A stretch of 64,000 nt of DNA, taken from positions 1 to 64,000 of the forward strand of contig NZ_NRRU01000012.1 of assembly GCF_016583785.1 (NCBI RefSeq), written 5' to 3'. This document shows, one piece after another, positions 1-64,000 of this stretch; position 1 is the stretch's first letter; each line of letters opens with the position of its first letter. The translations under genes and the position numbers were made by a program. The stretch is from Rubrivivax gelatinosus. Lineage in GTDB: Bacteria; Pseudomonadota; Gammaproteobacteria; Burkholderiales; Burkholderiaceae_C. A model generated the notes under the pieces. That model had not been told where the DNA came from. It did no database searches and was given only the letters and a program-made list of their open reading frames with translations.

Positions 1-412
1 ATCGAAGTGTCGTCGGGGAGCGGGCGCATTATCGGCGCAGGCCCATCGGCGGGTCGATATCGCCATGGCCGGTGCGGCTGCCGATCGCGGGGCGGACGCG
101 CGTCACGCGCACGGCCCGGTCGTGCGCCCGAACGCGGCGGAATTCGCCTGACCACCCGAATGGGCACCGCCGCCGCCTCGTCCTCTTTGCAGGCGATGGC
201 TCGACTCAAGCTTTCCCGGGCGCTGCCGTAGGCGGCATCCGCAGCGGCGCCAACAGCCGATGTGGCGGAAGTTTGACGTCCGGCAATTCACTGGCTGCAC
301 CGCCCCTGACCTGAGAACCCTTTCACGTTCGGGACTCGGTGACGAACCGCCGGCCTGCGTTTACACCCGGAAACAATGCGACCGAACCTCAACTCATTCG
401 GAAAGGGCTCTT
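1..412. other. Upstream region without a convincing gene
   Basis: No reading frame here has both a recognisable product and a good start. One plus-strand frame is open from the window edge to a TGA at 149-151 and could be the tail of a gene that begins outside the window, but it matches nothing I know. The stretch from 152 to 412 probably holds the promoter of the peptidase gene that follows. I see no clear -35/-10 pair. Confidence 0.35.
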
Positions 413-2728
413 GTGGGAGGACTCAATGGACGCGATCGTGCAGGCCAACGCAGCCTGCTCGCCGTGCTCGCCGCCATCACGGCCGCCGGCCTCGGCGCTT
501 GCGGCGGTGGTGACGAACCGGGTGCCGACGGTGCCCAGGCCACGGCTGCCGCAGCCAGCGGGGCGCAACCGGATGCGGCGCCGGCCACGGCGCAGGTGCG
601 GCCGCTGTTCCACACCTTGCCGGTGCTGCTGCCCGAGCCGCCGCGCATCGCTTCGAGCGCGGGCCAGGCCAGCGCGATGGCGGCGGCAGGGCCGTTCCAT
701 GTCGTCGTCGACGGGATCGATGCTCGCATCGACACGACGCGGCTGAGGCCCGACCAGTTCCAGGCCCGCCGCGCCGAGGCCCGGGCCGCGTCTGCAGCGG
801 GCGGCGTGCGCGCGATGGACACCACGGTGGCCACCGTCTACCGCCCCGACGAGATCCGCCAGGCCTACCGCCTGCCGAGCCTGGAAACGGCCGATGCGGC
901 GGCGCAGGGTGCCGGGCAGACCATCTATGTCATCGTCGCCGGCAATCACCCGACGGCGCTGGCCGACCTGAACACCTTCTCCAGCCGCTTCGGCCTGCCC
1001 GGCTGCAGCGGCTCCAGCGTCGCGTCGAGCACCTGGCTGCCCTTGAGCACGGCGTCGACGGCCTCCGGGTGTTCGCTGCTGGTGGCCAACGTCGACGCCA
1101 CCGGTCAGCTGACCGATCAGGCGCCGCCAGCCGACCGCGACTGGGGCGACTGGGGCGTGGAGACCGCACTGGACCTGCAGTGGGCGCATGCGATGGCGCC
1201 CAAGGCCCGTCTGGTGCTGATCCAGGTGCCGAGCGTCAACATCGGCGACATGATGCAGGCCATCACGCTGGCCAACCGCATGGGCTCCGGCGTGGTCAGC
1301 ATGAGCTGGGGCACCGACGAGGGCAGCTGGGGCCCGTCCTACCGCTCGACCTTCGGCGGCGGCGACATGATCTACGTCGCCGCCACCGGCGACTGGGGGA
1401 CACAGAGCATGTGGCCGGCGGCGAGCCCCGAGGTGCTGGCCGTCGGCGGTACGACCCTGAGCTACGACGGCGTCAACCCGCGCCAGGAGAACGTCTGGTC
1501 CAAGAGCGGCGGCGCCGCCAGCACCTACTTCTCGCGGCCCGCCTACCAGATCGCGCTGAAAGCCCAGGGCACGCCGCTGAGCACTCGCGGCACCGCCGAC
1601 GTCTCGTACAACGCCGACCCCTACACCGGGCATTTCGTCTATCACGACGGCGAGTGGATGTCGTTGGGCGGCACCAGCGCCGGCGCGCCGCAGTGGGCGG
1701 GCATCCTGGCGGTGGCCAACGCCCAGCGCCGCCAGCGCGGGCTGAGCACGGTCTGGCAGGCGCACCTGAGCTTCTACCCGCTGATGGGCAGCCGCGCGTT
1801 CAGCGACATCACCTCGGGCGCCAACGGCGACTGCGCGGGGTGCACGGCCGGGGTCGGCTACGACTTCCCCACCGGCATCGGCACGCCCAACGTCGACGTG
1901 CTGATCGAGCAGATCGCGCCGGTCGACCACACGCCGCCGAACCGCGCCCCGGTCTTCGGCAACCTGGCGGTCCCGGGACGTGCCAAGTCGGCCCTGTCGT
2001 TCAAGGTGCCGGTGTCCGACCCGGACGGCGACAGCATCACGCTCACGGTCGGCAGCGGCATGCCCAAGGGCATGAGCTACGACACGAGCAGCAGGACCTT
2101 CAGCTGGCCCAAGCCGAAGGCCGGCAGCTATTCGCTGGCGCTGAAGGCGGTCGACAGCAAGGGCAAATCGAGCAGCGGGACGGTGGTGTTCACGATCGGC
2201 CCGGCGAACCGGGCGCCGTCGTTGCCGGGCGGGTCGTGGTCGGCGGTGGCGGGGCAGTCGTTCCAGATCACGGTCGGCGGCAGCGACGCGGATGGCGACA
2301 CGCTGAGCTACACGCTGACCCAGGCGCCTGCCGGGATGAGCATCTCGTCTGCCGGCGTCGTCACCTGGCCGAGCCCGACCGTCGGCAAGTTCAGCGTCGT
2401 CGTCAAGGCGAGCGACGCCTACGGGGCGTCGGCGACGAAGAAGATGAGCCTGAAGGTCGTGGCGCCGCCGGTGGCACCGGTGGTGGACTCTGCCGCGCCG
2501 CTCGCCACGGCGGGCAAGAAGTGGTCGTTCAAGGTGTCGGCCCGTGACCAGAACGGCGACTCGCTGCGCTACGCGGTCTCGGGCGCACCGGCCGGGGTCG
2601 CGATCGACGCCCGCAAGGGCAAGCTGAGCTGGAGCAAGCCGGTGGCCGGCGTCTACGTCTTCACCGTCTCGGCCAGCGACCCCGGGGGCCTGACGGGCTC
2701 GGCGACGGTGACGCTCACCGTGCGCTGA
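413..2728 (+). CDS. Secreted S53 (sedolisin) family peptidase with three Ig-like repeats
   Basis: This is a 771-residue exported serine-carboxyl peptidase. I chose the GTG at 413 because GGAAAGGG (400-407) sits five bases upstream and the protein then begins with a short basic stretch, a hydrophobic segment and a lipobox ending LGAC (residue about 33), so it may be a lipoprotein. An ATG at 426 lies in another frame that gives no signal peptide. The S53 catalytic residues are visible: E250 and D254 in VETALDLQW, the oxyanion Asp in AATGDWG, and S422 in GGTSAGAPQWAG. A Ca-binding region follows (SDITSGANGDC, then GYDFPTGIGTPNV). The C-terminal 260 residues are three cadherin/He_PIG-like beta repeats, each with a D-x-(D/N)-G-D signature such as DPDGDS, DADGDT and DQNGDS. 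Known sedolisins cut proteins at acid pH. The substrate here is unknown. Confidence 0.9.
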   Translation: MGGLNGRDRAGQRSLLAVLAAITAAGLGACGGGDEPGADGAQATAAAASGAQPDAAPATAQVRPLFHTLPVLLPEPPRIASSAGQASAMAAAGPFHVVVDGIDARIDTTRLRPDQFQARRAEARAASAAGGVRAMDTTVATVYRPDEIRQAYRLPSLETADAAAQGAGQTIYVIVAGNHPTALADLNTFSSRFGLPGCSGSSVASSTWLPLSTASTASGCSLLVANVDATGQLTDQAPPADRDWGDWGVETALDLQWAHAMAPKARLVLIQVPSVNIGDMMQAITLANRMGSGVVSMSWGTDEGSWGPSYRSTFGGGDMIYVAATGDWGTQSMWPAASPEVLAVGGTTLSYDGVNPRQENVWSKSGGAASTYFSRPAYQIALKAQGTPLSTRGTADVSYNADPYTGHFVYHDGEWMSLGGTSAGAPQWAGILAVANAQRRQRGLSTVWQAHLSFYPLMGSRAFSDITSGANGDCAGCTAGVGYDFPTGIGTPNVDVLIEQIAPVDHTPPNRAPVFGNLAVPGRAKSALSFKVPVSDPDGDSITLTVGSGMPKGMSYDTSSRTFSWPKPKAGSYSLALKAVDSKGKSSSGTVVFTIGPANRAPSLPGGSWSAVAGQSFQITVGGSDADGDTLSYTLTQAPAGMSISSAGVVTWPSPTVGKFSVVVKASDAYGASATKKMSLKVVAPPVAPVVDSAAPLATAGKKWSFKVSARDQNGDSLRYAVSGAPAGVAIDARKGKLSWSKPVAGVYVFTVSASDPGGLTGSATVTLTVR

Positions 2729-2748
2729 AGCGCGGGGCTGCGTCCCCA

Positions 2749-2783
2749 CCCGCCTGCCGCGGTCGTTCGGACCGGCAGGCGGG
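2749..2783 (+). terminator. Strong hairpin after the S53 peptidase gene
   Basis: CCCGCCTGCCG at 2749-2759 pairs perfectly with CGGCAGGCGGG at 2773-2783 across a 13-base loop, starting 20 bases after the stop codon. There is no T tract, so this is either a terminator of the GC-rich type or an mRNA-stabilising hairpin. Confidence 0.55.
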
Positions 2784-2804
2784 GCGCGGCCCCGGTGCCG
2801 CTAA

Positions 2805-3462
2805 AGCAGCCTGTTCAGCACGCAGGCCGAGCCCGGCTCGCGCTACCGGGTCGAGACCGACCCGCGTTTCGCCGACTACTGCAACTGGCTGTCCAGCGAC
2901 TACCTGCTCGAGGCGCTGGCCCTGGACCCGGCGACGACGCAGAAGCGCCTGGGCGACGGCTTCTACGAGCAGCGCCTGGTGCGCGAGCAGATCTCGCAGC
3001 TGACGACCGACCTGGGCACGACGCTGAAGGCGGGGCACGAAGTGCTGCTCGACGCCGCGGCGCACACGCTGGAGGGCGGGCAGCGACATCGCCAACCGCA
3101 GCCAGTTCAGCGCCAGCGCGGTGACGGTGAGCGCTGGCACGAGCGGGGGCATGGCCGGGGCGTTCAAGGACAGCGGCGACGAGCGCAGCACGACGCGCAG
3201 CACGATCAGCGCGGGGCAGACGGTGCTGAGCGCGGCAGACGAAGCCAGCCGAGCGGTGCTGGAAGGCCTGGACCGAGGTGCGACGAACGACGCCACGACC
3301 GGCAAGCTGGCGCAAGGCTGGGACGGGCAGAAGCTGCAGCAGCAAAGCCGGCTGAACGCGCAGATCGTGGCGGACTTAGGGGCGCAGGCGTCCAAGGACT
3401 TGGGCACCTGCGCCGGCGACCAGGCCGAGGCGCTGAAGATCTCGTGCGGGACGGCGGCTTTG
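2805..3462 (+). pseudogene. Decayed CdiA/filamentous-hemagglutinin-type gene fragment
   Basis: Two stretches in different frames resemble FHA/CdiA exoproteins of two-partner secretion systems. From 2805 to about 3075 one frame reads ETDPRFADYCNWLSSDYLL and then QKRLGDGFYEQRLVREQ, a block I know from these giant exoproteins. The similarity then jumps into the next frame from about 3085, where TTRSTISAGQTVL and the following Asn/Gln-rich stretch resemble a later part of the same family. There is no start codon or signal, the frame shifts near 3075-3085, and hundreds of residues are missing between the matching blocks. No partner transporter (CdiB type) or immunity gene is nearby. I read it as a dead remnant left after deletions. 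The family call comes from remembered motifs, not an alignment. Confidence 0.7.
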
Positions 3463-3628
3463 CGGCTCCGATCGGCGTCTCGTACCGGCGCCCGGCCGCG
3501 CAGTAGAGTTCGCGGGTCGCATCACTCCGCGCTGGCGGCCTCCCACAGGCCTGCCCGCCGATATCGGGCCGCCGGCGCCGTTCCTGCCGCCGCGTTCGAC
3601 GGCGACGCATCGAGCAGAAAGGTGGCGC

Positions 3629-7297
<3,669 letters not shown>

Positions 7298-7315
7298 GGG
7301 CGCTGCCGCCGGGTC

Positions 7316-8221
7316 TCACTCCAGCGTGATCAGCTCGTCGCCGGGTTCGGGCCGGCAGCCGGCGGCGATCTCGCGCCAGCCGCGGCGCACGAGGACACGC
7401 GTGCCGTCGTGGCAGATCTCGAGCCGCCGCACCTGCGGCGCACGCTCGCGCACGAAGGCCTCGATCGAGCTCGGCATGCTGACCTGCATCGTCAGCGCCT
7501 GCAGGTCGGCCAGCGGATGGTCCTGCACGTGGATCAGCGGCACGAAGTGGGCGGCGAAGACGAGGGCGTGCGAGTCCAGCGCGATCGCCGCCGGCGCATA
7601 GGCCTGCTCGTGCAGCCAGCGCTGCGCCTGTTCGCGTGTCGGCGCCGGCAGGCCCGGCTGCTGCCAGGCGGCGGCCAGCAGCTCGGCGACCCACTGGTTG
7701 CAGTTCTGAAAGCGTGTGCTCCAGGCGTAGGCGTTGGCGCTGTAGTCGGCGGCCAGCAGCCGCAGCGCCGTCGGCTTGTCCAGGGCGCTGGCCTGCAGCG
7801 CGCGCGCTTCGGCGGCGGGCAGCAGCAGCAGCCAGACGTAGCCGCGCCCGGGTTCGGCCGATCCGAGCAGGAAGCCGGCGAGGCCCTGGTCGAAGAGCCG
7901 CGGCCCGGCCTCGTCGCAGGCGTAGTAGAGCTGGCGCACCGACCACGGGCCGGCGGGGTTGTGGGCGAGCGCGATGCCGGCGTGCGAGTAGCGGATGCCG
8001 AAGCGGCCGAGTTCGGTGCCCGAACGTGCGATCAGCGCGACCTCGTCGCCGCTGCGCGCCAGCTCCTGGCGGATCAGGCCGGCCAGGCGCAGCGCCCGGT
8101 CCTGCTCGGCAGGGCTGACGCTGGCGGGTTGTTCGCACAGGCCGGGCAGCCCGGCGTGTGCGCCGGCGCAGGCGCCGGCGAGCAGCAGCGCGGCCGCGAG
8201 GCGCTGTCGCGCCGCCGGCAT
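7316..8221 (-). CDS. Exported DUF2145-family protein
   Basis: This 301-residue protein begins with a signal peptide (residues 1-22, ending GAHA). The body contains ELGRFGIRYSHAGIA, FQNCNQWVAELLAAAWQ and further stretches typical of the proteobacterial family DUF2145, which has no established function. The Cys, His and Asn/Gln in RYSHAG and NCNQW recall the layout of NlpC/P60-like papain-fold enzymes, but that is inference. Its ATG overlaps the TGA of the upstream minus-strand gene (8221-8223, ATGA), so the two are translationally coupled. It ends 18 bases from the convergent kinase gene. Confidence 0.75.
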   Translation of the reverse strand: MPAARQRLAAALLLAGACAGAHAGLPGLCEQPASVSPAEQDRALRLAGLIRQELARSGDEVALIARSGTELGRFGIRYSHAGIALAHNPAGPWSVRQLYYACDEAGPRLFDQGLAGFLLGSAEPGRGYVWLLLLPAAEARALQASALDKPTALRLLAADYSANAYAWSTRFQNCNQWVAELLAAAWQQPGLPAPTREQAQRWLHEQAYAPAAIALDSHALVFAAHFVPLIHVQDHPLADLQALTMQVSMPSSIEAFVRERAPQVRRLEICHDGTRVLVRRGWREIAAGCRPEPGDELITLE

Positions 8222-8679
8222 CAGAGCGCGACGACGCGCGAGTCCAGCTCGTGCTGCCAGTCCGGGCGCAACGCCAGGAAGAAGGGCTGGCGCGTGTCGG
8301 CGCGCCTGAACTCGTAGCCGTAGATGCGCTGGCGCGTCTGCACGAGGTCGCCGACGGCGAGCGCGCGCTCGGCCAGCGCCTGCCGGGGCACGTAGAGCAC
8401 GAACTCGGCGGCGGCGGGGGCGTCGGCGCGCAGCCGCAGGCGCAGCGTGTCCGGGCGGCCGGCGGCGTCGGCGAGCTCGACCACGCGGTAGTCGCCGTCG
8501 GCCACTTCCTTGTCGCGGCTGGAGCTGTCGCTCGAGTCTTCGATCGAGTCGGACACGCTGCCCGACGAGGCCGAACCCGCGCTCGATGCGGAGGAGGCGA
8601 AGCTCTCGGCGCGGGCGGGCAGGGCGGCGGCCAGCAGCAGTGCGGCGCAGAGGGCGAGCAGGGGAGACGGAGCGGGCAT
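8221..8679 (-). CDS. Small exported Ser/Asp-rich protein coupled to the DUF2145 gene
   Basis: This is a 152-residue protein with a signal peptide (cleavage near LPARA-ES, residue 23). A striking low-complexity stretch of almost only Ser, Ala, Gly, Asp and Glu follows (residues about 24-55), then a folded part of about 95 residues. The start at 8679 is supported by AAAGGA just upstream on the minus strand. The stop overlaps the start of the DUF2145 gene, so the two products probably work together outside the cytoplasm. I do not recognise the family. Confidence 0.72.
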   Translation of the reverse strand: MPAPSPLLALCAALLLAAALPARAESFASSASSAGSASSGSVSDSIEDSSDSSSRDKEVADGDYRVVELADAAGRPDTLRLRLRADAPAAAEFVLYVPRQALAERALAVGDLVQTRQRIYGYEFRRADTRQPFFLALRPDWQHELDSRVVAL

Positions 8680-8768
8680 CGGGTTCCTTTGGGCGGGCGG
8701 CTGGGCACGCGCTGCGCCGGTGGCTCGGCGGCGCAGGCGTCGACGGGTGCAAGTATCGGTGCTGGGCG

Positions 8769-9377
8769 TCATGGCTCCGGCGCGTAGGCGCGCAGGAAGA
8801 CCTCGACCGCACGGCGCACGGTCTCGTTCAGGCTCGCCGGGTCCAGCTCCTCGATGACGTGGAACAGGAAGCGGTCTATCCACTCGGCTTCCAGCAGCCC
8901 GGTCAGGTGGCGGGTGGCGACGCGCGGGTCGGCGCGGCGCAGGGTGCCGCGCTCCATCGCGTCGCGCAGGAACTCCGCGACCACGGCTTCGCCGCGTGCC
9001 GGCCCGGCCTCGTACAGCCGGCGGCCGAGTTCGGCACGGCCGACGTCGGCCACCACCAGCCGGCGTACCGCCTGCACGTGCGGCGAGTACAGCAGGTTCA
9101 GCAGCCCGCGGCCGAATCCTTCGAGCGCGGCGCCGAAGTCCTGCTGCTGCAGGTCCATCGAAGCCATCAGCGCGTCGAACTCGCCCAGCGTGGACTGCAG
9201 CACGACCTCGACGAACAGCGCCTCCTTCGACTCGAAGTAGCTGTAGAGCGTGGCCTTGGAGCAGCCCATGTGTTCGCAGATCTGGGCCATCGAGGTGCGC
9301 TCGAAACCGGTTTCGCGGAACACGACGGTCGCACTGTCGAGAATGGCCTGGCGGCGGGCCTCGCTTTTGGTACGCAT
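8769..9377 (-). CDS. TetR/AcrR family repressor, divergent from an efflux operon
   Basis: This 202-residue regulator has an N-terminal TetR DNA-binding domain: RQAILDSATVVFRETGFERT, then the helix-turn-helix SMAQICEHMGCSKATLYSYF (about 28-50). The ligand-binding C-terminal domain is divergent, as usual. It is transcribed away from an outer-membrane-factor/EmrA/EmrB operon, and the 98-base gap contains inverted repeats suited to a TetR dimer. The likely role is ligand-relieved repression of the pump and of itself. The inducer is not predictable. Confidence 0.92.
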   Translation of the reverse strand: MRTKSEARRQAILDSATVVFRETGFERTSMAQICEHMGCSKATLYSYFESKEALFVEVVLQSTLGEFDALMASMDLQQQDFGAALEGFGRGLLNLLYSPHVQAVRRLVVADVGRAELGRRLYEAGPARGEAVVAEFLRDAMERGTLRRADPRVATRHLTGLLEAEWIDRFLFHVIEELDPASLNETVRRAVEVFLRAYAPEP

Positions 9378-9395
9378 CCGGGCTTTGAAGTCAAG

Positions 9396-9463
9396 TGAAC
9401 TAGTTGGTTCAGTTTAGCTTGCGGCGGCACTCGGCGATAGCTAAACTGTACCGACCAGTTTAG
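9396..9463. promoter_or_regulatory. Probable TetR operators between repressor and efflux operon
   Basis: CTAAACTG at 9441-9448 and CAGTTTAG at 9456-9463 form a perfect 8-base inverted repeat with a 7-base spacer, ending 12 bases before the efflux start codon. CAGTTTAG occurs again at 9410-9417. It overlaps a second, weaker inverted repeat, TGAAC (9396-9400) with GTTCA (9407-9411), next to the repressor start. This arrangement fits repression of both divergent genes. Confidence 0.65.
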
Positions 9464-9475
9464 TTAAGAACCACG

Positions 9476-10936
9476 ATGCTCCACGCTCTTTCCGCGCCGC
9501 CGCCGCAGCCCGGCCGGCGGCCGCGTCTGGCCTGCTTGGGTCTGGCGGCGGCGGCCATGCTCGCCGGCTGCGCCCAGCTGCCGGACCCGGTGCCCATGCC
9601 CGACCCGAAGCCGGGCAGCGCCTACGCCACGGCCGAGTCCTTGCGTGCCCCCGCCGCGGCCTGGCCCGAGAACCGCTGGTGGCAGGCCTACGGCGACCGC
9701 CAGCTCGACACGCTCGTCGACGAGGCGCTGGCCGGCGCGCCCGACATGGCCGCCGCCGCCGCCCGGCTGCAGCGCGCCGCGTCCTACACGCAGGTGGCCG
9801 GTGCGGCGCTGCTGCCCCAGCTCGGCGCCGGGGCGAGCGCGACGCAAAGCCGCTTCAGCAGCAACTACCTGACGCCGGCGAACATGCTGCCCGACGGCTG
9901 GAACGACGTCGGCCAGGCGACGCTGGAGCTGCGCTGGGAGCTGGACTTCTGGGGCGCCAACCGCGCCACGCTTGCCGCCGCGACCTCCGAACTCGAAGCC
10001 GCAGGCGCCGAATTCGCCCAGGCCCGGCTGCTGCTGGCCGCCGCGGTCTCGGCCCAGTACGCCGAACTCGGCCGGCTGCAGGCCAACCGCGACACCGCGG
10101 CGCGTTCGGTCGAGATCCGCGCCCGCAGCGCCGAGCTCGTCGCCGAGCGCCATCACAACGGGCTGGAGACACGCGGCAACCTGCGCCAGGCCGACGCCGG
10201 CCGCGCCGCCGCCGAAGGCGTGCTGCTCGCGGTCGACGAACGCATCGCGCTGCAGCGCAACCGCCTGGCGGCGCTGCTCGGCGCCGGCCCGGACCGCGGG
10301 CTGGCGATCAGCGCGCCGACGCTGCGCCTGGACCGCGGCTTCGGCCTGCCGGCCGAGATCGGCGCCGAGCTGCTGGGCCGCCGTCCCGACGTCGTCGCCG
10401 CACGGCTGCAGGCCCAGGCCCAGGCCAGACGCATCGACGCCGCCGAGGCGGCCTTCTATCCCAACGTCAACCTGAGCGCGATGATCGGCCTGCAGTCGCT
10501 GGGCGTGGACAACCTGACGCGCAGCGGCTCGACGATGGGCTCGGTCGGCCCGGCGCTGTCGCTGCCGATCTTCACCGGCGGGCGCCTGCGCGGCCAGCTG
10601 CGCGGTGCCCAGGCGGCTTACGCCGAAAGCGTGGCGCGCTACGACCAGACGGTCGCGCACGCGCTGCAGGAAGTGGCCGACGCCGCCGTCAGCCTGAAGG
10701 CGCTGGGCCCGCGCCTGGCCAAGGCCGAAGAGGCGCTGCAGGCCGCGACCGAGGCCCACCGCGTCGCGCGCGAACGCTACGACGGCGGCCTCGCCAGCTA
10801 CCTCGAGGTGCTGTCGGCCGAGGACGTGCTGCTGTCCAGCCTGAACACGCTGACCGACCTGCGCGCCGGCTCGCTGTCGCTGGACGTCGCGCTGCAGCGC
10901 GCACTCGGCGGCGGCTACCACGTCGCGACGCGCTGA
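9476..10936 (+). CDS. Outer-membrane efflux lipoprotein (NodT/OprM family)
   Basis: This 486-residue TolC-like channel is the outer-membrane part of a tripartite pump. The N-terminus carries a lipoprotein signal with lipobox LAGC (Cys about residue 32). The NodT hallmarks follow, including ENRWWQAYGDRQLDTLVDEAL near the mature N-terminus and two long coiled repeats. GRRPDVVAARLQAQAQ in the middle is the usual LxRRPDI-type motif. It heads an operon with the adaptor (33 bases downstream) and the MFS pump. The ribosome site is weak. Expression is probably controlled by the divergent TetR repressor. Confidence 0.92.
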   Translation: MLHALSAPPPQPGRRPRLACLGLAAAAMLAGCAQLPDPVPMPDPKPGSAYATAESLRAPAAAWPENRWWQAYGDRQLDTLVDEALAGAPDMAAAAARLQRAASYTQVAGAALLPQLGAGASATQSRFSSNYLTPANMLPDGWNDVGQATLELRWELDFWGANRATLAAATSELEAAGAEFAQARLLLAAAVSAQYAELGRLQANRDTAARSVEIRARSAELVAERHHNGLETRGNLRQADAGRAAAEGVLLAVDERIALQRNRLAALLGAGPDRGLAISAPTLRLDRGFGLPAEIGAELLGRRPDVVAARLQAQAQARRIDAAEAAFYPNVNLSAMIGLQSLGVDNLTRSGSTMGSVGPALSLPIFTGGRLRGQLRGAQAAYAESVARYDQTVAHALQEVADAAVSLKALGPRLAKAEEALQAATEAHRVARERYDGGLASYLEVLSAEDVLLSSLNTLTDLRAGSLSLDVALQRALGGGYHVATR

Positions 10937-10969
10937 CCCGACATCCGAACGAGCACAGGAATTCCGACC

Positions 10970-12091
10970 ATGGACCAAGAACAGACCGCCGACGCCCAGA
11001 TCAAGCGCCGTCGCAACCAGCGCCTGGGCGCGCTCGCGCTGGCCGTTGCCGCCGCCGGTGTCGCCGCCGGCGCCTACTGGGTGCTGCACGCCTCGCACTT
11101 CGTCTCCACCGACAACGCCTACACCGCGGCCGAGGTGGCGCAGATCACGCCCGCCGTCGGCGGCACCGTCGCCGAGGTCAAGGCCAGCGACACCCTGCAG
11201 GTGAAGAAAGGCGACGTGCTGGTCGTCATCGACCCCAGCGACATGCGCCTGGCGCTGGCCTATGCCGAAGCCGAACTCGAGCGTGCGATCCGGCGCGTGC
11301 GCAGCTACGAAGCCAACGACCGCGCGCTCGGCGAGCAGGTCGCCGCACGCCACGCCGACGAGAAGCGTGCCGCGGCCCAGCTGGCCTCGGCCCAGGCCGA
11401 CTTCGAGCGTGCAGCGATCGACCTGAAGCGGCGCGAGGCGCTGGTCGGCTCGGGCTCGGTCTCGGGCGACGAACTGACGCGGGCGCAGAACGCCCACGCC
11501 GCGGCGCGCGCCGCGCTCGACGCTGCCATGGCCGCGGCGACGCAGGTGCGCGCCAACACCGCCGCCGCGGTCGCCGCGCAGGAGGCCAACGCGACGCTGA
11601 TCGCACGCAGCACCGTCGACACCAACCCCGAGGTGCTGGCCGCGCGCGCCCGCGCCGAGCAGGCGCGCATCGACTTCGAGCGCACCGTGATCCGCGCGCC
11701 GATGGACGGCGTCGTCGCCAAGCGCACGGTGCAGACCGGCCAGCGCGTGCAGGCCGGCGTGCCGTTGATGGCGGTGGTGCCGGTGGGCAGCATCTACGTC
11801 GACGCCAATTTCAAGGAGCGCCAGCTGCAGAAGGTGCGTGTCGGCCAGCCGGTCGTGCTGCACGCCGACCTGTACGGCAGCGGCATCACCTACCACGGCG
11901 TGGTCGAAGGGTTCTCCGGCGGCTCGGGCTCGGCGTTCTCGGCGATCCCGGCGCAGAACGCCACCGGCAACTGGATCAAGGTGGTGCAGCGCCTGCCGGT
12001 GCGCGTGCGGCTGGACCCGGCCGAACTCGCCGCCAACCCGCTGCGCGTGGGCCTGTCGATGACGGCCGAGATCGACACCCGGGCACCGTGA
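10970..12091 (+). CDS. emrA: EmrA/HlyD-type periplasmic adaptor
   Basis: This 373-residue membrane-fusion protein links the inner-membrane pump to the outer-membrane channel. A short cytoplasmic tail and a single TM (about 20-40) are followed by the barrel-sandwich/lipoyl half (FVSTDNAYTAAEVAQITPAV, typical of EmrA). Then come a long helical hairpin (about 95-215), the second lipoyl half (IRAPMDGVVAKR) and the beta-barrel end. It lies between the NodT-type channel and the EmrB-like transporter, as expected for an Emr-type multidrug pump. The substrate cannot be told from sequence. Confidence 0.92.
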   Translation: MDQEQTADAQIKRRRNQRLGALALAVAAAGVAAGAYWVLHASHFVSTDNAYTAAEVAQITPAVGGTVAEVKASDTLQVKKGDVLVVIDPSDMRLALAYAEAELERAIRRVRSYEANDRALGEQVAARHADEKRAAAQLASAQADFERAAIDLKRREALVGSGSVSGDELTRAQNAHAAARAALDAAMAAATQVRANTAAAVAAQEANATLIARSTVDTNPEVLAARARAEQARIDFERTVIRAPMDGVVAKRTVQTGQRVQAGVPLMAVVPVGSIYVDANFKERQLQKVRVGQPVVLHADLYGSGITYHGVVEGFSGGSGSAFSAIPAQNATGNWIKVVQRLPVRVRLDPAELAANPLRVGLSMTAEIDTRAP

Positions 12092-12098
12092 GGCGGCG

Positions 12099-13652
12099 AT
12101 GAGCGCGTCTCCGTCTCCCGTAGCCGCCGGCGGCGAGCTGCAGCCGCTTCAGGGCGGCCAGCTCTGGCTGGCGGCGCTGATGCTGGCGTCGGCGAACTTC
12201 ATCGCCGTGCTCAACATGACGATCGCCAACGTCGCCGTGCCCAACATCGCCGGCGCGCTCGGTGCCGCGTCCAGCCAGGGCACCTGGGTCATCACCTCCT
12301 ATGCCGTCGGCGAGGCGATCACGGTGCCGCTCACCGGCTGGCTGGCGGCACGGTTCGGCTCGGTGCGTGTGTTCGCGGCGTCGATGATCCTGTTCGGCGT
12401 GTTCTCGGTCGTCTGCGGCCTGTCCAACTCGCTCGGCCTGCTGGTCGTCGCGCGCATCTTCCAGGGGCTGTGCGGCGGGCCGCTGATGCCGCTGTCGCAG
12501 ACGCTCCTGATGCGCATCTTCCCGCGCGAGAAGGTGGCTGCGGCGATCGGCATCTGGTCGATGACGACGCTGGTGGCGCCGGTCGTCGGGCCCATCCTCG
12601 GCGGCTGGCTGTGCGACGACTACAGCTGGTCCTGGGTCTTCCTGATCAACGCCCCGATCGCGATCGGCTTCGGCCTGGGTGCCTGGCAGATGCTCAAGCG
12701 CTACCAGGAAGGCGCGCAGCGCAGCCCGATCGACCTCGTCGGCCTGGCGCTGCTGATCGTCTGGGTGGCCGCGCTGCAGCTGGTGCTGGACGAAGGCAAG
12801 AACCTGGACTGGTTCGCGTCGACGCAGATCGTCGTGCTGGCCATCGTCGCGGCGGTCAGCTTCGCCGCCTTCCTGATCTGGGAGTTGCACGACCCGCACC
12901 CCATCGTCGACCTGCGCGTGTTCCGGCACCGCGGCTTCACGGTCAGTGTGCTGACGATCTGCTTCGCCTTCGCCGCGTTCTTCGGCGTCAACGTGCTGAC
13001 GCCGCTGTGGCTGCAGAGCTACATGGGCTACACCGCCACCGACGCCGGCCTGGCGACGGCCTGGACCGGCGTCACCGCGCTCTTCGTCGCGCCCTTCGTC
13101 GCCCAGGCGGCCAGCCGCCACGACCCGCGGCCGCTGGTCTTCGCCGGCATCGTGGTGCTCGGGGTGACGACCTTGTGGCGCACGGTCGCGACCACCGACA
13201 TGGGGTTCTGGGACATCGCGATCCCGCTGGCGGTGATGGGCCTGGGCATGCCGCTGTTCTTCATCCCGTCCACCGGCATGGCGCTGGGCAGCGTCGAGCC
13301 CTCCGAGATGGATTCGGCCGCCGGGCTGATGAACTTCGTGCGGACCTTGTCCGGCGCGTTTGCGACCTCGCTCGTGACCACCATCTGGAGCGACCAGACG
13401 ACGCGCAACCACGCCGAACTCGTCGGCCTGGCCGACCGCGACGGCAGCGTGCGCACGCTGCTGACGCAGGGCGGCATGACGGCCGACGCCCAGAATCAGG
13501 CCGTCGACCTGATGCTGAGCTCGCAGAGCGTGATGCTGTCGACGAACCAGGTGATGACCGGCATCGGCGTCATCTTCCTGATCGCCGCCGCGATCATCTG
13601 GCTGGCGCCCAAGCCCGCGCATGCGGTCGAGCCCGGCGCTGGCGGCCACTGA
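12099..13652 (+). CDS. emrB: EmrB/QacA-type MFS drug transporter (DHA2, 14 TM)
   Basis: This 517-residue inner-membrane proton-drug antiporter shows about 14 hydrophobic segments. It begins near LAALMLASANFIAVLNMTIA and carries the DHA2 motif C region GPILGGWLCDDYSWSWVFLIN. The start is seven bases after the adaptor stop, so the two are co-translated. EmrA and EmrB homologues form the pump and the NodT protein at 9.5 kb the exit duct. The symbol reflects family membership, not a proven substrate. Confidence 0.92.
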   Translation: MSASPSPVAAGGELQPLQGGQLWLAALMLASANFIAVLNMTIANVAVPNIAGALGAASSQGTWVITSYAVGEAITVPLTGWLAARFGSVRVFAASMILFGVFSVVCGLSNSLGLLVVARIFQGLCGGPLMPLSQTLLMRIFPREKVAAAIGIWSMTTLVAPVVGPILGGWLCDDYSWSWVFLINAPIAIGFGLGAWQMLKRYQEGAQRSPIDLVGLALLIVWVAALQLVLDEGKNLDWFASTQIVVLAIVAAVSFAAFLIWELHDPHPIVDLRVFRHRGFTVSVLTICFAFAAFFGVNVLTPLWLQSYMGYTATDAGLATAWTGVTALFVAPFVAQAASRHDPRPLVFAGIVVLGVTTLWRTVATTDMGFWDIAIPLAVMGLGMPLFFIPSTGMALGSVEPSEMDSAAGLMNFVRTLSGAFATSLVTTIWSDQTTRNHAELVGLADRDGSVRTLLTQGGMTADAQNQAVDLMLSSQSVMLSTNQVMTGIGVIFLIAAAIIWLAPKPAHAVEPGAGGH

Positions 13653-13674
13653 ACCCCCACCCCGACGAGATCCC

Positions 13675-14118
13675 ATGTACCGCCACCTGCTCGTGCCGAC
13701 CGATGGTTCGGCGCTGTCGCGCCGTGCCGTCGTGCACGCCATCGCCTGGGCGCGCCGCTTCGGCTCGCGCATCACCTTCTTCCACGCGGAGCACGAGGCA
13801 CCGGTGCCGTTCGACGGTGCCGGTGTCGTCATCAACCCGCACGCGCTGCAGGAAGCGCAGGACCGGCTGGACGCGGCGGCGCACGACAGCCTGGCCGAGG
13901 CCGACGCGCTGGCCTACGAGGCCGGTCTGCAGGCCGACAGCGTCGTGACGATCACGAACAAACCCTGGGAAGGCATCATCCGCTGCGCCGAGCGCCTGGG
14001 TTGCGACCTGATCGTGATGGCCTCGCACGGCCGCAGCGGTGCCGCCGCGCTGCTGCTGGGCAGCGAGACGCAGAAGGTGCTGACGCACTCGCGCATCCCG
14101 GTGCTGGTGCACCGCTGA
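13675..14118 (+). CDS. Universal stress protein (UspA family)
   Basis: This 147-residue single-domain Usp begins MYRHLLVPTDGSALSRRAV, the typical first strand and Asp-containing loop. It ends with DLIVMASHGRSGAAALLLGS and the final strand IPVLVHR, which carry the Gly-rich nucleotide-binding signature. The ATG at 13675 was chosen because homologues begin at MYxxxLVPTDGS. It lies 22 bases after the MFS gene and may be the last gene of the efflux operon. Confidence 0.9.
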   Translation: MYRHLLVPTDGSALSRRAVVHAIAWARRFGSRITFFHAEHEAPVPFDGAGVVINPHALQEAQDRLDAAAHDSLAEADALAYEAGLQADSVVTITNKPWEGIIRCAERLGCDLIVMASHGRSGAAALLLGSETQKVLTHSRIPVLVHR

Positions 14119-14125
14119 CGCAGAC

Positions 14126-14515
14126 TCAGCTGCCGCTGCGCAGCTGCGGCGCGACCCAGGCGACGTAGCGCGCGGGGTTCAGCTTCGAGCCCTTGGGCTC
14201 CTCGCTGCCGGTGCCGATGGCGGCTTCGGCGGCCTGCAGCAGTGCTTCATGCGTCGACACGCGCACCGCGCCGGCGTCGAGCGCGGCGCCGCAGTCCAGG
14301 CAGAAGGCGTGGGCGTGCACCACCCCCGGCGGCGGCAGCCCGGGCACGGTTTCGCGTGCCAGGTGGTGGAAGTGCACCGCCTCGGCGAGTTCGCCGACGA
14401 ATCGGTACCAGCCCGAGGCACGCACCAGGCGGCCGGCATGCGAGGCGACGACGTGGTCGCAGCGGCTGGCCGCGGCGCGGGCGCCGGAGCCGGGGGCAGG
14501 GTGCGATCGGTCCAT
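14126..14515 (-). CDS. Small hypothetical protein with a CxxC pair
   Basis: This 129-residue protein is read from ATG 14515. It has a low-complexity N-terminus (about 20 residues), then SHAGRLVRASGWYRFVGEL, HAFCLDCGAALDAGA and a C-terminal GSKLNPARYVAW. The CLDC pair could bind a metal but there is no second pair. It converges on the universal stress gene with a seven-base gap. No family is recognised. Codon use matches its neighbours. The frame stays open further upstream, so a longer form starting at 14641 is possible. Confidence 0.6.
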   Translation of the reverse strand: MDRSHPAPGSGARAAASRCDHVVASHAGRLVRASGWYRFVGELAEAVHFHHLARETVPGLPPPGVVHAHAFCLDCGAALDAGAVRVSTHEALLQAAEAAIGTGSEEPKGSKLNPARYVAWVAPQLRSGS

Positions 14516-14721
14516 GGCGGCTCTCGGTGGGTCTGGATGCCGGCTCTCCGTCCCGCGGCGCCCGGTCTTGAGCGCCGGGTCGTAAGCAGACGCGTCCGCC
14601 GCCCCCGAGGCGCGGGGGATAGGGGGCGGGAGAGCCTTCATGGACCTGGCGCCGACGGCCGCCTAGGCTGGCCCCGCTCCGGCGGCGGCAGCCGCGGGAG
14701 CGCCCCGTCCAAGGAGACCCC

Positions 14722-17511
14722 ATGCGCCACCGTCTGCTCGTTGCGGTCCTGCCCGTTGCCGCCGCCGCCTTTCTTGCCGTCGCGCCGGCCGGCGCCGCCG
14801 ACGCCGGCACCGTGTTCGTCACCGGCCTGCGCGGCCCGGCCAGCGTCGTGCGCGACGCCGACGGCGTCGCCCACGTGCAGGCGCTGACCGAACGCGACGC
14901 ACTCTTCATGCAGGGCTGGCTGCATGCCGAGGACCGGCTGTTCCAGGCCGACACCCTGCGCCGCACCGCCAGCGGCACGCTGGCCGAACTGGTCGGCGCC
15001 TCGGCGCTGGCGCAGGACGTGCAGCTGCGCACGCTGGGCCTGCGCCGCGCGGCCGAGCAGTCGCTGGCGGCCGCTTCGCCCGAGCTGCGCGCCGGCCTCG
15101 AGGCCTACGCCGCCGGCATCAACGCCTGGGTGGGCGCGCACACGCTGCCGGCCGACTACGCGCGGCTGCGGCTCAGCGCTTTCGTGCCCTGGACGCCGGT
15201 GGACAGCCTGGCCGTCGCCAAGCTGGTCTCGTTCCAGCTGTCCTTCGACTTCGACACCGATCTCAGCAGCGCCTGGCTCGCCTATCGCGCCGCGCTTGGC
15301 GACGACCGGCTCGCGCAGGCGCTGTTCTTCGGCGACATCTACCGCGCCGCACCCTTCGACCCGGCGTCGACGCTGCCCGACGCCGGCGCGCCGCTGCCCT
15401 GGGTCGGCAGCGCAGCGGCCGCGAGCCCGGCCGCGCTGCCGGCGACGCTGGCGCCGCTGCTGGCGCGCCAGCTCGAGCGCACGAAACGCGTGCCGCTGCT
15501 CGAACGCGTGCTCGCGCGCCGCCAGCACCAGATCGGCAGCAACGAGTGGGCGCTGAGTGCACGCCTGACGGCCGACGGCCGGCCGCTGGTGGCCAACGAC
15601 CCGCACCTGTCGCTGGGCATGCCTTCCAACCTCTACGACCAGCACCTCAAAAGCGCCGACGGGCTGGATGCGATCGGCAGCAGCTTCCCCGGCGTGCCCT
15701 GGATCGTGCTCGGCCAGAACCGGCGCGTCGCCTGGGGCTCGACGACCACCGCCTACGACGTCACCGACGCCTACGCCGAGCGCATCGTGCCGGCCGCGAC
15801 CGCCAGCGGCCTGGCCTCGGTCTACCAGGGCCGCAACGAGGCCGTCGTGCCGATCCCGATCAGCTTCAAGGTCAACGCGCTCGACCCCGCGCGCAGCGAC
15901 GCGCTCGACCCCGTGCCGCCGAGCGCCGAAGTGCCGCCCTATGTGCTGCTGGTGCCGCGCCACGGCCCGGTGGTGCAGCTGGACACGGCCGCTGGCAGCG
16001 CGATCACCGTCCAGTGGGTCGGCGCCGGCGCGACACGTGAACTCGACGCCTACCGCCTGCTCAACCGCGCCGCCAGCCTGGAGGACGTGCACGCCGCGCT
16101 GCAGTACTTCGACGTCGGCTCGCAGAACTTCGTCGTCGGCGACGTCGACGGCCGCATGGCCTGGTTCACCAGCGGCGAGATCCCGCTGCGCGAGGACCTG
16201 CAGGCCGGCACCGTGGCCGGCGCGCCGCCCTACCTGGTGCGCAACGGCCAGGGCGGCAACGAATGGCTGAAGAAGGCCGTGCCCGGGCCGACCGACGCCA
16301 GCGGCTACGAGACGCTGCCCTTTGCCGAGATGCCGCAGGCGACGGACCCGCCGGCCGGCTTCTTCGTCAACGCCAACAACGATCCGGCCGGGCTGACGCT
16401 GGACAACGACCCGCTGAACCAGCGCCGCGCCGGCGGCGGCCTCTACTACCTGGCGCCGGGTTTCGACTTCGGCGCGCGTGCCGGCCGCATCACCCAGCGG
16501 CTGCAGGCCGCGATTGCCGCCGGGCCGGTGGCGCGGCACGAGATGGCCCGCATCCAGGCCGACACCGTGCTCGTCGACGCCCAGGTCTTCGTGCCGCTGC
16601 TGCTGCGTGCCTACGACGCCGCGCGTGCCGCCGAAGCACCGGCCGCGCTGCAGGCGCTGGCCGTCGACGGCCGCGTCGCCGAAGCCGCCGAACGCCTGCG
16701 CCGCTGGGGTTTCGACACCCCGACCGGGATCGACACCGGTTACGACGCGGCCGACTTCGACGGCCAGCCGCGCGCGCCGACACGGCGCGAGATCGACGCC
16801 AGCGTCGCCGCGACGATCCACGCCGTCTGGCGCGGCCAGGCGATCGCGCTCGGGCTGGACCGCACGCTGGCCCAGCTCGGCCTGCCGCAGCCGGGCAGCC
16901 AGGAGGCGATGAAGGCGCTGCGGCACCTGGTCGAACACGACGGCATCGGCCTGTCCGGCGTCGACTTCTTCGCCTGGACCGGCCTGGCCCAGCCCGCCCA
17001 GCGCCGCGACTACGTGCTGCTGAAGGCGCTGCAGGACGCGCTCGAGCGGCTCGCCGGCCCGGCATTCGAGCGCGCCTTCGCGCGCTCGACGAACCAGGGC
17101 GACTGGCGCTGGGGCAAGCTGCACCGCATCAGCCTGAACGGCGTCTTCGCCGACGAGAGCATCCCGGGCGCGACGCCGGGTTTCGCGCCGTCGGTCGCGG
17201 GGCTGCCCGGGCTCGCGGTCGACGGCGGCCTGGGCACGGTCGACGTCGCCAACCACGGCGCGCGTGCCGCCGACGACGGCGCGTTCATGTTCTCGTCGGG
17301 CCCGAACCGGCGCTACGTCGGTGCGCCCGGGCCGGGCGGCATCCCGGCGCGGTCCATCCTGCCGGGTGGTGTCAGCGGCGTGCTCGGCGACGCGGCCTAT
17401 GCCAGCTTCCTCGGCCGCTGGCTGACGAACGAGAGCTATGCCTTCCGCGTCGAGCCCGGGCAGATCCTGCGCGGGGCGACCGGCCGCACGCTGTATCGGC
17501 CGCAGCGCTGA
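14722..17511 (+). CDS. Penicillin-acylase-family (Ntn) hydrolase, exported
   Basis: This 929-residue precursor belongs to the penicillin amidase/acyl-homoserine-lactone acylase family. AAGGAG lies at 14711-14716. A signal peptide (1-25, ending AGAA) leads into the alpha-subunit start VRDADGVAHVQALTERDALFMQG. The autoprocessing site is visible: Gly-Ser in RRQHQIGSNEWALS, making S273 the new N-terminal nucleophile of the beta subunit. DPHLSLGMPSNLYDQHL and RVAWGSTTTAYDVTD follow, as in the family. Known members cleave amide bonds of penicillins, acyl-homoserine lactones or cyclic lipopeptides in the periplasm. Substrate choice is not clear here. Confidence 0.9.
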   Translation: MRHRLLVAVLPVAAAAFLAVAPAGAADAGTVFVTGLRGPASVVRDADGVAHVQALTERDALFMQGWLHAEDRLFQADTLRRTASGTLAELVGASALAQDVQLRTLGLRRAAEQSLAAASPELRAGLEAYAAGINAWVGAHTLPADYARLRLSAFVPWTPVDSLAVAKLVSFQLSFDFDTDLSSAWLAYRAALGDDRLAQALFFGDIYRAAPFDPASTLPDAGAPLPWVGSAAAASPAALPATLAPLLARQLERTKRVPLLERVLARRQHQIGSNEWALSARLTADGRPLVANDPHLSLGMPSNLYDQHLKSADGLDAIGSSFPGVPWIVLGQNRRVAWGSTTTAYDVTDAYAERIVPAATASGLASVYQGRNEAVVPIPISFKVNALDPARSDALDPVPPSAEVPPYVLLVPRHGPVVQLDTAAGSAITVQWVGAGATRELDAYRLLNRAASLEDVHAALQYFDVGSQNFVVGDVDGRMAWFTSGEIPLREDLQAGTVAGAPPYLVRNGQGGNEWLKKAVPGPTDASGYETLPFAEMPQATDPPAGFFVNANNDPAGLTLDNDPLNQRRAGGGLYYLAPGFDFGARAGRITQRLQAAIAAGPVARHEMARIQADTVLVDAQVFVPLLLRAYDAARAAEAPAALQALAVDGRVAEAAERLRRWGFDTPTGIDTGYDAADFDGQPRAPTRREIDASVAATIHAVWRGQAIALGLDRTLAQLGLPQPGSQEAMKALRHLVEHDGIGLSGVDFFAWTGLAQPAQRRDYVLLKALQDALERLAGPAFERAFARSTNQGDWRWGKLHRISLNGVFADESIPGATPGFAPSVAGLPGLAVDGGLGTVDVANHGARAADDGAFMFSSGPNRRYVGAPGPGGIPARSILPGGVSGVLGDAAYASFLGRWLTNESYAFRVEPGQILRGATGRTLYRPQR

Positions 17512-17612
17512 GGCCTAAGGCCCGAGCGCGATCTCAGGCCGGCGGGCGGAGCCCCGCCGCCGGCACGGTGTCGCCGTCGCTGGCAGACTGCGGCTGCAGC
17601 TGGAGCCGCCCG

Positions 17613-18185
17613 ATGACCCGACACACTTTTCTTTCGTTTGCCGTCGCCGCCACGCTGGCAGCAGCCGCCCCGGCGGCGCTGGCCGCGCTGGACCTCGGCG
17701 CCAAGGCGCCCGACTTCAGCACCGACGCCGCGCTCGCCGGCAAGCCCTTCAAGTTCGCGCTCGCCGAGGCGCTGGCGCGCGGGCCCGTGGTGCTGTTCTT
17801 CTTCCCCAAGGCCTTCACCTCGGGCTGCACCGTCGAGGCGCACCAGTTCGCCGAGGCAACGCCGCGTTTCCAGCAGTTCGGTGCCACCGTCGTCGGCATC
17901 TCCAACGACGACCTGCCAACGCTGCAGCGCTTCTCGGTCGAGGCCTGCCGCGACAAGTTCGCGGTCGCCTCCGACGCCGACGCCCGCATCATCCGCGCCT
18001 ACGACGCCAAGATCGCCTTCCTGCCCGGCACGGCCAAACGTGTGTCCTACGTCATCGGCCGCGACGGCCGTGTGGCCTACGTCTACGAGAGCATGGACCC
18101 CGACCAGCACGTGGCGAACACGCTGAAGGTCGTCGAGCGCCTGGCGGCGCCGCGCGCTTCAACCGCCGCCGCGCCCCAGCGCTGA
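17613..18185 (+). CDS. Exported peroxiredoxin (AhpC/TSA, BCP-like)
   Basis: This 190-residue thiol peroxidase has a signal peptide (1-25, ending ALAA). The thioredoxin fold has GAKAPDFSTD at the start and the peroxidatic cysteine C72 in FFPKAFTSGCTVEAHQF. Another Cys in VEACRDKF may act as resolving residue. The signal places it in the periplasm, unlike the cytoplasmic AhpC at 21 kb. It follows the acylase gene by about 100 bases. Its last 27 bases overlap the end of the convergent BrkB gene. Confidence 0.88.
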   Translation: MTRHTFLSFAVAATLAAAAPAALAALDLGAKAPDFSTDAALAGKPFKFALAEALARGPVVLFFFPKAFTSGCTVEAHQFAEATPRFQQFGATVVGISNDDLPTLQRFSVEACRDKFAVASDADARIIRAYDAKIAFLPGTAKRVSYVIGRDGRVAYVYESMDPDQHVANTLKVVERLAAPRASTAAAPQR

Positions 18186-19196
18186 AGCCGAGGCGCCGAC
18201 GCGGCCGTCGAAGGGCGGCAGCGCGGCGCCGGGGGCATCGACCCGTGTTTCGGCCGGCACCGCCACCGGCGCCTGCGGGCGTGTCGGGCTCGGGGTGGCC
18301 GGCGGCGTCGCCAGCCCGCGCATCGAACCCCAGGTCTTGGCGTAGATCCAGGTGAACTCGGCGCCGAGCAGGAAGACCTGCGCCGCCCAGTAGACCCAGA
18401 CGAAGACGATGACGATCGAGCCCGCCGCGCCCCAGCCCGAGGCGACGCCGGTCTTGCCGATGTACAGCCCGATCAGCACCTGGCCCAGGCTGAACAGCAG
18501 CGCGGTGAAGGCCGCGCCCAGCCAGACGTCGTGCCAGCGCACCTTCACCCGCGGCATCAGCTTGTAGATCAGCGCGAAGACGAAGGTCGTGATGACGAAG
18601 CCCAGCAGCAGGTTGATGCCCTGGGCCAGCACTTCCCAGGCGCCGAACCACACGCCCCACCAGGCGCCGAGCGCCGAGACCGCCGCGCTCAGCACCAGCG
18701 AGACCATCAGCAGGAAGGCGATGCCCAGGATCATGCCGAAGGACAGAAAGCGCGCGCGCAGCAGCGCCCAGGGGCCGGAGGGCCGGCCGCGTGTCGGCGC
18801 GCGCCAGATGCGGTCGAGTGCGTCCTGCAGTTCGGCGAAGACGGTGGTGGCGCCGACCAGCAGCACGACCAGGCCGACCACGGTGCCGGTGCCGGCGCGG
18901 CCGCCGCGGAAGGTGGCGAGCACGCCCTGCACGGCCTCGGCGGCATCGCGGCCCATCATGCGCTGCAGTTCGCCGAAGAGCGCGCGCTGCGCCGCCTCCT
19001 CGCCGAAGACCAGGCCGGCGATCGAGATCACCAGCAGCATCACCGGCCCGAGCGAGAACACGGTGTAGTAGGCGAGCGCCGCGCCCATGCTGGGCGCGTA
19101 GTCCTCGAGCCAGGCGTAGAAGGCGCGGCGCGCGAGCACCAGCCAGTCGCGTGGGCGCGGGCCGGGGAGTTTCGAGTCGGAGTCGGAGTGGGTCAT
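18159..19196 (-). CDS. YihY/BrkB family inner-membrane protein
   Basis: This 345-residue protein has about six TM helices. The family signature sits in the first 60 residues (AFYAWLEDYAPSMGAALAYYTVFSLGPVMLLVIS). The C-terminal 45 residues are Pro/Ala-rich and probably disordered. This family was once called ribonuclease BN by mistake. Its real function is unsettled and often put down to transport. It overlaps the peroxiredoxin gene end-to-end by 27 bases. Confidence 0.9.
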   Translation of the reverse strand: MTHSDSDSKLPGPRPRDWLVLARRAFYAWLEDYAPSMGAALAYYTVFSLGPVMLLVISIAGLVFGEEAAQRALFGELQRMMGRDAAEAVQGVLATFRGGRAGTGTVVGLVVLLVGATTVFAELQDALDRIWRAPTRGRPSGPWALLRARFLSFGMILGIAFLLMVSLVLSAAVSALGAWWGVWFGAWEVLAQGINLLLGFVITTFVFALIYKLMPRVKVRWHDVWLGAAFTALLFSLGQVLIGLYIGKTGVASGWGAAGSIVIVFVWVYWAAQVFLLGAEFTWIYAKTWGSMRGLATPPATPSPTRPQAPVAVPAETRVDAPGAALPPFDGRVGASASALGRGGG

Positions 19197-19269
19197 GGCG
19201 GCGCCGCCGGCACAGAGCCGGGCAGCGCCGCGATGGCAAGTGATGTTCCCGCGGTGCGGGAACGGGGTC

Positions 19270-20838
19270 TCAGGCCTGGACGGCCGGGGTGCGGATCAGG
19301 TGGTCGAAGGCCGACAACGCCGCCTTCGCACCTTCGCCGGTGGCGATGATGATCTGCTTGTACGGCACCGTCGTCACGTCGCCGGCGGCGAAGATGCCGG
19401 GCACGCTGGTGGCGCACTTCGGGTCGATGACGATCTCGCCGAAACGGCTCAGTTCGACCGTGCCCTTCAGGAACTCGGTGTTTGGCACCAGGCCGATCTG
19501 CACGAAGACGCCGGCGAGTTCGACGTGGTGCTGCTCGCCGCTGACGCGGTCCTTGAAGCTCAGGCCGTTGACCTTCTGGCCGTCGCCGGTGATCTCGGTC
19601 GTCTGCGCGTTGGTGTGGATCGTGACGTTGGGCAGGCTCTTCAGCTTGTTCACCAGCACCGCGTCGGCCTTCAGCTGGTCGAGGAACTCGATCAGCGTGA
19701 CGTGCGCGACGACGCCGGCGAGGTCGATAGCGGCTTCGACGCCCGAGTTGCCGCCGCCGATGACGGCGACCTTCTTGCCCTTGAACAGCGGGCCGTCGCA
19801 GTGCGGGCAGTAGGCCACGCCCTTGGTGCGGTACTCCTGCTCGCCGGGCACGTTGACGTTGCGCCAGCGCGCGCCGGTGGCCAGGATGATCGTGCGGCCC
19901 TTCAGCTCGGCGCCGTTGGCGAGCTTGACGGTGGCGTAGGCGCCCGGCTGCGGCGCCGGCTCGACCGCCGTGACCTGCTGGCCGGCGTTGACCTCCACGT
20001 CGTAGGCGCGCACATGGGCTTCGAGCGCGGCGGCGAACTTCGGCCCTTCGGTCTCCATCACCGAGACGAAGTTCTCGATCGCCAGCGTGTCCAGCGTCTG
20101 GCCGCCGAAACGCTCGGCAACGATGCCGGTGCGGATGCCCTTGCGCGCGGCGTAGATCGCCGCCGCGGCGCCGGCCGGGCCGCCGCCGACGATCAGCACC
20201 TCGTAGGGCTCCTTCTTGGCGAGCTTGGCGGCGTCGCGCGCGGCGGCGCCGGTGTCGACCTTGGCCAGGATCTCGGCAATCTCCATGCGGCCCGAGCCGA
20301 AGGGCTGGCCGTTCAGGAACACGGTGGGCACGGCCATGATCTGGCGCGCGTCGACCTCGGCCTTGAACAGGCCACCGTCGACCGCGACGTGGCGCACGCG
20401 CGGGTTCAGCACCGCCATCAGGTTCAGCGCCTGCACCACGTCGGGGCAGTTGTGGCAGGTCAGGGACATGTAGGTCTCGAAGACGAAGTCGCCTTCGAGG
20501 CCCTGGATCTGCGCGATCGTGTCGGCATCGATCTTGGGCGGGTGGCCGCCAGCCTGCAGCAGCGCCAGCACCAGCGAGGTGAACTCGTGGCCCATCGGGA
20601 TCGCGGCAAAGCGCACGCCCATGTCGGCGCCGGCGCGGCTGATCGAGAACGAAGGCCGGCGCTCGTCTGCGCCGTCGTAGCGCACGCTGATCAGCGGCGA
20701 CAGCGGCGCGATGTCCGCGAGCAGTTCGCGCATCTCGGTCGAGGCCGGGCGCTCGTCGAGCGAGGCGACGAGTTCGATCGGCTGCTGCAGGCGCTCGAGA
20801 TAGGTCTTCAGCTGGGTCTTGAGGTTGGCGTCGAGCAT
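19270..20838 (-). CDS. ahpF: Alkyl hydroperoxide reductase subunit F
   Basis: This 522-residue FAD/NADH disulfide reductase recycles AhpC. The N-terminal tandem thioredoxin-like domain holds the CxxC pair C128/C131 (SLTCHNC). The flavoprotein part has [14 protein letters not shown] (FAD), the second redox pair C344/C347 (AYCPHCDGP) and [14 protein letters not shown] (NADH). The length matches E. coli AhpF (521). The start at 20838 gives the usual [15 protein letters not shown]. It lies downstream of ahpC with a 176-base gap containing GC-rich hairpins, so it is either in one operon with partial termination or separately transcribed. Confidence 0.97.
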
Positions 20839-20947
20839 GGCGGTCTTCCTGGTGACGATGCGGGGAGGGCGGTGGTCTTGCCCTGTCGTCAGCACCCGTC
20901 CCGCGAGGGGGCTGGCGACAGGGGCCCGGGCGGGCCCTGGCGGCAGA

Positions 20948-20968
20948 ACGCCCGGCCGGGCCGGGCGT
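20948..20968 (-). terminator. Hairpin in the ahpC-ahpF gap
   Basis: ACGCCCGG at 20948-20955 pairs with CCGGGCGT at 20961-20968 across five bases. More inverted GC-rich repeats lie at about 20975-21010. With no T tract, these may attenuate ahpF expression relative to ahpC or protect the ahpC message. Confidence 0.35.
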
Positions 20969-21014
20969 CCGTGGGGCACGGCCGCGTACGGCGTGCCGGG
21001 GTGCCGTGCGGCGC

Positions 21015-21578
21015 TTAGATCTTGCCGACGAGGTCCAGCGACGGGGTCAGCGTCGCGGCGCCTTCCTGCCACTTGGCGGGGCAGACCTGGCCCGGGTGCG
21101 AGGCCACGTACTGGGCCGCCTTGACCTTGCGCAGCAGTTCGCTGGCGTCACGGCCGATGCCGTTGTCGTGGATTTCGCAGAGCTTGATCTGGCCGTCGGG
21201 GTTGATGACGAAGGTGCCGCGCAGCGCCAGGCCTTCTTCTTCGATCATGACGTCGAAGTTGCGCGTCAGCGTGCCGGTCGGGTCGCCGATCAGCGGGTAC
21301 TTGACCTTCTGGATCGCCGGCGAGGTTTCGGCCCAGGCCTTGTGCGCGAAGTGGGTGTCGGTGGACACGCCGTAGACCTCGACGCCCAGCTTCTGGAACT
21401 CGGCGTAGTGGTCGGCCAGGTCTTCGAGTTCGGTCGGGCAGACGAAGGTGAAGTCGGCCGGGTAGAAGACCACGACGCTCCACTTGCCCTTCAGCGATTC
21501 TTCGGTGACGTCGAAGAACTTGCCGGTCTGGTACGCGGCGGCCTTGAACGGCTTGACTTGGGTGTTGATCAGCGACAT
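21015..21578 (-). CDS. ahpC: Alkyl hydroperoxide reductase subunit C (2-Cys peroxiredoxin)
   Basis: This 187-residue cytoplasmic peroxidase is the same length as E. coli AhpC. The peroxidatic C47 lies in [10 protein letters not shown] and the resolving C166 in [10 protein letters not shown]. The start at 21578 ([11 protein letters not shown]) is preceded by GAGGAG on the minus strand. A TTG six bases upstream is a weaker option. AhpF downstream supplies electrons. The upstream region contains an OxyR-like element. Confidence 0.97.
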
Positions 21579-21673
21579 GGGCAAAAACTCCTCTGTTTGG
21601 TGGTCGGTGAGAGAGACGCGGTGTGAAGGAGAACGCGACCAGGAAACTGTAGCGGCCGGCGGCGATGTTGGCA

Positions 21674-21710
21674 GTCGATTGATTCAATCAAGGCCATTGA
21701 ACCCGGCTAT
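21674..21710. promoter_or_regulatory. Candidate OxyR site upstream of ahpC
   Basis: Compared with the four-part OxyR pattern ATAG-N7-CTAT-N7-ATAG-N7-CTAT, this stretch reads GTCG, CAAT, ATTG, CTAT at exactly the right spacing. The last three parts match 3/4, 3/4 and 4/4, while the first matches 1/4. It contains the 13-base palindrome TTGATTCAATCAA (21679-21691). It lies about 100 bases upstream of the ahpC start. Motif comparison only. Confidence 0.4.
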
Positions 21711-21725
21711 TGCGGCCCCGGAATG

Positions 21726-21760
21726 AAAAAGCCGCGCGGGCCCGGGAGGCGCGCGCGGCT
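21726..21760 (-). terminator. Rho-independent terminator of cysD-cysNC
   Basis: On the minus strand AGCCGCGCG (21760-21752) pairs with CGCGCGGCT (21738-21730) and is followed directly by a run of five T, 18 bases after the cysNC stop codon. This is the clearest intrinsic terminator in the window. Confidence 0.85.
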
Positions 21761-21777
21761 GGCCCCGAAGGGGAACT

Positions 21778-23682
21778 TCAGCCTATGAGACCGCGCGAAC
21801 GCAGCAGTTCGATGACACGGTCGGCCGCACGTTCCGCAGTCAGCTCGGTGGTGTCGATGCGAAGTTCGGGATTCTCGGGCGGCTCGTAGGGCGAATCGAT
21901 GCCGGTGAAGTTGCGCAGCTCGCCGCGGCGCGCCTTCTTGTACAGGCCTTTGACGTCGCGGCCTTCGGCCACGTCCAGCGGCGTGTCGATGTGGACCTCG
22001 ATGAACTCGCCCTCGGCGACCAGCGAGCGCGCCAGGCGGCGTTCGGCGCGGAACGGCGAGATGAAGGCCGTCAGCACGATCAGGCCGGCGTCGACCATCA
22101 GGCGCGCGACCTCGCCGACACGGCGCACGTTCTCGACCCGGTCGGCCTCGGTGAAGCCCAGGTCCTTGTTCAGGCCGTGGCGCACGTTGTCGCCGTCGAG
22201 CAGGTAGGAGTGGCGGCCCATCGCGTGCAGGCGCTTCTCGACCAGGTTGGCGATCGTCGACTTGCCCGCGCCCGACAGCCCGGTGAACCACAGCACCGCG
22301 GGCTTCTGGCCCTTCTGCAGCGAGCGTGCGGCCTTGTCGATGTCGACATGCTGCAGGTGGATGTTGTGCGCGCGGCGCAGCGCGAAGTGCAGCGTGCCGG
22401 CGCCGACGGTGTTGTTCGTCAGCCGGTCGATCAGGATGAAGCCGCCGGTGTCGCGGTTCGCCTGGTAGGCGTCGAAGGGCACGGCGCGGTCGAGCGCGAT
22501 GTTGCAGACGCCGATCTCGTTCAGCTCCAGCTGCTTGGCAGCCAGATGCTCCATCGTGTTGACGTTGACCTTGTACTTGGGCTCGGTGACGGTGGCGCTG
22601 ACGGTGCGTGTGCCCAGCTTGAGCAGGTAGGGGCGGCCGGGCAGCAGCGGCTCGTCGGCCATCCAGACGATCGAGCACTCGAACTGGTCGGCGACCTCGG
22701 CCGGAGCTTCGGCCGACGAGATCACGTCGCCGCGCGAGATGTCCACCTCGTCGGCCAGCGTCAGCGTCACCGACTGGCCGGCGACGGCGACGGCCAAGTC
22801 GCCGCCGTAGGCGACGATGCGTGCGACCGTGCTCTCGCGGCCCGAGGGCTGCACGCGCACGCGGTCGCCGGGGCGCACGCTGCCGCTGGTGACCAGGCCG
22901 CAGAAGCCGCGGAAGTCGAGGTTGGGGCGGTTGACCCACTGCACCGGCAGGCGCAGCGGGCCGGCCTGCAGCCGCGTCTCGTCGATCTCGCAGGTCTCGA
23001 GGAAACCCATCAGCGTCGGGCCGTGGTACCAGGCGGTCTGCGCGCTGGCCTCGGTCATGTTGTCGCCGCGCAGCGCCGACAGCGGGATCGTCGTGATGTC
23101 GGACAGGCCGATCTGCTTGGCGAAGGCGCGGTATTCCTCGTCGATGCGGTTGTAGACCTGCTGCGAGTAGTCCACCAGATCCATCTTGTTGATCGCCAGC
23201 ACCACCTTGCGGATGCCGATCAGCGAGACCAGGAAGCTGTGGCGGCGCGTCTGCGTCAGCACGCCCTTGCGAGCGTCGATCAGGATCACCGCGACGTCGG
23301 CGGTGGACGCGCCGGTGATCATGTTGCGCGTGTACTGCTCGTGCCCCGGCGTGTCGGCGACGATGAACTTGCGCCGGTCGGTGCTGAAGAAGCGGTAGGC
23401 GACGTCGATCGTGATGCCTTGTTCACGCTCGGCGGCCAGGCCGTCGACGAGCAGCGCGAAGTCGATGTCGCCGCCTTGCGTGCCCCACTTCTTGGAGTCG
23501 GCTTCGATCGCCGCGAGCTGGTCCTCGAACAGCATCTTCGACTCGTACAGCAGGCGGCCGATGACGGTGCTCTTGCCGTCGTCGACCGAGCCGCAGGTGA
23601 TGAAGCGCAGCAGGCTCTTCTTCTCGTGCAGCGCGAGGTATTGCTCGATGTCGCTGGCGATCAGGTCGGAAACGTGGGCCAT
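21778..23682 (-). CDS. cysNC: Bifunctional sulfate adenylyltransferase subunit 1 / adenylylsulfate kinase (CysN-CysC)
   Basis: This is a 634-residue fusion. Residues 1-440 are CysN, the GTPase that drives sulfate adenylation by CysD: G1 loop [16 protein letters not shown], switch [12 protein letters not shown], and NKMD. From about 450 to the end is APS kinase (CysC): P-loop [15 protein letters not shown], then [16 protein letters not shown]. With CysD it converts sulfate to PAPS. It follows cysD by 150 bases on the same strand. No cysH or cysI lies nearby, and a PAPS-using sulfotransferase is 4 kb away, which hints that PAPS here may serve sulfation as well as assimilation. Confidence 0.96.
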
Positions 23683-23764
23683 CGAAAACTTCCGTTTGAG
23701 GCAGTGCGCCCGCAGTCAGCGAGCGCTTGGAAACGTGGCGAGGCGGGCAATCAAGCCGCTGGCG

Positions 23765-23833
23765 CGGATCCGGCTCTGCCGGGCCGCTGCCAGAGCCCCC
23801 TCGGGGGGTGGCGACCGGAGGGAGCCTGGGGGC
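23765..23833 (-). repeat. Dispersed intergenic repeat, copy 1
   Basis: In the cysD-cysNC gap a stretch of about 70 bases, from CGGATCCGGCTCTGCCGG to the run CTGGGGGC, closely matches the reverse complement of 28993-29064. It contains a CCCCC/GGGGG hairpin. Its end touches the cysD stop codon, so it may also act as a processing or termination signal. Confidence 0.7.
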
Positions 23834-24744
23834 TAAAAGTACCCCTCTTGCTTCTTCTTTTCCATCGACGCGGCGCTGTCGTGGTCGATCATGCGGCCCT
23901 GGCGTTCGCTGGTGCGCGTGAGCAGCATCTCCTGAATGATGTCGACCAGCGTCTCGGCCTCGGACTCGACCGCACCCGACAGCGGGTAGCAGCCCAGCGT
24001 GCGAAAGCGCACCTTCTTCATCATCGGCTGCTCGCCGGGCTTCAGGCGCATGCGCTCGTCGTCGACCATGATCAGCGTGCCGTCGCGTTCGACCACCGGG
24101 CGCTCCGCGGCGAAGTACAGCGGCACGATCGGGATGTTCTCGAGCTGGATGTACTGCCAGATGTCGAGCTCGGTCCAGTTCGAGATCGGGAACACGCGGA
24201 TCGACTCGCCCTTGTGCTTGCGGCCGTTGTAGAGGTGCCAGAGTTCGGGGCGCTGGTTCTTCGGGTCCCAGCGGTGCTGCGCGGTGCGGAACGAGAAGAT
24301 GCGTTCCTTGGCGCGGCTCTTCTCCTCGTCGCGGCGGGCGCCGCCGAACGCGGCGTCGAAGCCGTGCAGGTCCAGCGCCTGCTTCAAACCCTGCGTCTTC
24401 CACATGTCGGTGTGGATCTGCGAGCCGTGGTCGAACGGGTTGATGCCGCGCTCCATCGCCTCGGGGTTGTGATAGACGATGAGCTCCATGCCGAGTTCGC
24501 GCGCCATGCGTTCGCGCAGCGTGTACATGTCGCGGAACTTCCAGGTCGTGTCCACGTGCAGCAGCGGAAACGGCGGCGGCGCGGGATAAAACGCCTTGCG
24601 CGCCAGGTGCAGCATCACCGCGCTGTCCTTGCCGATCGAATACAGCATCACCGGCTTGTCGGCCTCGGCAACGACTTCGCGCAGGATGTGGATGCTCTCG
24701 GCCTCCAGGCGCTGCAAATGGGTGAGGCTGATCGGTGCTGGCAT
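23833..24744 (-). CDS. cysD: Sulfate adenylyltransferase subunit 2
   Basis: This is a 303-residue ATP-pyrophosphatase-fold enzyme. The PP-loop variant [17 protein letters not shown] is visible near residue 45. [34 protein letters not shown] and the C-terminal EKKKQEGYF are typical of CysD. The start at 24744 ([20 protein letters not shown]) matches the family length of about 302. A start 13 codons upstream is possible. It forms the ATP sulfurylase with CysN encoded just downstream and diverges from cysQ. Confidence 0.96.
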
Positions 24745-24832
24745 AGGCGTCTTCGTGGGTGTTCGCGTGCTGCGTCGCAGCAAGGTATGTGCCGCGGGCC
24801 GTGAGTATCCCCCAATGATCCGGGGCCTGCCC

Positions 24833-24860
24833 GCCCCACCGCTCGCGGGGGGTGTGGGGC
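24833..24860. other. Hairpin in the cysD-cysQ intergenic region
   Basis: GCCCCAC at 24833-24839 pairs with GTGGGGC at 24854-24860 in the 176-base gap between the divergent cysD and cysQ genes. Both promoters must lie here. I could not assign a CysB site, because that consensus is too loose to call by eye. Confidence 0.35.
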
Positions 24861-24920
24861 CTGCGGCGTCAGCCGTAATCGGTTATTGCAAAGCTAAAGT
24901 CGGCGGCAGGAGGACCTGAA

Positions 24921-25697
24921 ATGACCGAAGACCGAGTGGCCGACGACAGCTTTCTGAACGACGTGGTGGCCATTGCGCGCCGTGCTGGTGCATTGATCAT
25001 GGAGATTTACGCGACCGATTTTTCGGTGCGCGACAAAAGCGATTCGTCGCCTGTGACCGAGGCCGACGAGCGTGCCGAGAAGCTGATCGTGCCGGCGCTG
25101 GCCGCGCTTGCGCCCGAGGTGCCGGTGGTCGCCGAGGAGGCCGTCGCCGGTGGCGCGGTGCCCCAGGTCGGTGACTGGTTCTGGCTCGTCGACCCGCTCG
25201 ACGGCACCAAGGAGTTCATCAGCCGCAACGGCGAGTTCACCGTGAATATCGCCTTGGTGCACCGCGGCGAGCCGGTGCTGGGCGTGGTCTTCGCACCCGC
25301 GCTGGACCGCCTGTTCGCCGGTGCCCGCGGGCAGGGCGCGCGCGTCGAGCAGGCCGGCGTGGTGCGCGCCATCCGCTGCCGCGAGGTGCCGACTGAGGGC
25401 CTGACCGTCGTCGCCAGCCGCTCGCACGGCGACGCCGCAGCGCTCGACGCCTTCCTCGCCGGGCGCAAGGTCGCGGCGCTGGCCAACGCCGGCTCCTCGC
25501 TCAAGCTGTGCCTGGTGGCGGCCGGTGAGGCCGACCTCTATCCGCGCCTCGGACGCACGATGGAGTGGGACATCGCCGCGGGCCATGCGGTGCTGGCCGC
25601 TGCCGGGGGTGCCGTCCACACGGTTGCCGGCGCGCCATTGCGTTACGGCAAGCCCGGTTTCGACAACCCGCACTTCTTCGCTTCGGCGCAGGCCTGA
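24921..25697 (+). CDS. cysQ: 3'(2'),5'-bisphosphate nucleotidase CysQ
   Basis: This 258-residue enzyme of the inositol-monophosphatase superfamily hydrolyses PAP, the by-product of PAPS use, to AMP. Metal-binding motifs are visible: SSPVTEADERAE, VAEE, DPLDGTKEFISRNGEFTVN (the DPxDGT motif) and GRTMEWDIAAGHAVL. It is divergent from cysD. Together they cover sulfate activation and removal of the inhibitory product, as needed when a sulfotransferase is active. Confidence 0.95.
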   Translation: MTEDRVADDSFLNDVVAIARRAGALIMEIYATDFSVRDKSDSSPVTEADERAEKLIVPALAALAPEVPVVAEEAVAGGAVPQVGDWFWLVDPLDGTKEFISRNGEFTVNIALVHRGEPVLGVVFAPALDRLFAGARGQGARVEQAGVVRAIRCREVPTEGLTVVASRSHGDAAALDAFLAGRKVAALANAGSSLKLCLVAAGEADLYPRLGRTMEWDIAAGHAVLAAAGGAVHTVAGAPLRYGKPGFDNPHFFASAQA

Positions 25698-25819
25698 AAA
25701 ACCCCCGTGGTCGCGGGGGATGGTCCCGCACTTGCATGAGGTTTGCGTGCAGTTGGTCTGTTTCCGCAATGCGTGTGGTCGCTAACAATGCGTTCACGGT
25801 TGTCATAAGAGTCTTACGA

Positions 25820-27229
25820 ATGCGTATGAGCGTTGGGAAAATCGCGGCCTGGTCCGCGAGAGGGCTGGTCTTTGCCGTCGCCATGGCGCTCGCTGCCTGC
25901 GGCGGTGGTCGCAGCGCGAGCGAAACGCGCGAGCAGGCCAACATCACGATCACCCAAACGGTGCAGGCGAGCTCGCCGGCGGGCGAGGCGGTCACATTCA
26001 CCGTCGTCGTGCTGAACAGCGCGCAGGTCGCATCCAAGGCCTTCACGCTCGCCTGGGCGCTGAGCGGCGCCGAGACCGGCGACCCGACGGTCACCTGCAC
26101 CACGGCCAGTTCCGCGGTCTGCCCGACGACGCTGGCCGCGACCTCGACGATCGACAGCCTGCCGGCGCAGCGCCAGCTGATCTTCAAGTACACGGTGACG
26201 ATCCCGGCGGCCACGCGCGGCGCCGTCGTCGCCACGGCCGTCGCGACCAACCCGGACGAAGCCGACTCGAGCGACAACAGCGCCAGCGCGACGACCACCG
26301 CGGTCAGCGCCGACACCGCCACCTACCAGGTCTACGCCGCCGACGGCCGTGGCTACGAGATGGTGGTCGACTTCGACGCCGGCAGCTACACGATGACCGG
26401 CACCGGTGTCACCGACAGCCGCACGTTCACGCTCGATGCCGACAGCGGCAACTACCTCGTCGGCAGCGGCAGCGAGCGCCTGCGCACCGCCGACGGGATC
26501 GTCGTCGGCTCGCACGCCTTCAACGGCACGCTCACGCCCTATATCGCGGCGCGCAGCTTCCTGACCTCGACCACGGGTGCCGCCGGCAACTACAACCTGA
26601 TGTTCCGCCGCGTCGCCAGCGACGGCAGCGGCGCGACCACGCACCCGGCGACGGCACGCGTGTCCGGCAACACGCTGCAGATCTGCGAGAACGACAACGA
26701 GGTGCTGTACGCGACGTCCTGCGGCAGCGGCTACCTGAAGAGCTACACGCTGACGGTCAGCGACGGCGTCTTCACCGCGGTGGCGACGACCGCCGGTGCC
26801 CCGGGCTTCGTCTTCCGCATCGCCTATGCGGGCGAATCGAAAGTGCTGCTGTCCGTGGGCGCCAGCACGCTGGCCGACAGCCGGCTGCAGTGGTTGGCCG
26901 GCCTGCAGGATGGCCAGGCGAGCTTCATCTCCGGTAGCTACCAGGGCACTGGGCTGCTGTCCGGCAGCACCGACTGGGTGGCGATCACGCTGGACTCCGA
27001 CGCCGGCACCTACACCGTCAACAGCACCTCGCTCACCGACCAGGGCGTGCTGAGCTCCTCCGCCACGCAGCAGCCCAACGCCTTTTTCTACACCGAACTG
27101 ACGACCCAGTACGTCGGCTCGCCCGTCTGGGTGCTCCAGAACTACCCGCTGCTGATCGTCGGTGGTGCACCGCTGGTCTCCGGCAGCGTGACCAACCTCA
27201 GCGGCCTGCTGCAGATCGCGCTGCCCTGA
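25820..27229 (+). CDS. Large surface lipoprotein with beta-sandwich repeat
   Basis: This 469-residue protein starts at ATG 25820 (a second ATG at 25826 is equally possible) and has a lipoprotein signal with lipobox LAAC (Cys about residue 27). Residues about 40-165 look like a DUF11/CARDB-type beta-sandwich, with SPAGEAVTFTVVVLNSAQ at its start and the end ATNPDEADSSDNSASATT. The rest is beta-rich, with YTMTGTGVTDSRTFTLDADSG and a similar later stretch (LDSDAGTYTVNSTSLTDQG), suggesting a duplicated unit. Thr/Ser-rich composition fits an outer-surface protein. It precedes the phosphatase-like and sulfotransferase genes, 32 bases from the next start. No function is known. Confidence 0.75.
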   Translation: MRMSVGKIAAWSARGLVFAVAMALAACGGGRSASETREQANITITQTVQASSPAGEAVTFTVVVLNSAQVASKAFTLAWALSGAETGDPTVTCTTASSAVCPTTLAATSTIDSLPAQRQLIFKYTVTIPAATRGAVVATAVATNPDEADSSDNSASATTTAVSADTATYQVYAADGRGYEMVVDFDAGSYTMTGTGVTDSRTFTLDADSGNYLVGSGSERLRTADGIVVGSHAFNGTLTPYIAARSFLTSTTGAAGNYNLMFRRVASDGSGATTHPATARVSGNTLQICENDNEVLYATSCGSGYLKSYTLTVSDGVFTAVATTAGAPGFVFRIAYAGESKVLLSVGASTLADSRLQWLAGLQDGQASFISGSYQGTGLLSGSTDWVAITLDSDAGTYTVNSTSLTDQGVLSSSATQQPNAFFYTELTTQYVGSPVWVLQNYPLLIVGGAPLVSGSVTNLSGLLQIALP

Positions 27230-27261
27230 GCGCGCGCACCAACGCAAGCCAAGGAACCAGG

Positions 27262-28080
27262 ATGAGCCTGAACCACATCGTCTTCATCGTGCTCGACAGC
27301 TGCCGCTACGACAGTTTCGTCGCCGCGAAAACGCCCAACGCCGACCGCCTCGGCGCGGCGCAGAAACGTTATTCCTACGCGTCCTGGACGGCGCCCTCGC
27401 ACCACACCTTCGCGATGGGCATGCTGCCGCACACCAGCCCGAAGGAGATCTTCGCGTCCGAGGTCTACAAGGACGAGTTCGCGCAGTGGCGCGAGCGCAC
27501 CGGCTGCGCCGACATCGCGTTCAAGGAGTTCCTGCCCGACCTGTCGCTGCCCAAGGTGCTGCGCAAGCTCGGCTACCGCACCGTGGCCAAGGTCTCGATG
27601 CCGGTGCTCAACAAGAGCACGCTGCTCAGCCGCGACTTCGACGAGTACAAGCTCATGCCCAATCACAACGACTTCAAGGGCATGGTCGCGGAGATGGAGT
27701 TCCCCGAGGACGAGCCGCACTACTACTTCATGAACGTCGGCGAGACGCACTACCCGTACATGCTGTCGGGCGCCGACCTGCCGCATATCTCGGGGCTGCA
27801 CGGCGCGTTGAAGGGCATGGACGCGGTCGCCGAGGCGACCCAGGGCCAGCGCGGCTTCGAGCCCGGCCAGATGGAGATGCTGCGGCTGCAGCAGATCAAG
27901 TGCATCGAGTACTGCGACGCGCTGATCGGCCGCATCATGGACATGGCCCCGGCCAACACCCACTTCATCGTCACCGCCGACCACGGCGAGCTCTTCGGCG
28001 AAGACGGCTACTTCGGCCACGGGCCGATCATGCACGAGAAGTGCTTCGAGGTTCCGTTCGTCGAGGGACGGCTGGGCTGA
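27262..28080 (+). CDS. Short alkaline-phosphatase-superfamily (sulfatase-like) protein
   Basis: This 272-residue protein carries metal-site motifs of the superfamily: FIVLDSCRYDSF at the N-terminus (D12) and VTADHGELFGEDGYFGHG near the C-terminus. At the nucleophile position the sulfatase signature C-x-P-S-R is replaced by T43-A-P-S-H, so formylglycine cannot form. This suggests a phosphodiesterase, phosphatase or head-group transferase rather than a true sulfatase. It is far shorter than normal sulfatases (over 450 residues). It abuts the sulfotransferase gene with no gap (stop at 28080, next ATG at 28081), so the two are tightly coupled. The absence of a signal peptide points to the cytoplasm. 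Confidence 0.72.
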   Translation: MSLNHIVFIVLDSCRYDSFVAAKTPNADRLGAAQKRYSYASWTAPSHHTFAMGMLPHTSPKEIFASEVYKDEFAQWRERTGCADIAFKEFLPDLSLPKVLRKLGYRTVAKVSMPVLNKSTLLSRDFDEYKLMPNHNDFKGMVAEMEFPEDEPHYYFMNVGETHYPYMLSGADLPHISGLHGALKGMDAVAEATQGQRGFEPGQMEMLRLQQIKCIEYCDALIGRIMDMAPANTHFIVTADHGELFGEDGYFGHGPIMHEKCFEVPFVEGRLG

Positions 28081-28986
28081 ATGGCCGCACCCCTGTTCCT
28101 GCTGGCGCCGCCGCGGTCCTACACCTCGCTGATGAACGCGATGCTGGGCCAGCATCCGCAGTGCTTCGGCCTGCCCGAGCTGTGCCTGTTCAACGTCGAG
28201 CGGCTCGTCGACCTGTGGGTGCGCACCACCGACGAGATGGGCAGCGAGGCCAAGACACGCCACGGCCTGCTGCGTGCCGTCGCCGAGATCTACGGCGGCG
28301 AGCAGACGATGGACAGCGTGCGCATGGCCACCCACTGGTGCGCGGCGCGCCAGAACCTGACCTCGGGCGAGATCTACCGCGAACTGGTCGACAAGATCGA
28401 CCCGCTGATCGCGGTCGAGAAGAGCCCGGCCTACACGGTGGACATCCAGCGCCTGCTGCGCATCCGCGAAGCCTTCCCCGACGCGCGCTACCTGCACCTG
28501 ACGCGCCATCCGGTGGGGCAGTGCAAGTCGGTGATGAGCTTGTACGAGGGCACCTTCGCGCTCTTCGTCAACTCGATCGACTTCCTCGAGGACCGCGCCA
28601 TCGTCGAGCCGCAGTTCGCCTGGTACGACCTGAACATCAACATCCTGAACTTCCTCGACACCATTCCCGCCGAGCGCCAGATGCGCATCCGCGGCGAGGA
28701 CGTGATGAACGACCCGCCGAAGTTCCTCGGCATGATCTGCCGCTGGCTGGGCATACGCGACGACGCCGATGCGCTGGGCGAGATGATGCATCCCGAGCGC
28801 TCGCCCTTCGCCTGCTTCGGGCCGCTGGACGCGATGTTCGGCAACGACCCGAACTTCCTCTCCGGCCCCACCTTCCGCCCGCACAAGGTGAAGGTGCCGC
28901 CGCTGGACAAGCCGGTGCCCTGGCGCGAGGACGGCCTGGGCCTCAAGCCCGAGGTGGTCGAGCTCGCCCGCGAGTTCGGTTATTGA
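28081..28986 (+). CDS. PAPS-dependent sulfotransferase
   Basis: This 301-residue protein of the sulfotransferase superfamily has the 5'-phosphosulfate loop near the N-terminus (LLAPPRSYTSLMNAMLGQHP). The 3'-phosphate site lies near residues 135-155 (RYLHLTRHPVGQCKSVMSLY). AVEKSPAY matches the common ExSP region. It should move sulfate from PAPS to a hydroxyl of an unknown acceptor in the cytoplasm. cysD, cysNC and cysQ lie 3-6 kb away, a full supply-and-clean-up set for its cofactor. The upstream abutting gene is sulfatase-like. The acceptor could be a lipid, polyketide or glycan. Confidence 0.85.
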   Translation: MAAPLFLLAPPRSYTSLMNAMLGQHPQCFGLPELCLFNVERLVDLWVRTTDEMGSEAKTRHGLLRAVAEIYGGEQTMDSVRMATHWCAARQNLTSGEIYRELVDKIDPLIAVEKSPAYTVDIQRLLRIREAFPDARYLHLTRHPVGQCKSVMSLYEGTFALFVNSIDFLEDRAIVEPQFAWYDLNINILNFLDTIPAERQMRIRGEDVMNDPPKFLGMICRWLGIRDDADALGEMMHPERSPFACFGPLDAMFGNDPNFLSGPTFRPHKVKVPPLDKPVPWREDGLGLKPEVVELAREFGY

Positions 28987-28992
28987 CATGAG

Positions 28993-29064
28993 GCCCCCAA
29001 GCTCGCTTTCGCTCGCTACCCCCCAAGGGGGCCGTCCGCCGGCGGACCGGCAGAGCCGGATCCG
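28993..29064 (+). repeat. Dispersed intergenic repeat, copy 2
   Basis: GCCCCCAAGCTCGCTTTCGC, then CCCCCCAAGGGGGCC, then GAGCCGGATCCG, matches the copy at 23765-23833 in the opposite direction. Similar elements are common in intergenic DNA of Burkholderiales. It lies between the sulfotransferase gene and the coiled-coil gene. Confidence 0.7.
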
Positions 29065-29150
29065 TGGCGGGAAGCTTGATCGCGTCGATTCCAGCGTCGA
29101 TGGCGGCACGCTGCCCGCGGGCAACCGTGCATCGAATACTTGAACTCGAA

Positions 29151-29564
29151 ATGAGTGATTCCGACAACCCACCGCTGGGCGAGCGCCCCAAGCTCGGGCC
29201 TATCGACGGCAGCCCGGTGACGACGCACCCCGACCTGAGCCGGCTGTCGCCGGCGCAGCGTGGCCTGCGCGATGCGCTGCTGCGCGAGTTCAAGGCCCGC
29301 AAGGCCAAGAAGTTCGTCGAGAAGCAGGTCCACTACATCAACGGCAACCGCCAGGTCGCCGAGTCCATCAAGATCCTCTTCGACGAGCACGGCCAGCCGC
29401 CGGCGAACGCGCCGATCGAAGACATCGTCGAGGAGCGCCGCCAGCTCGAATACCAGGTCCGCTGGTTCGAGGCGATGCTGCTGGAGCTGCAGACGCGGCT
29501 GCTGCGCGTGCGCGAGATCGAGGCGCTGGCGCTCGACATCCTCGAGCGCAGCCCGCGCGACTAG
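29151..29564 (+). CDS. Small coiled-coil protein of the export block
   Basis: This is a 137-residue hydrophilic protein without signal or TM. The middle (about 45-80) holds KARKAKKFVEKQVHYINGNR. The C-terminal half (about 95-135) is predicted coiled coil (EERRQLEYQVRWFEAMLLEL, then LLRVREIEALALDILE). It sits between the sulfotransferase and the TolC-like gene, 12 bases before the latter, so it is probably co-expressed with the transporter. I do not recognise the family. An accessory or structural role is inference. Confidence 0.7.
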   Translation: MSDSDNPPLGERPKLGPIDGSPVTTHPDLSRLSPAQRGLRDALLREFKARKAKKFVEKQVHYINGNRQVAESIKILFDEHGQPPANAPIEDIVEERRQLEYQVRWFEAMLLELQTRLLRVREIEALALDILERSPRD

Positions 29565-29576
29565 AGCCCCCGCCCC

Positions 29577-31040
29577 ATGCATTCCAAACGAACTCCCGTC
29601 GCGCTCGCCGCCTTCGTGGCGCTGGCCCTGGCCGGCTGCACCACCGGCCCCGACTACCGCCGCCCGGCGCTCGACCTGCCGCCGGCCTATGCCGTCGCCG
29701 CGTCGGCGCCGCAGCCGGCCGAGACCGCGGTGCTCGACACCGCCTGGTGGTCCGCCTTCGGCGACCCGCAGCTCGATGCGCTGGTGCACGACGTGCTGGC
29801 GAACAACCCCGACCTGCGCATCGCCGCGCACCGCGTCGAGCAGCTCGACGCCTTCCTGCAGGTGGCGCGCTCCGAGCAGGGCCCGCAGGTCGCCTACGAA
29901 GGCCAGCGCACGCGCGACACGCTGAGCGAGAACCGCCAGTCGCCGCTGAACCGCGGCACCCAGCCGGTCGACAACAACTACACGATCTCCGGCGGCATCT
30001 CCTGGGAGCTGGACCTGTGGGGCAAGCTGCGCCGCTCCGACGAGTCGGCGTTCGCCAACCTGATGGCCGGCCAGGAAGGGCGGCGCGCGCTCGAGATGGC
30101 GACGGTCGCCAAGGCCGCGGCCGGCTATCTGCGGCTGCTGTCGCTGGACATGGAACTGGAGCTGCTCAAGCGTTCGGTCCAGGTCGAGGCCGACACGGTG
30201 GCGCTGGCGCAGTCGCGTTTCGACAGCGGCGGCAGCTCCGAGCTGCCGGTGCTGCACGCGCGCTCGGTGTGGCAGCAGCGCGGTGCCGAGATCCCGGCCA
30301 AGGAAGCCGAGATCGCGGCGATGGAGAACGCGCTTGGCGCGCTGGCCGGCCGCAACCCGGGGCCCGTGCCCCGCGCCCGGCTCGACGCGCTGCGGCTGCC
30401 GGTGGTGCCCGCCGGCCTGCCGGCGGACCTGATCGCGCAGCGGCCCGACCTGCGCGAGCGCGAGCAGGAGCTGGTTTCGGCCAACGCCCGCATCGGCATC
30501 GCCAAGGCGCAGTTCTATCCGACGATCTCGCTGACCAGCAGCTCGGGCTTCGCCAGCAACGAACTCGGCAAGCTCGACCAGCTGACCTCCAACTTCGGCA
30601 GCTTCGGCCTGCACTTCTTCGGCCCGGTGTTCAGCAGCGGCCGCCTGAGCGGCCAGGTGCGTGAAGCCGAGGCGCTGCAGCGCCAGGCGGCCGTCGAGTT
30701 CCTGAAGTCGGTGCAGCTCGCGCTGCACGAGGTGCAGGACGCCCTCGTCAAGCGCCAGAAGACCGAGGGCCAGCTGCTGCTGCGCGACGAGAACATCGCC
30801 GTTCTGCAGCGCCAGCGCGACGTCGCGCTGCGGCGCTACGAACTGGGCCGCGACGACTACTTCGACGTGCTCGACGCCGAGCGTTCGCTCGCCTCGGGCC
30901 TGCAGCTGCAGAACCAGACGCGCTACGCCCGTGCCGACGCGCTGGTCTCCCTCTACAAGGCCCTGGGCGGTGGCTGGTCGCTGCCGGCCGTCACCGCCAC
31001 CACCGCCTCCACCGCCCAATCGACGACGAGCCCCCGATGA
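29577..31040 (+). CDS. TolC-like outer-membrane factor (NodT family), second copy
   Basis: This 487-residue lipoprotein has lipobox LAGC (Cys about 22) followed by TTGPDYRRPALDLPPAY, the classic NodT mature start. The usual WWSAFGDPQLDALVHDVL and AQRPDLREREQELVSANARI are present. Unlike the copy at 9.5 kb it is paired with a large HlyD-like fusion protein, whose ATG overlaps its stop codon (ATGA at 31037-31040). It should form the outer-membrane duct of that system. Confidence 0.92.
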   Translation: MHSKRTPVALAAFVALALAGCTTGPDYRRPALDLPPAYAVAASAPQPAETAVLDTAWWSAFGDPQLDALVHDVLANNPDLRIAAHRVEQLDAFLQVARSEQGPQVAYEGQRTRDTLSENRQSPLNRGTQPVDNNYTISGGISWELDLWGKLRRSDESAFANLMAGQEGRRALEMATVAKAAAGYLRLLSLDMELELLKRSVQVEADTVALAQSRFDSGGSSELPVLHARSVWQQRGAEIPAKEAEIAAMENALGALAGRNPGPVPRARLDALRLPVVPAGLPADLIAQRPDLREREQELVSANARIGIAKAQFYPTISLTSSSGFASNELGKLDQLTSNFGSFGLHFFGPVFSSGRLSGQVREAEALQRQAAVEFLKSVQLALHEVQDALVKRQKTEGQLLLRDENIAVLQRQRDVALRRYELGRDDYFDVLDAERSLASGLQLQNQTRYARADALVSLYKALGGGWSLPAVTATTASTAQSTTSPR

Positions 31041-33523
31041 GTGACCAAACCAAGCTGGTGGCGCTGCCCGCCTACCTGCCGCGCCGCCTCCAGGCCTTCC
31101 GCATCGTCCGGGGCGACAAGACGAGCTACGTGCTGCGCGACAAGCTCGCCGACAAGACGCACGACCTGGAGCAGTGGCAGTTCTTCGTGCTCGAGGTGCT
31201 GCCCGGCTGCGAGACCGCCGAGAAGCTGCTGTCGGTGTTTGCCGACCGCTTCGGCCGCGAGATCAGCGAACACGAGGTGATGACCTTCTTCGCCCAGCTC
31301 GCCGACCAGAAGCTGCTCGACGACGAGGCCGCCAAACACCCGCTGCTCAAGCCGTTCACGCGCCAGGGCTACGCGCTGGAGCAGGGCCTGATCAAGCCCA
31401 AGTCCTTCGAGGAGCTGGCCGTCAAGCTGGCGAACCAGGCGCCGCGCCCCGGCGCACCGGCGCCGGCGCCGGCGGGCCCGCCGACACCCGGCGCGCCCGA
31501 CGAGCTGCCCGAGGACGCGGTGCTGCCGGCCGGCATCAACGAAGCCGACAGCCTGGACCCGCGGCAGACGCGCCAGCTGTTCAAGTTCTTCGCGATGCAG
31601 CCGGTCGCCGCGGCGCTGCTGCCCATCGTCGAGCCGCTGAAGTACGCGATCTACCTGCTGCCGCTGCTGGCGCTGGCGGCGCTGTTCCTGGCGCTGAAGA
31701 ACGCGTCCATCCTCTGGAGCGACATCACCTCGCTGCGCAGCGCGACGACGCTGGCGGTGCACGCGCTGTTCAGCCTGGTGACGATCAACCTGGCGGTGGT
31801 CGTGACGCAGTCGCTGGTGGCGCAGAAGTTCCGCGCCAGCCTGGGCGACTTCGGCCTGGGCCTGCGCTTCGGCTTCTTCCCGCGTTTCATGGTGCCGATC
31901 CGGCACACGATGCAGCTCGCACGGCGCGAGCGCATGTGGATGCACGCCGGCCCGCTGCTCACGCGCGTGCTGCTGTTCAGCATCGGCGTGCTCGTCTGGT
32001 ACAACGCCCGCGGCCGTTTCGAGGGCCTGGCCAACATCGGCCTGGGCCTGACCTTCCTGTGCGCGGTGAACCTGCTCGTCGAAGGCGGCAACCCGCTGGT
32101 CAAGGGCAACGGCTACCACCTGCTGGCCGCCTTCGTCGACGAACCGCAGCTGCGCGGCAAGGCCTACCGCGCCTTCCTCGACCGCGTGCGCGGCGGCGCC
32201 AGCACCGAACGCGGCCAGGCGCTGCTGGCGACCTTCGCGCTCGCCAGCTTCATCTATGCCTACCTGGTGGTGCTGCTGATCGTCTACGTCAGCGGCCACT
32301 TCCTGCTCAAGGAGATGCGCCTGGGCGGTGCGGCGCTGATCGTCGTCGTCGGCCTGGGCGTGTTCCTGACGGTGCGCACGACGCGGCGCTTCAAGATGAT
32401 CACGCGCGCCTACGAACGCTCGCAGCAGTTCGAACGCTGGCGCAAGCGGGCGCTGCCGGCCGAGGCCGGCGAGGCGGTGCAGAGTGCCGAGGCGCCGCAG
32501 AGCCGCACCTGGTACTACATGAAGCGGGCGCTGATCGTCACCTTCATCCTGATGCTGTTCCTGCCCTATCCGTACGACGCGGGCGGCGACTTCGAGATCT
32601 TCCCGGCCGAGCGCCAGGTCATCACCACCGACGTCGGCGGCGTCATCGAGCAGATCAACTACGACGGCGGCGAACGCGTGGCCAAGGGCGCCGTCATCGC
32701 GCGTGTCGCCAGCACCGACCTGAAGGCCCAGATCAGCGTCTTCGACGCCCGCATCTCGGCGCAGAAGGCCGTCATCGCCGACCTGAAGTCGCGGCCGCGC
32801 AAGGAAGAGGTCGCGGTCGCGCAGAGCGACCTGGAGACCGCGCGCCAGCGTGCCCGCTTCAGCGGCGAACGGGTGCCGCGCCTGGAGCGCATGTTCAAGG
32901 AACGCACGATCTCGTTCGAGGAACTGGACACCGCGCGCAAGGAAGCCGAGGTCGACCGCGGCGAGGTCGCGCAGCGTGAAGCCGCGCTCGCGCTGGTCAA
33001 GTCCGGCACGCCGCCGGACCGTGTCGCGGCCGAGGAGGCGACGCTCGCCGCCCTGGTGCAGCAGCGCGCCGAGGTCGAGGGCCGCGCCGGCCGCACCGTG
33101 ATGACCATGCCCTTCGACGGCACCATCCTGTCGCTGCACCTGAAGGACCGCCTGAACAGCGTGCTCGACAAGGGGGCGCCGTTTGCCACCGTCGAGAGCA
33201 GCGGCCGCATGACGGTCGAGGTCGACGTGCCCGAAGGCGAGATCGGCTACGTCAAGGTCGGGGCACGCGTGCGCGTGCGGCCCAACGCCTTCAACGACCG
33301 CACCTTCGAAGGCAAGGTCGACCGCATCGACACCAAGGTGACGACGCAGCCGATCGGCCGTGTCGTCAAGGTCACCGCCGTCGTCGACAACACCAGCGGC
33401 GAGCTGAAGTCGGGCATGACGGGTTATTCCAAGGTCGACGCCGGCACGATGCCGGTGTGGCAGGCCTTCAGCCAGGCCGTGATCCGCTTCGTCAACGTCC
33501 AGGTCTGGTCGTGGCTGCCTTGA
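31037..33523 (+). CDS. PqqD-like/M50-like/HlyD fusion: membrane-anchored adaptor with lost protease motif
   Basis: This 828-residue protein has three parts. Residues about 1-100 resemble a PqqD-like domain. A Pro/Ala linker (about 134-160) leads to a multi-TM part (about 190-470) resembling peptide M50 zinc metalloproteases. From about 505 it is a HlyD adaptor with barrel-sandwich (VGGVIEQINYDGGERVAKGA), a long helical hairpin, MPFDGTILSL and a C-terminal beta-barrel. The HExxH site expected in the TM part is replaced by INLAVVVTQ (about residue 251), and the later LDGY motif reads GNGYHLL, so zinc chemistry looks lost. It is translationally coupled to the TolC-like gene. Known relatives take part in peptide or bacteriocin export. 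The cargo here is unknown. Confidence 0.82.
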   Translation: MSDQTKLVALPAYLPRRLQAFRIVRGDKTSYVLRDKLADKTHDLEQWQFFVLEVLPGCETAEKLLSVFADRFGREISEHEVMTFFAQLADQKLLDDEAAKHPLLKPFTRQGYALEQGLIKPKSFEELAVKLANQAPRPGAPAPAPAGPPTPGAPDELPEDAVLPAGINEADSLDPRQTRQLFKFFAMQPVAAALLPIVEPLKYAIYLLPLLALAALFLALKNASILWSDITSLRSATTLAVHALFSLVTINLAVVVTQSLVAQKFRASLGDFGLGLRFGFFPRFMVPIRHTMQLARRERMWMHAGPLLTRVLLFSIGVLVWYNARGRFEGLANIGLGLTFLCAVNLLVEGGNPLVKGNGYHLLAAFVDEPQLRGKAYRAFLDRVRGGASTERGQALLATFALASFIYAYLVVLLIVYVSGHFLLKEMRLGGAALIVVVGLGVFLTVRTTRRFKMITRAYERSQQFERWRKRALPAEAGEAVQSAEAPQSRTWYYMKRALIVTFILMLFLPYPYDAGGDFEIFPAERQVITTDVGGVIEQINYDGGERVAKGAVIARVASTDLKAQISVFDARISAQKAVIADLKSRPRKEEVAVAQSDLETARQRARFSGERVPRLERMFKERTISFEELDTARKEAEVDRGEVAQREAALALVKSGTPPDRVAAEEATLAALVQQRAEVEGRAGRTVMTMPFDGTILSLHLKDRLNSVLDKGAPFATVESSGRMTVEVDVPEGEIGYVKVGARVRVRPNAFNDRTFEGKVDRIDTKVTTQPIGRVVKVTAVVDNTSGELKSGMTGYSKVDAGTMPVWQAFSQAVIRFVNVQVWSWLP

Positions 33524-33558
33524 TCGGCTGAAGCCGGCGCTCCCGCGGGAGCGTCGGC

Positions 33559-33583
33559 CACGGGCGGCCGGCGGCCGCCCGTG
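33559..33583 (+). terminator. Terminator after the adaptor gene
   Basis: CACGGGCGGCC at 33559-33569 pairs perfectly with GGCCGCCCGTG at 33573-33583 across three bases and is followed by a short T-rich CGTTTGTT. A further hairpin (GACGCTCCC-type, about 33535-33557) precedes it. This probably ends the export operon. Confidence 0.7.
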
Positions 33584-33655
33584 CGTTTGTTCGCGGACCG
33601 GTGGACAGTGTCATGGGTATCATTTTTGATGTCTGGAGCTGCCATCGGTTTTCGC

Positions 33656-35197
33656 ATGTCATTGCTGACCCGCCTTCGTATCGGTGCCCGCATGGCGCTG
33701 GCTTTCGGCCTCATCGTCGCCCTGATGCTGGTCGTGCTCGCCGCGGTGCTGCTGCAGGTCGGGCGCGTCGAGCGCCTGAACCAGGAACTGGTCGAGGCCC
33801 AGGCCGAGCGCCTGTCTCTGGCCAACGAGTGGTACCAGAACATCGCCGTCAACTCGCAGCGGGCGCTGGCGATCGGCCTGTCCACCGACGAAGCGCTGGA
33901 GGCGGTCTTCCGCGACAAGATCAAGTCGGTGTCGGCGCGCACCAGCGAGATCCAGAAGCGCTACATCGAGCTCGAGACGACCGAGGAAGGGCTGCGCGGC
34001 ATCGAGGCCATGGGCCAGGTGCGCCAGCGCTACCTCGACCAGCGCAAGGCCTTGCTGGCCGCGCGGGGCGACGCCGCCAAGGTGGCCGCCGAGGGCCAGT
34101 TGTTCCAGAAGCTGACGGCCGAGTACATCGACCAGGCGGGCAAGGTGCTGGACTACCAGCGCCAGCGCCAGCGCGAGCTCGGCGCCGGCGTCCAGGCGGC
34201 GACGAACGCGCTGCGCTGGACGACCGCCGTGATCTCGCTGCTCGCGATCGTGGCGGCCGCCATCATGGGCTGGACGCTGTCGCGCGGCATCACGGCGCCG
34301 CTGGCGGCGTTGCAGAACACCGCCCGCCGCATCGCCGGCGGTGACCTGGCCGAGGCCATCGAGATGCAGCCGGGCAAGGTCGAGACGGTCGAGCTCGGCA
34401 ACGAGATCGTGCGCATGCAGCAGGCGCTGCGTGCGCTGGTCGGCCAGGTGCACGAGGTCGCCGAGTCGATCGAGGTCGCCAGCAGCGAGGTCGCCGCCGG
34501 CAACGCCGACCTGAGTGCGCGCACCGAGAGCACCGCCTCCAGCCTGGAGGAAACGTCCAGCACGATGCAGTCGCTCACCGGCACGGTGCGCCAGACGGCC
34601 GAGTCGGCGCGCAGCGCCGACGGCCTGGCGCGCTCGGCGGGCACGGTCGCCAGCAACGGCGGCACCGTGGTCCGGGACCTGGTGCGTTCGATGGAAGCGA
34701 TCAACAGCAGCAGCCGGCGTGTCGCCGAGATCATCGGCACGATAGACGGCATCGCCTTCCAGACCAACATCCTGGCGCTCAATGCTGCGGTCGAAGCGGC
34801 GCGCGCGGGCGAGCAGGGCCGTGGGTTCGCCGTCGTCGCCGGCGAGGTGCGTTCGCTGGCTCAGCGTTCGGCCGAAGCCGCGCGCGAGATCAAGGCGCTG
34901 ATCGACGACTCGGTGCGCGAGGTCGACTCGGGCACGCGCAGCGTCGGCGATGCCGGGCGCTCGATGGACGAGATCGTCGCCGCGGTGCAGCGTGTCGGCG
35001 AGGTCGTCGACGGCATCAGCGCGACCACCGCCGAGCAGAGCGACAGCATCGCCGGCGTCAACGCGGCCATCGTGCAGATCGAGCAGTCGACGCAGCAGAA
35101 CGCCGCGCTCGTCGAGCAGTCGACCGCGGCCGCAGCCAGCCTGCGCGAGCAGGCGCGGCGGCTGACCGGGCTCGTCGGGGGTTTTCGCCTGCGCTGA
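33656..35197 (+). CDS. Methyl-accepting chemotaxis protein
   Basis: This is a 513-residue receptor. TM1 is at about 12-34, a four-helix-bundle periplasmic domain at about 35-190, and TM2 at about 193-215. HAMP follows, and then the signalling domain with the conserved hairpin tip [20 protein letters not shown]. It ends GGFRLR without the CheR/CheB-tethering pentapeptide. The start at ATG 33656 gives the usual [18 protein letters not shown]. An ATG at 33629 is an alternative. It converges on the next gene with only six bases between stops. The ligand is unknown. Confidence 0.95.
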
Positions 35198-35203
35198 AGA
35201 CGG

Positions 35204-36484
35204 CTACTTGGACAGCGGCGCGCCCAGCCCGGTGTCCACGTACCAGACGCCGTCGTTGACGCCGTCCGGATAGGTGTCCGTCACCGGCACCATCCGGTTG
35301 TAGTAGATGAACGGGCCCTTGGCGGTGATGAAGTACTCCGGATCCAGACGCACACGCGGCTTGGTCGTGTCGTTCGTCAGCATCTTGAAGTTCTGCTTCA
35401 GCGGGTCGATGCCGCTGATCGCCAGGTGCGTCGGGTAGCTCTTGTCCCAGAACTTGTTGGACGGGCTGACGACGGTGAAGATGTACGAGCGGCCGTTGTG
35501 GCTGAAGACCTCGGGCGACCAGAAGTAGGGCAGCTGGGTCGGCGGCGTGATCGTCTTGATGACGGTCCAGCGCTTGACGCCGTCGGTGCCTGCGATCTTG
35601 CGGTAGACGAGGATCTTGCGGCGGAAGTCCGCCATCGTGAAGAACAGGTACTCGTTGTTGTACTCGGGCGCCTTCCACATGAACGCGCCGTACTTGCCGA
35701 CGGTGTCGAAGGTCAGCTGCTCGACGGCGCCGCTGTCGGTGTCGTAGGTGTAGACCTGGTCGACGAGCTGCGGGTCGGCGGGGTTGTGGCCCTGGAAGAT
35801 GATCGTGCGCGTGCCCGGCACCCAGCGGCGCGAGTTGCCGCCGGTCAGGTCCGAGATCGGCATCGCGACCTCGGTGCCGGCGTTCGACATCCGGCGCCAG
35901 AACAGCGCGCTCTTGTCGGCGCTGATGTAGTTGACGCGCGGGTCGGTGTCGCTGTCGTCCTTGGAGCCGTCCGGCGTTGCGCGGCCGGCCGAGTTCGGCA
36001 GCACCGCCGCGCTCCAGCTGCCGTTGACCAGCGTGGCGATGCCGATCTGCGCCGTCGCTTCGCTGTGCGCGACGCCGCTCTGGTAACGCGTGTAGACGAT
36101 GCGCGAACCCGCGGCGCCCGACATCCATTCGGGGCCGTTGCCGAAGTCGGCCACCGGCGCCGTGTCGGTGTCGACGAGCACACCGTGGCCGTCGGGCGGG
36201 TAGAACGCGCCGGTCTGGAAGTCGATGTTGCCCAGCCAGAGCTGGCCGTCGGCCGCGGTGAAGGCGAACAGCGCGTTGCCCAGGCCGCCGTTGCAGCTCG
36301 AGCACAGCTTGCCGTTGCGCGCGGAATCGAACTCGTAGTCGGGGATCGCCGACTTCGTCACCTGGACCTCGGGCAGCGTGGTCGTGGCGGCCGGGCTGGC
36401 ACCGGCGAAGGCGAGCAGGGCGGCGGCGCAGGCGGACGTGAAGCCGCCCCTGCGCAAGAGGCGTGAAGAGCGTGCGGCGGGCAT
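35204..36484 (-). CDS. Exported beta-propeller-like protein, paralogue A
   Basis: This 426-residue protein has an N-terminal signal peptide (about 1-38, ending ASPAA). The mature part is rich in repeated Trp/Tyr-containing beta strands, for example GQLWLGNIDFQTGAFYPPDG, FGNGPEWMSG and FWSPEVFSHNGRSYIF. The layout suggests a TolB/WD-like propeller. It is clearly paralogous to the divergent gene at 36.7 kb: the blocks NGPEW, FSPE-x-F-x-x-NGRS-(F/Y)-IF and DPE-x-FIT-x-x-GP-x-IY occur in the same order. A CSSC pair near the mature N-terminus is unique to this copy. The start at 36484 has CTGGAG upstream. Function unknown; a surface binding or enzyme scaffold is possible. Confidence 0.78.
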   Translation of the reverse strand: MPAARSSRLLRRGGFTSACAAALLAFAGASPAATTTLPEVQVTKSAIPDYEFDSARNGKLCSSCNGGLGNALFAFTAADGQLWLGNIDFQTGAFYPPDGHGVLVDTDTAPVADFGNGPEWMSGAAGSRIVYTRYQSGVAHSEATAQIGIATLVNGSWSAAVLPNSAGRATPDGSKDDSDTDPRVNYISADKSALFWRRMSNAGTEVAMPISDLTGGNSRRWVPGTRTIIFQGHNPADPQLVDQVYTYDTDSGAVEQLTFDTVGKYGAFMWKAPEYNNEYLFFTMADFRRKILVYRKIAGTDGVKRWTVIKTITPPTQLPYFWSPEVFSHNGRSYIFTVVSPSNKFWDKSYPTHLAISGIDPLKQNFKMLTNDTTKPRVRLDPEYFITAKGPFIYYNRMVPVTDTYPDGVNDGVWYVDTGLGAPLSK

Positions 36485-36728
36485 TCGTGGAACTCCAGGT
36501 GTTCGGGGCATCGTAGCAAGCGCTGGGCAGCGTCCAAGGGGGCGCGGGGCCATCAACTCACGGGGGGAGGAATGCAATTGGCGCGCCGCAGGCCCCCCGT
36601 GTTCGTGTGTCCGGACCAGCGGCGTGCGTTGCCCTCGAACCGGGGGCTCGTTAAGGTTCGGTTACACCCGCGGCGGCCCCGGGATTGCTTCGTATGCCGC
36701 CTTCACCACCGAATCGTCCCGAGGTTTC
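36485..36728. promoter_or_regulatory. Divergent promoter region between the propeller paralogues
   Basis: This 244-base gap must hold both promoters. CGAACC (36636-36641) and GGTTCG (36655-36660) form a perfect 6-base inverted repeat that could be an operator. No other element is convincing. Confidence 0.35.
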
Positions 36729-37943
36729 ATGCCCCACCGTTCCGTCCTGACACACGTGCTGCGCGCGTGCCGGCCGTCGCTGGCCGCCCTCTCGCTCGCG
36801 GCCCTTGCGGTGCAAGCGCCGGCTCAGACCTGGTCGCCCAACGAGAGCCAGGCTTCGGCCGAGGCCGAGCTGATCGACTACGAGTTCAGCCAGACGCGGG
36901 CCCAGATCGCCTGGAACGACACGCTCGGCAATCTCTGGGTCGCCAACGTCGACCGCGCGACCGGCAAGTTCATCCCGGCTGACGGCCGCGGCCTCGTCGT
37001 CGATCCCGACTCGATGACATTCCAGGACGCGCAGAAGACCAAGAACGGCCCCGAGTGGGTGCCGACGGCTGCGGGCGACATCCTCGTGCACACCAAGTAC
37101 GTCGGCCGCCACACCGACGGCAACTCGCGCATCGGCGTGGCCGTGCCCCGGACCGACGGCACCTGGACGAGCACCGTGCTGTCCGATGCGGTGCGCAAGG
37201 CACCGTACGGGAGCAACGTCGTCGGCGACCCGGCCTCGCGCATCAGCTACGTCGACAACCGCGAGGTCCACTACTGGGCCGAGACCGCGAGCCCGGCCAG
37301 CGAACGCCGCATCGCCGACTTCCCCGACTCCAACTACCCGGTGCGCCATGTGATCTGCTCGCGCCCGGACATCCCCGGCACGCGCGCCGTCGTCTACCCG
37401 GTGACGGTGAACGGTGTCGACCAGGTCTTCTATCGCGACTTCGACAGCAACAGCTCGCAGCAGCTGACCTTCGACGCCGGCCAGAAGTACGAGGTCTGGA
37501 TGTGGTGCGCGCCGGAGTACGGCCACGAACTCGTGTTCTTCACGCTCGTCGACCAGACCGAGCTGCGCGTCTACCGCAAGGTCTCGGGCCAGTGGACGGC
37601 GGTCTACAGCCAGCCGGCGCCCAAGGGCAACCAGATCTTCTCGCCCGAGCCCTTCACCTGGAACGGCCGGTCCTTCATCTTCATGGCGCAGTCGGTGCGG
37701 CCGAACAAGTTCCGCTCCGAAGTCTGGATCTCCAGCATCGACGCCACGGCGCCGGTGTTCAAGCGCATCACGCCGACCGAGCCGCTGCGCACGCGCACCG
37801 ACCCCGAGGTCTTCATCACCGACGCCGGCCCGCGCATCTACTTCAACAAGCTGACGCCGGACGTCTCGGACTCGGGCCGCTACAAGCCCTGCCGCAAGCC
37901 GAACTGCTCCGAAGGCGTCTGGTTCGCCGACCCGGGCTTGTGA
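36729..37943 (+). CDS. Exported beta-propeller-like protein, paralogue B
   Basis: This 404-residue protein starts at ATG 36729 with GAGG four bases upstream. It has a signal peptide (about 1-33, ending APAQ). The mature part reads like its divergent partner: LGNLWVANVDRATGKFIPAD, NGPEWVPT, QLTFDAGQKYEVWMW, IFSPEPFTWNGRSFIF and RTDPEVFITDAGPRIYFNKL. A Cys pair near the C-terminus (CRKPNCSEG) could form a disulfide. No catalytic motif is recognised. Confidence 0.78.
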   Translation: MPHRSVLTHVLRACRPSLAALSLAALAVQAPAQTWSPNESQASAEAELIDYEFSQTRAQIAWNDTLGNLWVANVDRATGKFIPADGRGLVVDPDSMTFQDAQKTKNGPEWVPTAAGDILVHTKYVGRHTDGNSRIGVAVPRTDGTWTSTVLSDAVRKAPYGSNVVGDPASRISYVDNREVHYWAETASPASERRIADFPDSNYPVRHVICSRPDIPGTRAVVYPVTVNGVDQVFYRDFDSNSSQQLTFDAGQKYEVWMWCAPEYGHELVFFTLVDQTELRVYRKVSGQWTAVYSQPAPKGNQIFSPEPFTWNGRSFIFMAQSVRPNKFRSEVWISSIDATAPVFKRITPTEPLRTRTDPEVFITDAGPRIYFNKLTPDVSDSGRYKPCRKPNCSEGVWFADPGL

Positions 37944-37953
37944 CCCCGGGTCG

Positions 37954-37979
37954 CGCGCCCCGGCAGCTGCCGGGGCGCG
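37954..37979. terminator. 26-base perfect palindrome between convergent genes
   Basis: CGCGCCCCGGCAG and its exact complement CTGCCGGGGCGCG run without a spacer. The palindrome starts 10 bases after the paralogue B stop and abuts the stop codon of the minus-strand gene, so it can terminate transcription from both sides. Confidence 0.7.
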
Positions 37980-39203
37980 TCAAGGCGCCGGCACGCTGAA
38001 CAGCATCAGCCGCTGCACGCCCGAGATGTCGTACTGCTGCAGCACCGGCATCGTGCCGCTGGCCTTGGCCGGCAGCTCGATGCGCGCGGTGTTGTAGTTG
38101 ATGCCGGGCACGGCGGGCACCAGTGCCAGGTCGTAGCTCGGGTCCCAGTTCTCGCCCAGCGCGTCGCCGACCTCGAGGCTGCCCTTGCCGCGCTGCACGC
38201 TGTAGCCCACGACCGGCCGGCCGTCGAACAGGCCGAGTTGCGCGTACGCGACCTTGCGCGCGTCGTCGACCAGGCGCGGGCCGCTCCAGGCCAGCGTCGC
38301 CGGGTCCCAGCGGAAGTGCAGCACGTCGTAGTTCTCGACGGTGATCAGGTGCACGCCGCCGCCGGCGTCGGTGACGACGTTGAAGTGGCTGGCATAGGGA
38401 TCGGAGACGGTGCTGTCGACGCTGCCGACGAAGAGCGTCTCGGTCTGCCAGGGCGTGGTCGGCGCCTCGGTCAGCGCGTGGCGCGAGAAGTAGGTGAACT
38501 CGCGCACGGTCCAGACCATGCCGATGCCGCCGGGCACCGCCACCGGCCGCGCGCTGCGCTCGACGGCGCGGTTGTCGACGGGGCCGAAGCCGAGCCCGGG
38601 GTCGGTCCAGCCGCCGCCGGCGGGCCGGAACACGACGCGCAGCTGGCCCTGGTTGCTGAGCTTGTTGCGCGCCAGGAAGCCGACCCACAGCCCGCCCTGT
38701 TCGTCGACGGCGAGCGCCGGGTTCAGCGCCGCCAGGCGCCCCGAGGCGAAGGCGGTCTCGCTCGCCAGCAGCGTCCAGGCGCGGGCCACGGCGTCGTAGC
38801 GCAGCTGCTCGTGCATCACGGCGTTCGCCGCGGTGTGATAGACGATGTGGGCCTCGTCGCCCGCGGGCTGCACGTCGCCGGTCGACTTGTCGTCGGTACC
38901 GGCGAAGGCATGGGACAGCTGCCAGCTGATGCCGCCGTCGTGGCTGCTGTAGAGCGCCAGGCCGCCGGGCGCGTAGTGGCCGCGGTTCATCACCAGGTGC
39001 AGCGCGCCGTCTGCGGTGAGCCACAGGTGCTGCTGGTGGCGGTAGGAGATGACGCGCTCGTTGTCGCTGGCGAGGTCGGTCTCGACGGCACGGATCTGGG
39101 TGCCGGCCCAGGCCGACGCCGTGAACAGGCAGGCCGCGGCAAGCGCGGCGGCGGCCAATCGGCCGTGACGGCGGCGCGCGCGCCGCGATGCGGTGATGGA
39201 CAT
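37980..39203 (-). CDS. Exported BNR/sialidase-like propeller protein
   Basis: This 407-residue protein starts at ATG 39203 with GGAGGG upstream. Its signal peptide (about 1-33) ends ASAWA. It contains an Asp-box-like repeat (SSHDGGISWQL, the S-x-D-x-G-x-x-W motif) and sialidase-like strands such as LNPALAVDEQGGLWVGFLAR and DPYASHFNVVTDAGGGVHLI. Asp-box propellers include sialidases, glycosidases and simple binding proteins. I cannot see a full set of sialidase catalytic residues, so enzyme activity is not claimed. It diverges from the large synthase operon. Confidence 0.72.
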   Translation of the reverse strand: MSITASRRARRRHGRLAAAALAAACLFTASAWAGTQIRAVETDLASDNERVISYRHQQHLWLTADGALHLVMNRGHYAPGGLALYSSHDGGISWQLSHAFAGTDDKSTGDVQPAGDEAHIVYHTAANAVMHEQLRYDAVARAWTLLASETAFASGRLAALNPALAVDEQGGLWVGFLARNKLSNQGQLRVVFRPAGGGWTDPGLGFGPVDNRAVERSARPVAVPGGIGMVWTVREFTYFSRHALTEAPTTPWQTETLFVGSVDSTVSDPYASHFNVVTDAGGGVHLITVENYDVLHFRWDPATLAWSGPRLVDDARKVAYAQLGLFDGRPVVGYSVQRGKGSLEVGDALGENWDPSYDLALVPAVPGINYNTARIELPAKASGTMPVLQQYDISGVQRLMLFSVPAP

Positions 39204-39746
39204 CGTGTTCCCTCCGGATCTGGTTTTGCGCGGCCGACGGTGGCCCGCGCGACCGGGCGCGAGCACGCTCCGGGCCGGTTGCGGCGGCCCGCTCCCCCCG
39301 GTTCCCGGGATCGCACGCGCCGAGCGGCGCAAACGGCATCGGACTTGCACGGGACGTTTTGTGTCGCGCTTGTTTCCCGCCATTGCCGAGTTCTTCGCAC
39401 CGTATTTGCACGTCGGGCGTTCACGTTCGGCCGTGCACCGTGCGGTAGTGCTCGGCGCCTCGTGCGCGAGCCCCCTCGGGTGGGTGACGCACGCCTTGCG
39501 AGTGCCGGTCTTCACTCGTTCTCGTGATAACTTCAGTACGAAATTGGTGCACGGGAAGACGAGGTCGGAGCGCGGCCCCACCGAACCGGGGTTACCAGGC
39601 CTCACGATGTTTCCAGTTCCCGTCGTCCGCCCCTTTCTTCACATCGCCTCACGCCCCCGACGCGTGCCGTCACGCCATGTGACGCATTGCGCGCGGCGTG
39701 GAGCCGTCCCGGCCGCATGCGGCCAGCATGTCGTCCAGCCTCCAAG
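39204..39746. promoter_or_regulatory. Long intergenic region upstream of the synthase operon
   Basis: This 543-base gap is somewhat AT-richer than its surroundings, especially 39490-39560, as expected for a promoter region. It must serve the divergent propeller gene and the synthase operon. Open frames crossing it have no recognisable product or normal composition. I could not assign a confident -35/-10 pair or operator. Confidence 0.4.
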
Positions 39747-42700
39747 ATGAGCCTCTTCCAGACTTTCGTCTTCACCCCGGCCGGACATGACGGCGTCGCG
39801 CTGGCGATCGCCGCCTGCCGTGCCGGTGCCGTCGGTGTCGTCAACCACGAGATCGACGCCGAGCCGGCGCGCTGGACCCAGGCGCTGGCCACGGTCGCGG
39901 CCGCGACCGACGGCGGCCATGCGCTCAAGCTGCCGGCACTGGCCGACGGCGACGCCGAGCGCCTGGTTGCCGCGCGTGCCGCAGGCCTGGCCTGGCTGCT
40001 GATCGACGCCGCCGCGGTGCCGGCCGCGCGCGAGACGCTGGCCGCGCTGCGCGCCGCCGGCCTGCGCGTGATGGCCGAGCTGACGACGCCGGCCTGGCCG
40101 GGCGAGGCGCTGGACGCCGAGGTCGACGCGTTGCTGCTCAAGGGCAACGAGGCCGGCGGCTTCGTCGGCGAAGACGCCAGCTTCATCCTGCTGCAGAAGT
40201 GGCGCGGCCGCACGGCGCTGCCGCTGTTCGTGCGCGGCGGCCTGACGCCCGCGGTGGCCGCAGGCTGCTCGGCGCTTGGCGTGGCCGGCGGCGTGCTCGA
40301 CTCGCAGCTGCTGCTGCTCGACGAGGCGCGCCTGGGCGAAGCCGGCCAGGCGGTGATCGCCGGGCTGTCGGGCAACGAGACGGTCGCCGTCGGCGACGGC
40401 GAACACGGCGAATACGTGCGCATCCTCAGCCGCCCCGGTCACGCCGTGGCCAAGGCGCTGATCACCGACGGCGACGGCTGCGGCTTCGCCGCGCTGCGCG
40501 CCAAGGTCGCCGGACGCATCAACTGGGACGACCCGCGTGCCGGCCTGCTGCCGGTGGGCCACGACGTCTGCTTCGCCGCCGACTGGCGCAAGCGCTACGG
40601 CCAGGTGGCTGCGGTGCTGAAGGCTTTCGACAGCGCGGTCGCGACCCAGCTCGCCCAGGTCGCGGCGCAGCCGCCGGTGGCCGAAGGCGCGCCGCTGGCC
40701 CAGGCGCTGGGCCTTCGCTACCCCATCGTGCAGGGGCCGATGACACGCGTCTCCGACGTCGCCGACTTCGCCCAGGCTATCGCCGACGGCGGCGGCCTGC
40801 CGATGGTCGCGTTCGCGCTGCTCAAGGGCGCGCCGCTGGACAAGCTGCTCGCGCGCACCCAGCAGTTGCTGGGCGACCGGCCCTGGGGCATCGGCCTGCT
40901 GGGCTTCGCGCCGCAGGCCCTGCTCGACGAGCAGCTGGCGCTGGCGACGCAGTACAAGCCTGCCTACGCGCTGATCGCCGGCGGCCGCCCCGACCAGGCG
41001 GTCAAGCTCGAAGCCGCGGGCGTGCCGACTTTTCTGCACGTGCCCTCGGCCAACCTGATCCCGCTGTTCGTGCAGGAAGGTGCGCGCCGCTTCATCTTCG
41101 AAGGGCGCGAGTGCGGCGGCCACATCGGGCCGCTGTCGAGCTTCGTGCTCTGGTCGACGATGGTCGACAAAATCGCCGACGAGATCGACGCGCGCCGTGT
41201 CGCGCCGGCCGAGCTGCAGCTGCTGTTCGCCGGCGGCATCCACGACGCCGCTTCGTCGGCTTTCGTGCAGGTGCTGGCCGCGCCGCTGGTCGCGCGCGGC
41301 GTCAAGGTCGGCGTGCTGATGGGCAGTGCCTACCTGTTCACCGAGGAGATCGTGGCCTCGGGCGCGGTGGTGCGCAAGTTCCAGCAGGAAGTCATCGACT
41401 GCCGCCACACGGTCAGCCTGGAGTCCGGCCCCGGCCACGCCAGCCGCTGCGCCTACACGCCGTTCGCGCAGGAGTTCTTCAAGAAACGCGCCGAGCTGCG
41501 CGAGCAGAAGGTGGCCGGGGAAGAGAGCCGGCGCGTGCTCGACGACCTGATCATGGGCCGGCTGCGCATCGCCTCCAAGGGCACGACGCGCATCGGCGAA
41601 GAAGGCCGGCTGACGACGCTGGACGAAGCGCAGCAGCACGCTGACGGCATGTACATGCTGGGCCAGGTGGCGACGCTGCGCGACGGCGTCACCACGGTCG
41701 CGGCGCTGCACGAAGAGGTCAGCGCCGGTGCTGCCGCGCTGCTGGCCGCCGCCGTCGACGCGCGCCAGGCGGCGCCGGTCGCCGAGGGCCGGCCGGTGGA
41801 CATCGCCATCGTCGGCCTGTCCACGCTGCTGCCCAAGGCCGATTCGAGCCAGGCCTACTGGGACAACATCCTGGCCAAGGTCGACGCCATCACCGAGATC
41901 CCGGCGCACCGCTGGGACTGGCGCCTGTACTACGACAGCGACCGCCACGCGCCGGACAAGATCTATTCGAAGTGGGGCGGCTTCATCGACGACCTCGTCT
42001 TCGACCCGACACGCTACGGCATGCCGCCGAAGTCGATCGAGGCCGTCGACCCGATGCAGCTGATGGCGCTCGAAGTCGCGCGCCGCACGCTCGCCGACGC
42101 CGGCTACGACCGCAAGCCTTTCGACCGCGAACGCGCCTCGGTGATCGTCGGCGCCAGCGGCGGCACCGGCGACGTCGGCTCGCAGTACGGGCTGCGCTCG
42201 GAGCTGCCGCGTTTCTCGGGTCAGCTGCCGGCCGAAGTCGCCGCGCGCCTGCCCGAGTGGACCGAGGACTCCTTCGCCGGCATCCTGCTGAACGTCATCG
42301 CCGGGCGCATCGCCAACCGGCTGAACTTCGGCGGCGTCAACTTCACGACCGACGCCGCCTGCGCCTCGTCGCTGGCCGCGGTCTACCAGGGCGTCACCGA
42401 ACTCGCCGCCGGGCGCAGCGACATCGTCATCGCCGGCGGTGTCGACACCGTGCAGGGCCCGTTCGGCTACCTGTGTTTCAGCAAGACGCAGGCGCTGTCG
42501 CCGCGCGGCCGCTGCAACACCTTCGACGCCTCGGGCGACGGCATCGTCATCAGCGAAGGCATCGCGATGATCGCGCTCAAGCGCCTGGCCGACGCCGAAC
42601 GCGACGGCGACCGCATCTACGCCGTCATCAAGGGTGTCGGCGGCTCCAGCGACGGCAACGCCAAGGGCCTGACCGCACCGCTGCCCGCGGGCCAGCTGCG

Positions 42701-45700
42701 CGCGATGCGCCGCGCCTACCAGATGGCCGGCTTCGGCCCGTCGACCGTCGGCCTGTTCGAGGCCCACGGCACCGGCACCGTGGCCGGCGACACCGCCGAG
42801 CTCGAGAGCACGACGCGGCTGATGCTGGAGGAGGGCGCACGCCCGCACGGCGCCGTCGTCGGCTCGGTGAAGACGATGATCGGCCACACCAAGGCCACCG
42901 CCGGCGTCGCCGGCCTGGTCAAGGCCGCGCTGGCGCTGCACCACAAGGTGCTGCCGCCGCATCTGGGCGTCACCAACCCCAATGCGACGCTCAAGCGCGC
43001 CGACGCGCCGCTGCACGTCATCGACGAAGCGCTGCCCTGGCTGCCGGCCGAGCAGCCGCGGCGCGCCGCCTGCAGCGCTTTCGGTTTCGGCGGCACCAAC
43101 TTCCACGTCGTGATGGAGGAGTACCAGCGCGAGTACCGCCCCTGGCTGCGCAGCGCGACGGCGCAGCGCTGGCCGGCCGAGCTGCTGCTGTTCGCCGCCG
43201 ACGACCGTGCCGCGCTGGCCGCACGCCTGGCTGCGCTGCAGACGGCGCTGGCGGCGACGCCGGTGGAACTGCGCGACCTGGGCGCGAGCCTGGCGCAGCG
43301 CTGGCATCTGGCGCCCGAGCGCCTGGCCGTCGTCGCGCGCAGCGCCGAGGACCTGGGCACCAAGCTGGCCGCCGCCGCCGCCTTCCTGCGCGGCGAGGCC
43401 AAGGCGCTGCCGCCGGGTGTCTTCCACCGCTCGGGCACGCCGCTGGACGGCCGCGTCGCGGTGCTGTTCCCGGGCCAGGGTTCGCAATACCCCGGCATGG
43501 GGCGCGAAGCGGCGCTGTACCTGCCGCCGGTGGCCGACGCGCTGGCCGAAGCCGAGAGCGCGCTGCGGGCGCCGTTCACGCAGCGTTTCGGCAAGACGCT
43601 GGGCGAGTTCCTGTTCCCGCGGGCCGCTTACGACGACGCGGCCAAGGATGCGGCGCGCCGGGCCCTCACCAGCACCGACGTCGCCCAGCCGGCACTCGGT
43701 GCGCTCGAGGTCGGCCTGTGGCGGCTGATGCAGGCGCTCGGGCTGAAGGCCGACATGGCCGCCGGCCACAGCTACGGCGAGTTCGTCGCCCAGCACGCCG
43801 CCGGCGCGATCGACTTCGGCGCGCTGATGACGCTGTCGGCCGCACGCGGCCGCTTCATCGTCGACGAGGCCCGCGCCGCCGGTGCCGAACTCGGCACGAT
43901 GGCGGCGGTGCCGGCCGAACGCGAAGTCGTCGAGCAGCTGATCGCCGACCTGCCCGACGTCGTCGTCGCCAACCACAACGCGCCGCTGCAGAGCATCGTC
44001 TCGGGCACACGCTCCGGTGTCGAGGCGGCCATCGCCAAGTGCGCCGCCGCCGGCATCGAGGCGCAGCCGATTCCGGTTGCTGCCGCCTTCCACTCGGTGC
44101 TGGTGAAGCCGGCGCAGGCGCAGCTGGCGGCGCTGATCGACGCCACGCCGTGGGCGCCGACCGCCATTCCCGTCTATGCCAACGCCACCGCGCGGCCGCA
44201 CCCGGCCGAGCCGGCGCGCAGCCGCCAGCTGATGGCCGAGCACCTGGTCAAGCCGGTCGAGTTCGTCGCCCAGGTGCGCCAGATGCACGCCGACGGCGCG
44301 CGTTTCTTCGTCGAGATCGGCCCGAAGGCGGTGCTGTCGCGCCTGGTCGGCCGCATCCTGCCGGACGAGCCGCACGTCGCGCTGGCGCTCGACGACGGCA
44401 GCGGCCTGGCCGGGCTGCTGGCCGGCATCGGCCAGCTGATGATCGCCGGCGTCGCGCTCGACACCGAGCCGCTGTTCGCCGGCCGCGGCTGCCGCGTCGG
44501 CGACCCGGATCAGATCACGACGCTGGACCGGCGCGAAACCCCGGCGCGCACCGCCTGGGTCATCAACGGCGCCGGCGTGCGCCGGCTGGCCGACCCGGTG
44601 GCGCCGGTCGGCGTCACGCTCGAACAGGTGCAGGCGGCGCAGGCCGCCGCCGCGCTGCCGCCGGCTGCCGCGCCGGCTCCGGTGGCCGCCGCGCTGCCGC
44701 CGCAACCGGTGTTGCCGGCCGCCGCCGCGCCGCGCAGCGCCGCTATCACATCCCAGTTTTCCAGGAGGGTTCGAACGATGGATGAACGACGACCACTGCC
44801 CGCGACGGCCGACGCCGCCGTGCTGGCCGAATACTTCGAGACCATGCGCCAGTTCCTGGAGTCCCAGGAACGTGTGATGGCCGCGTTCCTCGGCCAGCCG
44901 GGCGGCGCGGCACGCACGACGCTGCGGGCCCGTCCGGCCGCGACGATGGTGCTGCCGCGTTTCGCCGAAGCGGTGCCGGCGATGCCGGCCGCGCCGGTGG
45001 TGCCGGTGGCTCCTGCTGCACCGGTCGCCCCGGTGGCGCTGGCGCCGGCTCCGGTGGCTCCCGCGCCGGTCGCGCCGGTGGCTCCGGCCCCGGTTGCCGC
45101 GGCTGCGGCTCCGGTGGTGGCAGCCGCTGCCGCTCCGGCGGCCGCGCTGTCGCGCGACAAGATGGCCGAGATGCTGCTCGCGATCGTCGAGGACAAGACC
45201 GGCTACCCGAAGGACATGGTCGGCCTCGACCAGAACCTCGAGTCCGACCTCGGCATCGACAGCATCAAGCGCATCGAGGTCGTCGGCGCGATGCTGCAGG
45301 CCCTGCCCGAGGCCTACCGGGCCGCGCTGGTCGAAAGCCGCAGCAAGCTCAACACCCAGCCGACGCTCGCCGGCATGCTGGACCTGATCGGTTCGGCCAA
45401 GCTGGAAGGGGTGGCCGTCCCTTTTGATCGTGCCGAGGCGGGAACCCCGGTGGTCGGCGTCGTCGTCGCCGACCAGCCCCCGTCTCGGCATCTGATCGAA
45501 CCGACACCCGAACCCGTGCCCGCGACGGCGGCCCGCCGTCTCGCGGCCGGGCGTTTCATCGTCGTGCCCGACCGCGGCACGCTCGCCGACGGCCTGGCGG
45601 CACGCCTGGCCGAACGTGGCGCCACCGTCGAGGTGCTCGACAGCGCGCTGCTGGCCGACGAGGCGGCGCTGGTCGCCTGGTGCGGCGCGCGCCGCGCCGC

Positions 45701-47966
45701 GCCGATCGCCGGCCTCGTCTTCCTGCGCCCGGTCGACGCGCCGGCGCCCGCGGCCGACGCCGGCCCGGCCGAATGGCGCGCGGCACTCGCCGCTGGCGAC
45801 CAGGCGCTGTTCGTGCTGCTGCGCGAACTGGGCCCGGCCTTCATCGAACAAGCCCATGTGCTCGCCGCGACCGCGCTCGGCGGCCTGTTCGGCCGCGGCC
45901 GTGCCCCCGAGGCGCTGCCGCTGGCCGGCGGCGCGCCGGGGCTCTTGAAGTCGCTGCGCGAGGAGCGGCCGGCGCTGCGCATCAAGGCCGTCGACCTGGA
46001 CCCGACGCAGACCGCGCTCGCCAACGCCCAGGCGCTGTTCGACGAGCTCGAGCTCGACGGCGGGCGCCAGGAAGTCGGCTACCCCGGCGGCCAGCGCACG
46101 GTGTTCCGCAGCGTCGTGGCCGTTCTGCCGGCCGACGCGCCGCGCGTCGCGCTGGCCGGTGTCGTTGTGCTCGCCACCGGCGGCGCCCGCGGCATCACGG
46201 CCGAGCTGCTGCGGGAACTGGCGCGGCCCGGCAACACGCTGGTGCTGACCGGCCGCAGTGCGCTGCCCGACGCCGAGCCGGCCGAACTGTCGGCCTGCGC
46301 CGACGCCGCCGCACTGCGCGCCCACTTCATCGCCGAGGTGCGCCGCGGCGCGCTGGCGCTCAAACCCGGCGAGATCAACCGCCACGTGCAGGCGCTGCTG
46401 GGCCTGCGCGAGATGCGCGCCAACATCGCCGACTTCCGCGCCGCCGGCGCCGCGGTCGAATACCACGCCGTCGACGTCACCGACGAAGCCGCCATGCGCG
46501 CGCTGCTCGACGGCCTCTACGCCCGCCACGGCCGCATCGACGGCGTCGTGCACGGCGCCGGCGTCATCGAGGACAAGCTGATCGCCGAGAAGACGACGGC
46601 GAGCTGGCAGCGTGTCGTCGCCACCAAGCTGATCGGCCTGCTGCTGCTGCAGAAGTGGCTGCGCGCCGAGAGCCTGAAGTTCCTCACCGTCTTCAGCTCG
46701 GTCGCCGGCCGCTACGGCAACAGCGGGCAGGGCGACTACGCGACGGCCAACGAGCTGATGAACCGGGTCTGCGAACACCTGCGTGGGCGCTGGGACGGCC
46801 GCGTCGCCGTCAGCGCGCTGTGCTGGGGCCCGTGGGGGCCGACGACCTACGGCGCCGGCATGGTGACCGCCGAGACCGAGGCCAAGTTCGCTGCCAAGGG
46901 CGTGACGCTGGTCAGTGCGGCGGTCGGCCGCAAGCTCTTCGCCGACGAGATCTCGCGCCCGGCCGGCGGCCCGGTCGAGGTCGTCTGCGGCGCCGGCCCC
47001 TGGGAGCGCCACGAAGCCGAAGTCGGCGCCTGGCGCGAAGCGGCGCCGGTGGCCGAAGGCCCCGCGCTCGGTGCGCTGCTCGGCGCGGCGCGGGTGCTTG
47101 ACCCCGGCCGCGGCGAGCAGATCGTCGCGCTGCGCCTGGACGGCCGCCACCTCTACCTGCAGGAACACGTGATCGACTCGACGCCGGTGCTGCCGGCGGC
47201 GGCCGCGCTGGAGATCGTCGCCGAAGCCGCGGCCTCGCTGTGGCCGGGCTGGAAGGTGGTCGAGGTGCGCGAGTTCCGGCTGATGAAGGGCGTGGAGCTG
47301 AAGGAGCCGGTGCGCTCGCTGCAGGTGCTGGTGAGCCCGCCGCCCTACGGCAGCAGCGAAGGTTTCGAGGTCGTCGCGGCGCTGCAGAGCGAGCTCGGCA
47401 ACGGCCGCGCGATCACGCACTACAAGGGCGTCGTGCGCCTGGAGCAGCAACTGCCGGCCGGCGAACGTGTCGTGCCGCGCCCGCACCGCGAGAAGAGCCT
47501 GACGGTCGAACGGGCCTACGGCGAGTGGCTGTTCCACGGCCCGCGCTTCCAGGTCATCGAACGTTTTTCGGGGCTGTCGCAGCAGGGCGCGGGTGCGATG
47601 GTGCGCTCGACGCACCCGTCGAGCTGGCTGCGCGCCATGCCGGCCGACGCGCCGGGCTGGGTGTTCGACCCGGCGCTGCTGGACGCCGCCGCGCAGATGG
47701 CCTGGCTGTGGGCACGCGCCTTCCGCGACGAGTCGGCGCTGCCGGCCAAGTTCGGCCGCGTCGTGCGCTACCGCGAACGTTTCCCGGCGCGGCTGCAGAT
47801 GGAATACGAACGCATCCCCACCGACGACCCGCTGCTGATCCGCGGCAACGTGATCTTCAGCGACGAACACGGAGAGCCGGTGATGCTGATCGAGGAACTG
47901 GAGAGCATCGCCAGTGCCGCACTGAACCGCCTGGGCGGCACGGCGCGCACGGCGATCGACGCATGA
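39747..47966 (+). CDS. Pfa-like iterative synthase protein 1: NMO-NMO-KS-AT-ACP-KR-DH
   Basis: This is a 2739-residue multidomain synthase. Residues about 1-300 are a nitronate-monooxygenase/PfaD-like barrel lacking the usual His (F139 in AGGFVGED). About 320-640 is a second barrel with H459 in ECGGHIGP. KS (684-1130) has C872 (DAACASS), H1007 (EAHGTGT) and H1047 (IGHTKATAG). AT (1236-1560) has S1342 in GHSYGEF. After a Pro/Ala/Val linker, the ACP has S1839 in LGIDSIKR, a Pfa-style sequence. KR (about 2130-2420) has TGGARGI and Y2331 in GDYATANELM. The C-terminal DH has H2474 and D2646 (LLDAAAQ), with Ser for Gly in HxxxGxxxxP. The domain set fits elongation with reduction, dehydration and perhaps enoyl reduction. 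A strong internal start lies at 44778. The gene heads an operon and overlaps synthase 2 by ATGA. Confidence 0.9.
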   Translation: MSLFQTFVFTPAGHDGVALAIAACRAGAVGVVNHEIDAEPARWTQALATVAAATDGGHALKLPALADGDAERLVAARAAGLAWLLIDAAAVPAARETLAALRAAGLRVMAELTTPAWPGEALDAEVDALLLKGNEAGGFVGEDASFILLQKWRGRTALPLFVRGGLTPAVAAGCSALGVAGGVLDSQLLLLDEARLGEAGQAVIAGLSGNETVAVGDGEHGEYVRILSRPGHAVAKALITDGDGCGFAALRAKVAGRINWDDPRAGLLPVGHDVCFAADWRKRYGQVAAVLKAFDSAVATQLAQVAAQPPVAEGAPLAQALGLRYPIVQGPMTRVSDVADFAQAIADGGGLPMVAFALLKGAPLDKLLARTQQLLGDRPWGIGLLGFAPQALLDEQLALATQYKPAYALIAGGRPDQAVKLEAAGVPTFLHVPSANLIPLFVQEGARRFIFEGRECGGHIGPLSSFVLWSTMVDKIADEIDARRVAPAELQLLFAGGIHDAASSAFVQVLAAPLVARGVKVGVLMGSAYLFTEEIVASGAVVRKFQQEVIDCRHTVSLESGPGHASRCAYTPFAQEFFKKRAELREQKVAGEESRRVLDDLIMGRLRIASKGTTRIGEEGRLTTLDEAQQHADGMYMLGQVATLRDGVTTVAALHEEVSAGAAALLAAAVDARQAAPVAEGRPVDIAIVGLSTLLPKADSSQAYWDNILAKVDAITEIPAHRWDWRLYYDSDRHAPDKIYSKWGGFIDDLVFDPTRYGMPPKSIEAVDPMQLMALEVARRTLADAGYDRKPFDRERASVIVGASGGTGDVGSQYGLRSELPRFSGQLPAEVAARLPEWTEDSFAGILLNVIAGRIANRLNFGGVNFTTDAACASSLAAVYQGVTELAAGRSDIVIAGGVDTVQGPFGYLCFSKTQALSPRGRCNTFDASGDGIVISEGIAMIALKRLADAERDGDRIYAVIKGVGGSSDGNAKGLTAPLPAGQLRAMRRAYQMAGFGPSTVGLFEAHGTGTVAGDTAELESTTRLMLEEGARPHGAVVGSVKTMIGHTKATAGVAGLVKAALALHHKVLPPHLGVTNPNATLKRADAPLHVIDEALPWLPAEQPRRAACSAFGFGGTNFHVVMEEYQREYRPWLRSATAQRWPAELLLFAADDRAALAARLAALQTALAATPVELRDLGASLAQRWHLAPERLAVVARSAEDLGTKLAAAAAFLRGEAKALPPGVFHRSGTPLDGRVAVLFPGQGSQYPGMGREAALYLPPVADALAEAESALRAPFTQRFGKTLGEFLFPRAAYDDAAKDAARRALTSTDVAQPALGALEVGLWRLMQALGLKADMAAGHSYGEFVAQHAAGAIDFGALMTLSAARGRFIVDEARAAGAELGTMAAVPAEREVVEQLIADLPDVVVANHNAPLQSIVSGTRSGVEAAIAKCAAAGIEAQPIPVAAAFHSVLVKPAQAQLAALIDATPWAPTAIPVYANATARPHPAEPARSRQLMAEHLVKPVEFVAQVRQMHADGARFFVEIGPKAVLSRLVGRILPDEPHVALALDDGSGLAGLLAGIGQLMIAGVALDTEPLFAGRGCRVGDPDQITTLDRRETPARTAWVINGAGVRRLADPVAPVGVTLEQVQAAQAAAALPPAAAPAPVAAALPPQPVLPAAAAPRSAAITSQFSRRVRTMDERRPLPATADAAVLAEYFETMRQFLESQERVMAAFLGQPGGAARTTLRARPAATMVLPRFAEAVPAMPAAPVVPVAPAAPVAPVALAPAPVAPAPVAPVAPAPVAAAAAPVVAAAAAPAAALSRDKMAEMLLAIVEDKTGYPKDMVGLDQNLESDLGIDSIKRIEVVGAMLQALPEAYRAALVESRSKLNTQPTLAGMLDLIGSAKLEGVAVPFDRAEAGTPVVGVVVADQPPSRHLIEPTPEPVPATAARRLAAGRFIVVPDRGTLADGLAARLAERGATVEVLDSALLADEAALVAWCGARRAAPIAGLVFLRPVDAPAPAADAGPAEWRAALAAGDQALFVLLRELGPAFIEQAHVLAATALGGLFGRGRAPEALPLAGGAPGLLKSLREERPALRIKAVDLDPTQTALANAQALFDELELDGGRQEVGYPGGQRTVFRSVVAVLPADAPRVALAGVVVLATGGARGITAELLRELARPGNTLVLTGRSALPDAEPAELSACADAAALRAHFIAEVRRGALALKPGEINRHVQALLGLREMRANIADFRAAGAAVEYHAVDVTDEAAMRALLDGLYARHGRIDGVVHGAGVIEDKLIAEKTTASWQRVVATKLIGLLLLQKWLRAESLKFLTVFSSVAGRYGNSGQGDYATANELMNRVCEHLRGRWDGRVAVSALCWGPWGPTTYGAGMVTAETEAKFAAKGVTLVSAAVGRKLFADEISRPAGGPVEVVCGAGPWERHEAEVGAWREAAPVAEGPALGALLGAARVLDPGRGEQIVALRLDGRHLYLQEHVIDSTPVLPAAAALEIVAEAAASLWPGWKVVEVREFRLMKGVELKEPVRSLQVLVSPPPYGSSEGFEVVAALQSELGNGRAITHYKGVVRLEQQLPAGERVVPRPHREKSLTVERAYGEWLFHGPRFQVIERFSGLSQQGAGAMVRSTHPSSWLRAMPADAPGWVFDPALLDAAAQMAWLWARAFRDESALPAKFGRVVRYRERFPARLQMEYERIPTDDPLLIRGNVIFSDEHGEPVMLIEELESIASAALNRLGGTARTAIDA
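44763..44780 (+). promoter_or_regulatory. Internal Shine-Dalgarno and in-frame ATG inside synthase 1
   Basis: AGGAGGG (44763-44769) stands eight bases before an ATG (44778) in the same frame as the synthase (Met 1678). The preceding 40 bases are unusually AT-rich for this gene and their translation (AITSQFSRRVRT) is unlike the flanking linker. Translation from here would give an ACP-KR-DH protein of about 1062 residues. Confidence 0.6.
44985..45150 (+). repeat. Pro/Ala/Val-rich linker with tandem GCTCCGGTGG-like repeats
   Basis: The DNA repeats variants of 'gcg ccg gtg gct ccg' and encodes a flexible linker of about 50 residues, made almost only of Ala, Pro and Val, just before the ACP. Such linkers give carrier proteins reach in megasynthases. 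Repeat number may vary between strains. Confidence 0.75.
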
Positions 47967-50900
47967 CCCGCAATCCCCCGAACCCCGCGCCCGAGTCGAT
48001 CGCGCTGATCGGCATGGCCTGCATCTTCCCGGACGCGCCGGACCTGCAGGCCTTCTGGAACAACATCCTCGACGGTGTCGACGCCGTCGGCGACCCGGTG
48101 CCCGAATGGGGCGCCGAGCGTTACCTGGCCGACGGCCGCATCAAGACGCCGCGCGGCGGCTGGCTGAAGGACCTGTACCGCTTCGACCCGCGCGAGTTCG
48201 GGATCATGCCGAACTCGGTCGACGGCGGTGAGCCCGACCAGTACCTGGCGCTGCGCATCGCGCGCGACGCGCTCGCCGACGCCGGCTACCTGGGCGCCCA
48301 GGTCGACCACCGCGACACCGGCATCATCCTCGGCCACAGCACCTATCTGCACCGCGGCCAGGTCACCGTCATCCAGCACAACATCGTGCTCGACCAGACG
48401 ATGGAACTGCTGAAGGCCGCGCTGCCGGGGCTGGACGCCGCCGCCGAAGCCGAACTGCGGCGCTCGCTGCTGGCCAAGCTGCCGCCGCACGGCGCCGACA
48501 CCGCGCCCGGCCTGGTGCCCAACGTGATGACCGGGCGCATCGCCAACCGGCTGAACCTGAAGGGCCCGAACTACCTCGTCGACGCCGCGTGTTCGTCTTC
48601 GCTGCTGGCGGTCAGCGCCGCGGTCGACGAACTGCGTGCCGGGCGCAGCCGCATGATGCTGGCGGGTGGCGTCAACGCCTCGCTGCCGGCCGACGTGTCG
48701 ACGATCTTCACCCAGCTCGGCGCGCTCAGTGCCCGCGGCCGCGTGCGCCCCTTCGAAACCGGCAGCGACGGCACCCTGCTCGGCGAAGGCCTGGGCATGG
48801 TGGTGCTCAAGCGCCTGTCGGACGCACTCGCCGACGGCGACCGCATCTACGCGGTGCTGCGTGGCATCGGCCAGGCCAGCGACGGCCGCGGCACCGGCCT
48901 CTTGGCGCCCAGCGTCGACGGCGAGACGCTGTCGATCCGCCGCGCCTACGAACACAGCGGCGTCGACCCGGCGACCGTCGGCCTGATCGAGGCCCACGGC
49001 ACCGGCATCCCGCTGGGCGACAAGACCGAGATCGCGGCGCTCGCCAACGTCTTCGGTCCGCGCCGCGGCGCCGGCGGCAGCATCGCGATCGGCTCGGTCA
49101 AGTCGATGATCAGCCACTGCATCCCGGCCGCCGGCGTCGCCGGCCTGATCAAGACCGCGCTCGCGCTGCACCACCGCGTGCTGCCGCCGACGCTGTGCGA
49201 ACAGGTCAACCCCGATCTCGGGCTGGAACGCACGCCGCTGTTCGTCAACACCGAGGCCCGGCCCTGGATCGCGCCGCTGGGCCAGCCGCGCCGCGCCGGC
49301 GTCGACAGCTTCGGCTTCGGCGGCATCAACACCCACGCCATCGTCGAGCAGGCGCCGGCCTCGGCCGCACGCCCGCTGCTGCTGGCGCGCTGGCCTTTCG
49401 AACTCTGCGTGCTGTCGGCGGCCGATGCGCCGTCGCTGGCCGCGGCCGCTGAGACGCTGGCGGCCGCGCTGGCGCGTGAACCGCGCTGGGCGCTGGACGA
49501 GGTCGCCGCGGCACTGGCCGCCGCCGACCGCGGCGGCCCGGCCCGGCTGGCCATCGTCGCCAAGAGCCGCGAGGCGCTGGCCAAGGGCCTGGCGCAGGCG
49601 CTGCCCAAGCTGCGCAGCGCCGGCGACAAGGCTTTCGCGACGCGCGGCGGCGTCTGCTATTCGCCGCGGCCGCTGGACGGCAAGCTCGCCTTCCTGTTCC
49701 CTGGCGAAGGCTCGCAGTACCTGGGCATGTTCGCCGACCTGGCGCCGTGTTTCGACGAGCTGCGCGAGTGGCTGGACTTCTGGCGCGGCCTGTACGACGA
49801 CCTGCCCGGCGACACGCGCACCGACATCGTCTACCCGCCGGCCAGCGAGCTGACGCCCGAACGCCGCAAGCAGCTCGAAGCGCGGCTGCACGACATGGAC
49901 GTCGGCAGCGAGGCGGTGATGATCGGCGGCCAGGCGATGTACTCGCTGCTGCGTGCGCTCGGTGTCGAGCCCGACGTGATGCTGGGCCACAGCTCGGGCG
50001 AATCGTCGGCGCTGGCCGCCAGCGGCGCGCTCGCCACCGACGACCGCGGGCTGCTCGCCAGCTTCATCCGCGACCTGAACGCCGTCTACGCCCAGGTGAT
50101 GGCCGAGGGCAAGATCCCGACCGGCGCGCTGTTGGCCGTCGGCGCGCTGCCGGCGGCGATGGTGCATGAGACCGTGGCCGCCACTGGCCTGGCGATCGAC
50201 GTCGCGATGGACAACTGCGCCAACCAGTTGGTGCTCTACGGCACGCGCGACGCGATCGACACGGTGCAGGCGCGGCTGACGGCGATCGGTGCGATCTGTA
50301 TGCCGCTGCCCTTCGACCGCGGCTACCACACGCCGTCCTTCGGCGCGATGAGCGCGGCGTTTGCCGAACACTACAAAGCGATCAAGCTGGCCGCGCCGCG
50401 TGTGCCGCTGTATTCGTGCGCGTCGGCCGGGCTGTTCCCGCAGACGCCGGCGGCGGTGCGCAAGCTGGCTGCTGCGCAGTGGTCGCAGACCGTGCGTTTC
50501 CGCGAGACGGTGCAGAACATGGTCGCCGACGGCGTGCGCTGCTTCGTCGAGGTCGGGCCCTCGGGCAATCTGACCGCTTTCGTCGACGACATCCTCGCCG
50601 ACCAGCCGCACCTGGCGCTGGCCTCCAACCAGCGCCGCAAACACGGGCTGGAGCAGCTGCTGGCGACGCTGGCGCAGCTCTGGGTGCACGGCAGGCCGAT
50701 GTCGCTGCAGGCGCTGTACACGCGCCGGCGCATCGCCGTCGTCGACCTCACGCAGCCGGCCCCGGCGCTGCGTGTTGCGCCGCTGCTGGCGAACACGATG
50801 CCGGTGCTGCATCTCGACGATGCCGACCGGGCACTGCTGCGGCGTGTCGGTGGCGGCGCGCCCGCCGCACCCGCGCCGACCGCGGTCGAAGCCGCGCCGC

Positions 50901-52747
50901 AGCCCATGCCGGCAGCAGCCACCGAAGCGGCATCCGATGCCGCAGACGACGGCGAAGCCGCCGCGCGGGCCGCCGTCATGGCCGATTACTTCGCGACGAT
51001 GCGCGCCTTCCTCGCGCAGCAGCAGACGCTGCTCGAAGGCTGGCAATCGGGCGCCGCGGCCGAAGCAGCGCCGGCTGAAGCCGGCGATCCGTCAGCCTGG
51101 GCGCCGTTCCTGGACGAGATCGTCGAGTCCAGCGCCACGCGCCTGGTCGCACGTTGCCGGCTCGGTCTGCACCAGGACGCCTTCCTGCGCGACCACGTGC
51201 TGTCGGGGCGTGGCTCCGACACCGACCCCGAACTCTCGGGCCTGGCCTGCGTGCCGCTGATGGTGAGCCTGGAGATCATGGCCGAGGCCGCCGCGTTGCT
51301 CGCCGGCACGACGGCTTTTGCCAGCATCGAGCAGGTGCGTGCCTTCGACTGGATCGCGCTCGACGACGAGGCGCTGGAGCTGGACGTCGTCGCCGAAGCC
51401 GTCGCCGGCGAGCCCGGGCTGTGGCGCGCGACGCTGTCGCAGCACGGCGCGACCGCTGTGACGGCGCTGCTGCGCCAGGCGTCGCAGCCGCGGCTGGCGG
51501 CGCTGCCGGCGCTGGCCGCACCGCGTGCCGCACGCTGGGACGGCCAGGCGATCTACGACGTCGGCATGTTCCACGGCCCCATCTTCCAGAGCCTGGCGCA
51601 CGTGCGCGGCTGGGACGAGGGCGGCATCGACTGCGAACTCACCGACTGCAGCCTGGCCGGCTTCTTCGACGGCCAGACCCTGCCGGCCATGGTGCTGAAC
51701 CCGGTGCTGCTGGACGCGATGGGCCAGCTCGCCGCCTGCTGGGTGGCCGAACACGTCGGCACCGACTTCAACTGCTTTCCGTCGACGATAGAGCGCATCG
51801 AGCTGCTGGCCGAACAGCCGGCGGCCGAGGCCGGCCTGGTGCTGCGCGGCCGCCAGCAGCCGGTGGATGCGGCCCAGGCCGGCGACATCGCCGCCGCACG
51901 CCGCTGGCAGTTCGAGGCCTGCACGGCAGACGGCCGGCCGCTGGTGCGTGTCGACGGCCTGGTCAACGTCTTCTTCCACGTGCCGCACCGCTTCTACCAG
52001 CTGCGCCGCGACCCGCTGGGCGGCTGGCTCGGTGCGCCGCTGGCGCCGGCCGGCGGCACGCGGCTGTGGCAGCTGGAGAACCTGCCCGAGGCCTTCTGCG
52101 CCCAGTCGAACGCGATCTTCCTGCGCATGCTGGCGCACGCGACGCTGGCCTGGGAAGAGCGTGAGACCTGGCGCGCGCTGCCCGAGAACCCGCGCCAGCG
52201 CCGCCAGTGGCTGCTCGGCCGGCTGGCGCTGAAGGAACTGGTGCGCCACTGGCTGCACGAACGCAGCGGCCGGCTGGTCTACCCGTCCGACGTCGTCGTC
52301 GGCCACGACGCGCAGGGCGCGCCCTTCGTCGACGGCTGGTGGGTTGATGAACTGGCGCCGCGGCCGGCGGTGTCGCTGACACACGGCGCGCGCTGGAATG
52401 TCGCAGCGCTGCGCGAGGATGGTGCGGCGGTCGGTGTCGACGCTGAAGAAATCGGCCGGGTGCAGCGCCCGGACCTGCTCGAAGCCGCTTTCACGCCGGC
52501 CGAACGCGCCTGGCTGCAGGCGCAGCCGGTGGCCAGCCACGGCGACGCGCTGCTGCGCCTGTGGTGCGCCAAGGAGGCCGCGGCAAAATGTCTCGGAACC
52601 GGCCTGCAGGGAGCTCCGGAGGCCTTTGCCGTCACCTTCGAATCGGGGGTCGCGGACCGGGCCCGGGTGACCCGCGGTGATATCATGGTCCCGGTTTTGC
52701 TTCAGTTCGTCGGGAATTCGGTGGTCGCGGTCGCCGAATATCAATAA
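47963..52747 (+). CDS. Pfa-like synthase protein 2: KS-AT-DH with fused phosphopantetheinyl transferase
   Basis: This is a 1594-residue protein. KS (about 10-460) has C210 (DAACSSSL), H345 (EAHGTGI) and H385, where the usual IGH reads ISH. AT (about 570-900) has S677 in GHSSGES. A post-AT helix (YFATMRAFLAQQQTLLEGW, about 1008-1026) resembles one in synthase 1. The DH-like hot-dog region (about 1050-1330) has H1078 in HVLSG and D1251 in LLDAMGQ, with extra residues after the His motif. The C-terminus (about 1400-1594) is a Sfp-type phosphopantetheinyl transferase: GVDAEEIGR (D1493) and WCAKEAAAK (E1538, K1542). There is no ACP within it. The ACPs are in synthase 1 and in the next small gene. 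The start overlaps the synthase 1 stop. Confidence 0.9.
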   Translation: MTRNPPNPAPESIALIGMACIFPDAPDLQAFWNNILDGVDAVGDPVPEWGAERYLADGRIKTPRGGWLKDLYRFDPREFGIMPNSVDGGEPDQYLALRIARDALADAGYLGAQVDHRDTGIILGHSTYLHRGQVTVIQHNIVLDQTMELLKAALPGLDAAAEAELRRSLLAKLPPHGADTAPGLVPNVMTGRIANRLNLKGPNYLVDAACSSSLLAVSAAVDELRAGRSRMMLAGGVNASLPADVSTIFTQLGALSARGRVRPFETGSDGTLLGEGLGMVVLKRLSDALADGDRIYAVLRGIGQASDGRGTGLLAPSVDGETLSIRRAYEHSGVDPATVGLIEAHGTGIPLGDKTEIAALANVFGPRRGAGGSIAIGSVKSMISHCIPAAGVAGLIKTALALHHRVLPPTLCEQVNPDLGLERTPLFVNTEARPWIAPLGQPRRAGVDSFGFGGINTHAIVEQAPASAARPLLLARWPFELCVLSAADAPSLAAAAETLAAALAREPRWALDEVAAALAAADRGGPARLAIVAKSREALAKGLAQALPKLRSAGDKAFATRGGVCYSPRPLDGKLAFLFPGEGSQYLGMFADLAPCFDELREWLDFWRGLYDDLPGDTRTDIVYPPASELTPERRKQLEARLHDMDVGSEAVMIGGQAMYSLLRALGVEPDVMLGHSSGESSALAASGALATDDRGLLASFIRDLNAVYAQVMAEGKIPTGALLAVGALPAAMVHETVAATGLAIDVAMDNCANQLVLYGTRDAIDTVQARLTAIGAICMPLPFDRGYHTPSFGAMSAAFAEHYKAIKLAAPRVPLYSCASAGLFPQTPAAVRKLAAAQWSQTVRFRETVQNMVADGVRCFVEVGPSGNLTAFVDDILADQPHLALASNQRRKHGLEQLLATLAQLWVHGRPMSLQALYTRRRIAVVDLTQPAPALRVAPLLANTMPVLHLDDADRALLRRVGGGAPAAPAPTAVEAAPQPMPAAATEAASDAADDGEAAARAAVMADYFATMRAFLAQQQTLLEGWQSGAAAEAAPAEAGDPSAWAPFLDEIVESSATRLVARCRLGLHQDAFLRDHVLSGRGSDTDPELSGLACVPLMVSLEIMAEAAALLAGTTAFASIEQVRAFDWIALDDEALELDVVAEAVAGEPGLWRATLSQHGATAVTALLRQASQPRLAALPALAAPRAARWDGQAIYDVGMFHGPIFQSLAHVRGWDEGGIDCELTDCSLAGFFDGQTLPAMVLNPVLLDAMGQLAACWVAEHVGTDFNCFPSTIERIELLAEQPAAEAGLVLRGRQQPVDAAQAGDIAAARRWQFEACTADGRPLVRVDGLVNVFFHVPHRFYQLRRDPLGGWLGAPLAPAGGTRLWQLENLPEAFCAQSNAIFLRMLAHATLAWEERETWRALPENPRQRRQWLLGRLALKELVRHWLHERSGRLVYPSDVVVGHDAQGAPFVDGWWVDELAPRPAVSLTHGARWNVAALREDGAAVGVDAEEIGRVQRPDLLEAAFTPAERAWLQAQPVASHGDALLRLWCAKEAAAKCLGTGLQGAPEAFAVTFESGVADRARVTRGDIMVPVLLQFVGNSVVAVAEYQ

Positions 52748-52765
52748 GAGTATCAGGATAACAGG

Positions 52766-53071
52766 ATGAGCAGTCTGCTGAAGGCTTCGACCGAGGCCAC
52801 CGTGATCGCGGTGATCGAGGATCTGATCCAGGACTGGGGGCTCGAGCTCGATGGCGGTGTGGGCCCCACGACGCAGCTCGTGGCGAATCTCGAGTTCGCC
52901 TCTGTCGACATCATCCAGCTCTGCGTCGCGCTCGAGGAAGCCTATTCCCGGAAACTCGGTTTCCAGAATCTCCTGATGCGTGACGGTAGTTATGTCGGCG
53001 ATTTGTCCGTGAGTCAGATCGCCGGTTTCATCGAAACCCGTATCGCCGCCGGCGGGGGAACTCCGACGTGA
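52766..53071 (+). CDS. Stand-alone acyl carrier protein
   Basis: This is a 101-residue ACP-like protein. The helix-2 region reads NLEFASVDIIQL with S46 as the phosphopantetheine site. The usual Asp before the Ser is Ala, seen in some specialised carriers. The rest (VIEDLIQDWGL, ALEEAYSRKLGF) fits the four-helix fold. It lies 18 bases after synthase 2 and its stop overlaps the GTG start of the next gene. It may receive the finished chain from the synthase or load a special starter. The PPTase domain just upstream probably activates it. Confidence 0.85.
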   Translation: MSSLLKASTEATVIAVIEDLIQDWGLELDGGVGPTTQLVANLEFASVDIIQLCVALEEAYSRKLGFQNLLMRDGSYVGDLSVSQIAGFIETRIAAGGGTPT

Positions 53072-54663
53072 CCGTCAAGACGCTTTTCATCGGCATGGAT
53101 GGTGCCACCTTCACCGTCCTCGACCAGCTCACCTCGGCCGCCGACGGCGCGCCGGTGATGCCGTTTCTCGGCGGCCTGTTCAAGAGCGGCACACGCGCCA
53201 AGCTGCGTTCGACGCCGAACCCGCTGACGCCGCCGGCCTGGGTGTCGCTGATGACCGGGCGCAGCCCCGGCCACCACGGCGTCTTCGACTTCATCCGCGC
53301 CGAGGAGCGTGGCGAAGACGTGTTCTTCACGCTCTACGACTCGCGTGACTGCCGCGTCGAGACGATCTGGTCGATCGCCAGCCGCCAGGGCAAGAAGGTC
53401 GCGGCGCTGAACTTCCCGTTCACCGCGCCGCCGCCCAAGGACCTGAACGGCTTCATGGTCCCGGGCTTCGTGCCCTGGCGCCACCTGCGCCGCAACACGA
53501 CGCCGGCCGACCTGTACGACCGGCTGAAGGCGATTCCCGAGTTCAGCGCGCAGGAGCTGGCCTGGGACTTCGAGCAGGAAAAGCAGGCGATGGAAAGCCT
53601 GTCCGACCACGACCGCGAGAACTGGGTGCGCTACCACCTGCCGCGCGAGAAGCAGTGGTTCCGCATCGCCGAGTACCTGATGCGCGAGGAAGCGCCCGAC
53701 CTGATGGCGGTGATGTTCGACGGCGTCGACAAGCTGCAGCACCAGGCCTGGCAGTACCTCGACCCCTCGCTGCAAAGCCCGGACGCGAGCGACTTCCACC
53801 GCCGCATGCGCGTGCTCTGCCTGGACTACTTCCGCCAGCTCGACAGCTTCATCGAGGCCCTGGTGACCGCCGCCGGCCCCGAGGTGCAGGTCTTCCTGGC
53901 CTCGGACCACGGCTTCACCGCGACGACCGAGGTCGTGCGCATCAACACCTACCTCGGCGAGAAGGGCTGGCTGGCGTGGAAGCCGGTGCCCGACACCGAA
54001 GAGGGCCGCCGGCGCGAGGACAGCATGTTTGCCCACCTCGACTGGAGCAAGACGGTGGCCTACTGCCGCACGCCGTCGAGCAACGGCATCAACATCCGCG
54101 TCGCACGCGAGCCCGGCCAGCCGGGCATCCCGCTGGCCGAGTACGAAGCCACGCGTGAACGCCTGATCCGCGACCTGGAAGCGTTCTGCGACCCCGAGAC
54201 CGGCGAGCGCATCGTCGCCGAGATCCACAAGCGCGAAGACGTGTTCCCCGGCTCGGCGATGGGCGACGCGCCCGACCTGCAGCTGGTGCTGCGCGACTTC
54301 GGCTTCGTCTCGATCAAGAACAAGCTGCCGGCCGTCGAGAAGCGCCCCGAGCCCGCCGGCACGCACCACCCCGACGGCGTCTTCATCGCCTGCGGCCCCG
54401 GCATCGCCGGCGGCAAGCAGATCGGCCGCCGCCGCATCATGGACGTCGGCGCGACGCTGCTCTACAGCCTGGGGCTGCCGGTGCCCAGCGACTTCGAAGG
54501 CCAGGTGCCCGAGGCGATGTTCAGCGCCGAGCACAAGGCCGCGAACCCGGTCGTCATCGGTGCCGCGACCGCAGGCGCCAAACGCGGCGACGGCGAGGCG
54601 ATGGCCGACGACGAGAAGGCGCAGATCATGGCCCAGCTGCAGCTGCTGGGCTACATGGAGTAA
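53068..54663 (+). CDS. Alkaline-phosphatase-superfamily phosphodiesterase/transferase of the synthase operon
   Basis: This 531-residue protein begins at a GTG overlapping the ACP stop (GTGA). Motifs of the type I phosphodiesterase/nucleotide pyrophosphatase branch are clear: LFIGMDGATF (D11), the probable nucleophile T54 in NPLTPPAWVSLMTGR, MFDGVDKLQHQ, ASDHGFTATTE and GTHHPDGVFIACGPG. There is no signal peptide or TM, so it acts in the cytoplasm. Direct coupling to a carrier protein suggests it works on a phosphopantetheine-bound or phosphorylated intermediate, but that is inference. A family relative without the sulfatase cysteine lies at 27.3 kb. Confidence 0.85.
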   Translation: MTVKTLFIGMDGATFTVLDQLTSAADGAPVMPFLGGLFKSGTRAKLRSTPNPLTPPAWVSLMTGRSPGHHGVFDFIRAEERGEDVFFTLYDSRDCRVETIWSIASRQGKKVAALNFPFTAPPPKDLNGFMVPGFVPWRHLRRNTTPADLYDRLKAIPEFSAQELAWDFEQEKQAMESLSDHDRENWVRYHLPREKQWFRIAEYLMREEAPDLMAVMFDGVDKLQHQAWQYLDPSLQSPDASDFHRRMRVLCLDYFRQLDSFIEALVTAAGPEVQVFLASDHGFTATTEVVRINTYLGEKGWLAWKPVPDTEEGRRREDSMFAHLDWSKTVAYCRTPSSNGINIRVAREPGQPGIPLAEYEATRERLIRDLEAFCDPETGERIVAEIHKREDVFPGSAMGDAPDLQLVLRDFGFVSIKNKLPAVEKRPEPAGTHHPDGVFIACGPGIAGGKQIGRRRIMDVGATLLYSLGLPVPSDFEGQVPEAMFSAEHKAANPVVIGAATAGAKRGDGEAMADDEKAQIMAQLQLLGYME

Positions 54664-54667
54664 GCGG

Positions 54668-55738
54668 ATGCCGGTCGCGCTGGTCCGCGGCGCGCGCCTT
54701 AACGTGCTGCAGGTCGACGAGCCCCAGCACGGCCACTCGACTGCGCCGCGCGAGGACCTGATCATGGTCCACGGCCTGGCCGCGAACCTGGCGTTCTGGT
54801 ACATGCCGTACGCCCAGGCCTTCGCCAAGCGGTTCCGCGTCACGCTGTTCGACCTGCGCGGTCACGGCCGCTCCGAAGCCACGCCCGACGGTTACACGCC
54901 GCAGGAGCTGGGCCAGGACCTGCTGGGCCTGATGGACGAACTGGGCATCCGGCGCGCGCATCTGGTGGCGCACAGCTTCGGCGGCGTCGTCGCGCTCAAT
55001 GCCGCCTGCCGCGAGCCCGCGCGCGTGGCCAGCCTGGTGCTGTGCGACACCCACATCTCGGCTGCGCGCCGGCATTCGGTGCCGCGCGACTGGAGCAACC
55101 GCGCGCACGTCCAGGCGGTGCTCGACCGCCACGGCCTGGTGCTGGACACGCACGACCCGTATTTCGGCTACCGCCTGCTGACCGAGGTCGCGCACCTGCA
55201 GATCCGGCACGAGCCGGTAGGCGAGGACCTGCTCGCGCTCGTCGGCCCCATGCTCGGCCGCAACGGCAAACGCACCGCGGCGCAGTGGGTCAAGCTGATG
55301 GACGAAACCGCCGCCGGCACGCAGCTGATGGGCGACGACGGCCTGGACGTGCAGGCGCTGCACCGGCTGCTGTTCCCCATCCTCGCGCTCTACGGCGACC
55401 ACTCGCAGGCGCGGCTGACCGGCGGCGAGCTGCTGCAGGTCTGGCCGCACGGCGAGTTCCGCCGCGTGCGCGACGCCGGCCACTTCTTCCCGGTGTCCCG
55501 GCCCGCCGACGTGATGCACGAATGCGAGCGCTTCTGGCGCGGCGACTACGTGCGCCGGCCGGTCGTGCGTTCGGGCGAAGAACAACGCCGCCACTTCCGC
55601 AGCGACCGCGTCTTCAAGGTCGACGGCGCCTGGCATTTCAGCACCCGCGAGCGCGGCCACATCGGCCCCTACGACACGCCCGACGAGGCGCACGAGGCGC
55701 TCGCGCGCTACATATCCGACATGGCGGTGACGGTCTGA
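54668..55738 (+). CDS. Alpha/beta hydrolase (possible thioesterase or acyltransferase)
   Basis: This is a 356-residue alpha/beta-hydrolase-fold protein. The oxyanion HGLAANLAFW, the nucleophile S103 in VAHSFGG, an acid in LALYGDHS and the His in DAGHFFPV make up a complete triad. The C-terminal 70 residues (about 290-356) form an extra domain not usual for the fold. The start is five bases after the phosphodiesterase stop. As the first hydrolase after the ACP it is the best candidate for releasing or transferring the chain, but no assay or alignment supports that yet. Confidence 0.85.
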   Translation: MPVALVRGARLNVLQVDEPQHGHSTAPREDLIMVHGLAANLAFWYMPYAQAFAKRFRVTLFDLRGHGRSEATPDGYTPQELGQDLLGLMDELGIRRAHLVAHSFGGVVALNAACREPARVASLVLCDTHISAARRHSVPRDWSNRAHVQAVLDRHGLVLDTHDPYFGYRLLTEVAHLQIRHEPVGEDLLALVGPMLGRNGKRTAAQWVKLMDETAAGTQLMGDDGLDVQALHRLLFPILALYGDHSQARLTGGELLQVWPHGEFRRVRDAGHFFPVSRPADVMHECERFWRGDYVRRPVVRSGEEQRRHFRSDRVFKVDGAWHFSTRERGHIGPYDTPDEAHEALARYISDMAVTV

Positions 55739-57201
55739 TGGTTCAAGCCAACCGGCTCGGGATCTGGCCCGGGCTCAACCGGCGCGACTTCCGCTGCGTC
55801 GCACGCGGCGGCTTCGGCGACGGCAACAACGCCTACGCGCATTCGATGGCCTGGTTCAACGGCCATCTCTACGTCGGCACGACACGCGGCAACTTCCCGT
55901 TCATGAAGTCGCGCCTGCCGATCGCGATGGACGTCTGGCCGGTCGAGTGCCCGGAGAACCCCTTCGACCTGGACATGCACGCCGAGATCTGGCGCTACGA
56001 CCCGCTCACCGACGAGTGGGAACGTGTGTTCAAGGCGCCGACCATCATCGGCACCCACGGCAAGCCGATCCCGCGCGAACTGGGCTTGCGCGGCATGCTG
56101 GTGTACTCGGGCCGCGGCGTCGAGGCGCCGGCGCTGTTCGTCAGCACCTGGTCGCCGGCGCGCGGGCCGGGGCCGAATCTGCTGCGCTCGGAAGACGGGC
56201 GCAACTTCGAGCCCACCTGCGAACCGGGCCTCACCGGCCTGCCGGTGACGACGATCCGCACGATCACCGAGTTCAAGGGGCGCTTGTTCACGACGCCGGC
56301 GGGCTCGCGCGGCGGCAATCCCAACATCTCCGCGCACTCGGTGGTCTACGAGAGCGCCGACCCGACGCACGGCGGCTGGGAGCCGGTCAGCGACTTCGGC
56401 TTCGGCGACCCGGGCAACAAGACCATCTTCGAGATGTGCGGCTTCGGCGACCATCTCTACGTCGGCACCTTCAACCTCGAGGGTTACCAGGTCTGGCGCA
56501 GCAGCTGCGAGGGCGAGAAGCCCTACGCCTGGGAAAAGGTGCTCGAGCGTGGCGCCGGCCGCGGCAAGTTCAACCAGTGCACGCTGTCCATGCTGCCGTT
56601 CAAGGGCGCGCTCTACATCGGCAGCGGCATCCAGGGCGGCGGCATCGACACCGCGAACAAGGTCGGCCCGGCGCCGCCGGAGCTGGTGCGGGTCTGGCCC
56701 GACGGCTCCTGGGACCTGCTGATCGGCGACGAACGCGACACGCCGCAGGGCCGCAAGATCCCGCTGTCGGGCTACATGCCCGGCTTCAACAACTTCTTCA
56801 ACGGCTACTTCTGGCGCATGGTGGAGCACGACGGCTGGCTCTATCTCAGCACCTTCGAGTGGAGCACGCTCGTCGGCTACGCCAACCGCAGCCGCTGGCC
56901 CGAGGCTTTCGCCAACGTCATCAACCACGTCGGCGCCCAGGCGATCTTCGAGCACCACTCGGGCTTCGACCTGTTCCGCAGCTTCGACGGCGAGAACTGG
57001 GTGCCGGTGACGAACAACGGCTTCGACAACCCGTACAACATGGGGCTGCGCACGCTGGTGTCCTCGCCTTACGGGCTGTTCTGCGGCACAGCCAACCCCT
57101 TCGGCCCGAAGATCATGCCGCTGGGCGGCGACCGCTACGTGCCCAACCCGCGCGGCGGCTGCGAGATCCACTTCGCCGCCAACGAGGCCTTGACGCGATG
57201 A
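55738..57201 (+). CDS. Kelch/propeller-like protein of the synthase operon
   Basis: This is a 487-residue protein without a signal peptide. Repeated strands resemble a beta-propeller: MAWFNGHLYVGTTRGNF, FGDHLYVGTFNLEGYQVWRS, FKGALYIGSGIQGGG, VEHDGWLYLSTFEWSTL and GLFCGTANPFGPKI. The unit 'G/N-x-LY-(V/I)-G-(T/S)' recurs about five times. It overlaps both neighbours (TGATG upstream, ATGA downstream), so it belongs to the pathway. No catalytic motif is recognised. It is not obviously homologous to the exported propellers at 35-39 kb. Confidence 0.75.
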   Translation: MVQANRLGIWPGLNRRDFRCVARGGFGDGNNAYAHSMAWFNGHLYVGTTRGNFPFMKSRLPIAMDVWPVECPENPFDLDMHAEIWRYDPLTDEWERVFKAPTIIGTHGKPIPRELGLRGMLVYSGRGVEAPALFVSTWSPARGPGPNLLRSEDGRNFEPTCEPGLTGLPVTTIRTITEFKGRLFTTPAGSRGGNPNISAHSVVYESADPTHGGWEPVSDFGFGDPGNKTIFEMCGFGDHLYVGTFNLEGYQVWRSSCEGEKPYAWEKVLERGAGRGKFNQCTLSMLPFKGALYIGSGIQGGGIDTANKVGPAPPELVRVWPDGSWDLLIGDERDTPQGRKIPLSGYMPGFNNFFNGYFWRMVEHDGWLYLSTFEWSTLVGYANRSRWPEAFANVINHVGAQAIFEHHSGFDLFRSFDGENWVPVTNNGFDNPYNMGLRTLVSSPYGLFCGTANPFGPKIMPLGGDRYVPNPRGGCEIHFAANEALTR

Positions 57202-58064
57202 ACCGCGACGCCGGTGGCTGGCTGCGGCGGCGCGAAGCCGCCGAGCCGCCGCCGCATCCGGCGGGCACCCGCGTCGATGCCGACCTCGCCTACGGCCGCT
57301 GGCCGGCGCAGCGCCTGGACGTCTATCGCCCGGCGCAGGCGCAGGCGCAGGCGCAGTCGGCGCCGGTGCTGGTGGTCGTGCACGGCGGTGCCTGGATCAC
57401 CGGCGACAAGCAGCAGCCGCAGGTCGTCGGCCACAAGCTGGCGCACTGGGGCCCCAAGGGCTGGATCGTGGTCGCGATCAACTACCGCCGCCTGCCCTGG
57501 GCCGACCCGCGCGAGCAGGCGATCGACGTCGCGCGCGCGCTGGCCTACGTGCAGCGCGAGGCGGCCGGCTGGGGCGGCGACACCGGCCGCATCGTCGTGC
57601 TCGGGCATTCGACCGGCGCCCACCTGGCGGCGCTGGTGCTGGCCGACACGGCGCTGGCCGCCGCGGCCGGCTGCGTGGCGCCGGCGGCCGCGGTGCTGGT
57701 GGACAGCGCCGCGCTCGACGTCGTCGAGGTGATGGACGGCGCCCACCTGCCGCTGCACGACCGCGCCTTCGGCGACCAGCGTGCGGGCTGGGAGCTGGCC
57801 TCGCCCTGGCACCGCGCGGCGACGCTGCAGGCCGCGCCGCCGCCGGTGCTGCTGCTGTGTTCGTCGCTGCGCGAGGACTCGACGCGCCAGTCGGAACGTT
57901 TTGCCGCGCGCCTGGTCGAGCGCGGTGGCCGTGCACGCAGCGTCGCGCTGCCGCTGACGCATGCCGAACTGAACGAGCAACTGGGCCAGCCGGGCGAGGC
58001 GACGAATCAGGTCGATGCCTTCCTCGCCGAGTGTTTCGCGCCGCCGGCCGCGGCCGCGGGCTAA
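57198..58064 (+). CDS. Alpha/beta hydrolase of the carboxylesterase/BD-FAE type
   Basis: This 288-residue esterase-fold protein has the oxyanion motif VVVHGGAWITGDKQ, the nucleophile S138 in VLGHSTGAHLAAL and a likely His in LTHAELNEQ. A short Ala/Gln run (about 46-53) is encoded by a hexanucleotide repeat. It is the last gene of the synthase operon, overlapping the propeller gene by ATGA. It may hydrolyse an ester or thioester of the product. Its role relative to the first hydrolase is unknown. Confidence 0.85.
   Translation: MNRDAGGWLRRREAAEPPPHPAGTRVDADLAYGRWPAQRLDVYRPAQAQAQAQSAPVLVVVHGGAWITGDKQQPQVVGHKLAHWGPKGWIVVAINYRRLPWADPREQAIDVARALAYVQREAAGWGGDTGRIVVLGHSTGAHLAALVLADTALAAAAGCVAPAAAVLVDSAALDVVEVMDGAHLPLHDRAFGDQRAGWELASPWHRAATLQAAPPPVLLLCSSLREDSTRQSERFAARLVERGGRARSVALPLTHAELNEQLGQPGEATNQVDAFLAECFAPPAAAAG
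57333..57356 (+). repeat. Hexanucleotide tandem repeat (GCGCAG)x4
   Basis: Four copies of GCGCAG in frame encode (Ala-Gln) repeats near the N-terminus of the esterase. Changes in copy number would stay in frame. Confidence 0.8.
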
Positions 58065-58130
58065 TCCGCGGCGGCCGGCGCCAGGTCCGCTCCTAGAATG
58101 GGCTGACGACACACCGACAGGATTGCCCGC

Positions 58131-58622
58131 ATGCCTTCGTCCCGCCGCGCACCGGCCGCCGATGCCAACGCCCCGCCCGGACCGAGGACGCTGAAGAAGT
58201 ATCCGAACCGGCGTCTCTACGACACCCGCAGCAGCAGCTACATCACGCTGGCCGACGTCAAGCGCATGGTGCTGGCGGGCGAGGAGTTCGAAGTCCGCGA
58301 CGCCAAGAGCGGCGACGACCTGACGCGCAGCATCCTGCTGCAGATCATCCTCGAGGAAGAGTCGGGCGGCGTGCCGACCTTCAGCACGCCGATGCTCTCT
58401 CAGATCATCCGCTTCTACGGCAGCGCGATGCAGGGGCCGATGGGCGCGATGCTCGAGCAGAACCTGCAGGCCTTCGTCGAGATGCAGAAGCAGTTCGTCG
58501 GCGGCCAGGCGCCGGTGCTGCAGAACCTGATGGCCGGCTACCTCGACCAATCGCGTGCGGTTTTCGAGGCGATGCAGGACCAGATGGCGGTTTTCGGCCG
58601 CTTCCCGCCGGGCAAGCGCTGA
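58131..58622 (+). CDS. phaR: Polyhydroxyalkanoate synthesis repressor PhaR
   Basis: This is a 163-residue regulator. The N-terminal DNA- and granule-binding domain is typical: TLKKYPNRRLYDTRSSSYIT, VKRMVLAGEEFEVRDAKSGD and LTRSILLQIILEEES. The C-terminal half is helical with Met/Gln-rich stretches. In betaproteobacteria PhaR binds PHB granules and represses phasin genes. It starts 66 bases after the esterase, so it probably has its own promoter. Confidence 0.95.
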   Translation: MPSSRRAPAADANAPPGPRTLKKYPNRRLYDTRSSSYITLADVKRMVLAGEEFEVRDAKSGDDLTRSILLQIILEEESGGVPTFSTPMLSQIIRFYGSAMQGPMGAMLEQNLQAFVEMQKQFVGGQAPVLQNLMAGYLDQSRAVFEAMQDQMAVFGRFPPGKR

Positions 58623-58827
58623 GATCTGGCGGGCCGCGTTGCGGCCCGGTGTCTGGCGCGCTTGAGCGGGTCACTTCGCCGCTGTCAGCTGCTTCGCGCC
58701 GAGTGCTTTGTCGCGATCGAGGCGCTTCGGCATTTCAGTGGTCGTGCAATGTGGTCGCCTAACGTGGTAACGGGCATACGAGCGAACGATGCCCGCCATT
58801 TCACGTCCGACGCATTGCCTTCCTCAA
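58623..58827. other. Intergenic region with imperfect inverted repeats before a small lipoprotein gene
   Basis: CGGGCAT (58771-58777) and ATGCCCG (58789-58795) form a perfect inverted repeat. GCAATG (about 58746) and CATTGC (about 58813) could extend it outward with mismatches. The region is AT-richer than average, like the gene it precedes. Confidence 0.4.
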
Positions 58828-59307
58828 ATGCTAAAACTCCCCCTTGCCTCCATTGGTTTCGCAGTGGCTGCCGTCCTTGCGCTTTCTGCATGTGGAACTC
58901 CCCAGATGCCGTACGTGCCGCCAACCGAGGGCGCAGTCGCCCAGTTGCGCAGCGGTGTCTATGTCGCCGGCGGTGAAAGTGCTGCCGTGTGGATTCAGCT
59001 CGATAGCGACCCGAGCAAGACTTGGTATCCGGTCTTCGATCATCAAGGCCGCGTCGTGAAGCCGGACGGATACGTGAACGTTCGGGCGGGTGAGTGGGTC
59101 TTGCTGAACTACAACGAGGCTCTGTCGGCGGGCCGTACTTGCTCGATCCGGGTGAAGCTCATACTGGAGCCTGGCAAGCGCTATTCGCTCGTCGGCGGCG
59201 CGACGTTCGAGCCCAGCGTAATTCCATTACTGCACACCAGCCGCGGCTGCGAACTCCGGTTGAAGGACGACAGCGACGGTGGGTTCATGCCGATGTTCGC
59301 TCGTTGA
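58828..59307 (+). CDS. Small lipoprotein of unknown function, atypical composition
   Basis: This 159-residue protein starts at ATG 58828 and has a clear lipoprotein signal ending LSAC (Cys about 22). The mature part is mostly beta strands: SGVYVAGGESAAVWIQLDSD, SAGRTCSIRVKLILEPGKRY and LLHTSRGCELRLKDD. Base and codon use are visibly less GC-rich than in all neighbours, which suggests acquisition from elsewhere. An ATG at 58789 would add 13 residues before the signal and is less likely. No family is recognised. Confidence 0.72.
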   Translation: MLKLPLASIGFAVAAVLALSACGTPQMPYVPPTEGAVAQLRSGVYVAGGESAAVWIQLDSDPSKTWYPVFDHQGRVVKPDGYVNVRAGEWVLLNYNEALSAGRTCSIRVKLILEPGKRYSLVGGATFEPSVIPLLHTSRGCELRLKDDSDGGFMPMFAR

Positions 59308-59437
59308 CGGAAGCCTGGCCGATGGCGGCGTCGACTCGTCGCGCCTGATCCACGGCGGGTCACGGAAGGGGTGATCTGACACCCTGTCCTAGAATGCCGC
59401 CCCCGGATCATCAGTCCAGCTGCCAGGCGGAATTGAA

Positions 59438-60865
59438 ATGAAATCAACGACTTACATCGATGCCGCCAGTGCCGAACCGTCCAAGCTCGGCCCCCGTATC
59501 GGATTCGCCTCGCTGGGCTGCCCCAAGGCGCTGACCGACTCCGAGCTGATCCTCACCCAGCTCGCCGCCGAGGGCTACCGCACCTCCAGAACCTTCGCCG
59601 GCGCCGACCTCGTCATCGTCAACACCTGCGGCTTCATCGACGACGCCGTCAGGGAGAGCCTGGACACGATAGGCGAGGCGCTGGCCGAGAACGGCCGCGT
59701 CATCGTCACCGGCTGCCTGGGCGCACGCGCCGGCGAGGCCGGCGGCAACATGGTGCAGCAGGTGCACCCCAAGGTGCTGGCCGTCACTGGCCCGCACGCG
59801 ACGCAGGAGGTGATGGACGCGGTGCACCGCCACGTGCCCAAGCCGCACGACCCCTTCGTCGACCTGGTGCCCGAGGCGCGCGCCGAGTTCCGCGGCGAGG
59901 CCGGCATCAAGCTGACGCCGCGCCACTACGCCTACCTGAAGATCAGCGAAGGCTGCAACCACCGCTGCAGCTTCTGCATCATCCCGACGATGCGCGGCGA
60001 CCTGGTGTCGCGCCCGGTCGGCGAGGTGCTGAAAGAGGCCCAGGCGCTGTTCGAGAACGGCGTCAAGGAGCTGCTGGTCGTCAGCCAGGACACCGGCGCC
60101 TACGGTGTCGACGTGCAGTACCGCACCGGTTTCTGGGACGGCCGGCCGGTGAAGACCCGTTTTGCCGACCTGTGCGAGCAACTGGCGATACTCGCCGAGG
60201 CGCACGGCGCCTGGGTGCGGCTGCATTACGTCTACCCGTACCCGCACGTCGATGACGTGCTGCCGCTGATGGCCGAAGGCCGCATCCTGCCGTACCTGGA
60301 CGTGCCGTTCCAGCACGCGCACCCGGATGTGCTCCGGCGCATGAAGCGCCCGGCCAGCGGCGAACGCAACCTGGAACGCCTGGCGCGCTGGCGCGAGCTG
60401 TGCCCGGAGCTGGTGGTGCGCTCGACCTTCATCGCCGGTTTCCCGGGCGAGACCGAAACCGAGTTCGAGACGCTGCTGGACTTCGTGCGCGAAGCCCAGA
60501 TCGACCGCGCCGGCTGCTTCGCCTATTCGCCGGTGGCGGGTGCTCCGGCCAACGAGCTGCCGGGCGCGCTGCCCGACGCCGTGCGCGAGGAACGCCGCGC
60601 GCGTTTCATGGAACTGGCCGAGGCGGTGTCGGTGGCCAAGCTGCAGCGCCGCGTCGGCCAGACGATGCAGGTGCTGGTCGACCACGCGCCGGCGCTGGGG
60701 CGCAAGGGCGGCATCGGCCGCAGCTATGCCGACGCGCCCGAGATCGACGGCACGGTGCGCCTGCTGCCGCCGCAGAAGGCTTCGCGCACGCTGAAGGTCG
60801 GCGAGTTCACGCGCGTGCGCATCGTCGCCGCCGAAGGCCACGACCTCGTCGCCATGGCCCTGTGA
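59438..60865 (+). CDS. rimO: Ribosomal protein S12 methylthiotransferase RimO
   Basis: This is a 475-residue radical-SAM enzyme that methylthiolates Asp88 of ribosomal protein S12. The N-terminal UPF0004 domain has cysteines in [13 protein letters not shown] (C28), NTCGFID and TGCLGA. The radical-SAM cluster is GCNHRCSFC (C173, C177, C180). [18 protein letters not shown] is characteristic. A TRAM domain ends the protein. The length fits the family (about 440-475). Confidence 0.97.
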
Positions 60866-60879
60866 TCCCCGAAGCGTCC

Positions 60880-62034
60880 ATGACCACCAAGCTGATCCAC
60901 CACCCCTACCGGCCGCCGGCCGGATTCGACGCGCCGCAGGTCGGCGTGCACAAGGCCTCGACGGTGCTGTTCCCCGACGTCGCCGCGATGCGTGCACGCG
61001 ACTGGCGCCATCGCAGCGGCTACACCTACGGCCTGCACGGCACGCCGACCACCTTCACGCTGGAAGAGCGCATCGCGACGCTGGAAGGCGGCACGCACTG
61101 CGTGCTGGTGCCCAGCGGGCTGGCGGCGATCGCGCTCGTGAACATGGCGCTGCTGAGGAGCGGCGACGAGATCCTGCTGCCGGACAACGTCTACGGCCCG
61201 AGCCGTGAACTGGCGCGGCGCGAACTGGCCGCCTGGGGCATGACCCACAAGCTCTACGATCCGATGGACCCGGCCTCGCTGGCGGCGGCCATAGGCCCGG
61301 CGACCAAGCTCGTCTGGCTGGAGGCGCCGGGCTCGGTGACGATGGAGTTCCCGGACCTGCAGGCCCTGGTCGCCGTCTGCCGCGAACGCGGCGTGACGAC
61401 GGCGCTGGACAACACCTGGGGCGCCGGCATCGCGTTCTGCGGTTTCGATCTCGGCGCCGACATCGTGATGCAGGCGCTGACCAAGTACCCCTCGGGCGGC
61501 GGCGACGTGCTGATGGGCTCGGTCGTGACACGCGACGACGCGCTCGCCGAACGCATCCACATGACGCATGGCCGTCTCGGCTACGGCGTCGGCGCCAACG
61601 ACGCCGAGGCGCTGCTGCGCTCGCTGCCGTCGCTGTCGCTGCGGTATCACGCGGCCGACGCCGCCGGGCGCGAACTGGCGGCCTGGTGCACGACCCGGCC
61701 CGAGTTCACGCGTGTGCTGCACCCGGCGCTGCCCGGCGCACCCGGCCACGAACACTGGCAGCGGACCTGCAGCGCCGCGGCCGGGCTGTTCTCGGTCGTC
61801 GTCGACGCGCGTTACAGCAGCGCGCAGGTGGCGGCCTTCGTCGACGCGCTGCAGCTCTTCGGCATCGGCTTTTCCTGGGCCGGGCCGATGAGCCTGGCCG
61901 TGCCTTACGAGCTGGGCTACATGCGCGAGCAGCCGGCCTACGAGGGCAGCGTGGTGCGCTTCTCGATCGGGCTGGAAGAGGTGGCCGACCTGAAGGCCGA
62001 CCTCGAGCAGGCGCTCGCGGCGCTGGCACGCTGA
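60880..62034 (+). CDS. metC: Cystathionine beta-lyase family PLP enzyme
   Basis: This is a 384-residue PLP enzyme of the Cys/Met metabolism family. Phosphate-binding loops lie in SGYTYGLHGTPTTFTLEERI and LVPSGLAAIALV. The ALDNTWGAG aspartate and the Schiff-base lysine K202 in QALTKYPSGGGDVLMG are visible. SLSLRYHAADAAG and the C-terminal VRFSIGLEEVADLKADL fit MetC-type cystathionine beta-lyases best. Gamma-lyase activity cannot be ruled out. It starts 14 bases after rimO, so it is probably in the same operon. Confidence 0.9.
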   Translation: MTTKLIHHPYRPPAGFDAPQVGVHKASTVLFPDVAAMRARDWRHRSGYTYGLHGTPTTFTLEERIATLEGGTHCVLVPSGLAAIALVNMALLRSGDEILLPDNVYGPSRELARRELAAWGMTHKLYDPMDPASLAAAIGPATKLVWLEAPGSVTMEFPDLQALVAVCRERGVTTALDNTWGAGIAFCGFDLGADIVMQALTKYPSGGGDVLMGSVVTRDDALAERIHMTHGRLGYGVGANDAEALLRSLPSLSLRYHAADAAGRELAAWCTTRPEFTRVLHPALPGAPGHEHWQRTCSAAAGLFSVVVDARYSSAQVAAFVDALQLFGIGFSWAGPMSLAVPYELGYMREQPAYEGSVVRFSIGLEEVADLKADLEQALAALAR

Positions 62035-62057
62035 CGCGCGGCAGCAGGCGAGGGCCG

Positions 62058-62705
62058 ATGACCACGCCTGCGCCGTTGCTCGCACGCTGGCAGGCCGAAG
62101 CTTCGTCGGCGCACGAGGCCACCGTGATGCCCGACGGCTGCCGCGACTTGATCCTGCTGCGGCCACGCGCTGCCGCGCCGGTCTGGTTCGTCTCCGATCT
62201 GCCGGCCAGCGCCTACGCGGTGCGCAGCGAAGCCGGCGACAGCTTTCTCGGCTTGCGGCTGCGGCCGGCCGCCTGCGTAGCCGAGGCGGCGCTGCTCGCG
62301 GCGCTGCAGGCGCACCCCGACAGCGACGAAGCCGACGCGCTGGCGCTGATCGGCGAGCACGTGCGGCTGGACCCGCGGCTGGACGAGGCGCAGCAGGCGC
62401 TGGCGGCCGCCGGCGGCGTGCAGCGGGCGGCACGCCAGCTCGGTGTCGGTGAACGCACGCTGGAGCGCCTGCTGCGTGCCTCGACGGGACGTCCGCCGCG
62501 TTACTGGCACGGGCTGGCGCGCGCCCGCCGCGCCGCGCGTGCGCTGGTGGCGGCGGTGCCGCTGGCCGAGCTGGCGGCGTTGCACGGTTATGCCGACCAG
62601 GCGCACCTGAGCCGCGACCTGCGCGCCTGGTTCGGGCTGGCGCCGGGCGCGCTGCGCCGGCGGCCCGATCTGCTGGTGCTGCTGGACGAGCCCGGTTACG
62701 CCTGA
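62058..62705 (+). CDS. AraC-family transcription regulator (short)
   Basis: This is a 215-residue regulator. The C-terminal AraC domain (about 115-205) has two helix-turn-helix units: GVQRAARQLGVGERTLERLL and LAELAALHGYADQAHLSRD. The N-terminal 100 residues (MPDGCRDLILLR, near residues 23-34) resemble the DUF6597-type sensor found on such regulators. It lies 23 bases after the lyase gene. Its 3' end overlaps the convergent VOC gene by 10 bases. Confidence 0.88.
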   Translation: MTTPAPLLARWQAEASSAHEATVMPDGCRDLILLRPRAAAPVWFVSDLPASAYAVRSEAGDSFLGLRLRPAACVAEAALLAALQAHPDSDEADALALIGEHVRLDPRLDEAQQALAAAGGVQRAARQLGVGERTLERLLRASTGRPPRYWHGLARARRAARALVAAVPLAELAALHGYADQAHLSRDLRAWFGLAPGALRRRPDLLVLLDEPGYA

Positions 62706-63079
62706 ATCGGCGTGCAGATCTCGACGCGGAACCCGTCGGGGTCGGCGACGTAGGCCACGGTCTGGCCCCAAGGCATCTGCTGCGGCTCCTGCACCCCGCG
62801 CGCGCCGGCGGCCAGCGCCTGCTGCAGCGTCGCGGCGACGTCGTCGGTGGTGAAGGCGATCTCGAAGCAGGGTGCGTCGGCCTGCGGTGCCTGGGCCTGG
62901 TGGCCCAGCTGCGCCAGCAGCCGCCGCGACGAGAAGGCGAGCGTGGTCGAGCCGGTGTCGAGCTCGCCGTAGTCGCCGCCTTCGTGCTGGAGCTTCAGCG
63001 CCAGGCCGAAGGCCGAGCGGTAGAAGGCCAGGCTGCGGGCGACGTCTTCGACGTAGAGGATGGTGTAGGCAAGCGGCAT
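62696..63079 (-). CDS. VOC/glyoxalase superfamily protein
   Basis: This is a 127-residue single-subunit VOC fold: AYTILYVEDVARSLAFYRSAF at the start, a GELDTGSTTLAFSS strand and the end VAYVADPDGFRVEICTPIQ. The conserved terminal Glu of metal-binding VOC enzymes is present, as is a possible N-terminal ligand in the first strand pair. The substrate is unknown. Relatives include lyases, dioxygenases and bleomycin-type resistance proteins. Confidence 0.88.
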   Translation of the reverse strand: MPLAYTILYVEDVARSLAFYRSAFGLALKLQHEGGDYGELDTGSTTLAFSSRRLLAQLGHQAQAPQADAPCFEIAFTTDDVAATLQQALAAGARGVQEPQQMPWGQTVAYVADPDGFRVEICTPIQA

Positions 63080-63182
63080 GACGGGTTGCGGTGTCGTATG
63101 GATGGCCCGCAGTCTGGACCCGGCGCCGAGCCGCGTCTTGAAGAAACCCGACAGCGCCCGGCCGTCGCGAGTGAAGTGCCGA

Positions 63183-63650
63183 TCAGTCCTTGGCCGGCCC
63201 CGAGACCTTGTGCCGCATCAGCCGGCCCTTCTCGCGTTCCCAGTCGCGCTCCTTCTCGGTGTTGCGCTTGTCGTGCTGGGCCTTGCCTTTGGCGAGTGCG
63301 ATCTCGGCCTTCACCAGGCCGCCCTTGTAGTGCAGGTTCAGCGGCACGAGCGCGAAACCCTTCTGCTCGACCTTGCCGACGAGACGACGGATCTCGTCCT
63401 TCTTCATCAGCAGCTTCTTCGTGCGGTCGGCCTCGGGGCTGACGTGCGTGGACGCCGAGCGCAGCGCGTTGATGCGGCAGCCGATCAGGAAGAGCTCGCC
63501 GTCGCGGATCAGCACGTAGCCGTCGGTCAGCTGCACCTGGCCGGCGCGGATGGCCTTGATCTCCCAGCCGGCCAGCACCATGCCGGCTTCGTACTGCTCC
63601 TCGATGTGGTACTCGAAGCGGGCGCGGCGGTTTTCTGCGATGTTGGCCAT
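63183..63650 (-). CDS. smpB: SsrA-binding protein SmpB
   Basis: This is a 155-residue tmRNA partner for rescue of stalled ribosomes. [20 protein letters not shown] and [17 protein letters not shown] are diagnostic. The basic C-terminal tail ([20 protein letters not shown]) reaches into the decoding centre in known structures. The ssrA RNA gene itself is not in this window. It is divergent from ratA, a common arrangement in proteobacteria. Confidence 0.97.
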
Positions 63651-63676
63651 GGAGTCGTCGACGAGGGGCGGCCCCC

Positions 63677-63695
63677 TACAATGAAGACCATTGTA
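63677..63695. promoter_or_regulatory. Symmetric TACAAT/ATTGTA element between smpB and ratA
   Basis: TACAAT (63677-63682) and ATTGTA (63690-63695) are a perfect inverted repeat, so each strand reads a good -10 box (TACAAT). The minus-strand copy would start smpB with a leader of about 33 bases. The plus-strand copy would start ratA almost leaderless. -35 boxes are not obvious. Confidence 0.45.
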
Positions 63696-64000
63696 TGAAG
63701 CACGTGAAGAAGTCGGTCCTGCTGTGGTACTCCCCGAGGGAGATGTACGACCTGGTGACGGACGTCCCCCGCTACCCGCAGTTCCTGCCCTGGTGCGACC
63801 GCGCCGACGTGCTGGAGACGCACGACGACGGCGTCACCGCACGCCTGGGCATGCACTATATGGGGGTGAAACACGCGTTCACCACCCGCAACAGCAACGT
63901 GGTGCCGGAGTCGGTGCTGATGAAGCTGGTCGACGGCCCGTTCTCGCTGCTCGAAGGCACCTGGGCCTTCCAGGCGCTCGGCCGCCCGGGCAGCGAGGCT
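63695..64000 (+). CDS. ratA: RatA-like ribosome-association toxin / START-domain protein (partial, runs off the window)
   Basis: The first 102 residues of a polyketide cyclase/START (SRPBCC) protein are present. [32 protein letters not shown] is followed by the family's DVLETHDDG and [19 protein letters not shown]. Full-length relatives have about 145 residues. E. coli RatA was reported to block 70S assembly, and mitochondrial COQ10 relatives bind ubiquinone. The start at ATG 63695 is the one homologues use, but it has no good ribosome site and overlaps the -10-like repeat. Confidence 0.9.

Follow-up and report, generated by a model that had tools for sequence, protein, structure and literature searches.

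A putative Ars-like iterative type I lipid synthase locus of Rubrivivax gelatinosus with sulfation and export genes in its neighbourhood

Introduction

Of the 20 types of "secondary lipid" synthase distinguished in 2011, 14 had no known product (PMC3098273). In the same paper, Shulse and Allen pointed out that the ars cluster lacks multiple ACPs. According to an excerpt of PMC4824345, the C23-C25 acids of alkylresorcinols are made by ArsA. For sulfated lipids, the sulfated adipostatins are a proven precedent for a "sulfation cassette" lying next to a lipid-type PKS, as stated in an excerpt of PMC12135136. Among the matches listed in a search of the open PMC literature, we recognised no description of the cluster reported here, and no Pfa- or Ars-like synthase linked with a sulfotransferase (ST).

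Results

Organization of the synthase genes

Seven closely packed genes, all on the + strand, occupy positions 39747-58064 of the window, the whole 64,000-nucleotide stretch of DNA that was analysed, as the original prediction had claimed. The joins from g1 to g7 measure -4, +18, -4, +4, -1 and -4 bases (four overlaps, and gaps of 18 and 4). A gene finder based on codon usage, for which these genes themselves were the training set, placed the starts and ends identically. The genes and their domains are:

39747-47966, +, g1, NMO-NMO-KS-AT-ACP-KR-DH
39747-40451, +, g1 TIM barrel 1, NMO/FabK-like, without the catalytic His (EAGG-F)
40677..41606, +, g1 TIM barrel 2, FMN enoyl reductase-like with intact ECGGH (PF03060; FabK-like fold)
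41799..43136, +, g1 KS1 with Cys-His-His (PF00109/PF02801, motifs, tree)
43464..44351, +, g1 AT1, GHSYG (PF00698, motif)
45162..45371, +, g1 single ACP (PF00550, motif)
46167..46835, +, g1 KR (PF08659)
47088..47915, +, g1 DH1 (PF21089, PF14765)
47963-52747, +, g2, KS-AT-DH-PPTase
47993..49351, +, g2 KS2 with Cys-His-His (Pfam, motifs, tree)
49691..50677, +, g2 AT2, GHSSG (PF00698, motif)
51140..51967, +, g2 DH2 (PF14765)
52427..52672, +, g2 PPTase, WCAKEAAAK (PF01648, 66.3 bits, cut-off 25)
52766..53071, +, g3, free ACP-like protein (F44-S46-D48 conserved)
53068..54663, +, g4, type I phosphodiesterase (PDE)/AP superfamily, Thr at the presumed nucleophile position (PF01663, 148.2 bits)
54668..55738, +, g5, alpha/beta hydrolase with a DUF6316 tail (PF00561, PF19837)
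55738..57201, +, g6, beta-propeller, no signal peptide by eye (propeller fold; AlphaFold2 mean pLDDT 91.5)
57198..58064, +, g7, BD-FAE/HSL-type esterase (PF20434, 83.4 bits)

The predicted domain content of both synthase proteins was confirmed with Pfam/NCBIfam, motifs and a structure model. Pfam/NCBIfam found KS, AT, KR, PP-binding, DH (PKS_DH_N plus PS-DH) and NMO in g1, and KS, AT, DH and ACPS in g2; active-site motifs were found in both KS, both AT, the g1 ACP and the PPTase. The ACP motif LGIDSIKR is present in one copy in g1, so there are no tandem ACPs; loci of some NMO-fused relatives carry 2-5 copies. Cyanobacterial nitronate-monooxygenase gene clusters with a halogenase, as described in an excerpt of PMC8406957, were considered and set aside, since family searches of the window genes named no halogenase.

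One NMO stretch of g1 passes Pfam, and barrel 1 was identified by its motif, alignment and AlphaFold2 model. This model folds the N-terminal part of g1 into two eight-stranded alpha/beta barrels (mean pLDDT 91.7). The catalytic histidine was absent from barrel 1 in all aligned sequences (0/24) and present in barrel 2 in all of them (24/24). Judged from the sequence, the two barrels appear to form a fused reductase dimer in which one half is active. Because TIM-barrel reductases need a partner to work, as an excerpt of PMC13311796 states, a fused pair with one dead site would explain the odd barrel tandem heading the whole Ars-like branch. The barrel had been called "PfaD-like"; a TIM-barrel reductase does stand at the N-terminus of protein 1, but the label is loose and the fold is nearer to FabK/NMO. 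Compared with structures, the barrel model gave TM-scores (by target) of 0.84-0.88 for FabK and 0.47-0.54 for PfaD.

The 3' set contains the predicted phosphodiesterase, two hydrolases and propeller, but the last three are ordered hydrolase, propeller, hydrolase. The predicted free ACP (g3) aligned with ACP-like proteins of relatives and its Ser46 was invariant in 13 sequences, although no Pfam ACP match was obtained. In g4, Thr54 was invariant in 14 sequences; solved structures gave no match at 0.001, and the matches of its N-terminal part to plasmids were, among those listed (10 of 54), only distant haloarchaeal alkaline phosphatase family proteins. Ser103 and His272 of g5 were conserved in 16 sequences, and in P. 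alcaligenes RU38D g5 and the propeller form one 860-aa protein. Fold comparison of g6 returned many unrelated propellers at Z 24-28 among the 50 rows listed, without a functional hint; its sequence found nothing useful among solved structures and no relatives in viral and plasmid collections. The promoter scan found no sigma-70-like site, and a PADLOC run on four proteins gave no match.

Sulfation and export genes upstream

The original prediction had missed a set of upstream sulfation and export genes, which in our view say most about the product:

21778..23682, -, cysNC, sulfate adenylyltransferase subunit 1 fused to APS kinase, for PAPS supply (NF004035, 1069.9 bits, cut-off 715)
23833..24717, -, cysD, sulfate adenylyltransferase subunit 2 (NF009214, 552.5 bits, cut-off 413)
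24921..25697, +, cysQ-like 3'(2'),5'-bisphosphate nucleotidase, for PAP recycling (TIGR01331, 288.1 bits, cut-off 228.8)
25883..27229, +, 448-aa protein with a lipoprotein-like start, no family match (relatives in genome G192 and Rubrivivax albus)
27262..28080, +, sulfatase-like (STM4013-like) alkaline-phosphatase-superfamily protein (PF00884, 34.7 bits, cut-off 25)
28081..28986, +, PAPS-dependent-type ST (PF13469, 105 bits, cut-off 27)
29217..29564, +, 115-aa protein adjoining the ST (86% identical in G192; recurs in other maps)
29616..31040, +, TolC/NodT-type outer-membrane channel (TIGR01845, 331 bits, cut-off 210)
31037..33523, +, weakly M50-like membrane domain fused to an HlyD-type adaptor (PF16576/PF13437)

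The ST thus lies together with genes for ATP sulfurylase and APS kinase, as in a sulfation cassette. An MCP gene and three other genes intervene between the sulfation block and g1, and strands differ within the block; the upstream block is therefore not one operon with g1-g7. In the HlyD fusion, HExxH was absent from 12/12 sequences and M50-type models scored far under their cut-offs. The sulfatase-like gene lay inside the fetched stretch of 20/80 synthase loci; its protein scored 72 bits against NF038075, under the cut-off of 250, and Thr43, at the presumed nucleophile position, was invariant in 10 sequences. Formylglycine sulfatases need Cys or Ser at this position. This identity was dropped for both g4 and the sulfatase-like protein, as Thr replaces Cys/Ser.

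Co-occurrence of synthase, propeller and sulfotransferase

The synthase was found in 4/200 family genomes and the propeller in the same four, while the ST was found in five: the four synthase carriers, and G198 with a weak match of a different, CurM type. All 8 genomes with a strong propeller match (E < 1e-100) also carry the synthase. Among 30 named synthase genomes, hand-picked from 80, the propeller was present in 24 (E 0.001) and the ST in 21 (E 1e-10). The six without the propeller were all without the ST too; Haliea, a Desulfobulbaceae MAG and Paludisphaera had synthase and propeller without an ST at E 1e-10. In 12 mapped genomes, the ST, sulfatase-like protein, HlyD fusion, TolC, PDE, g5 and propeller recurred in varying sets; carriers of the gene set are found among the beta-, gamma- and alphaproteobacteria and include a cyanobacterial MAG. 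The cysNC gene was on the synthase contig in 7/15 cluster genomes and not on it in 8/15 (some assemblies are broken); it is likewise present in G094, a genome of the same genus that lacks the synthase.

These distributions bear on whether the sulfation block belongs to the synthase at all. The product might be a plain very-long-chain acid or alcohol, with the block serving a neighbouring sulfated polysaccharide or peptide pathway, as the lack of an operon joining the blocks across the MCP and other genes would allow. PF13469 is also a common family (38/75 class genomes). The ST subfamily, however, tracks the synthase across genomes and adjoins propeller or synthase genes in several maps, so that we regard an unrelated sulfation block as unlikely.

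Relationship of the sulfotransferase to CurM and Ols

Among solved structures, the window ST is nearest to the ST of CurM (1.4e-20) and Ols (4.1e-20). Its assignment as a CurM/Ols enzyme was dropped, because the tree puts it outside the CurM-Ols-L236 clade. It forms a clade of its own, whose relation to the CurM/Ols clade the tree does not settle, and its substrate is not deducible from sequence. The tree comprised 28 rows, made up of 16 cluster STs, two typed CurM/Ols segments and ten background PF13469 loci. A further 20 of the 30 background loci dropped out: 4 had no usable open frame, 3 had no profile match and 13 matched over <=150 residues. The profile used for trimming contained, and so favours, CurM and Ols. 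One alignment row (L153) from a wrong stretch was retained in the profile and corrected for the tree. In Solimonas, Panacagrimonas and Lysobacteraceae, the ST next to the propeller no longer has the PAPS-binding loop that is usual for such enzymes.

The g3-type ACP is fused to a CurM/Ols-type ST in four relatives, Neptuniibacter, Lysobacter, Ideonella and G224, and the Neptuniibacter fusion matches this type at 2.6e-59 against 3.7e-6 for the next kind. Three loci (L249-L251), for which the gene finder gave no genes owing to other codon usage, were read with tblastn and open frames. Together with the nearest solved structures and the ST-TE termination described in an excerpt of PMC3903477, the fusions would fit, by analogy, a route in which sulfate is an activating group: an ACP-bound 3-hydroxyacyl chain would be sulfated and then, through hydrolysis and decarboxylation, turned into a long-chain terminal alkene, here with ACP, ST and hydrolase as separate proteins. 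The window, however, has no CurM-type ST; the best solved relatives of g5 are lactonases and esterases, with the CurM thioesterase absent among the matches listed (60 of 158); and for a hydrocarbon an HlyD/TolC exporter seems superfluous. We therefore consider an alkene product quite improbable.

The PDE was found in 17 genomes, with a g3-like ACP seen in 14 of these, and the ACP-ST fusion in 4. The two were never found together in the stretches that were read, and on the KS1 tree one replaced the other at least twice. Absence of the PDE from the four fusion carriers refers to the fetched stretches; that of a CurM-type ST from PDE genomes refers to the fetched stretches plus whole-genome ST searches, the latter in all but G508 and G523. 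This count omits G287 (broken contigs, neither gene seen) as well as L068 and L077, whose stretches end before the PDE. It is conceivable, if doubtful, that the two modules belong to a widespread and so far undescribed route to lipids: the very long chain made by a type I synthase would be placed on a discrete ACP and activated or capped there by an ST acting in trans, the ACP step being served interchangeably by a PDE-fold protein or an ACP-ST. If this interchange is true, the PDE-fold protein would be a functional stand-in for an acyl-ACP sulfotransferase, and the hydrolase-propeller unit the releasing enzyme.

Position of the synthase among relatives

A fused enoyl reductase, a single ACP and a built-in PPTase had been regarded as a rare split. 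The architecture turned out to be common: 585 loci matched the barrel region, and of the 80 best, which were examined for the fusion, 78 have barrel and KS in one open frame (exceptions L094 and L107). The fused reductase also occurs in Beijerinckia (L025) and Methylosinus (L026), which have two ACP motifs and one, respectively.

The proposed "secondary lipid" synthase, with EPA/DHA unlikely as product, held up: KS1 and KS2 fell outside the PfaA/HglE and PfaC clades, and the genome has no TIGR02814 (PfaD) match at E 0.001. In the KS phylogeny that had been suggested, both also fell outside modular-type PKS rows. The tree was made by a quick method from 83 of 164 KS rows (156 distinct + 8), with Type P represented by Beijerinckia and not Azotobacter. 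KS1 of g1 belongs to a clade of 36 rows (SH-aLRT 98) that includes KS1 of Beijerinckia and Methylosinus, and lies outside the four-row Ars subclade within it.

The barrel-KS-AT-ACP-KR architecture and KS1 clade shared with Beijerinckia and Methylosinus could suggest an Ars-like phenolic lipid cluster, but this is very improbable, as no type III PKS was present in the window or in 40 sulfation-cluster stretches; in that comparison it was found only in four Ars-like controls (L025, L026, L135, L138). A polyunsaturated fatty acid (Pfa) synthase, to which two DH domains and a TIGR02813 (PfaA) score of g1 narrowly above the cut-off (1023.7 against 1010.1 bits) would point, is just as improbable in view of the KS placement, the one ACP, the lack of a PfaD-family reductase and the lack of a CLF, the latter because each protein has one KS.

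Discussion

The balance of probability leans slightly towards a synthase from the Ars-like branch with fused NMO, working iteratively as a type I fatty-acid/polyketide synthase. It would lie in a larger locus, between positions of about 21.8 and 58.1 kb, for the synthesis, sulfation and export of a very-long-chain lipid. Our best reading of the product is an exported, sulfated (or sulfate-activated) very-long-chain lipid.

The observations comprise domains with their active-site motifs, phylogenetic placement, and the linkage and co-occurrence of genes; from these we infer the chemical steps, chain length, tailoring order and sulfate on (or activating) the lipid as follows. The ACPs would be charged by the g2 PPTase and the chain extended by KS1/AT1 and KS2/AT2. 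Full reduction, as in ArsA, would fall to KR, DH1/DH2 and the FMN reductase, whose two fused barrels would act as an intramolecular pair with one catalytic member. The finished acyl chain, perhaps hydroxylated, would pass to the free ACP g3 and be sulfated by the PAPS sulfotransferase, PAPS being supplied by CysD/CysNC and PAP removed by CysQ. Head-group editing may be the task of the phosphodiesterase-fold proteins, and release of the product that of the g5 hydrolase together with the propeller; export may run through the HlyD fusion and TolC channel.

The neighbourhood thus gives a testable guess for the product of one large secondary-lipid branch. If true, beta-, gamma- and alphaproteobacteria and the bacterium of a cyanobacterial MAG would have a class of sulfated very-long-chain surface lipid with its own exporter, which, as far as the literature search reaches, has seemingly never been looked for.

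Among known systems, Type P ArsA/ArsD of Azotobacter vinelandii and Beijerinckia indica shares with the window the N-terminal barrels followed by KS-AT-ACP-KR, a second protein in which a DH-like region is linked to the PPTase, and the KS1 clade, as seen for Beijerinckia, the one of the two whose sequences were compared. The window has in addition KS2-AT2 before DH-PPTase, a free ACP, a phosphodiesterase, a propeller, and sulfation and export genes, and has no type III PKS, the enzyme to which the C22-C26 product is passed in Type P; the match of the Beijerinckia PPTase protein (~630 aa) to g2 is limited to DH-PPTase. PfaABCDE (Types A and B) has in common the iterative KS-AT-ACP-KR, DH and TIM-barrel reductase and, presumably, the DSIKR motif of the g1 ACP, but differs in its tandem ACPs, CLF, separate PfaD and KS clades. 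CurM/Ols shares the PF13469 ST, and four relatives have an ACP-ST protein of its type, whereas the window ST is a small separate protein of another clade. The window encodes ACP, ST and hydrolase as individual proteins and lacks an ST-TE module in cis, and no FAAL was among the Pfam matches of g1/g2. In gene content, the sulfatostatin (adp) cluster, with AdpST and a PAPS cassette, likewise has PKS lipid genes adjoining ST and PAPS genes, but combines a type III PKS with phenol sulfation, whereas the window has a type I iterative synthase.

A conserved operon led by an Ars-like synthase

Seven packed genes occupy positions 39747-58064 of the + strand, and their successive joins measure -4, +18, -4, +4, -1 and -4 bases:

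g1, 2739 aa: NMO-NMO-KS-AT-ACP-KR-DH
g2, 1594 aa: KS-AT-DH-PPTase
g3, 101 aa: ACP-like protein
g4: type I phosphodiesterase (PDE)
g5: alpha/beta hydrolase that ends in a DUF6316 tail
g6: beta-propeller; no Pfam family passed the cut-off
g7: BD-FAE/HSL-type esterase

Cys-His-His was kept in both KS domains (KS1 and KS2), GHSxG in both AT domains (g1 and g2) and WxxKEAxxK in the g2 PPTase, and the ACP motif LGIDSIKR occurred once in g1. The original prediction had given the coordinates and domains correctly but placed the last two genes in the wrong order. The seven-gene feature is genuine, and it is conserved.

One genome per species was scanned with a barrel-region alignment, and the best 80 of at least 585 confirmed relatives were kept. 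Among these 80 were Chryseobacterium, Gemmata, Brocadia and Fischerella, and two (L135 and L138) had a type III PKS in their clusters. Barrel and KS1 lay in a single open frame in 78 of these best 80 of at least 585 relatives, so the earlier claim of an unusual domain split is not supported.

A tree of 83 KS rows was built, in which rows were named PfaA or PfaC by nearby TIGR02814 matches; the HglE-like and modular labels follow Fischerella biology. KS1 of the window fell inside a clade of 36 NMO-fused KS1 (SH-aLRT 98), which also held the plasmid matches of Beijerinckia and Methylosinus. PfaA and HglE-like KS formed a separate clade (support 99), KS2 of the NMO-fused systems formed a third (24 rows, support 99), and PfaC-type and modular-type KS were placed outside all three. 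The product is likely to be something other than EPA/DHA. Beijerinckia indica and Azotobacter vinelandii are named among the members of Type P, the Ars-like class (Shulse and Allen 2011, PMC3098273). The window synthase is an Ars-like secondary lipid synthase.

Barrel-KS synthases of this family were seen in two Candidatus Brocadia MAGs (L090, L133), that is, in anammox bacteria, which have unusual lipids. On a plasmid of Streptomyces sp. NBC_00984 (L027), a barrel-KS synthase, a second KS protein, an ACP, an alpha/beta hydrolase, a glycosyltransferase and a methyltransferase stand in a row; this cluster is a further uncharacterised variant.

Tandem barrels of g1

Both barrels of g1 were predicted by AlphaFold2 as eight-stranded alpha/beta barrels (24 sequences, mean pLDDT 91.7). 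In Foldseek, their nearest solved structures were FabK and NMO; the FabK rows reached a TM by target of 0.84-0.88, whereas PfaD scored lower (0.47-0.54); a TIGR02814 search of the window's own genome found no PfaD. TIM-barrel enoyl reductases are described as requiring a dimer, and their motif III, xEAGGH, bears the proposed catalytic His (PMC13311796). This His was present in barrel 2 of 24/24 sequences and in barrel 1 of none, where Phe, Tyr, Leu, Arg, Trp, Gln or Ile stood instead. Because the reductases require a dimer and the His is invariant in one barrel only, the tandem looks, by sequence, like a fused dimer with one half working.

Sulfation and export genes beside the synthase

The following genes lie upstream of g1 in the window:

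cysNC, - strand
cysD, - strand
cysQ
448-aa protein
sulfatase-like protein
PF13469 sulfotransferase (ST)
115-aa protein
TolC/NodT channel
HlyD adaptor fused to a weakly M50-like membrane domain

HExxH was absent from the HlyD fusion in 12/12 sequences, which argues that it is probably no protease. The same block adjoins the synthase in genome G192, with a different synthase/propeller gene order. Between the block and g1 (35204-39158) sit three predicted secreted-looking proteins (417, 404 and 392 aa) without a Pfam family, whose relatives occur near several other synthases. Four close relatives (L057, L058, L049/L245, L150) have an ACP accompanied by an SDR gene and a methyltransferase-like one, close to either the exporter or the synthase; the tailoring set is therefore variable.

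Of 200 family genomes, four carried the synthase; the propeller was found in exactly these four, and ST in these plus G198. The G198 match (L063, G198:C1:1377412) was weak, of CurM/Ols type and in a 1019-aa open frame; the family search found no synthase there. Two further genomes from the window's genus had none of the three. Within the class (369 genomes), six had the propeller: the window's own, four that carry the synthase, and G336, where the match was weak and the synthase is absent.

Among 30 named synthase genomes that we selected from the 80 loci, 24 had the propeller and 21 ST. Neither was found in Fischerella, Aquimarina, Gemmata, Chryseobacterium and the two type III PKS genomes; Haliea, a Desulfobulbaceae MAG and Paludisphaera had the propeller and no ST at E 1e-10. 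In the stretches fetched around the 80 loci, where contig ends often intervened, a sulfatase-like gene was seen at 20 and ST at 8. One Competibacteraceae synthase (L160/L161, G581) was ringed by four sulfotransferase and two propeller genes, as if sulfation had been multiplied.

Of 15 cluster genomes searched, seven had cysNC on the same contig as the synthase (the window's own, G192, G046, Rubrivivax albus, P. alcaligenes, Pseudomonas PDM16 and Bosea). Both Pseudomonas carried a second copy elsewhere (52-53% identical), which suggests a dedicated set in these two. However, a 73% identical cysNC is present in G094, a synthase-free genome from the window's genus, which counts against a dedicated link.

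Gene fusions and alternation of PDE with ACP-ST

In P. alcaligenes RU38D, g5 and the propeller are a single 860-aa protein, and thus hydrolase and propeller are likely a working unit. In Neptuniibacter marinus and Lysobacter sedimenti, a 432-434-aa protein has a g3-like ACP ahead of a sulfotransferase domain; the Neptuniibacter domain matched CurM at 2.6e-59, Ols at 8e-59 and the next kind at 3.7e-6. Full-length relatives, each one open frame, were present in Ideonella azotifigens and G224. Across 21 genomes with a readable region, 17 had PDE without ACP-ST (14 of them with a g3-like free ACP) and 4 had ACP-ST without PDE. The state changed three times on the KS1 tree of these genomes, at least two changes being forced by well-supported branches. 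This alternation, in which absence of PDE refers to the region read, hints that PDE and CurM-type ST act at the same ACP-bound step. At L155, L159 and L162 (Solimonas, Panacagrimonas, Lysobacteraceae), a sulfotransferase-like gene adjoining the propeller lacks the usual PAPS-loop residues, and its protein may be an inactive partner.

The product and comparison with Ars clusters

ArsA is reported to make C23-C25 acids, which type III PKSs convert to alkylresorcinols and alkylpyrones (PMC4824345), and a type III PKS is absent from the window. Sulfated adipostatins offer a tested precedent for a sulfation cassette beside lipid-type PKS genes (PMC12135136). Given these points and the neighbouring sulfation set and exporter, the product is most likely a very-long-chain lipid that is sulfated and exported. 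In the main rival reading, sulfate serves as a leaving group only, as described for CurM and Ols (PMC3903477). The window ST belongs to a clade of 16 rows (support 80/97) apart from CurM/Ols, and therefore favours neither the sulfated product nor the leaving group. In the literature open to search, we found no description of a sulfation/export context for an Ars-like synthase. Compared with Ars clusters, the window lacks the type III PKS and carries a sulfation set and an exporter in its place.
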